From positions 186,001 through 250,000 of the forward strand of contig WFMF01000119.1 in the NCBI GenBank assembly GCA_011033025.1: a stretch of DNA of 64,000 nt, written 5' to 3'. Of the stretch, positions 1-64,000 are shown piece by piece; the stretch's first letter is position 1, and each line of letters opens with the position of its first letter. The position numbers were made by a program, and so were the translations under genes. Below the pieces are notes generated by a model that was not told the DNA's origin, did not search any database, and was given only the letters and a program-made list of their open reading frames with translations. This stretch comes from Beroe forskalii (taxonomy: Eukaryota > Ctenophora > Nuda > Beroida > Beroidae).

Positions 1-2
1 CA

Positions 3-431
3 CCTACCCCACCTCCCCCATCCCTTCCTTCCTCCCAACCTCTCCCCTCCTCCCAACCTCTCCCCTCCTCGTCTCAACCACAGAAAACTAACTCTTCAGC
101 AGCGCCCACCTTGTCAGAAAGAGAGGATTTCCAGTCTTCATCCCAGAATTCGGAGAGTAAACCAGCAAAACCTCAACCTAACTTTGCTTCGTCCGGTAAT
201 CTCTCATCTGAGTCTAGTGGATCGGAGTCTGAGAGCAGTTCCGATTCAGATAACGAGGAGTTGGTTCATAAGAAGCCGGCAGATAACTCGGTTAAGAAAG
301 AAGAAACGCTCAATATCGGCGAGCCAGCGGGAGTTTTGATAACACCCCTCGGTGAGCCGAACATAAAACAGGAAGGAGTTTCGTCTGGTGACGCTCTGAT
401 GAACATGCTCAGCCAAGATCTTGGATATTAG
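3..431 (+). CDS. EAF (ELL-associated factor) C-terminal exon, partial
   Basis: The frame is open from the window edge to a TAA-type stop (TAG) at 429-431, so this is the last coding exon of a gene starting upstream. It encodes a proline/serine-rich stretch, a Ser/Glu/Asp-rich block and the sequence ALMNMLSQDL. EAF proteins bind ELL elongation factors in the super elongation complex and end in a leucine-containing segment followed by a short Ser/Asp-rich acidic tail. Here the frame stops right after SQDLGY, but the +1 frame over the next bases reads LDISSDSDSD and then stops, which matches the expected tail. This suggests a one-base insertion near 420-424 (assembly error, polymorphism or real mutation). 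The conserved N-terminal EAF domain is outside the window, so identity rests on the C-terminus. Confidence 0.6.
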   Translation, partial: PTPPPPSLPSSQPLPSSQPLPSSSQPQKTNSSAAPTLSEREDFQSSSQNSESKPAKPQPNFASSGNLSSESSGSESESSSDSDNEELVHKKPADNSVKKEETLNIGEPAGVLITPLGEPNIKQEGVSSGDALMNMLSQDLGY

Positions 432-520
432 TTCAGACTCGGACAGTGATTGAGTTAGAGGTTGGAAAGCTGATGTGTGTCAGCAGATTTTCTCCTTTTG
501 GCGGACTACTTTTGAGAATC

Positions 521-526
521 AATAAA
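521..526 (+). promoter_or_regulatory. Polyadenylation signal AATAAA, EAF-like gene
   Basis: A canonical AATAAA lies about 90 bases after the EAF-like stop codon in AT-rich DNA, which is a suitable distance for 3' end formation. Confidence 0.5.
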
Positions 527-836
527 CCGGTAATTATTTAATTTACGTAATTTTGATGTTCTTATTTGATAATGAATAATGATCTATATTTTAAATAAAT
601 AAATCAGGTCTTTCACTTGAATGCCTCACATTTAACTGTGCCCTCAGAATTTGTCAAACCATGTGTTTTATTGGTAGTTGGGCGTTTTATCAATTGCACT
701 GCATTTGATCTTGTGTGTTTATTGTATCACTGTAATTATCACTACTGTAATTATCCCTGCTGTAGTTATCACTGCTGTAGTTAACTGGTTATCTTATTTT
801 GCAGGTTATAGATGAGTGGAAACCATCCTCCGTTCC

Positions 837-2021
837 ATGATGAGTGCTCAACGCTTTCCCTCTCATCTAGTGGGGGTTATAAGTGAACACTTCTCCCCTC
901 CCCCTGGGGGAATCCCGTCCTCTCCCTCAGAGGGAATACTGTCCCCTACCCAAGGAGGAATAATGCCCTCTCCCTCAGAGGGAATAACTTCCCCTCCCTC
1001 TGGGGAAATGCTTTCCCCTCTCCCTGAGCTTGAGGGAATGCTGTCCCTTTATCTAGAAAGAATGCTATCCCCTCCCCTTGGGGGATTCCTGTCCCCTCCC
1101 CTTGAGGGACTCCTGTCCCCTCCCCCTGGAGGAATGCTGTCCTACCTTGATATAGGAGTGATACATGACGGCATCTTCCCCTTCCTCGACGTTTCCTCCC
1201 TCCATCAAGTCCTCCTAACGTGCACCGTTCTTTGTGACTTGGTGCAATCCTTCCTCAGGGTCACACACAACCTTCTTTTCACGGACAAAACACGGAGACA
1301 GATCAAGGAGAAACAGTTGTTAGCACTGGCTCTGAAAACTGGTAATTTACGGTATTTGGATTTGTCAGAGTGCAGTGATGCGCTCACCAATGCAGTTCTT
1401 AAGTGCTTTATCAACAGGAACCCCGATATTCGTTTACTGAATATCAGCCGTTGTGTCAGGATTAACGCTGGAGCTTTCCAGAAAATCAAAGGGGTTCATC
1501 CCGATGATAAGCATGATAGTATAACAATGAATGATTCTGATACTATCTTGAATAAACTTGAAATCCTCATAGTGAACTGGTGTCGTAACTTCAGCCACGA
1601 GTGTATTTGTGCCCTCTCCCACGCCCCAATCCGAGTGTTGTCCATGGCAGGGACCTGGTACACCACCGACAGCTGTGTCACCGGCTCCCTCACCTGTTTT
1701 CAGGACCACCTCGAGTGTCTGAACGTTAACAAATGCTACAAGGTGTCAGACGAATCTGTCACTCTGCTAACGAGCTGCCCCAAACTCCGAATCCTTAAGA
1801 TATCAAGCTGCTGGCGGATTACTGACAGGGCGGTGAGCGTTATTCTGGATGGGTGTGGGGGTCTGGAGCAGTTCGTTATGGACGACTGTAGGGGCATAAG
1901 TAAGGGCATGTTGGGGTGTGTCAGTGAGAGGGACGTGTTGCTGTTGGAGGGGTGTATGGCTGATGTGCAGAAATTGTGGGATACGTCGCAACATTACTTG
2001 CAGAAGGGCTTCAGGTTTTGA
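837..2021 (+). CDS. F-box/leucine-rich-repeat-like protein with minisatellite-coded N-terminus
   Basis: The reading frame encodes 394 residues from the first ATG (837; a second ATG is at 840). A TGA at 813-815 closes the frame upstream. A polypyrimidine-CAG acceptor at 797-804 suggests an intron in the 5' leader. Residues about 15-110 are imperfect 11-13-residue repeats of the type LSPPxGGxLSPP, built from C-rich DNA. Then comes an F-box-like helical segment (FPFLDVSSLHQVLLTC) and about six Cys-containing LRRs with LRYLDLSEC-, LRILKISSCWRIT- and LEQFVMDDCRGIS-type cores. F-box/LRR proteins normally select substrates for SCF ubiquitin ligases. The F-box is divergent, so Skp1 binding is an inference. 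The LRR part is also compatible with AMN1-like proteins. Confidence 0.7.
   Translation: MMSAQRFPSHLVGVISEHFSPPPGGIPSSPSEGILSPTQGGIMPSPSEGITSPPSGEMLSPLPELEGMLSLYLERMLSPPLGGFLSPPLEGLLSPPPGGMLSYLDIGVIHDGIFPFLDVSSLHQVLLTCTVLCDLVQSFLRVTHNLLFTDKTRRQIKEKQLLALALKTGNLRYLDLSECSDALTNAVLKCFINRNPDIRLLNISRCVRINAGAFQKIKGVHPDDKHDSITMNDSDTILNKLEILIVNWCRNFSHECICALSHAPIRVLSMAGTWYTTDSCVTGSLTCFQDHLECLNVNKCYKVSDESVTLLTSCPKLRILKISSCWRITDRAVSVILDGCGGLEQFVMDDCRGISKGMLGCVSERDVLLLEGCMADVQKLWDTSQHYLQKGFRF
870..1145 (+). repeat. Coding minisatellite, C-rich, about 30-36 bp units
   Basis: Imperfect tandem units of the type CTGTCCCCTCCCCTTGGGGG encode the Pro/Ser/Gly repeats of the F-box/LRR-like protein. Each unit is partly self-complementary (CCCC...GGGG). 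Confidence 0.75.
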
Positions 2022-2533
2022 TTCACGAAACTTGAGTATATTGGTTGCTGAACAATCATTAATTTTTGTTTCAGATGGTGTACATAATGTATTTGATTTC
2101 ATTTCTTAGAACATTCACTTGAAATTAGGTTTTTAGATTTACTTAAAACTTTTATCAGTTTGTGATTTATCGGGATTCATAAAAATATATTTTTACTTTC
2201 ATTCAAGGTGAAGTGATAAATTGATGCCAACTCGTCGTTTTTTCTATTCATCGTGATATAATGGTAAAATCCCCCCTCCCCCCTGCACCCTGTAATCCCC
2301 TGCAATCTCCAATTCCGTCAGGCAGCTACAATAATTATCGAATATTCAGACAGAACGAAGTTGAGATGAATCAGCTATTGCTGATAACCTACTAAATTAT
2401 TTCAGAAGGAAATGGCTGATTGGAGATGTTGGAATATGGGGTCGATGACAAAACCCCTGCTTCCCTTTGGGATTTATTTGAGCGACGTCATTCAAAAACC
2501 CCTTCCCTCTGGCTGATTAAGTTATTTATTAAC

Positions 2534-2722
2534 GGGGAACGGACATTTCATCTCACAACACCTCATCTCAGGGTACTTTATCTCGCACTATGTCAGTTCT
2601 ACACAAAAGTAAGGGTCCGGGTTAGGGTTAGGGTCACGGTTATGGTTAGAGTTTGGGTTAGGGTCAGGACAGGGAGATGAAGTGTCCTGAGATGAAATGA
2701 CATGAGATGAGATGTCGCCCAC
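2534..2722. mobile_element. MITE-like element with telomere-like core, copy 1
   Basis: The ends are inverted relatives: GGGGAACGGACATTTCATCT at the left and a GATGAAATG...GATGTCGCCCACCC end at the right. The interior holds degenerate GGGTTAGGG repeats. A clear relative lies at 23464-23681 in opposite orientation with the same ends and core, which shows a dispersed element rather than a telomere scar. Confidence 0.7.
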
Positions 2723-3652
2723 CCTTATTAACCATCCCTATTACTTATTAGCCATTAGGCGTTGAGTGATTTTTCAACCCCCCCCCCAAAGATAGTGATA
2801 TGTTATTTTAATTAGATTATCCTGCGTTGTAAATTAATGATGTGTTTATTGTACACTTTCACCCGCAAAATAGATGAGCGCAGAATCAATCCCCCTCCCC
2901 TTCAAACTTGGTACAACTTCGGACCAAAACTGATTTCATTCTGCTCTTCGCCTTTTTTGGATGAAAGTGCTTCAAATGTTTTTTAAAAATTATTATTATG
3001 TATGCAAATTTTGGTATCATTTCGCCCCCAACTAAATGGCTAAAACAGTGCTGCGCGCAGCACTTACTGTACACAAGAAGATGAGCACGGGTGAGCGAGG
3101 TTCACACGTGCTCCACCATCGATCTCTCTCTGAGATGGGGTATCTCAGCCTCCATCGAATTCCAGAGTAAGTCCTCCACAGCATCCCTATGCTGTGGCAT
3201 TAATCCCGCTAATTTACTTTATCCAGGCAGAACGAACCGAAGTAACGGAATACTGAATTCCGACCTAATGATTTCAGCAGAAGGTCAACGATATGTAGGG
3301 GGTCCCCTATGTACATTGTACCGGTCGAACAATCCCCCCCCCCCCGTAGGCGTTTATAAACTTTCTGGTTTAAAGTCCCACTTTATAATTGAGCGTATAT
3401 TCACCCAAGTCGTGGGTATTGACTATTGTTCCTTTTTCGGGGCCGAAAAGGAAATGCGATAATCATTCAAAATGTTTTTTGTACGCTTTTATCTGTGTCA
3501 GTATTGTGCCTGGTAAAATTCCGTGATTCCAAAATGCTGCGATCTCAAAATAATATGCTTGACTACTTTTTGACACTCTATTCCGTCTGATATTAATATA
3601 TTCGACCCTATGGCCTCTACACAATCCCTCTAACTGAGGGCACACAATAACC
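2723..3652. other. Intergenic, no supported gene
   Basis: A short C-run, AT-rich DNA and a 123-codon open frame at 3091-3462 without recognisable protein features. The promoter of the SmE gene is presumably in the last few hundred bases, but I see no clear motif. Confidence 0.4.
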
Positions 3653-3943
3653 ATGGCATTCCGTGGAGGAGGACAACAGAAAGTGCAGAAGCTGATGGTG
3701 CAGCCGATAAACCTCATCTTCAGGTTTCTTCAGAACAGATCCCGGATCCAGATGTGGCTGTTCGACCAGAAGAACCTCCGGATCGAGGGTCACGTGATCG
3801 GCTTTGACGAGTACATGAACCTTGTCCTGGACGATGCAGAGGAGGTCCACATCAAGCGAGGAGAGAGGAAAAGTGTGGGGAGGATCCTTATCAAGGGGGA
3901 CAATATCACGTTGATACAGAATGTAAGTCCGCAGAGCGGATGA
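3653..3943 (+). CDS. SNRPE: Small nuclear ribonucleoprotein E (SmE), single exon
   Basis: The protein has 96 residues (family about 92) and aligns along its full length with SmE. It shows the [19 protein letters not shown] start, the Sm1 motif region ([20 protein letters not shown], then [14 protein letters not shown]) and the Sm2 motif ([14 protein letters not shown]). SmE is one of seven Sm proteins forming the ring on U1, U2, U4 and U5 snRNAs in spliceosome assembly. The start is the first ATG of the conserved N-terminus. The ORF has no intron, unlike vertebrate SNRPE. It has no obvious poly(A) scar or disabling change, so intron loss or an intact retrocopy are both possible. The last five residues (SPQSG) are not part of the usual family end. 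Confidence 0.95.
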
Positions 3944-3986
3944 TATGGGCATCTTGCCATGGAAGGATTAGTTCCGATGCCCATAT
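3943..3986 (+). other. 11-bp perfect stem-loop just after the SmE stop
   Basis: ATATGGGCATC at 3943-3953 is exactly complementary to GATGCCCATAT at 3976-3986, giving an 11-bp stem with a 22-nt loop in the 3' UTR, overlapping the last base of the stop codon. Confidence 0.7.
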
Positions 3987-3989
3987 TAC

Positions 3990-5415
3990 GAAGGCTTTTG
4001 TTATTATTATTGTTGTTTCATATTTTACTACCCCATTGAAACTTTGAAAGTGCAAAGCGATGCTCGTTATGGATCGAGGAAAGCCGCAGAACAGTCTAAT
4101 TCACATGAAAATGGTTTTAACTATTTGTTTCATTTATTTTTAACGACCATTCCCCCTTATGAGCCGTTGTTATTCTCCGTTTTGTACCGCCAAAATACTG
4201 CGCGTCCTCGTGTTAATGCTTACAACTCTTGCTTTTTTGTCGTAAGTCCAATAGAAAGTACAAACGCAGAGAACATTTCAAAGCGCGCGCATCTGTTATC
4301 ACGTACGTCCCATGAATGGATCTTTCAGCTTTGTTCATAAAAACGTGGCATTGTTTTTGGAATATGAAATCCGAATGGCCCTCCATATTTCATGAAATAG
4401 TGCTGCATTTGTGTGGATCTCTCGAAAAATAATGCGCATGCAACTGTACACCAATACACAAAAGCTACTGCTATGTAGAGTTGAAACTCCTAATCACGAG
4501 CGATCTGCACCCGTGTCAGAGAATTGTCAAACATAAAATCAGCTGCAGCGGCACTATCCTATGCTGCCAATGACAGCGGTGTGAAATGGATCTAAAGATG
4601 CTGATTTGATGAGTGACTTCTCTCCCTAAACAAAGCTGAAAGTAGCAGTCACAGTAGACTCTGATCCGCTTCCATGAGTGTGTTTAAAAAGCATCTGCCA
4701 AATCATGAGCTGAAATTATATCTACATCATATTATGGTGATGCGAGATTAATTGTTATACGTTCGTCGTTCAGCTCACAAGTTGTGGAAACAAACAGATG
4801 CTTTTGAGACTCGCCACTACAAATTTTTGTGGCCATTTGGAACCACGCCCTTCTTGGTCTCGATCCGCGCGACTCAATAATAAAGTGAGCGAGTGCGCGC
4901 GCGATTAAATTGGAAAACTGCGCAGCAAGCTTCATAAAACATACGTTCGGTACCGCGCGTTCCATAAAGACTAAAACCATGGCAACAAGCCTCTTCAATC
5001 CATGCAGAACGCACATACCGAACAAAAATGACTGGATTCCTCACCACGGTATCACCAGATTGTGTACAACACAATCTTTATATCTCAATGCAGACCATAG
5101 CTTTAAAGGCAAAATTAAAGAAACGATTTGAATGGTACACTATCTACAATGAAATTTTTACAGATATTTATATATTATTTAAAAAAGGACTTGTGATTTA
5201 TGAACTGCAACCGTAACATATTAAAATCTTCCTTTTTACAGTTGTACAAAGGTTTAAAATTCAATAACAACTAATGCGAGAATATAAAAGTATAAAGTCC
5301 AACCAATAAACGAGAACCAATGCAGAACTTGATTCTACATAATCTGAAATCATGAATGCACTCGATTCATTGTAAATCAATAATTTAATAACTAAACATC
5401 ATCAGTATTGTGATG
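3990..5415. other. Intergenic, AT-rich, no supported gene
   Basis: Short open frames (for example 4044-4340 and 4732-5025) have no protein-like pattern. AACAAAGCTGAAA at about 4630 is the inverse of TTTCAGCTTTGTT at about 4322, a possible eroded inverted-repeat element of about 320 bp. Confidence 0.3.
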
Positions 5416-5418
5416 CTA

Positions 5419-5576
5419 TTAAGCAAGTTCATCGATATTGCTCATCGCATGATTGTGCTTTTCTGTGATTTCTGGCGACAGCCACATCGCGTTAGGTAGT
5501 TGATCACAACATTGCTTGGCGGATTCTACTTGAACTTTGATGATAACCACCATCATTGGTAACAAAGCCAGTTGCC
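5419..5576 (-). CDS. Terminal coding exon of an unrecognised minus-strand gene
   Basis: An acceptor (ATTATTGCAG) is followed by a phase-1 frame that runs 51 codons to TAA at 5419-5421. It reads QLALLPMMVVIIKVQVESAK, then CCDQLPNAMWLSPEITEKHN and ends IDELA. The composition is protein-like and helical, and the acceptor is good. It may be the last exon of the gene whose exons lie at 6494-8358, but an exon between them would be needed because the phases do not match directly. I do not recognise the family. Confidence 0.5.
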
Positions 5577-6300
5577 CTGCAATAATTAATTCAAAATTAA
5601 ACTATCATTAAGTCACCCCATACTTTGAACGTTACAGCAGATTCATTCAAAAAGTTTTGTCCGTGCATGCAAAGGTGATTTAAATATGCCGAATGGTATT
5701 TGTTTCTTTGTTTGTTATTTTGCCCAAACTGTTCTCCAGGATAATGCATGCTCAGACTTCATAAAATATACATCCAAAAGTCAATTGGCGAGCTACTTTG
5801 GTCATGCATTAGTGAATTCAAACAAGTATGAAATTTAAATATTTTGCCATTGTCGATTGCTGCGGTGATTGTCTGGCTCAATTCTGTAACTTTAAAGCAG
5901 CATACTTTAAAGCATATGCATTGTGATATGCAAGATTCTACGTATCCATTCAGTGCAATAAAATTCCTAACACATACCTATAAAACTAGAGCTGAAACCA
6001 CACTGTTGAACACAGATTTAAACATAAAATAAAGAAGTGATTTGTGATTTTATTCGCATTTACTAGTTAAAATCTACAAAGACATATTTGAAGTTTGCAG
6101 GGACTGTTTAAAAACCATTTCTAAAGCCAGAAGAAATTTGTCTTTGAATAGTTTAAAAAACGTTGAATTGACTATTCTTTTCATCAATTGGTGAACTTGA
6201 ACTTAGTAAAGTCTTACTAGTAAATACTAGCAGGTAGTAGTTATTACAAAGAAGTGACTTACTGAGTAGTGACTTACTTGGCATACGGATTATTTTATTA

Positions 6301-6463
6301 AGGGATCGTTCACATATAACGTAATCAATTTGTGGCCGATCTCAACCCCCCTCCCCCTCGTAATCAAGTTTACAGTAGTTGAATTTGTTACAATAACATG
6401 TAACGTAATCATTCGGAAACCCCCTCCCCCTCTTGGTGATTACGTAATATGTGAACGATCCCT
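6301..6463. mobile_element. 163-bp MITE with about 27-bp terminal inverted repeats
   Basis: The left end AGGGATCGTTCACATATAAC continues into GTAATCA, and the right end is its reverse complement (TGATTACGTAATATGTGAACGATCCCT). The interior has two copies of a CCCCCTCCCCCTC run. There is no coding capacity. Insertion just downstream of the exon at 6494-6658 supplies the stop codon of any read-through frame. Confidence 0.85.
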
Positions 6464-6493
6464 AAGGTATTTTTAGTGCTGAGAATGACAAAC

Positions 6494-6658
6494 CTGCGTG
6501 ATCCAGCACCGGATCTAGTAGCCGTATGACAGAATACACTAGGTGCTTGGTTCTTAGCACTGCTTTCCAGGGGCATACAAAGCCGCATCTTGTCGAGGAG
6601 CTGGCCACACCATGGCTCGTTATTTGAGTACACCCAGCGGAACTTGGTACGCACTTTA
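6494..6658 (-). CDS. Internal coding exon of an unrecognised minus-strand gene
   Basis: The exon is bounded by an acceptor (CACTCCTCTCCAG) and donor (CAG|GTTTGT). Phase 2 in matches the exon at 7112-7225. It encodes KVRTKFRWVYSNNEPWCGQL followed by LDKMRLCMPLESSAKNQAP and a Cys/His/Arg-rich end. The conserved look (W, C, R rich) suggests a folded domain, but I cannot name it. Confidence 0.55.
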
Positions 6659-7111
6659 CTGGAGAGGAGTGAGGGGTTAACAACTAAAACAGATACTATT
6701 TGTTACGTTGCTATCACTCACAAAACATTCACGTTATTAATTTCTCAGCACTTTTCATCCCCCAGTACTCAACGTTCAGAAGTTGTAGATAGGCCAGATA
6801 TGTGAACCCAGATATCTGTATTAGAACCCAGATATGTGAACCATGCATCCTTAACAGTTAACTCACGACTTTGATAAACACCCCTTAAACTCAAAAACAA
6901 ACAACTCTATAACTACTACAGTTCAACACAAGACAAAGCCAACGCCCCGGTACCAACTCACCAAGCAACCGCCTATCCTTTTCGGACGGAGACTTTTGTA
7001 ATGATTCTATGATTAAAGTTTGGAGCTTAGTAAAATATGAAATTCAACAGGTTTTGAATGTAACTTGACGACTCATTTCCAAAAACCTGGCTACGCCCCG
7101 GTGTAACTCAC

Positions 7112-7225
7112 GATGTCAGAGCGAGGTATTCCTCGTAGGACATCCAGCAGTCGGTCCGGGGCCGCACTACAGCTAAACCCGTACTTAGCTTCACCTTCTC
7201 ACCCGGGTTCTTCTTTGCCATGTCC
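7112..7225 (-). CDS. Internal coding exon of an unrecognised minus-strand gene
   Basis: The frame reads DMAKKNPGEKVKLSTGLAVV then RPRTDCWMSYEEYLALTS and ends at a good donor (ACATC|GTGAGT), phase 2, joining cleanly to the exon at 6494-6658. The 5' boundary is uncertain: CAG at 7226-7228 gives phase 2 in, but the frame stays open upstream to about 7285 with protein-like residues (PSSRLNIPTVLTTLLPDR), so the exon may be longer. Confidence 0.55.
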
Positions 7226-8104
7226 CTGTCCGGTAATAGGGTGGTTAAAACGGTGGGAATGTTAAGTCGTGATGAGGGCTCAATGAGCAATGATCAAGTA
7301 TTGACCGTGACGATGCTTGATCATGAAACATCATAATTTATGCATTTTGTACCACCAGGCCGATGTTCATTCTTGATATTTCCAATGTATGGTTTGTTGC
7401 CAATCATTTCGTGATATAGTAAGACGGAGATGTCGCGAGTTCAAGCTCTGAAAACGCCTTCTGAAATTCCTCACGATCGCCATTTTTACGTACGTGATAA
7501 TTATTTAACAGTATATCCTTTTATCCCTGATTTACATGGTGCCACGCGACATTGGAATTTCAGAATGATCGGTCTTTCTCAAGCTCGCGACACCTGTGTC
7601 AATTGTCATACCAGATTTAGTGATACATGAAGTATTAATATCGCAAATTTTAATGACATGCGTGTAATGTAGGATCAATAAGTGAAAGTAATTTCGTTTT
7701 TGGATAATTTAAAGATGAAATATTGAACCATCAGTTTCTACTGAATTCTTAATAACCTGTATTGCATGGTTGAATCGTAGAACTTCGACACTTTATTGTC
7801 TGCCTTATCTGTATCATCCGCGTTAGAATGGCTATCCTGAGATCCACAGCCTGCCGTGATAACGTGTGATAACCAAAACACTTGATTTACTACAACTTGA
7901 ATAACAACAACTTGAACATTCAGCCGGGAACAAGATTGCTACCATTATAAATTATTGCAATTAATAAATTGCACTAAGATGTATATTAAGTACTTATTTT
8001 ATGGTTGTCAATTGTCATATGCCAAAACACCTTCATAGATAAGGCTTTGGATTATTAACCTTTAACTTTCTAAGGAGATAGTATATAAATTATCAACTTC
8101 TAAC

Positions 8105-8358
8105 CAGCGTCGGGTTTGTGAGCTCTGACGACCTCCAGGCCCGTCATCTGCCTGAGATGTTTGGTACACTCCTCCCAGCGCCTGTCCCCCGGGGCTAAGA
8201 GACCCTTAGCTAGACTCATCAGAGAAAGGGAGAGACCTTCCCTCTGGCACCGAGCCAGAAGATCCTGGTACTCGCGCCACGTTTCGTCTCTGAACGCGAG
8301 AATACCATCTCGGAGGGTCGATTGTAGGGAGGGAACGAGGCGGTGAGAGTACTGAGCC
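8105..8358 (-). CDS. Coding exon of an unrecognised minus-strand gene, beside an acceptor array
   Basis: The frame reads LRDGILAFRDETWREYQDLL, then ARCQREGLSLSLMSLAKGLL and on to GDRRWEECTKHLRQMTGLEV. It is strongly charged and helical and ends at a weak donor (GCTG|GTTAGA, phase 1). It starts inside the repeat array at 8343-8655, whose unit contains a polypyrimidine tract and CAG. The exact acceptor is therefore ambiguous; 8358 is the copy nearest the unique sequence. Family not recognised. It is probably the same gene as 7112-7225 and 6494-6658, with at least one exon not found because the phases differ. Confidence 0.5.
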
Positions 8359-8655
8359 CTGAGGAGGGAGAGGGTGTGAGTAGCGCCCTGAGGAGAGAGG
8401 TAGAGAGTACTGAGTACTGAGGAGGGAGAGGGTGTGAGTACTGAGCCCTGAGGAGGGAGAGAGGGTGAGAGTACTGAGGAGGGAGAGGGTGAGAGTACTG
8501 AGTACTGAGGAGTGAGAGGTTGAGAGTACTGGGCCCTGAGGAGGGAGAGGGTGAGAGTACTGAGTACTGAGGAGAGAGAGGGTGAGAGTACTGAGTACTG
8601 AGGAGGGAGAGGGTGAGAGTACTGATCCCTGAGGAGGGAGAGGATGAGGGTACTG
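8343..8655. repeat. Minisatellite of about 16-33 bp units carrying splice-acceptor-like sequence
   Basis: On the minus strand the units are variants of TACTCTCACCCTCTCCCTCC followed by TCAG, with about nine copies. Each is a C/T tract ending in CAG, the form of a 3' splice site. The array abuts the unique coding sequence of the exon ending at 8105. Confidence 0.85.
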
Positions 8656-9392
8656 AGCACTGACCACTTTTTTGGGGGGCAACACCAGCGTGTATTCCAG
8701 AATTAACAGTACCGATTATGAAAGTTTACACACACAATCCCTTTGTAGGATGTTCCCTTTACCCATGCGCGCGCAACGCAACGTTCGACAGTTGGATGTC
8801 ACTTTTGCGCTTTCGGCTGAGGAAATATACGGACGAGGCCCTTTGAACAACCCCCATAAAAACCATGTCAACTAACCCCTCTACAATGCCTTCTTGCAAA
8901 TAAAAAGTCTTACTACTGAAGCACAATAATAGGCAAAAGGTTTATTTCATTCAATGTGATAAACCTGGAGGATTAAACGGGTAAATGTCACAAGACTTCC
9001 TTCTTATCGCATTTATTGCTAGCAAATTAGAGGAAAATGGTAATTCGATCAATGAAAAACTGAAATAAATTTTCTAAAATAAACCAACTTTGTCACCAAC
9101 TAAGTTCAAAGGAAAAATGATAATTTTAGTTTTAACACGCCCGGAAAACAGCGTGATATAAGTTTAGTGCTTCAATAGAAGCGTGATAAAATCAAGAGAT
9201 TTAAAGACAATCAGACTATAGACTAACATAGTAAGTAATAGTACAATCCACACTGTGCTATTATTGGTGAAGAGTTCAATAATACAATGAAATTTGCCAA
9301 ACGGATAGAAAACGTTCAATAATGCATACAGGTAGGTACTTCATAACTATTCAGAGCATAAGAATAATATGAACGTCTTCTCAAAGGTCTCA

Positions 9393-10972
9393 TCATGATC
9401 TAGGGTATTTTCTGATATCGTAGTACACAACTAACCTCACTTCTTTTACAGGACCATAAAATTGTATATCCTCGAACATAATACCACCAACCCGTGTGTT
9501 AATCTTTGGTCGACCAAGCCAAGAATAACACCCGTTATACCATATTTCCTTTCCGGACATACGAAAAGATTTCTCAATAACAAGGTGCATGTTAGCACTG
9601 CTGATAACATCCTTGTGACAGTGCAGGTCAGCTGGGTAGTCGTTATCGCGTGTTGTTAAATCAATTCTAAACTTACTTGATGTTGACAAAGGCGTTACTT
9701 TGAGGATAAAACCACATTCTGTGTTCAGTCGGTTACACCCAGGGTACGGGAATAAGAATTTAAAGCAATTTTTAGTTTCAAATAAATCTTTCAATGCTAT
9801 CAATCTATTACAAACAATAACTGCTGCGTCACTGTCTGACACTACTGATTCTGGCAAGTCTCCTAAAGGTTGAGGATTCCTGAACATCTCAGTGAACCTT
9901 TTTGGTACTCTACACAAACATAATTCTGTACATAGACCAGGAATCTTTTCTATAATCTGCTCACGACGTTCCTCACTGATCGCATATTCTAGTATCATGA
10001 AGGCATTGATATTACGCAATTTGGATAGTGCGGATCCAATATCTTCGATGGGAATATCATTTAAAATTCGCCTTTTATAGCCCCGAAATAGATTACGAAT
10101 AGTTGTGTTGCCTGACGAAGTTTCCTTGGAGTCACAAGCACTAGTTGTTGGACTATCCTGTTTTTTCAGTGCAGCATTGAATAAACTCGTAACAAGTTTT
10201 ATATCCTCCGGATTCATTTGAGAAAACTGTTTTAACAGCAGCTCGTATACTTCACGGAACAGCTGCGATTGAGATACCATACACTCTATCACCTCGTTAG
10301 AAGACAGAATGGTGCGGACAGTGTCAGTTATTCCTGCCTCTGATTGGAGATGCTCTTTGAGGGCTCGTACTACAGGAATGTAACGCCCGTTACAGATTTT
10401 CAAATAGGTGGTTTAGTGTGGATGTCTTGATGTCTGAAAAGTGTTCTTTGAGGTAGGGCTCCACAAATACATCCGCAGCATTCTTGATAATGGAGAATTT
10501 AGAAATTGCAATTTCCATCAAATCCCCTCTTTTCAATGTGCATTCTGAGTACACAGCCTCATCAAACAGGAAGGAAATTGCAGTGAAGTCTGGTGAGATG
10601 TTGTCACAGAATTGAGCGAAAGCAGCTGTACATTTTTCAGACATCCATGTCACCTTGAAGGAGTGTGCTATCTTATTCAAATTCCCGGAACTGTGGCAGA
10701 TTCACTTCAATATCACCACCGTATAGAGCCTCTAGAAACACCACAACTACCTCCTTCGAAACCATGATAATATCTACCGACTGCTGTTTAAAGTCGGAGA
10801 AGAGATTCTTGAAAACTTCGCTGTTCCATGACAATATTAAAGAGCTTGCTTTTATGGTGGAGGAGTCTGCAAGTCCAATATCAACGTTGCCGTGAAACTC
10901 ATCGTATAAATTCTCAATACCAAAGTCACAAGGGACTGAAACTTTAGATGGGAACATTCCGAATGTTGACAA
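9393..10972 (-). pseudogene. BTB/POZ-domain protein, copy 1, with two frameshifts in the N-terminal half
   Basis: The sequence begins MSTFGMFPSKVSVPCDFG and has a BTB-like core (residues about 20-125: NVDIGLADSSTIKASSLILS, then EVFKNLFSDF and FLEALYGGDIEV), a helical BACK-like middle and a C-terminal region with several W/G/C residues ending YYDIRKYPRS and TGA. BTB proteins often act as homodimers or Cullin-3 adaptors. Compared with copy 2, copy 1 has one extra base at about 10678-10682 (CAAATTCCC against CAATTCCC) and one at about 10401-10404 (TTCAAATAGG against TTGAATAGG), splitting the gene into three frames. The C-terminal 336-residue frame is intact. It could be a pseudogene, or a real gene with sequence errors. 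Confidence 0.65.
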
Positions 10973-11732
10973 TACTTGGAAAATGTATTTGTTATGGTTA
11001 AGTTGTGGTTTGAAAGTGCGTAGGAACTCAATTCTGACTTATTACTGAGTTTAGTTACAGTAATTATTGTACGATTCTTAAACAACTTTCAATCTACTCA
11101 GATTGAAATCAATCTACAGTGTAAACAGTTAGAATGTAGTTGTAGGCACTTTAAATATAATACCAAGATATCATAACAATGTAATCATCTTTAAAAATAC
11201 AAATGGAATACATGTCAAATCATTTTCAAGTTGCAATAGAAGGGTTCTGGGCTTCGAAAAATTCAGACCAACAAAGTGCCCGCAAAGTTTGAAGAAGGTA
11301 ATTTTATCCACTTTTATCAGTTAGTCCTACGTTAATCTTTTTAACGCTTATAGCATCACGGAATGACAAGAGGCGCTTGTAATTCTACACGGTTTAAATC
11401 TCGTCATGTCTCAGGTTATTATCGTTGGCTGAAGCTCGAAAGTGGTACCTAAAATCTATAGTTTTGAGTAGGATGTTTACTTTGTATCAACAGGCATGAG
11501 GCAAAATATCAATAGACATTGGACTCACGGGGTAAGGTCTCGCGATACCACTTTACAATCCAATTCACACTGATAATTGAAAGGTTTTAGGCGAAAATTT
11601 CAATTACATTGGAATGTCAAAGGACAGGCAAAAATTGGAATCAGAATCGTGCAGTGATGTCTATAGGTCCTTCAAGTACACAATTACTCGTAAAAGCATC
11701 CGTATGAACATAATACGGATAATATGAAGATC

Positions 11733-13334
11733 TCAAAGTGACCTCGGATATTGTCTGATATCGTAATACAGAATTAACCTCACATAGTTGACACCATACT
11801 GCTCACTATTACACATGACACGACCACTCCGGGTGTCGATCTCTGGTCGATCAAACCAAGAATAACACCCATTTTACCATACTGGCTTTCTGGAGAGACG
11901 GAACAAGTCCTCAAAAACAAGGTGCATGTTATCACTGCTGATTGCATCCTTGTGACGGTGCAAGTCAGCTGGGTAGTCATTATCGTGTGTTGTTAAGTCA
12001 TTTCTAAACTCACTTGAAATTGACAAAGGAGTTATTTTTAGGATAAACACACATTTTGTGTTCTGTCTGTAACATACAGGGAACGGTAATAATTATTTAA
12101 AGCACCGTTTTTTGACAACTAAATCCTTCAATGATGTTACCTTAGTACAGACAATCAATGCGGCGCCACTGTCTGATACAAATGATTCTGGTAAGCATCC
12201 TAAGAGTCGAGAATTGAAGATACTCTCAGTAAAGACGTTTGGTACTCTACACAAATACAAGTCGGTGCATAAAGCAGGAATCTTTTCTATAATGATCTTA
12301 CGACGTTCAAAACTGAAATTATGAAGCTGCGAGTTGAGTGCATATTCTATCATCATGAAGACATTTTCAACATTGATATAACGAACTCTGGATAGATGGC
12401 ATCCAATATCTTCGATGGGTATATCATCTAAAATTCACCTTTCATGGCCATTTAATAGATCCCGAATCGTTTTGATGCGTGAGTCAGAATAACTAGTTGA
12501 TGAACTATCTTGTTTTCTCAGTGCAGCATTGAATAAACTCATAACAAGTTTCAAATCCTCGGGATTCATTTGTGAAAACTGTTTTAACAGCAGCTCGTAT
12601 ATTTCACTGCACAGCCGTGATTGAGATACCAAACACTCTATCACCTCGGTAGAAGACAGAATGGTGCGAACAGTGTCAGTTATTCCTGCCTCTGATTGGA
12701 GATGTTCTTTGAGGGCTCGTACTACAGGAATGTAACGCCCGTTACAGATTTTGAATAGGTGGTTTAGTGTGGATGATTTGATATTTGAAAAGTGTTCTTT
12801 GAGGTAGGGCTCCACAAATGCATATGCAGCATTCTCAATTATTGAGAATTTAGAAATTACAATTTCCATCAAATCTCCTCTTTTCAGTGTGCATTCTGAG
12901 TACACAGCCTCATCGAACAGCTCGAACAGGAAGGCAATTATAATATAGTCTGTTGTGATCATATTGTCACAGAATTCTGTGAAAGCAACTTTACATTTTT
13001 CAGAAATCCACGTCACCTTGAAGGAGTGTGCTATCTTATTCAATTCCCGGAACTGTGGCAGTTTCACTTCAATATCACCACTGTATAGGGCCTCCAGAAA
13101 CATCACAACTACCTCCTTCGGAAAATCCTTGATATCTAATGACTGCTGTCTAAATTCGGAGAAGAGATTCTTGAAAACTTCGCTGTTCCATGACAATATT
13201 AAAGAGCTTGCTTTTATGGTGGAGGAGTCTGCAAGTTCAATATCTACGTTGCCGTGAAACTCGTCGTATAAGTTCTCAATACCAAAGTCACAAGGGACTG
13301 AAACTTTAGATGGGCACATTCCGGATGTTGACAA
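11733..13334 (-). pseudogene. BTB/POZ-domain protein, copy 2, with nonsense changes in the C-terminal half
   Basis: The first 299 codons are open and closely resemble copy 1 without its frameshifts. At 12435-12437 a codon that is CGA in copy 1 is TGA, and at 12093-12095 a TTC is TAA. Further indels place the tail in another frame, where the ending YYDIRQYPRSL is still readable and stops at 11733-11735. An intact BTB plus BACK-like product could still be made. Confidence 0.65.
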
Positions 13335-14253
13335 TACTTGAAAAAGGTATTTGTTATGGTTAAGTTGTGGTTTGAAAGTGCATAGGAACTCAACACTGAC
13401 TTACTGAGTTTAGTTACGCTAATGATTGCACAATGCTTGAAAAAAAAATCAATCTTCTCACAAGAACACAAAATGAATCGAGTTTAAAAAAGTAATTTTA
13501 GTACCTTTTCTTTTACCATCAGCCCTACGTCAATGAAAGGAGTACCACGGGATGACAAGAGGCACTTTTTTGTAATTCTACACGGTTCTCATCTCGTCAT
13601 ATCTCAGGTTACAAAAAGCTTAAGCACGGACAGATGTGAAAACTTATTATCGAGCGATTATAGATGACAAATGGGAGTGTGTTATCGATAATCATCCCAC
13701 GAGGCGCTAGCCGAGTTTGGCAATTATACAACACCCTCTCACGGGCAGGGCGTTACGTTCGACGATACCACAATCTTCGCACTTTAATTTGATAAAATCC
13801 AAGGGATAATGATAAGGGAGGGTTAAAGAGCATAATCACTTCGATTGATACGTGAAAGTCCCTAATCGGAAGCGCATAAATCATAACATGTGTCAAGAGA
13901 TAAGAAGGGGGAGGCGGAATCAGGGGGATACTTAGAACGGAGAGCTGTTGGTTTATGTTGGGATCCTGCGAGTGATCCCAAAACACAGAGACTCCATAAC
14001 CTACCACTCTAGAGGAGAGAAGGAACTGTTCCGGGAATCTTCTGAAGGGGTTTTAAGATCCTCTTCTGCATCGTCTCCTGGGGACACGTGGGTCTCCTGA
14101 CGGGAAAGTAATAGATGACGAATAGTGGAAACTATAGTAGGTAATTTAAAGTTCCAACATTCATTTCAAGATTAGGAATCATTCAAATTTGGCAAGTATT
14201 CGGCAAATGTTCACTTGTTTAAGTCTCTGAACTTTTCAATCAACTTCAATGAA

Positions 14254-17081
14254 TCATAGCCTATGATTCCCAGAACCAGAAAAACGCAATTTTTGAACAC
14301 CTACGTCTTCATCGCCAACATTCTCTGTAGGTTTTATGGGTGGCAGAGGAGCTTTGAGGTGTTGTCTGATTAATCGCTGTTCCATCTTAAGGGCTGCTGA
14401 CGCATGTTTAACGGCCTTATACGACAAACATTCCAATGGACCGAGCATTTCTTCTATCTGGAACACATTAGATTGTAACTTCATAACTCATTTATTTTTC
14501 ACGGATGGTATATTTCTCCGCAAATATATAATCGTGTATCTGTTTCAAATTCTACTATGAAGGATGGCTCGGAGAAGTCTGGTAAATGTACAAAGAACTG
14601 GCAAGCATCATAATTACTTCAACATGCAACTGGAGAGCAATTAGTATTGAATTATACTAGTTGCATAATAATCATGAGTCTAGAGACTATAGAAGCTTTT
14701 TGTACACCGCAGCTCAGCAAAAACTGACAAAGAATCGATAATTCAGAGGTTGTTACAAATATAGAATATAGATACAGATACACTATTTGCTGATATTTCA
14801 AATAATTTGTGTTGCAGCCCACGATAAGTATCTGATTTTGCGTCAGACCAATTTTTATCAATTCGGGTTTTTCCAGAGTCCAGTTCTTGTTTTTATCAAG
14901 CTGAAATAAGAAAAATCCTTAGTTAGCCAATGTACACTGAATAATAATCAAGCTCGTAGTGATCATTACAAGGTTTCAAATTCAGTAATCTGTTTACATG
15001 ATGATAGGAAAGAAGTGTTCGTTTTCATTATACAGATGAATTTAACCTGTGTGAAAAGGTCGAGAAGCCGGAGACGCCGATTGTCCACATATTCCTGAAG
15101 TATTCTCATAGCATCAGTGATGGCAGGAGGAGATAGACTGGCTGTCAGAGCTCTGTCTGCCTCTGAGTCGGCCACTGATGAGTCCTATGGGGGAAATAAT
15201 GATGTACTGCAAAGTTTTTTTTTATAGTTTTCCTGTAAGTAATCCTACAAATAGTTTCATTCACCATTCTATCTATAAAGAAAGGTACATCAGAGAATGT
15301 ACAATTTAAAGTCAACTACACATTTATAGTTGTCTCATTGAAAGGTAGGAAATTTAATGCATTGATTATGTCTATGATAAAAAACGACTATATATCTGTG
15401 CTGAATGTCCATATCAAATTACCTGAAGGACTGGTGTTGAAGGTAGTGAGTCACTACATTCACTATTCATCTCGTTTAACTTGAGGATGTGGTTTTCTAA
15501 TACCCTTGACTCTAAGGCTGTGGGTTTCTTCTTTCCTGAGTGGTAACAGGGTGTTATGATACTGCAATAGCATTGATTGTTTACTATCACTCAGTGACTC
15601 TGCAATAAGTTCCAAAGCATATCATAATACACACCACATTAAAAGGTTGATACACCATATGTTTACACAGGTCACTTACTTTGCGCCTGCAGACACAATT
15701 CTTGTTGTCCACTGTTACTGTATGCAGGCACTTAATTGCTCTCCCCACCATAAAGCCATAAGAAAAACAGAAATGACAAAGATGGATAACAGCTTATCAA
15801 AGTTTCTTGCACCGTACATGCATAACTTTGTGGAGGTGCATAGGTTTCATGTGTGATCATCAGTTCATGAACCGCAACATGCATGTTTCATAGGTTAGTT
15901 GTAAGTTAAGATATTGTGCATAGCTTTTATTTCATAGGTAGTATGTACAAATTTTCTGGGCACTTTCAAAACTTGTCCATTGTCAGAACCTCCTCATTGC
16001 CTTTTTGTATACACAAAAAGGCCAATGGGGAGGAAAAACTTAACCTTATTCACAGTAACATTTAACAGTACTGCACATCCAAGTACCTTGAATCCAAGAA
16101 GTATAATTTCCTAGATGATTGAGGTCATTCCTTAGTGTTTTTCGTTCAGCCAACCATGTGTTGTATTTTTGAATCACCTCTGGGTCAATAGGATGATAGG
16201 TAACTTTATCAACAGCAACCTGCAGAAAATTAACATAATTGTATCAATTACAATTACAATGTTCTTTCAACACTTTTAGCATACACTTGATTGTGTGTTT
16301 TATTCATTATAGTAGGTACCTAGGTAATAATTAAAACCTTTTCATCTATGATGTTGATTGGTCGTTCTACTTCATCAGTGCCACCCTTGACTATGAATCT
16401 TCTTTCCCTCACAGGCTGAACATTTGATTTAGACGAGAAGCACTTTTCTGCAATTCTGAAATATGCTCTCATGTAAAAATGCAATATTTATTGGGTATAT
16501 TGATTCCAACCAGAAAAACTTCAGACCATTAACTATGTATGTAGGCACATGCTTGAAATGTATCAAATTTGCATTTTAACAATCATTAAACAGTGATATA
16601 AACCTGTGAATCCTGGTCTTTTCAAGCAATGAAAAACGTCTATCTAATGCTCTCTGTAATGACTCGGACTGTATCTCTTCCATTTTATGAAAAAATCTTA
16701 CTAGGTCTTCTGATTTATCCTACCTCAAATTTAAGAGACAAAATCAAAAGATGCACTGAAGCAAAATATAAATAATTTTTCGAACTATGTTTGAAGTGAT
16801 TGATCATTGATGCAGTGAAACACAAATCTCAAAAATGATATCAAACCCACACACTATGTATACCACTAATCGACTGACAGTTTCGAAATTAAATATTTCT
16901 TTTTCAGGATCTCTACATAGTGTAACATAACATTCTCAAATTTGATTGTAAATAGTAGTGTTGTTAAGTTTAGAACAACAACAACTTTGATTTTCATTAG
17001 TGGTAGCAAATTTTTATAGCTAAATAAACAGATAAAGCTTTTCTCAGTACTGATATATACCTTCTGATAGGTAAGTGTCAT
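14254..17081 (-). CDS. EF-hand/coiled-coil protein, nine exons including a candidate microexon
   Basis: The exon chain on the minus strand is 17081-17061 (ATG, MTLTYQK), 16719-16604, 16455-16338, 16219-16087, 15686-15680 (7 nt), 15561-15423, 15184-15047, 14900-14784 (or ending 14823) and 14457-14254 (stop TGA). All have GT-AG borders and matching phases. The N-terminal half is charged and helical (EEIQSESLQRALDRRFSLLE). A WLAERKTLRNDLNHLG segment follows, and then one EF-hand (LLDLFTQLDKNKNWTLEKPE) with D1, N3, N5, T7, E9 and E12 in the loop but W instead of G at position 6. The C-terminus is helical and basic. EFCAB12-type EF-hand proteins have a similar WI.ERK..R plus EF-hand layout, but this assignment is tentative. 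Confidence 0.6.
15680..15686 (-). other. Candidate 7-nt microexon GCGCAAA
   Basis: The flanking exons end in phase 1 (16087) and begin in phase 2 (15561), so a missing exon of 3n+1 nt is required. A CTGCAG|GCGCAAA|GTAAGTG arrangement at this site supplies 7 nt and gives the joint WIQ-GAN-IITP without a stop. Confidence 0.45.
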
Positions 17082-17864
17082 TGATACATCAGACTAGAGA
17101 CATTTTTAGACAAATTAAGATTTGGTTGAGCTCTGTTTGATGATGTATCAAACAAATGAAAAATTAATTTCATTGGAGGAATCAAACACTGTGATGAAGT
17201 GATGAGAGTAGAATCTTTAATATAAAGTAAAGTCACACGTGAATAATGTTTGTGCCGCCGTACACAATTAAATTTGAGCTTGCCAAGTAAATATCAAGAG
17301 AAACGAATGCTAACCATGGCTAAGTCGGGCTGTTGCTATGGATACAGATATTCTGCACGTGCAGATTATGATCAGTTCTATGCGAGTACTTTCTGATACG
17401 TTGTTGATTGCTGCGTTTTAGCGATTGAAAGAACTACGTGTTTACTGTTTTCATCTGAAATTCAAGATCTGGAAATAAAGAACGGGTACGGCTTGCATCG
17501 TGGAGGCTATTTCCGTTAGCATCAATGACAGACGTTGGTCGATTTAAATCAATGCTGAGCTGATGGTTAACGGAAAAATGTGAATTTACAGCAATTTAAG
17601 ATTGAACAAAATCAAATTGAATCCAATTTGGGCATAGCACATTGCGCTTTTGGAATACTGCTCTTGGCGTAAATCAATGCTTTGATTCAACGTTCAGTAT
17701 GGATACGATACTCGGTTTTAATTTTCAGATTTAAGTTCATCATACAAGAGCAAACTATAATGATCAAAACTTGCACGGTCCAGCATCACTAAAAGTAACT
17801 AAAGAATGATGGTCAAGTTTGCTCCTTCATAAACTTTTTGAGAGCTTATTATTTGATCCTGTAT

Positions 17865-17894
17865 CATCTGGCAGGCCCAACGGCCTGCCAGATG
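17865..17894. repeat. Perfect 12-bp hairpin
   Basis: CATCTGGCAGGC is followed by a short loop and its reverse complement GCCTGCCAGATG. It lies 6 bp from the larger palindrome. Confidence 0.8.
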
Positions 17895-17900
17895 AGTTTT

Positions 17901-18002
17901 TTTGAGTTAGGCCTCCAAAAAAATTTTATGCCCATGAGAGCCAAAATCCCCGGGGATTTTGGCTCTCATGGGCATAAAAAATTTTTGGAGGCCTAACTCA
18001 AA
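17901..18002. repeat. 102-bp near-perfect palindrome with no loop
   Basis: The two 51-bp arms meet at CCCC|GGGG (17951/17952). They differ at only about two positions within an A/T run. It would form a long hairpin if transcribed or single-stranded. Confidence 0.9.
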
Positions 18003-18700
18003 ATTTTGGTCAATAACATAAGTGCGAAATTAAGTTTCAAAGCGATTCTGAAAATTTTATGCAGAAACATCGAAAAATGGCGGAGGAGTAGCGAAAAGAG
18101 TAAAGTCCATTTGGGCAAAAGCGCTAACTGAGATATAAGCGATTAAGTGGATTTTTGAAGGTTTTTGTGGGCTAAAATGGCCAAATAAGGTCCAATTCAC
18201 TTAAAAATTGGTTTGCCCATCAATTTTGACCTAAATGATGGGCAAAACAAGTTTGGAGCTCATATCTTCAAAAATGTGGCCAAAATGGCCATCTTAAGGC
18301 CCAAAATAGGCCAACTGCCACTTTGGCGCACGCGCTTTGCATGGGCATAACTTGGCCATTTTTCATCCGATTTTGACAAACAAATGCACTAAAATGATCA
18401 GCTCGTCGAGACGAATCGAATGCAACCAAAAGCTCAGCTCTATCTCCATCAAGAAAAATTTCGATTTTTGGACGCCATTTTTGCTCCGAGGCCTCACATG
18501 GGCAATGTTGGACCTATGGACTCAACACCACCGTCAAAATGTTGGTACACGCCCTGGCCATCCTGGCCAACTCATATCTCAAATTCGTGTTTTCCAAAAT
18601 GTGAGGGGTGACCCCCCCCCCTTAAAAAATTCTGACCAACACCCCAAATCATCACACCACATCATGTATTATGTATATCAAAAAACTATTTACAATGCTT
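18003..18700. repeat. Non-coding repetitive DNA with AATGGCC-type motifs
   Basis: Rich in CCAAAATGGCC and TGGGCATAA segments. It contains GATCAGCTCGTCGAGACGAA, which has a partner GAGTTCGTCTCGTCGAGACG at about 21660. The ORFs here are unlikely to be genes. Confidence 0.5.
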
Positions 18701-18794
18701 AAACTGGTAATGTGACTAACAAATTGTAAAAATAATAATAATAAAACATAATGGTATTGAACCATCTCACTTCAATTCACTAGTAAACATAAAT

Positions 18795-18840
18795 TGGCTT
18801 TCAATAAAAAACACACCCTTTCAATAAAAAACACACCCTT
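18795..18840. repeat. Two tandem copies of a 21-bp unit
   Basis: The unit is about TTTCAATAAAAAACACACCC, repeated directly. Confidence 0.8.
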
Positions 18841-19065
18841 TGATAACTTAAAGCTGTCAAAATCAAGCCTGAAAAACAAGATAAAAAGTTATGTAACTTA
18901 TGGAAAAATTTACTAACTGAGGATGATTAACATTCACATGGAGATCCTGAAGATGGAATATTAAATTCCGAAACTGTCAGTAGATTTGCGTGGTTGAGTG
19001 AAATTGTTAGATTCATTCCATTCATTATCATCGTTGAGTTTCACTCGTATCTCATTCACTTGATA

Positions 19066-19548
19066 TCATGAAGGATCACATATAAGATACTGGTTAAACT
19101 TATTTGACAAATAACTGCTCCCTTCTATTTTTTCTAGAACTTGTGTAGATACATACCAAAAGTTGCTAGGGCTAAGGCACTTTGCATCATTTTTATAACA
19201 CTCCAGACTAGCTTTGAAATTATCAACAGTGGAAACATCTCTCACTGATTTAGGTAAATCATTCCAAAATTGCCGGACTCTTTAAGAAATAAAATTGTCA
19301 GACAATCTGCTAATATCCTTTGACAAATTAAAATTAGCTGCCTTATGAGTTAAAAGATTCCTTCTACTTCTACCAAGTTTAAACAAACCTTTACCATATT
19401 CAACTTGATTATTAACCATTTTAAATGTTTTTATGAGGTCACCTCTTATTCTTCTTTCAGCCAAAGTTGTCAAACCAAGTCTGTCCAAACGTTCACTATA
19501 GGGGAGTGTACCAATGCCATTTATAAAATACATAGACAAGGTGCGCAA
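19066..19548 (-). mobile_element. Non-LTR retrotransposon ORF2 C-terminus, degenerate and 5'-truncated
   Basis: The frame reads LPYSERLDRLGLTTLAERRI then RGDLIKTFKMVNN. After an in-frame TAA it continues RVRQFWNDLPKSVRDVSTVD and NFKASLECY before a TGA at 19066-19068. The pattern (ERL..LGLTTLE.RR.RGDLI..FK then WN.LP..V) is typical of the region after the reverse transcriptase domain in CR1/RTE-type LINEs. The RT domain is absent, as expected for a 5'-truncated copy. Confidence 0.8.
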
Positions 19549-19707
19549 AGGGATCTATTTCAGATAGAACCCGTGTAGCAGGTTCTATCTGATAGAATGA
19601 TACGAGTGCGCGCAGCGCACGAGTTTTCATTCTTTGTGTAATCCCGAGACGAAGACGAGGGGTTACACTTAAATAGACTCTGAGAGCACCGTGTCTATGT
19701 ATTATAG
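19530..19707. mobile_element. Small MITE-like element
   Basis: TACATAGACAAGGTGC near 19530 and GCACCGTGTCTATGTATTA near 19689-19707 are imperfect inverted ends. Inside is a second inverted pair (GATAGAACC...GGTTCTATC). There is no coding capacity. Confidence 0.6.
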
Positions 19708-19709
19708 AT

Positions 19710-21480
19710 GAGTCCGGGTTATTGCATGAGAGTCTAAAAACACAACTAATGGAAATAACTGATAAGACAATTGGCAGAACAAGCATTTCAGTTTTTCAAG
19801 AGATTCAGTGCTTTGATTGGTTGATTTGAAACTTTGCAGAATTGACTTGAAGATGGCAGGAGAAGGATGGTTCATGAACAGAAATAAGTCTATGAATTAA
19901 ACAGGAGTATGTTTCAAAGAGGACTATTTTTTTTGCAATGGTTACTGACCACCTCCCCTGCCACGCGTGGAGAGGTGGCAGCTCTCCATAGCAGAGAGCT
20001 CTGCTGGAACCCACCTGGCATGCACTACTAGTTTGACTAGTACCCCTTACCTGGGATGCCAGATGATAGCATCTTTACAGATGCTAATTGAGTCGGGGGC
20101 GCCCCTCCGAAGATTGACTACCTTGATCCCTGTGGTAAGTGGCAACATGGGCCTTAACCTACAACCATCGACTTCTATGGCTCTGATGGCGAGTTGTGCT
20201 GGTTTGAAATTTATTGGTATTTGCAGTGTATTTTTATGATGTGATAGGTTTGTGTGTTCGTACTGCCGTTTGTTGCGGAGGAGTTAGTTATATGCCAGGG
20301 CACGTGCCGTGTGTGCCTCTCCTTCCTGCTTATGTGATGTGCTTTACTGCTTTAAAATGTTCCCGCACCTGCGCTCCATGGCACTACTCCGTTGAGAAGC
20401 GGTGGGACCGGCTTTTAACTTGTGTTTGTAGTATGTATAATGTATATATGTTGTAATAGTTTGGTGTGTTTTTACTCTATTTTTATTACAGAAGAGTTGG
20501 TTTTCTACAATCTAGGGCAGGGGCGTCTCCTTCCTGCTTCATGTGGTGTTATTTAGTTTATAAAATGAATGTGCGCCTGCGCTCAGTGGCACGACTCTGT
20601 TGAGCTGGGATGGGACTTGTTGATTCGGGGTCAGCTGATTGTCATGTCAATTATCTCTTGATGGGTGGGTTATCTAATCCAGAGTTTTGTGGTGCCTGCT
20701 GAGAAACTTAGTGAGAACAGAATGATATGTCCCCATGGGATGGCCATAATGACATCATGACGGTCATCATGACTACATCATGGCAGGATGGGGGATCATA
20801 ATGTCCTGACACTATAATATGACTATAGGGAGGTAAAATCTTTAGTGAATGACTGCTTGGTCCTATTTCTGCGTGTAAGCTTTTGCATAGGATGCCAAAA
20901 TCAGCTGCCTTTTATGCTAGTATGGGAGTAAGCAAGGCACTCCCCAAAGAAGTGATCTAAGGTCTCCTTAACTCCGGGACAGTGTTAAAATAAAGGGGGA
21001 GGAGTTTGGGTCCCTCTTGCTCTTGCTGTTAATTAGGCAGTTTGTAGACATTTATGTTCCTTCTCACATAGGTTTAGAAATTTTAGGCTCAGGCTGCCCC
21101 TATGGTGCCGCCACAAAAAAGGAGTAAAAATGTCAATAATATACTCATATACGTGAAACAGAGTGAGGGTTGTAAGCATATAACCTGAGGCCAGATTTAG
21201 ATCTGGGTTAAATTCATGATGATGATATAGATATATAGACTATAGAGTATAGAGACATTGAATTGATAAACAAGTTTATGCCACAAATTGGGAGTTTCTG
21301 ACGGTTCCAAGTAAGTCATAGGTACTCAAATGTTGCTATATAATGTTCTAGGAGGTATATCAAATCATACAGTATCCGTATGACGTGTGGTAATGGCCTC
21401 AGAAAGTGGAACCAAGTGTATTTTAAAATGTGTCAAGATTGTAAGCATATAATATAAAAGCATTAGGGTGTTTTTGAGGG
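19710..21480. other. Gene-free interior of the large element
   Basis: No protein-like ORF or clear RNA gene seen. GTTAGTGCC-type mixed repeats and short palindromes (ACTAGTTTGACTAGT at about 20027) only. Confidence 0.35.
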
Positions 21481-21489
21481 CAGTATTTT

Positions 21490-22040
21490 TTACGCGTTCA
21501 GCCATTAAAAGATTCACCTCTATTTGGTCACCCTCGAGACCTCAATGGCGAAAAAGGCCAGTTTTAAGGCCAAAAACGCGACTTTTCTCCCCCATAAAAT
21601 ACAGATATTGCTCTCAGAGCTTCATTTTACCTTCGGAAAGCTAAAGAATGGTACCAATGAGTTCGTCTCGTCGAGACGAATCAGAATAACCAATAATCGT
21701 GACTTTTTTCAATAGTTCGATTTTCCCACTCTTAAAATGGGTGTGGCCATAACACAAAAACCGTCCATCTTAGGCCAAAATTATTTTCAGGAATCGATTT
21801 CTCGTGTCAGAAAACGATAAAGTAGACACCCATCATGCCCTATATTGACCTTTTTTCGGGATTTCGATTTTTGCCACGCCCAAAAAGGGCGTGGCCATAA
21901 CACAAAAACCAAACATCTTAGGCCAAAATGAGTTGCAGGAATCGATTTCTCGTGTCAAAAAACGTTATTGCAGACACCCATCATGCCATATATTGAGTTT
22001 TTTTCTGGATTTCGATTTTTCCCACGCCCAAAAAGGGCGT
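21490..22040. repeat. Direct repeats GGGCGTGGCCATAACACAAAAACC
   Basis: Three related blocks of about 130-150 bp share GGTGTGGCCATAACACAAAA or GGGCGTGGCCATAACACAAA, then CATCTTAGGCCAAAAT, GGAATCGATTTCTCGTGTCA and CACCCATCATGCC. Confidence 0.75.
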
Positions 22041-22658
22041 GGCCATATCACCATGTGTTGCGTCGATACACGATGCGGCAGAACCTACAAGTTGTTTGAT
22101 AAGGTCAAAACTGTTGAAAACCGTCGAGCAAATCCGTGGGGCTCATAATGCATACAGGGCATGGCTCAGCTACTGTAGTAGTAATAGAAAGTACTCGCAT
22201 AGAACTGATCATAATCTGCACGTGCACAAAGACTGGTTTCCATAGCAACGATGCATCTTTTCTCCATTTTGCGTATTTCGTTTCTCTTGATATTTTCTTG
22301 GCAAGCTCAAATTAATGGTGTGCGCCCGCACAAACAACCATTATTCACGTGTCAATTTAATTTATATTAAGGATCGGTATAATGGGTTTGAACGATTGTT
22401 TAACAACTGATGCGAAACTTTTATGCGACTGACCAACTTAACATTTTAAAGTTGAAAATTTGATTTTTCTTATTGAATTGACCAAACCATGATACTGATA
22501 TAATAGTTTAATTTGTGACATGATATCTATTACCCAAACTGCATACTGTTATCTCGTAGTTTGATTCAATTTTTGTCATTGCAGACGAGCTCCGAACTTC
22601 AGAAGTGACAGTGGAGCATCCTTTTCATTCGTTACACTAGAGAATAGAAATAGAGAAG

Positions 22659-22990
22659 TTATCTGCAGATCTGACGCTTACACCAAACCTCTCCGGACCT
22701 CTCTCCCTGAATTCGTGATTTCATAAACGCCTCCGTTTCAAACGTGAGTAAAATTTTAAAGTTTTGTTTCACAAGCCTCACCATTTTGAATCGCTTCATA
22801 ACTTCATAGTAATGAAGTAATGATATTCCAAATGCTTGTATTGACTGAGAACATTGCACAGGTAACAAAAACTCGTTTTCACATTCTAAAGTTCTAAATG
22901 GCAGCAATTTTTTGAAATAGCAAAGACTCAGATTGAATCATGTGTAACACGTATGTGTGCTCATCAGTCAATGGAACCTCGTCTATAGGG
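22659..22990. other. Intergenic, no supported gene
   Basis: Short open frames on both strands lack protein-like features or splice context. Confidence 0.3.
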
Positions 22991-23057
22991 TAGTAAAAAG
23001 GGTTGTGATGCAAACCTAAGGCAGTTTTTTACATCAGGAAATCTGTTTGTTAGAGGG

Positions 23058-23283
23058 CTACTTGTAAGTGTGTAAGAACGAGTGTGTAAGTGTGTGAGAG
23101 CGAGTGTGTAAGTGTGTAAAAAAGTGTGTAAGTGTGTAAAACATTTTAGTGCGAGTGTGTAAGGGGTTGTGTGTAAGTGTGTAAAAAGAGTGTGTAAGTG
23201 TGTAAAAAATTTTAGTGCGATTGTGTAAGTGTGTAAGCGGTTGTGTGTAAGTGTGTAAAAAGAGTGTGTAAGTGTGTAAAATG
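23058..23283. repeat. Minisatellite of GTGTGTAA-type units
   Basis: Repeated AGTGTGTAAGTGTGTAAAAA units in two higher-order blocks separated by AATTTTAGTGCGA-type spacers. Confidence 0.9.
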
Positions 23284-23463
23284 AGAAAAGTGTTGACAAG
23301 TACTATTGGTTTGTTATTCATTTCGAGTGTTTACACTACTGCAAATCTAATAATAGAGTCTTAAATCATGATTCCGGGGTTAATTCTCTTTTAAACTCCC
23401 TTTTTACCACACTTTTTACTACCCTACCTCGTCAATAGGGTAGTTAAAAAGGGTAGTAAAAAG

Positions 23464-23681
23464 GGGGTGAACGACATTTCATCCCACGACATTTCATCTC
23501 AGGACACTTCATCTCCCTGTCCTGACCCTAACCATAACTCTGACCGTGACCGGAACACTGACTCTAACCCATAACAGCATAACCAAACCCTAACCCAGAC
23601 CCTAACCTTTGCGTAGAGTTGACATATTGCGAGATTAAGTGTCATGAGATGAAGTGTAGTGAGATGAAATGTCCGTTCCCC
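23464..23681. mobile_element. MITE-like element with telomere-like core, copy 2
   Basis: Begins GGGGGTGAACGACATTTCATC and ends with the inverse of GGGGAACGGACATTTCATCT. The core has degenerate CCCTAACCC repeats. It is the inverted relative of 2534-2722. Confidence 0.75.
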
Positions 23682-23729
23682 ATTCATAGTACTTGTGATT
23701 CTCAGGTAGATGAGGGCGAGTATGCGACT

Positions 23730-23815
23730 TTTTACCCCCCGACTTTTTATCCCCCGACTTTTTACCACCCTAAGTATCATGTGCGACTTTTTACCCCCCG
23801 TCTTTTTATCCCCAT
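23730..23815. repeat. GACTTTTTACCCCC repeats
   Basis: Five variants of GACTTTTTATCCCCC in direct repeat. The same motif in both orientations builds the block at 25580-25880. Confidence 0.8.
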
Positions 23816-23895
23816 AGGTATAGAAATGGAAAGTGTTTTGTAAAGTTTAACCATAAATAAATAATGTATAATATAATGTGTGGTCAGAGGTGTGG

Positions 23896-24489
23896 TCAGA
23901 GGATGTTGCCGGACGCTCTCTTCTTGTGCAGGGTGTAAGTGTAACTAGCGTGGACAAGCTTGGGTTTTCCTCTCTTGGACTTCACAAAGTCGATGGAAGT
24001 GTCTGTAGGGGGAGCTGGTGCAGGAGCAGAGTGTAGAGGAGGAGGGGAGGGAGCAGTTGGAGGAGAGGTGGTGGATGAGGTAGAAGGAGCAGGTTGGAGA
24101 GTAGGCATTACAGGTGCAGCAGAGGAGCAGGTTGGAGAGGGAGGGGGTGGAGGGACTGCAGAAGGAGCAGGAGGAGTGGAGGGAGCAGCAGGAGAGGGGT
24201 GGAGTGGAGGTGGTCCATTGAGGATAGAGTTGGCTGCTACTACGTGTTGGAACGTCTGTTGAAAGGTGTTCATCGTGATAGCTGGATAACTACTGCCCTC
24301 AGAGGACGCATTATATATGGTTCCTGCATATGCTAAACGAGCTTTGAAACCAGTGACGCATCTCGTTAAGTGGTCATGATGTGACCCAAAGCTATATGAG
24401 TACCATGATACAACGTTATATCCACTCGCGTGCGCTTTTTGAAGACATTTCAGGTAGCGGGCGCGCGCGGCCCGGTAAAATATCTGCAC
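23896..24489 (-). CDS. Proline-rich ORF ending in a partial FLYWCH-like motif
   Basis: The 197-residue frame has a helical and aromatic N-terminus, a long Pro/Ala/Ser-rich linker (residues about 92-160) and a C-terminal IDFVKSKRGKPKLVHASYTY that resembles the start of a FLYWCH zinc finger (F..S.RG.P.L...Y.Y). The expected W and Cys/His ligands are missing because TGA follows GNIL. FLYWCH fingers occur in MULE-type transposon proteins and in their host derivatives. Given the repeat-rich neighbourhood, a decayed transposon or host-derived gene is most likely. Confidence 0.45.
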   Translation of the reverse strand: MQIFYRAARARYLKCLQKAHASGYNVVSWYSYSFGSHHDHLTRCVTGFKARLAYAGTIYNASSEGSSYPAITMNTFQQTFQHVVAANSILNGPPPLHPSPAAPSTPPAPSAVPPPPPSPTCSSAAPVMPTLQPAPSTSSTTSPPTAPSPPPLHSAPAPAPPTDTSIDFVKSKRGKPKLVHASYTYTLHKKRASGNIL

Positions 24490-25473
24490 GCTAAATTTGA
24501 TATACCCACCGGATATAGCCCGGCCCGCGAGAGCAGTTCTACGCCGGTTGCAATATAGCCCGCCTCTTGGAAGAAATATTTTTTGGTGCTAAACTGGCTG
24601 AGATCATTGAAAGTGTCCACAACAACAATTTTAGCAGCAAAATATCGATCATGAGGCAAAAACTGGCAAATAGAAGGATTTTTGTGGAGTTGATTATCGA
24701 CAAAAACATCGAGGCGATGGAAAGTTAAGAGTCAAAACACTGAAACTGATATTCATCATTGTTCAGCAGCTAACTGAATCATGAAATTATGAGAAGTAGT
24801 TCAATTTGTCTATTATAACAGTGCTGCAGAGTTTCACCAAATGTAAATACGCTCATTTTAACCCATTTTCTTTCATCGTTTTGTATCTCTTTTCAAGTTC
24901 TGCTGTAACTGATGCGTTTCACAAAGTGACATGCTACCATTTTCCCCTTTGTTTGTTTTTCCAGTTATTGTTTGTTTTTCCAAGATTGCTAGTGTTTTAA
25001 GTTTAATTAACAGCATCTAACCACATTTTTAGCCAATAATCCTTCGATTGCAAGACCTTTGAGATTGATCCATGCTTAGATTCGATTCGCCTTTAAAATT
25101 TTCGCCCTCGGGCCCTTCGGGCCCTCGGGCTCATAACTTCTACATAAGCTCTACCAACCCCTTCGATCAAATACTTACCGTGCTTAATCGTGTTTGTATT
25201 GCATTTGTGAAAATTAAATTTTTGTTAATTAGAGAAAAAACTCGATATTATTGTTGCAAAACCTTCCTGTGTGTTCAAATCTTCGAGGATTTACTTGAAC
25301 ATTCAACTTTTTTCATCTTAGATATGCCATTCTCCCAAAAAGCTCACGCGAGTGGATATATACCATATACTCCTCGCCTCATGGGCTGAATTTCGTATAG
25401 CACTGGGGCTCTTCGAGCCATGCGTGCTATACGATATATATCCCACTCGGGCTAGTGCCCTCGAGGGATATAT

Positions 25474-25509
25474 TTTCATATCGCACGCGCATGCGCGTGC
25501 GATATGAAA
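25474..25509. repeat. 36-bp perfect palindrome
   Basis: TTTCATATCGCACGCGCA at 25474-25491 is followed directly by its exact reverse complement. An outer, broken inverted pair (GAATTTCGTATAGCA...TGCTATACGATAT) lies just upstream. Confidence 0.95.
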
Positions 25510-25584
25510 TTCAGCCCTAGAGGCTGCGGGTATATGTATATATATATATGAGTATCATGATCCGATCCTTGGTACCTGACACCT

Positions 25585-25880
25585 TGGGTAAAAGGTCGCA
25601 GTTTTACGGTTAGGTACGACTGTTTATCCCCATCGAAGCTTGAACGGGGATAAAAGGTCGCAGCTGTACTGTTGTCTGCGACCTTTTATCCCCCTGCTTC
25701 AAACCGAGCTCATTTTCAATGGGGGATAAAAAGTCGCAGTCTATGGCAGAAGTGCGCCTTTTTATCCCCCTCAGAATACAGTACAGATCAAAGGCAAAGC
25801 AGGGGGTAAAAGGTCGCATCTGTACCCTAGGGTGGTAAAAGGTCGGGGGATAAAAAGTCGGGGGGTAAAAAGTCGCATCA
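25585..25880. mobile_element. Fold-back-type element made of GGGGATAAAAGGTCGCA motifs
   Basis: At least nine copies of GG(G)GTAAAAAGTCGCA-type motifs occur in both orientations, which is how fold-back or MITE-like elements look. The motif is shared with 23730-23815. Confidence 0.6.
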
Positions 25881-26699
25881 CCGATGAGGGCTGAGGCTCC
25901 CCTGTTATCAGGATAGTACAGCTATTCCGATGACATGGCTCAGTAAGAGTCAAGTTGAATATAAAATCACATCTCCCTGAGATCTGATTTTAGAATTTTA
26001 GAGCTGGCATGCCTACTGTCCCAGCTAGTGTTAGCAGGGGTATCATTATGTCTAAAACTTTTAAACCTAAATCCCACGAGAAGAAATGAGCGTCCAAATA
26101 TAAAGTGCAGGCTGGAAGTGATAAATCTTAAACTTGATTCGATGAAATCAGCAATGGCAAATTTTTCTCAAGAGAGTAAAAGTAAAAACCTACTGCCAAG
26201 AAAATCTAGAAGTTATACCCCAATTCAATTTTCGGAACGTCAATACCTATAACGTCATAAAACACAGAATCGAACTTGAATTTGAAATCAATCTGGGTAT
26301 TTGCTTTTCCCTAAAATTGTGCTATGTAGAATGTGGACAAGAGTCATAAGGTATTACATATGTCATGCTCGCTACTATGTTCTAAAATCAGTTGAATACC
26401 GAAATTATAATTATTTTAGTATTTTATTATGATAAGTTATTTCCTGTTGCTCTGTTAAGCCGCAGCTGTTTGAATAATATTGATATAAGTTCTTCTCAGA
26501 TGATTGTGTTGATCCTGTGGAAAGAAGAGTGATCCTGTTTCAGTCGGAGTTCGGACAGACGGCAGGTTCAGAATGTGATCCATTTTTCTTTCGATGATCT
26601 ATTTTGGGCTTTGAGCTGGATCGCGCTTTGCAATTTACTTTATAAAGCACACAATGGTTTAACATTTCAAACCATTTTAGATTGATATGATCGATTTCA

Positions 26700-27835
26700 T
26701 TGAGCAATAATCCATCGGTAACAAGCTGCAGCAGTTTGTGACTCCCGTAGATTTGCCCCACTGGTCACAAAAAATATTGGAATATTTACTTGTATGGAGG
26801 GCGCCGAGCAGCTTATGATAGACTAATTCCACTACCTTGTGCATCAAATCTGGCAGTACTCCAGAGACGCAGGATCGAAACCAGGCCACACCCACTCGGT
26901 GCTTCATTGAGACTTGATACAATCGGACAAGCAGGCACCTGTGCTTCTGTGCAACCTGAACACACTTGCCTTGTTCAATATCTCGTTGGCACTGACTGTC
27001 CAGTGTCCTCCATAGAGTCTCATCGCAACTTCCCCTTTGGAGCCTTAAAACTCCATCCCACCGAAACTCCACGGCCACCATCCACTTCTTATCATATTCC
27101 ATAGGTAATCATGGCATTAAGTCCATTCAAAAACAACCAAGAATTTTGCATTTGATGGCATATCTTCTCATCAGTGATTATGCAGTCAAATTATAGCAAT
27201 GAATCACCGTTACTACTAATCTATTAGGCTCGATGGGCCATGGTCGGGATTATCAAGAGTAATTTGACTTTATATATGCGATGGCAAAAGGTTCTGTGTT
27301 CTGATGACTTTTTGAAATTGTTACCTCTTGTATCTCAAATGATTGCTTTACTCTTTAGGTCTCTGGGTAATTTGAAATACATCCATACGGGCGTTATGTT
27401 TTGTATTTCATTTGTCTTGAATCTCAGAGCCTGTTCTAGCTTCTTGTGAGTATATGAGACAGCTAAGAACCTGCAAATTAAATTGCTATCATCGTCTCAA
27501 AATCATGAAGCTTTTAGTTTTTATCGATATGATTTATACGGAGCCACTGCTGTGAGCTGTGCAAATGTAGAATTTTTAATTTCATTACTTTGGTAATGCA
27601 GAGCGTAGTTTTCAATTTGTAAATCATCTGTATCAATCAGAATAGAAATTTCCATGTCTGCACAACTACAATGAGAATTTTCAATGAATACCAGAATACG
27701 CGTATTTTCTCAAAATCTAGTTTTCCGATCTGTTTTGTTAATTTGCGGCGCGGCGTAACGCCGCGCACGTACTCAAGAAAGCTTGGTCAGAAATAGGGGT
27801 GTCGTTTCGCGACGCCCCTGGTTAGGGGAAGTGTT
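26700..27835. repeat. Dispersed segment of about 1.2 kb, copy A
   Basis: Shares blocks in the same order with 30280-31510: TAACAAGC(T)GCAGCAG, ATTTGCCCCACTGGTC, ATATT..ACTTGTATGGA.GGCGCCG, CTCGAT(G/A)GGC(C/T)ATG, CAGAAATAGGGGTGTCGT and CCCCTGGTTAGGGGAA. Both copies have short uninformative ORFs. Confidence 0.75.
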
Positions 27836-28054
27836 TAGCAAATTGCCATGATACAAGTTCAAAATTTTCCAAAGAAACTCAACCAAAATTATGTGGTACT
27901 TAACAGAGTTTAGACCTGAAATGATGATTAAATTCACTATATTTATTGCAAATGTGTCTTCATATGTTCAATTCAATTCAATTATTTATAAAATTTTACA
28001 GCAAAATTATTGAAATATACTCTTTCCCCTTCTATTGGATTTTATATTATACTA

Positions 28055-28940
28055 GCAGGCCCGATGGATGTTGATTTCAAAGGAGCAAACGACGAAAGTT
28101 GCGACACGCTCGTGGTTAGATGAATGTTGATTTCGAAAAGGAGCAAACGACGAAAGTTGCGACGCGCTCGTGGTTAGGCATTAGGAAACACTAACGCATT
28201 GTTTGACTGGTCTTACCGTGAATTATGATTTTTCCTTCATTCGTATACTGAATAAAGCTGCGTTAGAAATGGAAATAAATTAAAAATTAATTTTAGGCCT
28301 TGCCTGGTGCGCGCTCAGACTAAGCGCAAAATCAAATTCATAATTTTACGCCGCGCATTTCGTCTTGTAAGTTCGTAACTATATCTGAAATAACTTTGCG
28401 ACGCGCGCAGAGTTTCTGCGTTGCGCGCAAGATTAAAATGCGCGCGCGCGTCGTGTTTTGTTAGTTCAACAATTTTGTTTTCCCTTACGTTTATGTGAAG
28501 TGTTCTGAATCGAACTCAGTGAACCTCTCATTAATTTTGAAACACGCCGATACGTACGGACATTGTTCGATTAGAATTTTTTTTTCATCGGTTGAACTCT
28601 ACTGCTTGGAGATTTTTTGTTAACTTCCTACTTTTCTAAACTTCCGATAACTGTCGTCCAAAATATTCCTACATGCCTCATGAACTACAAATTTAAAAAC
28701 ACCAACATTTGAAAGCGAAATCTCGACAGCTTAGATCACTAACGTAATAGCAACACAACATTACTAACTAACTTATGTTGCACGTGCGCAAATATCCAAC
28801 TCCATAGCAACGAAGCCTCTTTTCTCCCATTTGCATTCGTTTCTCTTGATATTTTCTTGGCAAGCTCAAATTTAAACTGTGCGCCCGCACAGACAAACAT
28901 AATTCACGTGCCATCTCCAAATTATATATAAGATAGTAAG
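28055..28940. mobile_element. Non-autonomous element related to the 5.2-kb TIR element
   Basis: The right end (28765-28935) shares CATAGCAACGAAGC, CGTTTCTCTTGATATTTTCT, TTGGCAAGCTCAAATT and ATTCACGTG with 22186-22375. The left part has a two-copy direct repeat of about 63 bp (28070-28190: GGAGCAAACGACGAAAGTTG). No coding capacity. Confidence 0.55.
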
Positions 28941-29679
28941 AGGCTGCTGGGTTATGCTGAGGGCAGGCACCAAGCCAAATTAAAAATCTGTTGATAGGGC
29001 CACCCAGATATAACAGGTTCTGTTGAAAGGTAGGTTGCATGAAGTGTTTTGAAGAACGATATGCATTGAATTGTGTTGCTTAATTGGCAAATTCTTTTAT
29101 TTTAGTAGTAAAACGGACATAGCATTTTATTGTGCCCCAGACTGAATGGTTTTCACAACAGGAACTCTCTTGCCCTGGGATGTTTTTATAATTTATTTAT
29201 TTTTTTCAAATTCAGATATATTTAAGTATAATTCCGATGTCTTTTTAATACTGCATAATATTTTCACTAAGTGGGTTGCTTAATTACTTGATGCTAGGAG
29301 AACATACAAAGACCAAAGAGCAAGTTTCAGTTTCATCAATTTCAATTCAATTCAATCAATTCATTCAGGCAGGTGGTCACTGCACTTGACAGTGCTATAC
29401 CCTGGTACCAGGAGGTGACTGCTGGGGGCCTAACTCATGAAAAGCTCTTACAATTTAAACACCCCGAAAGCTGATGTAGGTATTGGACTGAAGATGCCTG
29501 CACACCACTCATCTTGGTGTGACTCACTTAGATCCTACTGCTCTCCACATTGCATTACCTAAAGGGATCATGTTGGTGTTCAAGTACGGAGTTGGAGAAA
29601 AGTCTTGCAGATTGATGTCTTGAAGAAATATTTCTTTTTAATTCAAATATGCATATTTTCCTTACCTATTGGGGGGGTG

Positions 29680-29800
29680 TCACTGTCCCAATTGTCCCAA
29701 ACTCAAGAAAAATTGATTGGGACAGGGACAATTGGGACAAATGGGACAATTGGGACAAATGGGACAGAGAAAATAGAACAAATGGGACTCAAAAAGTGAA
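29680..29800. repeat. Minisatellite GGGACAATTGGGACAAAT
   Basis: Tandem copies of GGGACAATT and GGGACAAAT, running toward the assembly gap. Confidence 0.85.
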
Positions 29801-29818
29801 TTTGGACTGGGAAAACTG

Positions 29819-29918
29819 NNNNNNNNNNNNNNNNNNNNNNNNNNNNNNNNNNNNNNNNNNNNNNNNNNNNNNNNNNNNNNNNNNNNNNNNNNNNNNNNNN
29901 NNNNNNNNNNNNNNNNNN
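29819..29918. other. Assembly gap, 100 N
   Basis: A run of exactly 100 N, the conventional size for a gap of unknown length. It is flanked by a minisatellite and by G-rich, telomere-like GGGTTAGGG DNA. Confidence 0.99.
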
Positions 29919-30279
29919 TAAGGTCGGGTTAGGGTTTGGGTTGGGAAGGTTTGGGAGGACGGGGGAGAAAAATTCCTAAATGAAATTTTTGAAAAAGGGT
30001 TCCCCACCCACCATTTTGTCGGTATTTCCATGGTTTGCCCTTTATACAAAATTATCTCCCCCCAAATTTTCTTGGTTTTCTGAAAAAATGATTAAATGAA
30101 CGTCCCTGCAACATTTCAGAAAATTTCAATGGTGGGAACATGTCAAAAATCCATTTTTGTCATTTTGAACAATTTCGTCAGTATTCCTTGCGTTTGACTT
30201 TATATCTCGAAAATTAGTAAAGCAGAATAGTTTAGCAATCAAAAGATTTTAAGATTTGACTGTCAATTGACATAATTCA

Positions 30280-31510
30280 TAGAACACTGATCCGTGTGTA
30301 ACAAGCAGCAGAGCATCTTTCGACTCCGGAATTTGCCCCACTGGTCTGAAAAGAAAATGAGAAAATATTGACTTGTATGGAAGGCGCCGGACAGCTTATG
30401 TCTTACCAATGCCACAAGCTGTGCATCAAATTTTGTAAAACCTGGCCTGGAGGCGGCGGCGCTAAAACACGTCAACATAGAAAGTTACTCAACGCAGGTG
30501 GAAGCTGTGGTGTATGTCGTAATTCGCGACAACAGTTAACATATTTTCGATATTTGTTCTTACTATTTTAGAGTTTATGGTACCATGTGTGACATCAGAC
30601 TATCAGAGATGATGCGAAAACACTGGGAGCTGGTAAGTGCAGCAATATATTTATTATTTGAACATCCTTGCATCTTTGTTAATTATTCCGATATTAATTA
30701 ATTTTGGCTCGATAGGCTATGTGAGATCATCAATAGAATTAAAGTCGGCAGCAAATGAAAAACCACTTGACTGGAAAATGTGGATCTTCTCTTAGCCAAA
30801 TGAAAATTGCTCATTCAAAGCTGCTGAGGGTCGTCCAGCATGTCATTTATGATAAGTTCAGCCATTTCAATGGCCCAAATGATTGATTTTTCTTATTTTG
30901 CGGATAGAAGACACTCAAATTTTCAGTCAAGTGTATTTTCATTTGCCGTCGATATTACATGCAATTCTGTGTTCTTTTGACTGTTTGAAAGTTCTCATCT
31001 GCTATTTTCTTGTATTTGAAAACGTTATATCTCTCGGTTTCTGGATACTGATAGTATGAAATACTGCCATAAGGGCTTTTGCTTCGTTATTTTACTAAGG
31101 TACTGTGAGTGAACACAGCGTGCCTGTGCTTCTTGTGTGGCATAAGAGGCATTACAACAACCTAGAGATATAATTGCCCTCGGCATTTCAAAACCATGAA
31201 GCTTTTATCGGTGTGATATGAAAAACTTTTGAGCAAATGCTGTAGTAATGAGGTTATGAAATATTTAATTCCTTTGAGAATGAAGTTTTCAATCTGTTAA
31301 TTGTCAATTTGATCTACCGAATTACAATCAAATTTGAGGTGGCTTTTGATGTAATGATGTCAAATCAATGAATACGCGGATTTTCTCTAAATCTCGTTTG
31401 TCGATAGTTTGAATCTCACCGCGCATTGTTTTGCGCCGCGCGCACGTACGCACAAAACCGGAGCCAGAAATAGGGGTGTCGTATCGACACCCCTGGTTAG
31501 GGGAAATCCC
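30280..31510. repeat. Dispersed segment of about 1.2 kb, copy B
   Basis: The second copy of the segment at 26700-27835, in the same orientation and about 3.6 kb away. It ends with a palindrome AGGGGTGTCGTATCGACACCCCT. Confidence 0.75.
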
Positions 31511-32500
31511 TGTCTGCGTTGCGCGGTGCGGCGCGCGTACGCACACCTATGCGGGCATAGGAAGCGGCGCGCTCTCGTAGGGAAGCGCGAGCGCGCGGCG
31601 CGTGCACACACCTATGCGGGCTTAGGAAGCAAATCCCTAGCACGCTACACTCGGAAATTTGGAGCGTCGTGTTGCATAAGAACGCGAACGTATTGGTGTG
31701 CATGGCGGAGGGTTGGGCCAGGGTAAAATCATGGCCCTTTATCTTCATCTATATACTAGCATGTAGCACGTTGTACTCGCTTAGAACAGGATGCTTGTTA
31801 CAGTCAGCAAAATTAAAACTTCATTGTTCATATTGTGACAACTTAGATCCAATAATTCCAAATTTCATTTAATCATTTTTTGGATCACAAATAAGACGTC
31901 AGTTTTATTCTATTTATAAACCATCATACGATACAATATTACATACATATAATAGAATGTTTTAATACAGCTAAGAAGTATGCTTATAGAAATTGTTTTA
32001 TAGCAGACATTAGATAAGTCACATTCATATCTCAAAATTCAATTGTACTTGTGTCAATCATCAAACCAGTATGCATACAAAGCTAAAGATACTGTTCAGT
32101 ACATTTTCATCCATGCAATTATATCTTTAAGAACTAACTACTGGATAATATGGTAAATAAAAATCATCAATGCAAAAGTGCAAAACATCTTTACAGCAAT
32201 TGAGCAAAAGAGGTAATCTTAACACAATAGAATAAATAATGGAATCATAATTGATTAGTAGATTATCACTACTTCTTTGTAATGGAATTTTCACAACTCC
32301 AAGAGACAGAGTATATTAATCCTAGTTTTATCATGCAACCACACTATGGAGTGATGGATTAAAGCATGATTCTTCATGCATATATGTGTGTGTGCAGATC
32401 ACTCAATTGCCAGAGGAGCAGAGGGATCGATTAAGATGTACAATTTTGGTGTACTTTTTGATAGAATTTATATAGAGTGTTGACACACACAGAGTAATTT
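31510..32500. other. Intergenic, no supported gene
   Basis: GC-rich GCGCG-type sequence to about 31640, then AT-rich DNA. No gene recognised. Confidence 0.35.
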
Positions 32501-32507
32501 TTGCAGC

Positions 32508-32513
32508 TTTATT
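32508..32513 (-). promoter_or_regulatory. Candidate polyadenylation signal of the docking-adaptor gene
   Basis: TTTATT on the plus strand is AATAAA on the minus strand, about 455 bases beyond the stop codon at 32969. Confidence 0.35.
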
Positions 32514-32968
32514 GAGTCCTCCATCAAATGTCCAATTGAGAAATCTGCCCAAATATGCATAAGATGAACATGCTGTGATTTGAATATATTATGATTTGAG
32601 TATATTCTGTGAAATTTAAGTGTATTCCAATGATAGATAATTTTCGTCAAAATTCAATTCATTGACACTGCAGCTGTCTATCTCATTAGTGTGTGAATGA
32701 AATCATGTAAAATGAATCAAATGTGAACATCAGGTAATGGTTAAAATCTAAGTCTACAAAAGAAAATAAAAACCATGAAAAAACAAAATATCCATATACT
32801 AACAATCATTATAAGGTAACTATCCACCCAAGTTCATCTACTTAGAACTGATGGTGCTGATGAGTTGTTTCACTTGATAAAATGTGGGTTAGCAACCTAT
32901 ATTGACCTAGGATATCTTAATAATTTTTTCTTATTTTCGTGAAAGAAAACAAACTTGACCATCCCCAA

Positions 32969-33489
32969 TCAACTTGGTTCCATGGATTGGTAAACATCAT
33001 CATCATCATATAGCATAGCTACATATTCTTCACCTTCTTTTGCCATTGGTAAGTAATCAACTTGATCTTGGTCTGGTGCCATTGGCAAATAATCTCCTTG
33101 TTCCTCTGGTGCCATAGCTAAGTATTCCCCTTGGTTTTCTGGTTCCATTGAATAATATTCTCCTTGGCTTTCTGGTTCCATTGAATAATATTCTCCTTGA
33201 TTTTCTGGTTCCATAGAATAATATTCTCCTTGATTTTCTGGTTCCATAGCATAATACTCCCCTTGGTTCTCACCATCCATTGGCAAGTATTCCTCCTCTT
33301 TTGTACCTGAACTCACCAACAAGTCTCTGACAGGCTGATCAATCTCTCCCATTCTGATAAACTCTGGTAACTGTGAAATGTCTGCCTGAATCCTACCTGA
33401 CTCCACATAGACCGGACTAGCATTGATCCCTGATGTGTCAATGTAGACAGGGCTCTGAGCTGCTGAGTTGGTGGGTAGTCCCCGAGATC
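32969..33489 (-). CDS. Docking adaptor last exon: ten YxxM PI3K-binding motifs
   Basis: Phase 1 in, ends with a stop at 32969-32971. Tyrosine motifs in order: VYIDTS, VYVES, then YLPM, YYAM, three YYSM, YLAM, two YLPM, YVAM and YQSM. The central ones are 11-residue repeats of the type GEYYSMEPENQ, coded by a 33-bp minisatellite. pYxxM is the consensus of the p85 SH2 domains. Acidic residues around each Tyr suit tyrosine kinases. Confidence 0.9.
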
Positions 33490-36400
33490 CTGAGAATAGG
33501 TGGTTTGTTAAGGGGTGAAATTAATGACAACAGACTACAGTAGCAAACAATCATGAGTTAAGTTACTTATCTAGCTTATCTACAGAGAGTAAAATTCATT
33601 TTAATCAACAATTGACAAAAAAGTCAGGAAATAATTCGAATGATTCTTCTTTACCTGCCATAGTGAGAGATCGTGGAGGAATTGGAATAGGAGGCCTGGA
33701 AGGCTGAGGGTCGGTGGTGGTTTTATCTTGGTGAGACAGCATCGGTTCGAACTCCTGAATTGTAGAAGATCACTGACCTAATGCATTTAAATTACATTTA
33801 AAGTATGAACTTATTCTGCATTATCATGCCTTATACTCTTATTACATGAAGGTATAAACATTCATTACAAAGTCCTATTGAAATAAGACCAGAAACTTTG
33901 TCACAATACAAATCTAGCCATATCTACCTCTTGTTTTAAATCTGGAATTGGGAGTGCATTAGCTCCAGAGTATTGCTGTTCATCAGGCTGTTTTTCTCTC
34001 TTCCGTAACTTACTGTGCTTCTCCCCTGTTAAAAAGATGATAGAACCAATCAGAGTTATTCTTTGAATTCATCAGTTATCCGATGAATGAACAACCAATA
34101 TTCAATAATTTCAATGAAATAAATAGTAGATACTAAGAAAAAGAATCCTATCTTGATCTAAAAAATCAGTAGGCATATTAATTAAGATTGTTTTCATTTC
34201 AAAGCTTACCCTAACAGCCATCAGGGGGCTTTTCATTGCTCCTCTGGCATCCGTAACGTTTTGGTAACCTTTCGATACTTTTGATCATTCCTGAAAATGT
34301 AACAATGGCATTGAAAGAAAGAATGAATGACGAACTTGGTACTGTGGTAACGTTCTCCATGTTAAAGTGTTAATTATAAACTTGCTCGCTTTCGAAATTT
34401 CGATGTATTACTGAGATTCACTCACCGACTTTTGAGTTCTTTATAGTTGGGTATTTGGAGTTCTTCGTCGGATCTGAAGAAGCCGGAGATCCTTCTGGAG
34501 GGAAATGGGAAAATTAGATTATGATTTGAAAAAATATTAAGGTAAAACTAATTGTTATGCTCCATACAGTCCCAATTTTACATGGAAGTAATTTATGCCC
34601 CCTCCCAAGACATCGATTCCCAATTCGAGTAAATATGACTTTCTGCTGAGAAAAGGAAATTTCCTGCAAAACTCACCAGGTGATGTCTTTTTGATGGTGG
34701 GAGGGTAATCATATTCCTTTTTCGGGTTACTTGTAGCTGGGGTGGGCAGACGATTAGATGGCGATGGTTCTGGTTTGGTCGGACTGTCTGGGATCGCATC
34801 AAACACATCCTGAAAGGGATGAACTTCATGTTCACTGTTTGTACAGTACATTGCGTATCTAAGTATTCTATAGTAGTCTCACGACAGGTTTAGACTGATT
34901 TTGAGGGTAGTACTATATGCGTAGAGTCGTGTTACTACACACGTTTTATATGATGTGTTTGTTATGACATACTCAGATATTTAACACCAATTTAAATGTA
35001 AATCTATGCAACCTTGCATTTGCTGTATGGGTAATAAATGAATCCAAACATGAGCTTAATTAGGTATATGTGGGATGACAACGTTCATCATTGCCAAATT
35101 CCATTGTTACAGAAAAGTTCAACAAATACGATAATATATTCACCATGTTCTACCTAACCACTTACCTGCGCCTGTTTGCTGAGTGTTAGAATTGCAGCTG
35201 GTCTCTGGGGCTGCAGCGTCATGGACCTCCACTTATCCTGCTCCTGAGGGACGTACCCCTCCAGAAAGGGATTGGTAGTCTGAGGGAGTAGAAGCGGTGA
35301 GTCAATATTAGCAGGAAATGTTCATGGTATCATGAATACGATCTAAAAACGGCACAAGCGGTCAAATGATCGATACAAAAATCGATGAATTTTCTAAAAA
35401 TGGAACTGCGCTATTTCTTAAACTCTATTTCCTATCACTAACCTGTCTCGTTGTTTCAGATCGCCTCGGTAGCCGTGGCGGTGTCCTCGGTTTCGGAGCC
35501 CCACTGATCCCTGGGGCACTCGGCACGCTCCTTTGCGGGGTGGAAACAACGGGAACTGATCGGGACGGAAGGACGGGACTATGTCCTGGGATCACATACT
35601 CGTTGTCCATGTCCTGTTGTCTGGTCTTATCTCCGGGTCTGCTAAAGTCCGTAGCGGCAGGCGCTGAAGGGCTGCCCCGGAGAGTGGAGGCTGGGAGTTG
35701 CGGGACAGGTCGGTTGGGAGGGGGCGCAGCCACAGCCCCCCTACTTCCTTTACTGGACAAGGTCTCAGAGGGGGGTCGGGGTGGGGGCCGACTGAGGGTG
35801 GCCCCACGTGAGGGGACGGGAGGTTTGTCTAAGGGGGAGGTGGGGCCGGGTTTGCCAGTTCGAGGTGGCAGCGCAGGTGCCGGGATGGCGCCGGGACGTG
35901 GGGATCTGGGCGGGATTTGTTCGTTTGGAGGGGATGTGAGGGAGTTCCTAACCGCTCTGTCTGACTTAGCAGCCCCACTTTCAGACACTCTGGGACTGTC
36001 AGCTTGAGACTGAGAAAGGGGACGGGAAGAGTTTGACTGGGATGGAGAACGAGAGCTCGTCTGGGACGAGGGACGGGAGCTTCCTTGGGACGAGGGATGG
36101 GAGCTTCCTTGGGACGAGGGACGGGATGACGGGGTGTTGTAAACGAGTTCCATGCCCGGGGGAATGTCTTCCATGTCGTCGGAACTTTGGTCCTGGTCGA
36201 CAATAACCAGATCTGCGTATGTGGAGACAATGTCAGAAACGGAGGAGTCGGTGCGAGAGAGATTTGTTGGAGCGGAACTCGGTCTGAAATGTGAGAGGGT
36301 ATTAGGTTCGGTAGCGCTATGTGAAGTTTAATCATCTGTCAATTATCCTAAAGTCATCAAGATTATCCAAATTATTTGAAAACATTCAAATCCCCAGCTT

Positions 36401-39400
36401 TTGTCAAAGCAATGAATCACAAGAATTCATCATAGCCTGCCTATGGATTCAGGATTCAGGAAACATAAAATGACCTCAACCAAAATTCAACTTACATCTC
36501 AGAGAAAATTGAGAGTAAAATTTCGCAAAACGAAAATTCAAAACGCTTGTAAGTGTGTCAAACGATGGTTACAGTCGACAAGTGACCGTGAACGATTGAA
36601 TAAAGCTACACGCACTTATCAACACTTGCCAAGAAATTATAGGGAGACAGTACATTGAAAAGTATATATTGACATGAATTCCATCGGAAACGTTATAGCC
36701 AGAGACAGTCGTATTTCAAGGGAGTGGCAAATTTAGCGCTGTTCAGATGTTGGAAGATTAGTATATTCATATGACTGGTTGGTCTTGTCAGATACGTGTC
36801 AAAAGAAAGTGAGCTCATCGAAATTGCAAATAACAGATGTTATATCCTGGCCATGCATAAGTAGGTAGTTATGATTCATGATAATAATATTCAATGACAG
36901 TTATTATAGGCGGAAAGTGAATGATGAGCCCTCCCCAAATACCCTGATACCAAATATGGAATAATTGACAAGTTCTTCCACCCTTCACGCCTTGAAATTT
37001 CAAATTTAGACGATTTAAGAATTTTCTAGAAAGACTCCAAAAATCCTAATAGATTTCACAAATAACTCTAAAATATCGGTAATAAAACACGCAATATACT
37101 CACTGAACACTTGCGGAGTTGTTTGCTCCAGAAACACTTCGTCTTGGGGGTGGAGTATCGTAGATCGGTTCCACAGCAGCAGATGGGGGTTTCGGGGGTT
37201 CGTGGGCTGGTTTCGGGGGTTCCTGAACTGGTTTAGGGGGTTCCTGAACTGGTTTAGGGAGCTCTTGAACGGGTTTAGGTGCTACTGGAGGTGGTATTTT
37301 ACCGGACTTCGTCCGAGTAACTTGTGGTGGTCTATCGTAGATTGGCTCCGTAGATGGCTCCGGTTTTGGAACTTTTTGAGGCGGAACATCGTAGATTTGC
37401 TCAACACTTGACATAGGAGGCACATCGTAAATCTGATCGGGAGTCGTTTGAGAAGGAGGCGTGCTGTATATCTGCTCAGGCTGAGGTTGAGCTGAGGTCA
37501 TGGAATTGCGATGGGGCTGAGGAGACTTCTGAGGTTTCGATGAGGTTCTGCTCTGAGGAGGCGGAGTGTCGTAGATCTGTTCTGAGGTGTGATCGTATTG
37601 GGATGTGGGGGTGTTGTAGGTTGCGAGTATTGACGAGGGAGTGTCGTAGATTTCGTCTGGTTGAGGGTAGGGATCACTGTGTGTAGATTCATGGGGTGGT
37701 TTAGCTGCTGGGGGTGTGTCGTAGATTGGATCCTGAAATGAGTTGAGTGAAGAGAGAAGTTATTGAGATGGAATAAGAATTAATTTGGGGTAACAATGGT
37801 AACATTTTGGAATTACATTACTAGCGCATTGTTTTAGCAGGAAGTGATTAAAAGTGTGATGAACGCATGAAGTTAAATAATATGGTATGATAACCGTTAA
37901 CCATGGCAATTTAGGCACAAAAAGCCTCGTTTAATTGGTTTAATTGAACAAAGAACTTCAATTATGCGTGGTTACGTTTCCTTTACCAAGTTTACCACCT
38001 TATCACTATTTAGCCTAGGTGCAGTTTTCTTAATCCTAGACTAGATAATTCCATTGTCCTGTGTTTATTTCGCTGCATCATATGTACTTTTAGATTGTAA
38101 TGAAAGTTTTCCATATTATGAACACTGAACAGTATGTCAATGTTCCAAGTTATTTTGACTAGGTAAAACAAAAACTGAAATTTAAACGTACCAGATGTCC
38201 ATCAACTTCAACGACATTGATCGGGGGCCTTGAGGTCTTTGCATCACTTTCATTTACTGCTTTCTCTTGACTATTCCTGTTGTAATTCGTCAAACTACTG
38301 CTGCTTCTGTCGATATTTGTCGAATTACTGCCACTTCTGTCGAAGTGTGTCGAACTACTGCCATTTCTTTCATAGGCTGTCGTATTACTACCACATCTGT
38401 CATACGCTGTCGCATTACTTCCACTTCTGTTGCACACTGTCGAATTATTGCTGGTCCTCCTATCGACACTCGAGTTGGAGGAATGTCGAGGTACAGTGCA
38501 GGGAACATCGTAAATATCATCATAAGTCGGATCTGATGCTTTCAGAAAATCTCCTCCCTGAAATAAAATAAGAATAAGAATTAGAAATACACATGATTTA
38601 TTAATTCAACGACTTTTTGAAAAAGTCAGTAGAAATGAGAATGGATAAATTGAAGGTGTTGATGGCTTGCTATAGTATTTTGGATGGGAATCAAATAATT
38701 TGATAGCTACTTCGTTGATACGTGTTGAGTGAGTCATGAATGCTGTTTTGGGGTATCCTAACGGAATCAACAATTTCGTCTCAGGGAAATCAACACTTAT
38801 TTTAAGATTTTCCGGCTCTCATAGGCGACTTTAACAGCAATCTCTGCAGCTATAGTGTAATGTATCACTTTAACTATAATAAATTCAAAAAGTATGTGGA
38901 TGTTAAAAATAACATAAAATACTAATTAATTCCTATCGATTCTCATGGAAAATATGTATGTCCTCGCCTCATACAGTTTTAAATTTTTAACAATTTAAAG
39001 TAACAGCTTTAAAAAGGAGAAGGTTTTCATATGTTATCGTACTTTGGTGAATTCCTACAATTCTTGACGGTCCGATGTAGTCATAAAAATCCCATAGGAC
39101 GTTTCGAAGCTGCTGAACAGTAGCTAATGTGTAGGACTGTTGATGCTAAAACACATATTTCTTTTAGTATTTTCATAGACGGCAAGTACTTAGTACGTGT
39201 GTTGTGTTGTTGATTTGTAATTTATTTTCCGGAACGAATAGTTTTGTTGTTAACATTTAAGCGTCGTCGGTAATTGATCATACACTTAGGAATTCTGTGA
39301 AACACAAAGCATTGAGTGTGCTGACTGTTGGTCGATATAACTTTTCTAACTTCTAGTTTTCACTATTTTGGGGGTTTTGGAATGGTTTCCCAACAACTTA

Positions 39401-42400
39401 CACCCGATTTTTTTGGGTTTCCAAATAAAATCCACGATGGAACAATAACTACAAGCTTGCTTCAATACCTTGCGCCAAGAAAAGAAAGATTTAAATTATT
39501 ATCATTCTGAACTACTTTAAATAAGTCCACCATTGTTAACCATAATAATGACATAACCTGGAACGTCTATTAGTGTCGGCATGACTTCTCTAGATTTATA
39601 AGTTTTGATCTTTCTTTGGTAGCTCAAAGAAATCATACGAAAGACAAAATACGCCTAATGCCTATTATAATAGTGCATTATAGTTCCTATGGTCTATTCT
39701 CTTATTGTACTACTGTTTCCAGTTCGGGAGGTTTAATCGCCAACAGGTGACATTACAAGTGTTTCTATTGGTTCGAGACGAATAAATGACGTTTATATAT
39801 CAGTGACGTCATCATCTCTTGATTTTGAAGGGCTAACTGTCCCATCTTCTATCTATCCCTACACTCATATAACTAAACTATACCGATTACAAGAACTAAA
39901 CCTAGATTATACGCCGCGCACGAAGAATAGGCGGGTAGGATGACGTCATTATCATATCATGATGTAGTCAGTTGATGACGTTAAACCGCCTATATTTCTC
40001 GTGTGCGGGGTTTAGAAGAACAGGTGATCACACACATGTAAAGTCTAACCTGATCTTTTCTAGTCTTCTCCCCATGCACTCTGTAGTCTGTGGTGTAGTC
40101 CGTATTGTTGCCTTGGAGGAACTGTATCACGTTGCTGGGAATGTCGTATATGTCTTCATCGTATGCAGACTCTTTAGTCACACTTTCTACCTGAAAATAG
40201 GATGGTTTCCTAAGGAATATTGGGGAATTTGTACTTTGTGATTTTTGGGTCGTAAGCAAACTCTTTATAGTGACACTTTCTACCTGCAGAAAATGGAATG
40301 TTCCCAAGGAATGTTATGGGGAATTTGTACTTTTGCAATTTTTTGTGGGAGTTGTTCGTAGGGCATTTGTATTTTGTGCTTTTAGGGTCGTAACGATTAG
40401 TTTGGGTAACACACTAACTAACTAGCAGGTGGGCTAGCTCTTAATAACCATTTCTTGTCTGTATTCAAAAGAGTAAAAGGATCTAATAATAGACACCTTG
40501 ATGTATCAATTTAGAGAATTTAGCTCCTAAATAATAGTAATTTGTCTGCCCCTTCGGTCACAGATCTATCTCAGATAAATATAGAAGTGCGTAGAGCTTT
40601 CAAACTTTCAAAGAAGCTCTCGAGGCCTAATTATCATGCTTAATTACCCAGAAAATTGGATAGGATTGAATTGTCCTGATGTAGGATAATTAGGGTGTTG
40701 CAGAGCAAACTGGAACTGGATAGGATGTTGAGTAATGGATGGGATACAATATTGTTAGATAACATTTGAAGAATAATTCAAGTGTTACAGAGCTATGAGC
40801 AATTAAAATTCAAAATTATCGCTTATCGCTTTACCACACTAAACACAGGCTTTTTCTCATTGCAGTTGACAATTTAAAGTGTAGAATTTACGTAATTATA
40901 GTCAGCTTTGTAAAGCTGGAGTCATTATTAATGATCAATAAAGCAATTATGAGAACAATTAACATTGTAAGTAAAGGAAACATTTTATAAGGGGAAACTT
41001 TAGTAGTCTAACATCCATCAATTACGCTTTGAGAGAAGGCTATAACAAGGACTAGTTTATGTCAAGTTCTTACAAGTTTAGTTGATTAACTATCCAATCG
41101 AAACCCCTCCAAACTTTCCGTTTTGAAGGAAAGTGACAAAACTTTTCGTTAGTCTCCTTTTATTCGCTACATAAACAGTACTTACTAATAATTGAAACAG
41201 CTAATTATTTTGAATTACGGTAGTCGGACAGTCGGTTTCGTGTTGTTTTCGCATGTGTAAGAGTTTTCCATAAGGACTTTGTGTTATCGGCGGCATATTA
41301 AAATGCCTACAGATGCATTTAACATTGACCAATCAGCACGCGACTTTACTGTAAACTTGGGTGCTGATTGGTAAATTTCATGACGATTTCGAGGTCCTAC
41401 ACCGCTTATATCAATCAATAAACGAATTGACGCGGTCGTCAAGTCAACATTCCACTACGTTTTATGTCTTCAGATATACTCAAGTTGCTAGTCACAATAA
41501 TAAGCTAATAAGTAGTTGGTCATATTATGTTTGTAGCTTTCTTATTGTGAGAAAGCTTTTGTATTTTCTTTCAAAACCTTTGTTTTGCCTACTGTTGTTT
41601 CATTCACATTTTTCTTTGATATTCAAATTATCGAGTGTTCTTGTTTTAGGACAGTGTATATGCATTGAATATACAGTATAGAAGTAAACATTGGCCAAAT
41701 GTTCAACAGTTTATTAACCCTATTCAACTGGACCTTTTTCTGAAGATTTCACATTCATTGATATGTTATGTTTGATAATAATGGAGCACCAGAACAGCAT
41801 CAAAGCTGCTGCCAATAATTTCATTAATAATTTAGTGTCCAATGTATTATTGACTCGAAATTTATTTATTTCGCATATTGATCCAATGGAATTGTTTGTA
41901 AATTTCATAAAATAATTAATTCATAATACATTGCTGTCCCTTTTATTCTGTAAGTATGAAACAGTGCCTGGTAATATTCTAGTTCTCCACTTCTATTTCA
42001 ACCCGTTTCTATCTCGAACCGTTTCCATCTCAACCCGTTTCTATGTCAACCCGTTTCCATCTCAACCCGGTTCTATGTCAACCCGTTTCTATGTCAATCC
42101 GTTTCCACTAACCTGTCTGCCTGTAGTCTTGACTCCAGGACTCCTGTTCCCACTAACCTGTCTGCCTTTAGTCTTGACTCCAGGACTCCTGTTCCCACTA
42201 ACCTGTCTGCCTTTAGTCTTGACTCCAGGACTCCTGTTCCCACTAACCTGTCTGCCTTTAGTCTTGACTCCAGGACTCCTGTTCCCACTAACCTGTCTGC
42301 CTTTAAGTCTTGATTCCAGGAATCCTGTTCTCAAATGGAATGAGAAGTCGTATATTCCGTCACAGTTCACCTCGATTGGAGTTTTCTCTTCCTGCAGAAT

Positions 42401-45400
42401 TTTTAAGATTTAAATGATTTAAATGAGAGTTAATTAATAATTTTAGTATCAATATTGATTTCAATAAGAAGAAATATATTGAGATACTTTATTTTCAATT
42501 CGCTAACATGCTCGACTGACTTTTCACAATAACCTCATAGGTTGCCATTTAAATTCCATGAAGTCTGTCAAATTAGCTTATTTTTGTGGTGCATTGCTTT
42601 CTGAACAATGAAGTCCCCGGTCTAGGACTAATTGACTATGAAATTTCAAAATGCAGATAATTCATTTGAGACATTTGACTTTATCATAGCTGGTTTACGA
42701 ATTATTGATTGTTACAATTCATGAGTTCGCAGGTCTTTCATCTAATAAAATCATGCTGAGCCGAGATATAATAGTTTTCGTAACTTTCAAATTCGCATTA
42801 AAATTACCATATGTGAAGGATATAACCGTAATTTGCATCTGTAAATGGTCTTAAATTCATGAGGTATACGCTCTGGACCCTTTAACATGACACATTATCG
42901 CCATTTACTCATTTATTCGAAGAGAGATGGTGCCTTAGTGTGGTTATTATCATTTGAATTGTGGTGCCATTATTGTCAAGAATTCGTTTCATTATCAGGG
43001 GTTAAGAATTGCGAAATGATGACGCTGCAAGGTTCATCAGATTGGTGCGTGGCATGAATCATAAGATCTCCGACTAGGACTTACAACTGCCACATAACAA
43101 GTGTGAAGTCTAGAATCAGAGCTGCAGAGAATGATATATTCTGGAAGATATAATCGTTGAAGTTTCCATAAAGTGGTGCCTGTCCTGGCACAAAGTGGAC
43201 CCTTGCAACATTTACCTTTGTATCTTCATGGAGCTACTCCAGTATATAAGTGATTATATTGGAGTCGCTGATACAACTGCTAATTATCCATTGAACTTAT
43301 CATTTGTTTGAGGATAATCGCAGCTGAAACAATTATTGGAACATCTACCCTAATTTCTCATGCCGGGGACCGTTAGTGTGTCACTCTGAAAGCGGCATTA
43401 TATAACGGACCGTTATATAATGCAGCTTTCAGAGTGACACAGCAGCTTTAGAACATGAAACCCATATGCTTTCATTAACCCATCCTTACAAGACATCCAT
43501 AAACTAACTTATGCCCGATTTGGAGGCTCCTCCGAATCGTTGTGCGAAAAGTATGAATAATGAAACCCCTGCCCCAATATCATTCTGTATATCTTTATTT
43601 TTCTAATTGTGATAATTGGCATTGACCCATTTTAAAGCCATTACACTTGTATATTAACAACAAACAGGCACACATGCTGCGTGTATCACTCACAGCAAAC
43701 CATACAAGATTTATTACTGACAATATCCATAGCCCCAAAGCACGGAACTATCGCATTCTCACATCTCACACACTCGCATAATATTGCCACTACATAATGT
43801 AATATCATCTTGATCATGCATAATCACTCGATCCACTATCGCTGGATTTGTTGTTATTCGCGTGACTTATACCGCGTATATCCACCAATGGGAAGGCAGG
43901 AAAGTGTGGTCACGTGACCACGCTCTCATCACGTGACTGGAGATAAGACGCATCCGAGCGACATTGGTAAAGTTTCTATCTGCCCGGATATATGAGCAAC
44001 ATGAGGGATTTTCTACGTGCGACGTCAGCAATTCACCACTATAAACCCTGATAATGACGTCACTCTCAATCGCCTATTTTCCGAGCGCGACACATCTAGG
44101 TGCCACACTCTCTGCCCGGTCTTCACTGAGATATTTGTGCTGATTGCCCTGCAACGCTCCCCAAGGAGCTATACCAAGTGTGACAAATATAATATATCCT
44201 GGTCATTTTGCCCTAATTTGGCACCTTATCATCATATCAGGAACATACGAATATTCATGGTGAGGAGACACACTGCTTCACTAGCTCCTGATATCGCATT
44301 GGTCACGTTAAATTGTTAGTATTTGTCGAGTGGTATCAAGATAGGGAACGATTCTTATCAGAGCCATCGTTTGTTTTTTGTTGTTATGTATGCAACATTG
44401 TTTTTCATTATTTTTATCCCATTACCAGTTTATGAAGCATCATAGATGAACTAATCTCAGTATTTCATGATGAATGAACATAGCTTTATAGCAAATATAT
44501 CTTGTTATGGAATTATGAAGCATGTGATGAGCCTCGTATCATGCGATTGAAAATTAAAATTATATGGAGAAAGAATTATGTCTATTTTGAGAAATCCAAG
44601 GCGCCACCAACGCAAGGGGCTTTATCTGACGATAGCAACTCAAAGTCAAGTTTAACTGAATTATCTGGAATTTTAAGCAAAAATGATTATTTCAATTGAC
44701 GCATAGTGTTTCATGACTTATAAGAGGCCCATGATCATTATTTATTCGTAAAATCGTTAAATTCATTTTAAATTCCTTCGGTGTTGATACAGATAATCTG
44801 CGGCGAAAAATCAAGAAAGATTTTTGCCTTTATTAATACTCAGGATCGCATTTTTCTGGAGAATTTATCGGTCTTCATTCCCACGATGAGCGAATGTTGG
44901 AGTTGAGGAGTTCATTGGATCCATTTAAATGATTAGTAAAATCATTAGGTTGTCAGTTGTGGTTATAATGTTTGCAAATATAATCAATCACTTTCTGCAA
45001 AAATCTCTCAGTTCCCACGCTTTGTGACCAACATGATGAGGCAACTCTTACTACCTTACTAAAGGGCGTAGAAATGTGTTGATATAGCATACAGCATCGC
45101 TCATAATAGAATGGCATTTCATAATTCTGCAGTTTTACGTATGTAATATCTTTCCAATGATTTGCATACGTGCCTAGACGTTAATTCCCAAGCATTTACT
45201 TTTACTTTTGCGTCGAAATATTTACTGAATTAAAGCTATTGTGTTGGTTAATGGTTTATACAAAGTGCGTTTCTCAACACAATCCCAGACTTTCCACTAG
45301 ATTATATTATCGTGAGATTGAAACTCAAACATTCTCAACAGCAGATATGATTCCCAAGCATTTAATGTAAATTTGAATCTACATTTTTAGTATTTTACCG

Positions 45401-48400
45401 ATTTACCGTTCCATTGAGCCAAAACTCAAAACCACCGAAATTCCTCTCCATTCTATAATCTAACCCGGAACAATGAACATTCCCAGCAGTAGATAATATG
45501 ATTCCCAAGCATTAGCCTAACTTTGCATGTACATTTTACCGATTTACCTATCCATTATTAGATTGAAACATCCTACTTCCCAGCAGCAGACATGATTCCC
45601 AAGCATTTACCCTGACTTCGCATCGACCTTCACCGAATAACCTTTCAATTGAATCTAACCCCACAAATTCCCAGCTGCAGTCATGATTCAATGGTTGACA
45701 GGGTTCACAGAGCGACAGGATTACTTCGTGAATCTGTTCGTGGTAATTCTCATGATATTCGGAATCATCATTTCAACGCTACTCAACCCTGTCATACTCA
45801 TCTACTACTGGTGAGTTACAGTTTGTCATTCTGTCAGTTAATTTGAAAATTTGTAAGTTTTATATATCGTCGCTTATCGTTTATTGTCTTTATTGTCTGA
45901 TCTTTCTAAAGTATACCTTTTCTCATATCCGTTTATTTCTCAATCCATAGAAATTTAAAGAAACCCTCTGATTTTATATAAAACTATGGTGGATTTTTGC
46001 TTTAATCACGCTTTACATTTCAAGTTTTATAAGCTCTGATTCAAATATCGACATCAAATATATCGTGCCGTTCTGTGTTAGAATTTCTACGGATTATTCC
46101 TCTCTCTAATTCTCTCCTTTCCTCAGGAAGAAACGACTCCGCTAAATTAAGTCGCCGACTGTTCATCCTCCTGGCCCTCTCCGACTTGTTAACCAACAGC
46201 TACCCACTGATCCACATCCTGTACTTCTGTCTCAACGATAGCTACTCCTTCAGTGTTAATGTCAATGAGGGAATGGTGGTCGATCCCATGTACAAGTAAG
46301 AGAGATTTGATCTTTTGTGGTTTCTTTTAGCAAATTTACAAAAGTTGAAAGATGAGTCGTCTCTTTTCTCAATGATTGTAGATTGTACCATTTAGTTATG
46401 AAAAAAGTAAACCATTGTAAACGATAACGACTTCTTTTATTTCCGCTACTTCATTGAATATGACAAAAACCTCCTGACGCCTCTGGCCTCTAGTGTGTCT
46501 TCTGAGGAAACATTTAATTACACACGAGTCCTAACCATTGTCAATCATTACTCGCCAATTTTAAGCTAAATAAATGACAAACAAATAGCCTCCTAAAGCC
46601 TAACCCCTCTGTTTTCCCAGGTATTACTCAGTCCCCTGCCTGATAATGTGCACCTTTGGCTGCACCTCCCAAGTCGTTACCTCCGTTCTGGCCGTGGTCC
46701 GATCCATCTCCATCTTCCAGCCTTTCTTCCAGTACGAACAGTGGATTCCCATGGCCTACATAGCCATCTTCTGCACCATCATGACCATCAACGAGTTCGC
46801 CTTCGCCTACTGCCAGTTCCTTGAAACCACCAACACGGTGATGTCTGTCATAGAGCTCGCAGTGAACGCGTGTTTCTGGATGACAGTGATGCAGATTGTG
46901 ATTGGCATCGCTGCCTCCCTTCTTACGTTCCTCAAGCTGTTTGCCAAGAGGAAGGTAGAGAAGACCAGGATGAGAAGTTGCTGGATTATCTTCCTCATGA
47001 ACATTCCCTACGTGCTGTCCGTTATCAACTTCATTCTCTCTAAAACCAGCTGGTCTAAGTACGGGTATGTCTACCTGGCCTTTGTGGCCATTCCTTGCTT
47101 CACCTCGCTCTTCAACCCTCTGGTGATTGTCTTCATGACGCATGAAATCAGGCACTTTGCGGGCAAGTTGGTCAAGGGGGCATGGCGGTGGTTGAGGCAC
47201 AAGTACAAGCAGTTAAGGGGGGTTAGTCCGTACGATTTGACCCCGAAAACGTCAGCGAGCACCCAGAATTCTGAGAAGAATTATGCCACTGCTACGTTTT
47301 GAGGATTAAGCCACTATTTTACGCCAGTAAAATAGTGCAACGACTTTAGTGGTAACCGAAAATGACGGAGAAAGTCAAAAAAAAAACTACAGCTCCAGGA
47401 CTCTTGGACTCTAAGAAAAAAAATAAGACTTATAAAAAGGTGAAAGGAATGGAGAGATTCCCTTTTCAGAACAGATGAAGACAGAGAAGATGAATGTCGG
47501 ACAGCAATAATATGGAGCTAGAATTTGTAATTTTTTAAACATTTCATTCAATTCATACCTCATGCTTTTAGTTTATCAGTCATATTGGAGCTTTGAAGTA
47601 AAGGTACACCTTTTAATTAAATTTTCTTGATTTTTGTCGTACTTAATTAATGAAACGTTTTGACAATTCATTAATTACTTTTGAGTGAAAGTTCAATTAT
47701 CTAGCATCAATTCATTCAATTATCGATAGCATCATCTTGTATCCGCATAATTCCTTTTCGTCAATTGTTTATCAGATAAATTTTTGTTGGCTCAACCTTC
47801 CATACAATAATACTACTTTCTACGATCATAATTGAGGTTATTCCGATAAATCTAACGGCAATTCGTGCATTAATTTGATATCGATTGCGTTCTTAAAATA
47901 TGTATTTTCGTACAAATATAATCATTGTGAATTCTGAGTTTAATTTGTTCAACGCCAACTTTTGTTTACTTCAGATCATGAAAATTATGAAGCGCTGAAC
48001 CAACAAATTCTATAGATTCCAAAATCCAACTTCCAAAATATAACCGTAATTCGCTTACCTCCACATCAAAGACGTAGACACCATCTATGTTCCGTCTCAT
48101 AGTGGAGCCAGTCGGACTTGCCATCTGATTCCTTATCATGAATCTGCTGGGTAGGAAGGCCCTGTCTTGAGATCTGGGGGAAATTGTCGTGGTGACTTTA
48201 TGCAATATTGTGGTATAATGAAGTCATTGACTATGCAAGAGCTAAAGGGATACAGACGATTCGTCAGCACAGTTGACGAATGCTGATGGATCAACCAAAT
48301 GGTTATGTGGTACTTTGTGCTGATATTTAAGTGAAAAAAAGCGTTTGTATTCAATAAATATGCGTCGTTGATTAACATGTTTACCATACTAAGAATTCAA

Positions 48401-51400
48401 TGGCCATATACTTAGAATTCAATAGAATGTAAAGCGTTACCCCATGATGCAGACTGAATCACCACAGTTCTGTTGGTTCATCTTTAGTATCCATTCGTAC
48501 TGGGTAGCCTGTAGACACGTGAGTCAAAGTAAAGAAACACTTGAAAGACCCAAATTACCGAATGTGACACATTTTCAACTCTATGGCACATTTTTGTGAA
48601 TGCTCCATAAAACGGATAACGCGATAAAATATCTGATGGATTAACCGCGCAAAAGACGCGCGCACATGGTTTAAATCTTCGCGCGCGCACATGTGACCGG
48701 TTCAACTCCAACATCCAATCGTTATTTTCCGGAACGTCGAACCGTAGCTAGGCTCTGCTCCGTCTTATTTCAGTTCTTCCAAACTTACAACAAGACAAAA
48801 TAAACATCAAAAAAGTTACAATGTTTATAAACGTGCTCTAAGTACGCAAGCTACCCACTACTCCCGAATGGGACCCGCTGGATTTGGAAGAACTAAAACC
48901 TGTCAATTCGGTCAAAATATGCGGCACCGTGTTAGTTGCGCATGCAATGGAAATAAAAATTGCAATGCAACTTATCTCGTACATTATTCGGTATAGTGTC
49001 TAGCACGGCTAATTAAACTCAGTGGATTTTCGTGCTGTATGGCAAACTGAGGGTTCGTTACGTGAAACCGAACTACTGCAATATAAAATGTGAAAATAGC
49101 CATTATCAATATATTGACAACACCTACAATAATAAGAAGAAACAGTGACGTACCTCATCGTGCATGGCGTCAACTGGAGGAAGACTATCGGTTAACCTGA
49201 TCCTACTGCCTGATGCCTCAGACTCGATCGCACTGCAATCGGAAAGAAAACATTAACCATGGGAGCATTGTGAAATGAAAACTTAATTTTCAGACTCATC
49301 CAAGTTTGTGTGTGTGACTCAGGCATTTCAATTTGAATAAAATAAAAACGTAGATGAATATTCCTAACAGCTGATTTTCAGATAAAAATGCCGATCATTA
49401 TATGAATTGTAGATATGATCACATCCATAAATTTGTGAAAAACCAGAAAAATTACCCACCCAAGTGACGCCAAATATATACTCGAGGTTTGAATACATTC
49501 TATTCGAGATAATTCCTATTTCCTAATTTATAATGCGTCACATGCCCTACCTGTCATTACTAGAAACATGGGAAGAGATGGATTTCGTGTGTTCAATAGC
49601 GATATCCTCGTCCTCTTCGAATTGAGATATGGACAGCTCATCACCCTGTCGAGTAAATAATCGTTAGTTAACTATCCCGCTTTGAATTCAATGACAAAAA
49701 AGGAATACTTTTGTACACAGTACACTTTATACAATGTATACAGTACACTGTATACAGTGTACTGTATACAGTGTACTGTATACAGTGTACTGTATACAGT
49801 GTACTGTATACAGTGTACTGTATACAGTACACTGTATACAGTGTACTATATACAGTGTACTATATACAGTGTACTGTATACAGTATACTATATACAGTGT
49901 ACTGTATACAGTGTACTGTATACAGTGTACTGTACACAGTGTGCTGTATACAGTTTACTCACATTGCGTGAGTAAACTGTATGCATCCCGACTGATTTCA
50001 AATTGAAACTAAAGAGAAACTGCGCTTAAATGGTAGGAATTAATGACTAAACATAGATAACACTTAATAAATCAAAATGCTTGACAACATTCGGATTAAC
50101 TCTACTAGTAGCTCATGATGTATGATGTAAGGTTAATGATTTTGCATAATTAGATGTCATAAAGCACTTTTTTCGCTTTTATAGATTTTTGAAAATACAG
50201 TTTGGAAGGGCTATTTAAGGCCGGTTGTTTTACTAATGCAATCTTTTCGGGCAGTATCAGTGAAGCCTCACTTCTTTATCCACCTTTCTTCATCCACCAA
50301 GTACTATAGTATCCTAGATCCACCTAGTATTAGTATCCTTTCTTCATCCACCAAGTACTATAGTATCCTAGATCCACCGAGAATTAGTATCCTTTCTTCA
50401 TCCACCAAGTACTATACATTCTAGATCATTCCACATTCTCGAGCTTTGATGTGTACAGATGTTAGAGGTCAGAGTGCACACCACAAACTCACAGCTCAAC
50501 AGCAACTGAATGTCTGTTAGTATTCCCACGTGGATGTCTGATGAGAACCTGCTGGCTTCTGAGGCGTCATTGGCACCGAGGATTGTCGTATTATCATAGA
50601 GGAAGGTGTAGTCGGGGTATTTGGTCTGTAGCTCCGTTACCACTGCAGGTTCGTCTGTTGCCAAATACACACGTTTTACTGCCCCCTTCTTCTGGTTGCC
50701 ATAGTACCGCTCTATCGATGGCATGTATGCTTCTACCGGCACTAACTCAGCTTCCTGTATCAGCTTGTCAGTCCTGCGTACCTGCATCCCTGGAATGGGC
50801 TCCACAAACCCAATGTTTTCTTTAGCAGCTCTCACATGCTCCACCATATCCGGCTGGAGCCTGTAGATGTACTGTACGATGTGACCCGCCCACCATGCCA
50901 TTGGGGACTTCACAGAGGCCGGGGCAGGTATCCAGGCTGGTGGACCCTCGTAACATCCCCTTAGCTCCGGAGTCGCGGGGGCATAGTGCGGGACTATCTT
51001 CACGACTTGGTGTTGGGCGTGGTTGGGCCCCCAAAGAGGGGCAGGTTTGCGGTAACTCGTACAGTTCTCACTGATAGGAAGGAAGAACCGCTCCCACGCC
51101 TCCTTCGTTATGACGGCTCCTTGGAAGGGGTACAGCACCACCGTACGGTTAGTCCAGGCAGCGTATATGAAACAGTTCACCAGTTTGTGGGTGAGGTACG
51201 CAAACCCTCCCGGTGGAGTCAACGGACAGAGGAGTTTCCTGGCGGAGCCACAGTCCTTGGGATGCTGGAGTTGAGCGAGGAAGAGCCTTGCTGCATCGTT
51301 TTCATCCTGTTTCGCTGCTGTTACGAAGGTGGGAAACTGGAAGAGGTTCCATTCAATCATTCGAAACCAAGTGAGTACAAAGAGTGTATTTGTTAGTACC

Positions 51401-54400
51401 AGGACTGTAAGAAATATGCCAACTCTGCGTTGGTTAATTACAGGGATCATACTCATACAATATTGGGAAATTTAATTGATTTGGGCGAGAGTCAGGCTGG
51501 GAACAGGATTACAAACTGTAACAATGATCGAGAATACAAAATAATAAAATACTGCTTGCTTACAGAATAAAACGTAACATGTAAAATATCACGTGATATG
51601 CTTGTCAAAGTTCTCTTTGAGTCTGTGGTTGTTTTGTTCGACATCACAGCTTTTAACAGCAAGCCCGCACAATCAATGAAAATTATGGTTGTGTGAAATT
51701 GAGCAAAATTTTCAAATTTATGAATATGTATCAATCGTGTCTGCCGTCGGGCGTCGGCCTCATCCTTAATTGCTAAGGATGCAAACAAATGCAAACAAAT
51801 CGGTCAATAATTCTGTTACCCTGCACCTGCTACATACGTTTTTAATATGGAACCAGTCTGAGACACAAACGAATCACCATTTGTAAATAATTTCAATCTG
51901 ATGCTTTCTATGTGCAGAGAAGCCATAATGACAAGGAAGAAGCTGCGTTTTGACAGATGAGTGCTCATTGAGTCATAAACATGACATTAACAGAACTTCT
52001 GTTGACGTCCCAGTGCTATCGAACATATCAGCTAAGCAGCTATACGCTACTATCGAGCTATTATTAAATAACCTTGTTCCGGAAACCATGTGCATTCTTG
52101 AGAGAGATAACAAAGAATAAAGGAGATAAATTGCGATAAAGGGAAGGGATGTGCGTTTGAAAAATGTTGGCATTGTCAACGAAATGTGCGGAATGTTAGT
52201 TACCTTACTTCCGAGACTGAGTGGAGAATAAATGCTTTCCAACTAGATTGAAAGGCAATTTATTGATAGGTAATTAGTTGACGAGGTACATAATTGCTTC
52301 ATTGAGGGTATAAATCATTGATTCAGTGATTTCATGATCATGAAATTAAGATAAAAAATGTCCTACCACGCTTGATGTATCAGAAACTTCACTGATAGGT
52401 TCCCAGCTGTTGTTCTTGGAATTCTTTGAACCCTTGGTGATAACTTTTGATCCGACCACTGCTATTTTCTTCACAACGGATTTACTGCGTTTTTGAGATA
52501 TGGCAGGCGAACCTGTTCAGAAAATAAGTAAGCACAACATACGAATCTGGGGTTGTGTTGGGAAACACAGTTTTTATAGACCAACATTTGACACAATAGC
52601 TGCTCAGACTGAAAGTACAAAATGCAGTCACTGAGTTTTAAGCGTTATTTTGGGTTTTTGGAACGAAAATAACGAGCTATCTGTCATTGAAATTGTACTT
52701 ACCCACAATAGGTGTCCTTTTGAGATCATCCAAAACACCGGAAATGGAAGAAACCCAACGATTCATGTCTTTTTCAGTCTCTGCGCACAATACCCACAAG
52801 CGTTTTGGAGTCTCTAGCTCAAACCCATATCTGACTGAGGGAAGTTGAATCTATGAGAATTTAACTGAATCTGAAATCTAGTTGGCTGGTATTATGGAAT
52901 TATGGAGGAATGGAGGATAAATTCTTGAGTTTTTACCTCAAAAACCTTGCTTTCAAAATCTAACCGAAATGCAGAAATCGAAAACACAATACCTTAGTGG
53001 TAGAAATTAAGATGTGTATTTATTAAGGGCGTACTAATTAAGAAGTGTACTAATTAAGGCAGTAAAATTTCCACAAAAATCAGGCAAATCTAGGACTAAA
53101 TTTCACGTCGTTTCACCAATTTTCAAACAAAAATACCGATATGAAAACAAAAAGAGGGCAGATTTTTTCCATTAAATTAAATTTATTTGGGATCTATGGA
53201 AGTATGAAATATAGACAAAAGTAAACCTAGGCGTTCTAGAGAAACAGATTAGCAAATTTGGGTCAATGAGCATCCTAGAGTCAACATCATGTTCTTTGCA
53301 ACGTTTCACTGCCTCCGTGTGATCAAAAGATTGGCCGCTGAAATTTTGAAGGCCTTGTTTCCTGATGAAAACATCGAAGATATCGAAGATGGTTCTATTA
53401 GGCTTGAGATGGAAGATATGGATTATGGAAGATGTGCAGGAAGACGAAGAAGCTGAAGAAATGTCTATAATTTTTATCGAGTGATAATTGTTTATCATAT
53501 CAAGTTCAATTTTGTCTGCACTGATGCTTTCGCTGAAAAATTCTGAACCTGCATTGAGAGAAAATAGAATGCCTTAATATTGTAGTGAAAGAAAAGATAG
53601 GTACAGATTTACAAATCTTTACTTTAACAAAATTTTCTAAAATTTTGGTTTTGTACAAATTACGGTGAGTAGAAATTAAGATTTGTAGAATTTAAGGAGT
53701 GTACTATTTAAGGCAGTGAAATTGCTTACTGCCTTAAATAGTACACTTCTTAATTTCTACCACTAAGGTAATTATTGGGAGAGGAAAATGTAGATGGATA
53801 ACACGAAAGTTGATTTTGAGATATAACCCGGAGATTTAAGAAATTGTGGCTAGGAAACTATCAAATCACGCAACGCATCTGAAAAAAGTTGCAATCATCA
53901 GTTCAAAATCACGTGATGATGGTAAAACCTGAAATTTTGCAAGACACTGCGCGGCTTATTTTGATTTATGATATGCGGATTGTCATTCAAATTTTGTTTC
54001 GCGCGTTCCAAAGATACAATGTGTTTCCTAGAACTTACTCGTGCCAACTTAGCGTGTAAATATGTGCGTGTAAGGTGTGTGTTATGTGTGTAGTTTGTAA
54101 TCTGTCTAGATGTGTTTGTGGTAAACCGCCAAATAACACTTCGTTTGTTTGATTGAGTTAGTATAGCCTTCACTTCCTGTTTGCACAGTACGGCCGGTGA
54201 TGAGTAGTAATGAATTATGAAACTGTAAAAACCATGCAGGCGCTTAAAAACACAGAAACATGAGTTAGTCGAATCATTGCAACCTTGTCCTGTTTTAAAA
54301 TAGAATAAAGGTTATGAAACTATCGATAAACATGGCATGTAAATAAATTTCACAAGGCCTCACTTTAACTTGATTGTTTATGAGGCTGGCAAGTATGGGC

Positions 54401-57400
54401 GCTCCGAAAAACTGAAAAAGCGCAAATTTGAAACCTCACACACCCACGATTCTTCAAATTGTGGATTATCTCAAGGTTTGGGCATCACCATACTACACTA
54501 GGGCTATGATAGGAGGCAGACCCATGTCTAAGAGGCTGTAGGATCTGGCAATATAAGCGGCTCAATGTTGACTTTTAGCCCGTGTCTCCAAAGTGGAGGC
54601 TTTGGCTACCCCTACTGCCCCATTGATAGTTCATAACAACCTTCTACAGCTTCTGTTTAGGTACATTCAGTAGATATTTCCTCTCCTTCCAAACTTAGTG
54701 CCGATCAGATCTTGTCACAGATCGGTATTAAAAGTAACTAAATTGATAATTTTATTCCTTATTTCAATTTCAAGATTTCTTTGTTGAATTATAAAATAAC
54801 CTATAATGAATCTAGTCTTCATTATTTGTTTATTTGATCTGAAATATAAGATCCAATTGGCCTTTATCAGAGTGTTTGAGAAATTGCCAGGCCAAGGTAT
54901 AAGGAAGGAAAGCTGGATTACAAAATGAATTGGTACCTCAAAGTAAATGTCAAATACATAATATGGCTGTGAAAATAACAGTCAGTAGTTTAAGAATAAA
55001 AAGAAGAAAATATTCGAAGAAAAGTATGAAACAATTAGAAATGTATTACAATAAATAAACCAATACTAAAAGTTTGAGCAGCTATAACAAGAATTCACCC
55101 AATGTACCATCCCATGTTAAGTATCATTAGGGTGATCTAAGTCAGCGAAGGCGTGTTTGTACTATGATGTTATACCTACTCAATCGACATATTTTAATAT
55201 ATTGAAGAAATTTCATGACTGTTTATCATGGAACAATAAGCATCATACTGGAAGTGTAAAGGATGGGTGAAGTAATGTTCTTATTTCTAAGGAAGATCAC
55301 ACCCTTAGCCCATATATACAAATATACAACTTACGTAGGGATGTCTGCATATGATCTAAACTTTTATACTCCTATACCTACAGTTCAGTCAAACTTTTAG
55401 AGGCTCAACGTAAAATTTCTATATATTTTACTGTTAGTTAGAATCGGCTCGTATGTAAAAGGGCCTGAAAGATATATACTAATCTAGCCAATCACAATTG
55501 AAAAGATATGTGAATCTGGCCAATCGGAATTGGAAGAAAGTGACACGTGTCCCACAAAATGTTGGAGTAGACTGCAGATCATAGGTTGGAAGTCGTCCTT
55601 TCAGGGAAAGGGGCAATTGATATACATATTGAGTACATTGTTATAAATTTATAACGAGCCAAGGTTTCACGGACTTTGAGAAGGAGGGGGCGAATTCAGT
55701 CTGACACCGCTTTGACACCAACTCACTCTGACACCAATTCACTTTGACACCAATTCACTTTGACACCAATTCACCTTGACATGGCACCGGTTCACTCTGA
55801 CACCACTTTGCTGTTCGGACGCCAGGTTTTTCTTACAAGTTTCACCGGTTTCCTCTGACACCATTCCGCTTATCACTTTGACACCAGGTCATTCTGACAT
55901 CAGTTAGTGTTGCTACCCAATCACTTTGACACCAGGTCATTCTGATACCAGTGGTGTCTGACTGAATTTCAGTCAGACACCACTTTGACACCAACTCACT
56001 CTGACACCAACTCACTCTGACACTAACTCACTCTGACACCAACTCACTCTGATACCAATTCAATTTGACATGTCACCAATTCACTCTGACACCACTTAAA
56101 CATCAATTGATTTTAACACCAGTCTGACACCACTTTGTTGTTCGGACGCCAGGTTTTTCTTACAAGTTTCACCGGTTTCTTTTGACACAATTCAGCTTTT
56201 ATTTAACACCATATCACTTTTATTTGACATCATATCACTTTGACACCAGGTAATTCTGACCGAATCACTTTGACATTAGGTAACTCTGCTTATCTGCCAT
56301 CAGTTATACCTGACACCGTTTCATTCTGACACTAGGTCATTTGAACTCCATTCCAGCTCGCTTCGCTTGATCTGACGAAATTGAAACCATCAATGCCATT
56401 GATTCATTCCAAACAACCAAATGATCATGATACCAATATATCCAGATATTCTGATTGTGTTTGCCATTCCAGTACCTATCATCCAACCATAACGAGTCCA
56501 GTTAATTTGTAATACCCATTTTCAAATAAATGCAGCCTGAAAACCCAGATTTAAGGCTTGAACTAGAATCAACTACCAAGTTGAATGATGGTATTTCGAA
56601 TCAATCTAGTATATCACGCCACTCTTCACATAAATTAAATACTGAGTTCAAATTTCACATTTTCGTCAGGATAATGAATTCCATTCTCCGTGAAAATGAC
56701 AGAATCCCTATCTGGTTACAGATAAAATTCCGCAAAATTATTTGCGTCATGACATTAGGAAATGTGGTTTCCGCCGGCTCTTATTACTGCAAATTCCGAG
56801 GCATTGTGACAAATTTTACATGATTATGTTTCGCAGGAAAAATACCACGCCTACACTAAACCTTCTAGTGCATCTGGAAAATTCAAAAATCATGCACAAC
56901 TTCGGTTTTTCCAAATACCATTGACCTATCCTGGAACATAGGTCCAAACCTTCTTATTAATTGATCAGTCCATTTCTAGATGACCTTATACTTCCACCCC
57001 CTACCTAGAGATAGGACTGTTGAATAGGATAAAAGAGTTCGTCCTAATATTTAATATGTCCGCACGAGGCATGAGTGGTTAAAATGACGTCATTATCATA
57101 GCGCAATATAGGAACATGATGACGATGAACCGCCTATTTTTCATTTTTCGCGCGCAGTATTTATATGTTAAGTCAGGAAGAGTTAAGAATAAAGTTAAAA
57201 CTGTAAACAACATCACGGATACAGAGCTGCTGATGTGTTTTATAAAAACCTTCACAGGTATGATAAACCTTACTATATCATCTCTCTTCGGGAATGTTTT
57301 ATAGTTCGTTTTATACTCTGTTCTCCAGGAATTCCACTCGATTTCCTGTGTATCAGAAGCAATAAAGGAAGCCATTTCGGGGTCGATAATGATAATGATA

Positions 57401-60400
57401 TGAGTGCTAAAAAGTGAGGGTATTTCTTCCAAGGACATGAGAAAAACATATAATTCTGTGTAACTTATGCCAAGTTTAATAATATCCATAAGATTTTTCA
57501 TAAACACAAAAGATAAAAAAGGTCATTGAGATAAAAATAAATTAGCTGCTAACACATGTCACTATATTTCGGCTACTTGTAAAGGGTAGAACACAGAGCC
57601 CGATAAACTCTCAGCGCAGACAGGCGTCAATTTGGCTAGCTGCTCGAGTAAATGTCAGCCAACTACGGTGTCTGCAGTAGGTGCTCACAGGAGAGAGATA
57701 GGCAGTTAAAATGACGTCATTATCATAGCTCAAAATGGTGTGTTGAGGGCGTGAAATCGCCTGTTTACACTAGCGGTGTCTGGAGTTACAGTAGTGGGTG
57801 TAATTCTGCCATCAGTGGGGACTGAGGACGCCGAAAAGGGACAAAAGAAATGTCTCGGTAAATCACCTTCTTGAGGAGCTAAATTAAAATTGGCTAATGA
57901 AGAATTTCCATCTTTGAATGGGAACCGAGCGGAATGAAGGATTCATGACTTTTCGTTATGCTTCAATATTTTCAGCAATTAACCGAACTTTTTCCCATTC
58001 TACAAGATTGAATAGTATTAAACTTCTCATTGCTGTTAACTAGTCGGTGTAACATTTTACACGAACAATGTAAAGTTAAACTTCAGAGGTGGTTTTAAGT
58101 TTCAACTTTATTAAACACTTGTTTAGTCTTACTGTCTTAGAAAACATTGCATCTGTAACTACTGAGGTAGGTTGTAGGTAACACAGTTACAGTGTAGGAA
58201 ACAGCTGTTCTGTGGAGTTGTGATAGAATAGAATAAAAGACTCAAAAAACGACTTGATTTATATGATTTTATGATTTTATTATGTATGAATAATGAATAT
58301 TCTATTCATTCTTCACTCATAATTTTGAGTTCAATAATCAGTGATGCTGAATAAGCAAATACTTAGACTATTATGTTATTATAGGAGCTAGAAATTTCAA
58401 AAAAAAACAAATTTAACATCCCAAGAGGTTGAAGTTAAAACAAAATAACTGATACGCGATTATCGTCGTCAGCTCCCAAAGTGCCGACGATCATTGACTA
58501 AGCAAATGAGTTGGAATTTCATTAACTCATTCTGATGGTATTTGGTTTTTGCCATCAATCAATAATTGTGTTATGTGTTCACGACTGTCAGTACATGAAA
58601 AGTAAATTGCCATGTGTAACACGTTAATTTTAGCTTGATTACAATTTACATTACACAAACAAACAATTTGTTTCAATTTCATTTATATTGATTGCTTGCG
58701 TATACTTGCTTCATGTTGACGTGTAATTTATAATTTCCAAACTGCCAAGTGCCAATTGGGAATTACGAGAGGCAATTGGTCAATTAAACACTGGTCAGAC
58801 CTGCCAACTTGTCAACACTAACGTTACAACCACATGTATCATTTGGTCGACCATGTTACATGTACCCAAGATACATATCTGTCAATTAACACCGATAAGG
58901 TTCCGTGGTATGATAATTAATGGGGTAATTTGTGACATGATCATGTATCAGTTGAAGGATACAAGGAAACATCACACTGGTATTTTCCTTAAATAAATTA
59001 CAAATACATTGCGTTAATGAGGGTAATAAACAAGGTTAGAATTAGGTACATCAGAAAGGAAACTTCAAACTTCCAGAAACCGAAAATGATATTATAATTG
59101 TAACATGGGACACTTCAAAGGTCAAAATTCATATTTCAGCAAAAATCGTTTACAATTTGAATGTACAAATCCTCGGGGAAGTCAAATAAAAATCCTTATA
59201 GATATTTTATTCAAGAACACTTCCTGACTCATTCTCGTCTATGATATTTAGACAAACATAATAGCCACTTTACAGTTTACACTTCACAATACAATACAAA
59301 CTGAGGGCACTGTATCAATATGGTTCAATTGGCGGTTTCCTAGGGGCAAGAAGTACTCCAAACGTTTTCGGGCTTCACCATTGATATTGTAATCTGTCTA
59401 CATAGTCAACAATGCTACATTCCACTTTCATAACATAAGTACAAGTTACATCAGTCACTATTCCGGCTATCGTACAACCACATGCCTACAGGATGTCTTT
59501 TCATGTTCCCTCTATATGTACTCTGATTATACACGATATTGTACACTAAATACTATACATTGTATCTTGTGCAAGCAGACTGTAAAATCAGAAATCTTTT
59601 CACATGATGGGTCGGGCTCATTGTTGAGTTCTAAAATGGCATGGTTACACCTGACCAGATCAATTCATTTTTCACGCATATTTTTGGAAACTTTATACAT
59701 GATTAAAACAAAGAAGGGACATGGAAAACGCAGGAGTGTGTAGGTAGGGTCACATACAAATCACAATTAATTAGATTGAGATGATGATACTTAGAAAATA
59801 TTATACACAATGTTAGGCGTACAATACGGGGCAGACTGGAGGTTCACCGACTTCCCCTAGAGTACCAATATAGAGGACCATTTAGAGGAGGGCTAGAGAG
59901 ACCATTAAGCCATACGTTTGCCTCTTGCATTCATTTCCAGGAAGACTTTAGTCCTTTAATCTTTACTTTGAAGAAACATGGCTTGATTCTTGAATAAAAC
60001 CATGCTCAAAAGGGAGGCCTTAGCATGAACTTTGATACGCAAACAGTGGGGTAATCACGTGATACAGAGTAATTAATTCTCCCTGCTTGTGAGTAAGCAA
60101 ATGTAACCTACCTACGTTCATTTCATTGAAGAATGAATAATAATAGGTTCAGTAGTCGATGAATGTTTGTCGATCAATTCTCATATCACGACATGATTAG
60201 AAGTGATTGCTTGAGAATGGAACTACTACTTCCGATTACTCATAATATTGAGAAGGAGCACATATGTATTGCATGATGGTGGCGTGATGGCTGTGCTAGC
60301 GTGGTACATGAATGTGATGTACTCAATGTATAGTTTGTACATTGTACATTGTGTATACACTAGGTATGTACATATTGCATGTCCCATTTATACAGGCAAT

Positions 60401-63281
60401 CCCATGACCCACCCTGTGACATCAGATGATCTGATTCAGATTCATGCATCACATCACCATTTCACAACTCTTTCTTCATAAATAGGGGCACAATGAGTAC
60501 TGATGATCTTAATGATGTAAGTAGGCGATGCTTCAAACCGCAAATGGCAATGATCAATGATCGTATAGCGTTTTTTTATTATCTCATAGTCAAATTGGGA
60601 ACCTGAAAGTTGAAATAAAAATTCTAGAATGCCTCTTTGTATGACGAATAATTTAAGAATTTGATACTGCTTTCACTTTCAACGCATGACGTCAGACTGA
60701 ACACTCAACTAAATCTCAACTCACACAGCAGACGGAATGATGTGAACTGTAAAGTCAGAAGTCGGAAATTTGCGTATTTGGATCTTCACGTTTGATCGAG
60801 CATGATGAATTGTGGATAATCAAATTTCTTAGATGAATGTATGAAGTCAAGGTGAGCAGAATTTTTAAGTGTAATCCTTATTTAGTATGCACCTATTGGT
60901 TGGAATTTAGCGTTTAAGGTTAGCTCTATAAGTTCAAGGTTCGCCCTAGTACTCTTGCAGTTCGAAGTTTGTCCTGGTCTTATGAACGTCTACACCCACC
61001 GTTCACCTTATTCACCCAAAGCAACACACGCCTATTCACAAACACCCGGAAGCTATCCAAGGAAATGTAATACAAGAAAGCATTGGACATAGCATTAACG
61101 AAGGTTGTAAAAAAGGCGAACATTGCTAGGTGATTGTCCCAGTAATCTCTAACTTCAGCAGGTAAATTCTCTGCAATAAACCGTCGGAAGATTCCTTTGT
61201 ACATCAGGATAGGTACCCCCGATATCAGATACGTTATTCCCACGTAGACATAGGTGACTATGCCCTGCGGCTTAGCCCGGCCAGTCACTCTTTTGACAAA
61301 GATCAGCAGAGTCACGGTCGTTATGACAACGACAATGTTGGGTATGACACCAAAGATAATCGGGAGAGTCGGGAGAAGTTTTTCCCAGATTGGTTTGGTG
61401 AAGAGGTAAGCACACCTGTAGATAATCTGGTTATACGAGATGTCTGTTCCGTCCACTATCAGCTGGGAGAGAGGTAGTATCGTGGTTAGTGTCCAGATGA
61501 TGCTGGCTATCAGATATCCCTGTCTGGTAGTCCTGGATATCACCCTCAGGGGGTGGATTAGCGTGGTCAGCTTACTGATATGTAGAGCACAGATCAGCAT
61601 GGTAGCAGCCATGAAGTTCATCACTTGGAGGTAGTGGAAGACGTAGCAGGAGATGGTGTTGTAAGGCCAGCCATTCCAGATCAGGGATGCTAGAGTAGGA
61701 TGTATAGCAAACAGAGAGTACCCAATGTCACTGAATGCGATGTGGGTGATCAGGACGATACTGAGCTTGTCCAGTCTGAGGGCTCGGTTGTGGATTGCTA
61801 GCAGGATCATGGTGTTGCTCATGAAGGCTAGAGACAGGGTGCCACTAACTCCAACTATCAAGGCATGCCGTGTTGTGTCCGATACGCGGCCGTGGTGAGT
61901 GTGCTGTGTAGAGTTGGCGAAATTCATCGCTAAAATAGCTGGTTTAAGTGGCAAGATCTTATTTATTTGCAAGTTCAAAACAGATTTAGTAGCAAGTTGA
62001 GAACAATGAGATTTGAAAATAGTCAGCATACTGTACTGTGTAGAGTTGGGAAAATTCATCGCTAAGAAAAATAGCAGATTTTAGAAGCAATATCTTATTG
62101 CAAGTTCAAAGTGCAGAAGTCTTGAGAACACAGAGTTTTGAAAATAAGTTGCATTGTGATTTATGAGTGGATTATTTATACTCGATCAAACGAATGCTAT
62201 GGATATTTTCGTGGCAAATTCAACAGAAATTTTGATTAATTTGTTCGTTGATTTACCAAAAATTTGAACGTTTGATTTTATAAACACTTTGTCTCTGTGG
62301 AGGATGATTTGTCAAACGTAGCCATCTTTTATTTTGTCTGAAATTTTACTTTATTTTGTCAGAATATGGTGTCCTACTATTTAATCGGTGGAGCTTAAAC
62401 CTTCGAACAGGCCCATTTAAAATTGCCCAACCTGCACACGAGCTGTGCTGATTGGACAATGTCAAAAAGATTATTTCGAGAACATAGTGGGCACTAGCAG
62501 TCAGGGGTGACAATTTCACTTATTTTGTTATCTGAATATCACTTTTTCGCCTTGAAAGTCGCAGCTGACGCGTGATATAGAATTTAAATACGCATCTATA
62601 AAGGAACGAGTCAGTTCAATCTACCGAGTGCCGACTTCTTCGGCGAACGCTTATCGAATAGCTTTAACAAATTGAGCTGAAACCCGCGATATTTGGTAGG
62701 AAGGTATTAGAAAGATGTCTCGTAAGACACGTGAAGCACAAAAAAACACCAAACGCAATTTTATTGGTATAATATGAGATATAGCGACGGATAAAGAGCA
62801 AAAAATTAATCCTGGTATACAAATCATTACTATTTAGCATCAGTATAATTCATTACAGATTGAGAATGACGTAACTTACAAAATTTTGGGTGTGATGATG
62901 AGAATAAAAACTTACAGTTATTCTGTAGGCTGTGCTCCGACGGAACATTTATCTTCAGGACTTGGGAAAGAGCTATTTCCCCCTTAGCTTTGGCCAAGTT
63001 TTGTTCATCTTTGTAATACCTGAATAAAGTACAATAGAAGTTTAAAAGGTCATGTTCTTAGCAACCCTGTTTGGAAATATATAGAGATAATTGACATTTT
63101 TGGATAGCGAAGAAGGCCTTTGCCAATCTAAGAATATGTTGACAAAAAACATGTTATTACAATTTCAGCTTTTAACTTTTGAGTTGAAATTGAATGTCAT
63201 AATTACAATTAGCTATAGCAGTTTCACCAACCTTAAGATTCTATCTGCTCTGCTTAGCGTGAAGTAACGTCGGCACCATTC
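32969..63281 (-). CDS. PH-domain multi-site docking adaptor (GAB/DOS/IRS-class), 20 exons, 5' end missing
   Basis: Exons in transcript order: 63281-63232, 63019-62916, 52834-52703, 52512-52367, 49645-49551, 49232-49154, 48508-48441, 48173-48059, 42391-42293, 40190-40050, 38557-38192, 37732-37104, 36283-35443, 35279-35166, 34809-34677, 34494-34426, 34290-34216, 34025-33928, 33754-33655, 33489-32969. All borders are GT-AG and every phase agrees, giving 1,324 codons before the stop. The first three exons form a PH domain lacking its first strand. The rest is disordered with many YxxP sites, one YADL and ten YxxM sites. GAB, DOS and IRS adaptors use a PH domain to reach membrane phosphoinositides and phosphotyrosines to recruit Crk, SHP2 and PI3K p85. 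No PTB domain is seen, so GAB/DOS-like is the better fit. The starting exon and promoter lie upstream of 63281 and were not found. Confidence 0.8.
33130..33270. repeat. 33-bp coding minisatellite (YYSM repeats)
   Basis: Four to five near-identical 33-bp units, each coding GEYYSMEPENQ-like sequence. Confidence 0.9.
34216..34290 (-). CDS. Docking adaptor exon with competing donors, one creating a stop
   Basis: Phase 1 frame MIKSIERLPKRYGCQRSNEK and PPDG. The stronger donor (TTAGG|GTAAGC, ending 34210) keeps phase 1 but places an in-frame TAG at 34213-34211. A weaker donor (GGCT|GTTAGG, ending 34216) avoids the stop and joins the next exon in phase. Confidence 0.6.
35443..36283 (-). CDS. Docking adaptor exon: YADL motif and proline-rich linker
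   Basis: 280 codons, phase 2 in and 0 out. Near the start is STYADLVIVD, resembling SHP2 SH2-binding sites of the [V/T]YxDL type. Then come RPSSQGSS repeats and many PPxxPxR-type SH3 ligands, plus VYNTP and YVIP. Confidence 0.85.
37104..37732 (-). CDS. Docking adaptor exon with nine Y-(D/N/S)-x-P motifs
   Basis: The frame contains IYDTPPA, IYDTPSS, TYNTPT, IYDTPPP, IYSTPPS, IYDVPPM, IYDVPPQ, IYDRPPQ and IYDTPPP. Between them are PKPVQEPPKP repeats, which could bind SH3 domains. pYDxP is the Crk SH2 consensus. The donor is CA|GTGAGT, phase 2. Confidence 0.9.
38192..38557 (-). CDS. Docking adaptor exon with YDVP and a degenerate 10-residue repeat
   Basis: 122 codons, phase 0. Starts GGDFLKASDPTYDDIYDVPC, then repeats of the form DRxGSNxTxY (five to six copies, coded by a 30-bp minisatellite) and ends VVEVDGHL before GTACGT. 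Confidence 0.8.
39914..40007. mobile_element. Short TIR element with TGACGTCA, copy 1
   Basis: CGCGCACGAAGAATAGGCGG and the inverse end CCGCCTATATTTCTCGTGTG enclose ATGACGTCATTATCATA. Related copies at about 43995-44095, 57060-57155 and 57690-57780. Confidence 0.65.
40050..40190 (-). CDS. Docking adaptor exon with a YDIP motif
   Basis: 47 codons, phase 0 both sides: VESVTKESAYDEDIYDIPSN and on to a charged end. The YDIP fits Crk/Nck SH2 binding. A decayed duplicate of its first bases and acceptor lies at about 40255-40310. Confidence 0.8.
41985..42115. repeat. Minisatellite of about 15-bp units (CCCGTTTCTATCTCAA)
   Basis: Tandem variants of CCCGTTTCCATCTCAA or CCCGTTTCTATGTCAA directly beside the 45-bp donor repeat. 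Confidence 0.9.
42113..42300. repeat. 45-bp tandem repeat containing a splice donor
   Basis: Four to five units, each with CTAACCTGTCTGCC on the plus strand (GGCAGACAG|GTTAG on the minus strand). Confidence 0.95.
42293..42391 (-). CDS. Docking adaptor exon with five tandem in-frame splice donors
   Basis: It encodes EEKTPIEVNCDGIYDFSFHL and RTGFLESRLKGRQ, phase 0 both sides, donor CAG|GTTAGT. The same donor recurs at 42248, 42203, 42158 and 42113 in a 45-bp tandem repeat without stop codons, so longer isoforms (+15, +30, +45 or +60 residues) are possible. Confidence 0.75.
42420..45200. other. Intron of the docking-adaptor gene, no coding exon seen
   Basis: AT-rich, with the hairpin at 43378-43440 and a TGACGTCA element. 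A frame at 44502-44699 ends in a Ser-rich, protein-like stretch, but has no splice context I can defend. Confidence 0.35.
43378..43440. repeat. 31-bp-arm hairpin with a 1-nt loop
   Basis: GTGTCACTCTGAAAGC...ATATAACGG (43378-43408) pairs with 43410-43440 with a single mismatch, a fold-back structure. Confidence 0.95.
45180..45690. repeat. Degenerate tandem repeat, about 120 bp, running into the GPCR start exon
   Basis: ATTCCCAAGCATTTA recurs at about 45190, 45350, 45500 and 45597, with CAGCAG(T/C)AGA.ATGATTCCC around it. The start codon of the nested GPCR (45683) lies in the same context as the last unit (CTGCAGTCATGATTC). Confidence 0.7.
45683..47302 (+). CDS. Class A GPCR-like receptor nested in an intron of the docking-adaptor gene
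   Basis: Exons 45683-45810, 46127-46295 and 46621-47302. Exon 1 codes TM1 (FVVILMIFGIIISTLLNPVI, with the conserved N), exon 2 TM2 (LFILLALSDLL with the conserved D) and exon 3 TM3-TM7. TM3 ends AVVRS in place of DRY (R kept), and TM7 has NPLVI, a relative of NPxxY. The tail is short and basic. Exons 2 and 3 join in phase (AA|G). Exon 1 ends in phase 2 (TACTACTG|GTGAGT) but exon 2 needs phase 1, a one-base conflict: a base error, a missed site or a broken copy. The ligand cannot be predicted. Confidence 0.7.
47310..48050. other. GPCR 3' region and intron DNA
   Basis: A small inverted pair CACTATTTTACG-CAGTAAAATAGTG directly after the GPCR stop (about 47311-47337), then AT-rich DNA without coding signs. 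Confidence 0.4.
48441..48508 (-). CDS. Docking adaptor linker exons (group 48059-49645)
   Basis: This exon (ATQYEWILKMNQQNCGDSVC) and its neighbours 48173-48059, 49232-49154 and 49645-49551 carry a low-complexity, charged and Ser-rich linker after the PH domain. None holds a clear domain. Phases 0-2-0-2-0 chain through all four, which is the main support. Confidence 0.65.
49711..49965. repeat. Palindromic microsatellite TACAGTGTACTGTA
   Basis: About 17 copies of a 14-bp unit that is itself near-palindromic, so the whole array can form cruciforms. It ends beside a hairpin (CAGTTTACTCAC...GTGAGTAAACTG). All three plus frames are open only because the repeat lacks stops. Confidence 0.95.
50280..50425. 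repeat. Minisatellite, about 54-56 bp unit, at the 3' edge of the FUT8-like gene
   Basis: Direct copies of TTCATCCACCAAGTACTATA with TCCTAGATCCACC. The repeat provides the final codons and stop if the FUT8-like ORF is read through. Confidence 0.85.
50457..51456 (-). CDS. FUT8-like alpha-(1,6)-fucosyltransferase nested in an intron, C-terminus incomplete
   Basis: The N-terminus is a Golgi signal-anchor (RVGIFLTVLVLTNTLFVLTW). The enzyme part matches FUT8: PKDCGSARKLLC, the nucleotide-binding segment QVRRTDKLIQEAELVPVEAY (VRRTDK is diagnostic), KRVYLATDEPAVVTELQTKY and DIQLLLSCEFVVCTL. FUT8 adds core alpha-1,6-fucose to N-glycans in the Golgi using GDP-fucose. The stem is short (about 330 residues here against 575 in human) and there is no coiled coil. 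The conserved frame ends at VCTLTSNIC, where a donor (ATCT|GTACAC) would start an intron; without it the frame runs into the minisatellite and stops at 50398. The terminal part, including the SH3 domain, was not found, so this is either a partial model or a truncated paralogue. It is on the same strand as the host gene. Confidence 0.8.
52703..52834 (-). CDS. Docking adaptor exon: PH domain C-terminal strands and helix
   Basis: It encodes RYGFELETPKRLWVLCAETE then KDMNRWVSSISGVL. The W in the final helix is the invariant PH tryptophan, and AET..DM..WV..I is close to the GAB PH ending. The acceptor is CTTCCCTCAG|TC. Confidence 0.9.
52992..53768. mobile_element. 777-bp DNA transposon-like element with TA target duplication
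   Basis: TA|CCTTAGTGGTAGAAATTAAG at the left is mirrored by ...TTTCTACCACTAAGG|TA at the right. Subterminal motifs (GTGTACTAATTAAGGCAGT) are also inverted. The right end holds a second hairpin (53701-53744). Flanking TA fits Tc1/mariner-type insertion. A 108-codon minus-strand frame at 53172-53498 is inside but not a recognised transposase. Confidence 0.8.
53780..55680. other. Intron DNA, AT-rich, no supported exon
   Basis: No protein-like ORF, RNA gene or strong repeat structure seen. Confidence 0.4.
55700..56345. repeat. Minisatellite, 17-18 bp unit TCACTCTGACACCAAT
   Basis: More than twenty copies of TCACT(C/T)TGACACCAAC or close variants, in two blocks that share a CTGTTCGGACGCCAGGTTTT insert (55808 and 56140). 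Confidence 0.95.
57060..57155. mobile_element. Short TIR element with TGACGTCA, copy 2
   Basis: GGTTAAAATGACGTCATTATCATAGC...AACCGCCTATTTTTC, with CGCGCG-type ends as in the other copies. Confidence 0.65.
57690..57780. mobile_element. Short TIR element with TGACGTCA, copy 3
   Basis: GGCAGTTAAAATGACGTCATTATCATAGC, then GAAATCGCCTGTTTAC, the same order as copy 2 about 630 bp away. Confidence 0.65.
58000..60950. other. Intron DNA, no supported exon
   Basis: AT-rich with scattered short inverted repeats. No protein-like ORF. Confidence 0.35.
60980..62059 (-). CDS. Atypical class A GPCR-like receptor, intronless, nested in an intron
   Basis: Seven hydrophobic segments: TM1 with N (LAFMSNTMILLAI), TM2 with D (LITHIAFSDIGYSLF), ECL1 WNGWP and Cys at the start of TM3, TM4 with W, TM5, TM6 and TM7. 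Key class A motifs are altered: DRY is SKL (ALHISKLTTLIHPLR), TM6 lacks the CWxP tryptophan (LISGVPILMY), and NPxxY is NAFLYY. A Cys in ECL2 (YRCAY) allows the usual disulfide. The start is ambiguous: ATG at 62059 or at 61927, because the 5' part is a tandem duplication (MNFPNSTQ... and MNFANSTQ...). It lies on the same strand as the host gene. G-protein coupling is uncertain. Confidence 0.8.
   Translation of the reverse strand: MNFPNSTQYSMLTIFKSHCSQLATKSVLNLQINKILPLKPAILAMNFANSTQHTHHGRVSDTTRHALIVGVSGTLSLAFMSNTMILLAIHNRALRLDKLSIVLITHIAFSDIGYSLFAIHPTLASLIWNGWPYNTISCYVFHYLQVMNFMAATMLICALHISKLTTLIHPLRVISRTTRQGYLIASIIWTLTTILPLSQLIVDGTDISYNQIIYRCAYLFTKPIWEKLLPTLPIIFGVIPNIVVVITTVTLLIFVKRVTGRAKPQGIVTYVYVGITYLISGVPILMYKGIFRRFIAENLPAEVRDYWDNHLAMFAFFTTFVNAMSNAFLYYISLDSFRVFVNRRVLLWVNKVNGGCRRS
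62070..62900. other. Intron and GPCR upstream region
   Basis: AT-rich; the presumed promoter of the nested GPCR lies here, but no motif is clear. Confidence 0.35.
62916..63019 (-). CDS. Docking adaptor exon: PH domain strands 3-5
   Basis: It encodes YYKDEQNLAKAKGEIALSQV and then LKINVPSEHSLQNN. YYKDE...KGEI.L is a hallmark of the PH beta3-beta4 region. Phase 2 in, phase 1 out. Confidence 0.85.
63232..63281 (-). CDS. Docking adaptor exon: PH domain strand 2
   Basis: It encodes EWCRRYFTLSRADRIL, matching the W..RYF.L core of PH domains. The upstream GWL-containing exon is not found in the last 700 bases of the window. Confidence 0.85.
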
Positions 63282-63289
63282 CTGAAAAT

Positions 63290-64000
63290 ATCACATGATT
63301 TTCTCTGGTATGTATGTATGAAATAGCATAATGAACGAGGTAAATACCTAAATAGGTATTGTAATTTCTTACTCAATAGACTCGATATTGAAAAGAAACT
63401 TTTCTTACTATCGGATATTTTCAGTCCATTAGAGAGCACATACCCACTTAGCCCTATGAGGCTAAGTGGTAGGAATGTATGATCAGTTTTCAATTTCACA
63501 TTGTGTGTCGAATTCTTATAGTCATTAATTATTTCGACTGTATATCTTATTGTCGTACTACAATACATGAATACACGTATTACACCTGTGCAGACTATTA
63601 ATCAGAAAAGATGTGTAGCTACTAAATTCAAGCTTTTAGGGAAAATGATGTGAAATTTATCTCCATTCACATCAGCTCATCACATATTTCGAAAGTTCTG
63701 GGGCACCGGTTGGTCTATTTCATATTCTTTTAAGATACCTAACCTGAAGATTTTAAAAGTCAGCCGGTAACAATATTATATTCTAATATTGGACATTTTT
63801 ACTGATTTTACACCAGTTAGGAACAACTTTATAAATTCCTTAGCTAAACTCGAGGTAGTACTCCATGAATATAAACGTTTAAACCGGACACAGTACCCTT
63901 CCAGCGTTCTGTCACTCTGCAAACATTAACTACAGACAACCCAGCTCCACCTGTGCTAAATGTAGTGAGCTATGAAGTGACGACAGTATGCGGGTGTAAT
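63290..64000. other. Upstream of the PH exons, no exon defended
   Basis: A short hairpin (CACTTAGCC...GGCTAAGTG, about 63444-63470). A segment near 63750 reads VTG-stop-LLKSS on the minus strand, tempting as a PH start but with a stop and the wrong phase. Confidence 0.35.

Follow-up and report, generated by a model that had tools for sequence, protein, structure and literature searches.

A minus-strand gene in the genome of the ctenophore Beroe forskalii probably codes for a multisite docking protein of the Gab/DOS type, in which the YxxM array for p85 docking is enlarged. It was modelled in a 64,000-nucleotide stretch of contig WFMF01000119.1 (the window, to which all positions refer unless another contig is named) and runs from 65,145, an extended coordinate placed 1.1 kb outside the window, down to 32,969. 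A docking adaptor of the GAB/DOS type had already been proposed in a sequence-only reading of this region, and the proposal was strengthened here by a PH domain nearest to those of Gab and DOS, the lack of PTB matches on the contig, a proline-rich tail, blocks of YDxP and YxxM motifs, and partner SH2 domains encoded in this genome.

The exons were picked by eye from a three-frame minus-strand reading of the region from 64 kb to 33 kb and were then checked by script, which verified AG acceptors, GT donors, agreeing phases and an open chain for all 17 coding exons, closing with the TGA at 32,969 after 1,227 codons (Table 1). Twenty minus-strand exons had previously been claimed; their strand, GT-AG borders and agreeing phases held, and their number was reduced to 16 exons inside the window plus one upstream. 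The extent of the gene also had to be corrected, since it is the second coding exon that has its 5′ edge at 63,281, taken before as the start. The first one (e0), which completes the PH domain, has an in-frame TAG beginning 12 nt 5′ of its ATG and a GTAAGT donor. The 1,227-aa product, earlier called giant, is about the size of the IRS proteins. The gene does not include the sole N gap of the window, at 29,819-29,918.

Table 1. Exons of the modelled docking-protein gene and the tandem array in its last exon.
Feature	Position	Strand	Basis or remark
e0, first coding exon, MAADIICQGYLTKAPPLEQKRS	65,145-65,080 (extended coordinates)	-	outside window, adjoining stretch
e1, PH domain, first in-window coding exon	63232..63281	-	chain check; identical on contig C549
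e2, PH domain	62916..63019	-	chain check; 1 synonymous difference in 104 on C549
e3, PH domain end	52703..52834	-	chain check; e0-e4 jointly match Pfam PH
e4, basic linker C-terminal to PH domain	52367..52512	-	chain check
X1, acidic linker exon	49551..49645	-	codon scan and phase; picked after ranking
X2, linker exon	49154..49232	-	codon scan and phase; picked after ranking
A, first YDxP (YDIP)	40050..40190	-	chain check
B, YDVP and Ser/Asn-rich stretch from 30-nt tandem array	38192..38557	-	chain check
C, Crk-type block: seven YDxP plus YPQP, YNTP, YSTP	37104..37732	-	chain check
D, Pro/Ser-rich: YADL, YNTP, YVIP, candidate SH3 ligands (PALPPRTGKP)	35443..36283	-	chain check, motif scan
E, tail	35166..35279	-	chain check
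F, tail with YDYP	34677..34809	-	chain check
G, tail	34426..34494	-	chain check
I, tail	33928..34025	-	chain check
J, tail	33655..33754	-	chain check
K, last exon: ten YxxM and stop TGA	32969..33489	-	chain check, repeat-unit comparison
Tandem array within exon K, 33-nt period (99 nt also called)	33072..33297	-	codes 7/10 YxxM

The exons X1 and X2, which link the PH exons to the tail in phase, were obtained by scanning the 12-kb interval from e4 to A for codon usage; among 57 in-frame AG-GT segments they ranked directly below a FUT8-like gene, with 10.2 and 10.4 bits. The intron between e2 and e3 served as control, and the best of its 37 segments below a GPCR gene scored 4.7 bits. The score was used only as a guide, because the held-out exons e1 and B scored weakly (-1.0 and 0.9 bits), as did two ORFs of a BTB region taken as coding examples (1.1 and 0.3 bits). 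The chain stays open when X1 and X2 are omitted and then encodes 1,169 aa. From the phases, the bridging exons and the logic of the family, we infer that the PH domain and the tail belong to a single transcript.

Several other candidate exons were rejected. One at about 34.2-34.3 kb met a stop in the frame supplied by exon G and is unnecessary because G joins I directly; another, at 48,173-48,059, was doubtful, fitting behind X2 only via a weak acceptor; and two minus-strand stretches (46.0-46.3 kb; 47.05-46.76 kb) looked by eye like a plus-strand GPCR-like gene read in antisense. A 232-aa ORF on the plus strand (46,604-47,302) was GPCR-like by eye and gave no Pfam match. The FUT8-like fucosyltransferase is a single ORF (FUT8_N_cat, 2.8e-60) at 50,401-51,471 of the minus strand.

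The alternative that survives best, although it is unlikely, is that two genes were joined, namely one for a short PH protein that ends past e4 and one for an independent docking tail running from X2 or earlier to K. Read-through of e4 meets a stop six codons past its donor, but this donor is of consensus type and its phase is accepted by both X1 and A. Similarly, an in-frame Met in X2 (DAMHDE) could start a tail protein, whereas X1 holds no in-frame Met and none precedes the donor of exon A in its open frame. The FUT8-like ORF does sit on the same strand in the intron between e4 and X1, but nested genes occur in this gene anyway, since a same-strand GPCR gene sits in the intron interrupting the PH domain. 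Moreover, Gab proteins are likewise built from a PH domain with such a tail behind it.

The PH domain expected at the N-terminus was recovered by profile search, with a match to PF00169 at residues 6-106 (1.1e-14, Pfam) in the product of e0-e4. The 166-aa N-terminal part gave PH families only, and a Pfam scan of the 1,003-aa tail, taken without X1 and X2, gave no family at E up to 0.1. The domain was compared with five reference sequences from the GAB, DOS, IRS and DOK families and with eight PH loci of the same genome, out of 24 genome matches. The references GAB2 (34%, 58.9 bits), DOS (37%, 58.5 bits) and GAB1 (30%, 52.4 bits) were matched, the best of the eight own-genome loci reached 30 bits, and IRS1 and DOK1 gave no match at E up to 10. 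A PDB sequence search retrieved 19 chains up to E 0.1, the best at 2.1e-5, with no Gab-named chain among them. With some reserve, the N-terminal PH domain can be assigned to the Gab type, being nearest to Gab/DOS among the references used. A PIP3-binding pattern (K, then [RK]xR) that occurs in the GAB1 reference was absent from the start of the domain, and therefore its lipid preference may differ.

These comparisons also bear on a second alternative, an adaptor of the IRS or DOK type (PH-PTB-tail) that has lost its PTB domain or has it split over missed exons. Ten YxxM sites are an IRS-like number, but the PH domain matched the Gab/DOS references and not those of IRS1 or DOK1; and of the three PTB (PF02174) matches in the genome none fell on the contig of the gene, in a search that a PTB domain split over short exons could escape. 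This type of adaptor was accordingly considered quite improbable.

The genome search with the PH domain (8 candidates, all scored) revealed that e0, e1 and e2 recur on contig C549. A block of ~9 kb comprising the 5′ region, e0-e2 and the GPCR gene is repeated there (C549 68,316-78,092 versus 65,434-56,765, the e0 end in extended coordinates), and its piecewise alignment gave 73 to 94% identity. In the part compared base by base, only 3 of 220 bases differ in e0-e2 (two of 66 in e0, none in e1 and the synonymous one in e2), compared with 331 of 5,639 outside the exons and the GPCR gene (Fisher p = 0.0017). One of the three exon changes alters a residue (Ile to Val), and the splice borders of e0-e2 are preserved. 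Exon e3 was not found on C549 by the genome search, nor was the tail in its stretch 60,001-110,000. The C549 block looks like a partial duplication, and it may also be a strongly rearranged haplotype. That the locus is decaying or chimeric, with its 5′ exons duplicated and this copy or its tail non-functional, as the e0-e2 and GPCR block devoid of e3 and tail on C549 might suggest, is very hard to sustain, given that the copy described here is open across 17 exons with good splice sites and that the incomplete one is that of C549, within 60,001-110,000.

The GPCR gene, intronless and of the rhodopsin type (7tm_1, 8.3e-13), is located at 60,983-62,080 of the minus strand, and 44 synonymous and 4 non-synonymous codons differ from the C549 copy among 312 aligned. 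Since these differences are mostly synonymous, both copies look functional. As for the tail, an allelic copy was sought with which YxxM numbers could be compared. No second copy of exon K was found in the assembly, the sole candidate being exon K itself, and among 40 scored of 1,494 candidates for the remaining tail only self matches and dispersed intron repeats appeared. The earlier proposal of a changeable docking valency gained no support from this. One of these repeats, of ~155 bases, lies in the intron between E and F (34,869-35,023) and recurs at at least 39 other places with 84-92% identity among the same 40 of 1,494 candidates scored.

The ten C-terminal YxxM sites previously described were confirmed, as the tail holds exactly ten, all of them in the last exon, against a mean of 0.78 and a maximum of 5 when the 1,051-residue tail was shuffled 2,000 times. 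They are spaced by 11, 11, 11, 11, 11, 11, 12, 10 and 11 residues. Across the six regular units there is no variation in Tyr, Met, Gln (-3), Gly (-2) or Pro (+5), while the codons for Tyr and Gly show silent differences. Invariant Tyr and Met residues combined with silent changes would fit constraint and are no proof of it, because the units are few and alike. It had also been suggested that the docking sites are coded by tandem minisatellites, which holds for 7 of the 10 YxxM sites and for none of the 15 YxxP sites.

A Crk-type block was likewise upheld. There are 15 YxxP motifs in the tail, 10 of them YDxP (one each in exons A, B and F, seven in C). Shuffled tails (2,000 shuffles) had a mean of 0.42 YDxP and at most 4, so that the YDxP count is above the chance maximum, whereas the plain YxxP count is not, because the shuffles reached 16 (mean 6.8). 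Proline accounts for 157 of the 1,051 tail residues. The candidate SH3 ligands PxxPxR and RxxPxxP, six of each, were inside the shuffle maxima of 8 and 9, and the single RxxKP was also within the shuffle range. The atypical Grb2 site is given in a review as PXXXR with a core RxxK (PMC2747914); RxxK occurred once in the tail (PPRTGKP) and PxxxRxxK did not occur. The SHP2-type (YADL) block of the earlier account was not sustained, as the strict SHP2-type pattern had no match in the tail, which is within the shuffle range, and the single loose YADL (VSTYADL) does not fit it.

Among known docking proteins, the closest likeness is to the Gab/DOS family (GAB1-3, DOS, SOC-1 and Nematostella NeGab), with which the ctenophore protein shares a Gab-type N-terminal PH domain, the lack of a detected PTB domain, a proline-rich tail and Crk- and p85-type motifs. 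It differs from them in its ten YxxM sites clustered at the extreme C-terminus, where GAB1 has three YxxM in all, in its ten YDxP motifs, in its larger product and in having no clear SHP2 or strict Grb2 site. At ~135 kDa, roughly estimated from 110 Da per residue, the product exceeds the 50-100 kDa stated for Gab proteins in the literature. The SHP2 site was not taken as defining Gab, because the review counts NeGab as a Gab although the strict SHP2 motif is not conserved in it either (PMC2747914). BCAR1/p130Cas is similar in its long run of YDxP Crk sites, with 15 YxxP stated for the BCAR1 substrate domain (PMC5043372), but the protein described here has an N-terminal PH domain instead of SH3, no detected FAT-like domain and a YxxM array. 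The IRS proteins combine a PH domain with many YxxM sites, and the DOK proteins a PH domain with a YxxP-rich tail. In contrast to both, no PTB domain was found here and the PH domain is unlike those of the IRS1 and DOK1 references; the YDxP block further separates the protein from IRS.

Partners for such docking sites were found in the same genome, as matches to single exons and not to whole genes. Since a p85 iSH2 model gave no genome match, p85 was sought via its SH2 domain. There were 35 SH2 matches in the genome, of which 30 had loci that were inspected as translations and four were sent to a PDB search. A p85-like N-SH2 exon matched p85alpha at 1.2e-15, and an SHP2-like one matched PTPN11 at 9.2e-14. 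A 43-residue Crk-like SH2 piece matched CrkL at 6.6e-9 and, less well, p85 and SHP2. Grb2 was not established, as its candidate SH2 domain matched BTK best (4.3e-14) and then GRB2 (1.2e-10). The p85-binding domain of p110 was found at two places in the genome (2.7e-15); together with the p85-like N-SH2 exon, it indicates the presence of class IA PI3K. The p85-like exon occurs twice on contig C30 in opposite orientation and with equal scores (3,626-3,850 minus; 10,370-10,594 plus).

Elsewhere in the window, BTB-type ORFs at 9,396-13,400 of the minus strand are possibly tandem copies; 12,438-13,400 matched BTB (2.6e-10), and its related-looking neighbour at 9,396-10,412 gave no Pfam match. A 31-nt minisatellite of ~10.7 copies (8,342-8,663) lies inside overlapping minus-strand ORFs. 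The mitochondrial contig of the assembly (13,339 bases) carries COX1, with TGA read as Trp and conserved positions that are, by eye, read better by table 4 than by table 5. No tRNA was detected on it by ARAGORN under the bacterial code, and neither atp6 nor atp8 was recognised by eye among the ORFs listed. According to a published account, ctenophore mitochondrial genomes are devoid of tRNAs, ATP6 and ATP8, with table 4 as their presumed code (PMC6991124), so that the features of this contig point to a ctenophore.

For the Gab/DOS-type protein, a mechanism can be proposed in which the PH domain and SH3 adaptors would target it to activated receptor tyrosine kinases in the membrane, where kinases would phosphorylate the tail tyrosines. 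The pYDxP sites would then recruit Crk, and paired pYxxM sites could recruit both SH2 domains of p85 and hence class IA PI3K, whose lipid product could retain further adaptor at the membrane. For the EGFR system, the review describes such a PI3K/PH feedback with Gab1 (PMC2747914). The dense YxxM array would act as a strong PI3K amplifier, and Gab-type recruitment would be joined with an IRS-like p85 valency and a Cas-like Crk valency.

The Gab family is reported in cnidarians and bilaterians, with no evidence in Trichoplax or Monosiga, in the same review of 2009 (PMC2747914), and GAB1 and GAB2 morphologs are named in the sponge Spongilla in a structure-based study of 2023 (PMC10176882). No ctenophore Gab was present among the matches listed in the openly licensed PMC literature, a weak negative, and nothing relevant on YxxM sites with tandem repeats appeared among the literature matches listed, judged by title and abstract start. 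As a tentative scenario, and one that we hold doubtful, ctenophores may have inherited a Gab/DOS protein from the first animals and made of it one high-valency hub of the Gab/Cas/IRS type, whose p85 valency would vary via the 33-nt coding minisatellite. With a Gab-type adaptor in a ctenophore, the family would reach one of the earliest branches of the animals, and the array of ten YxxM sites would offer a natural system for testing how the number of docking sites sets PI3K output.
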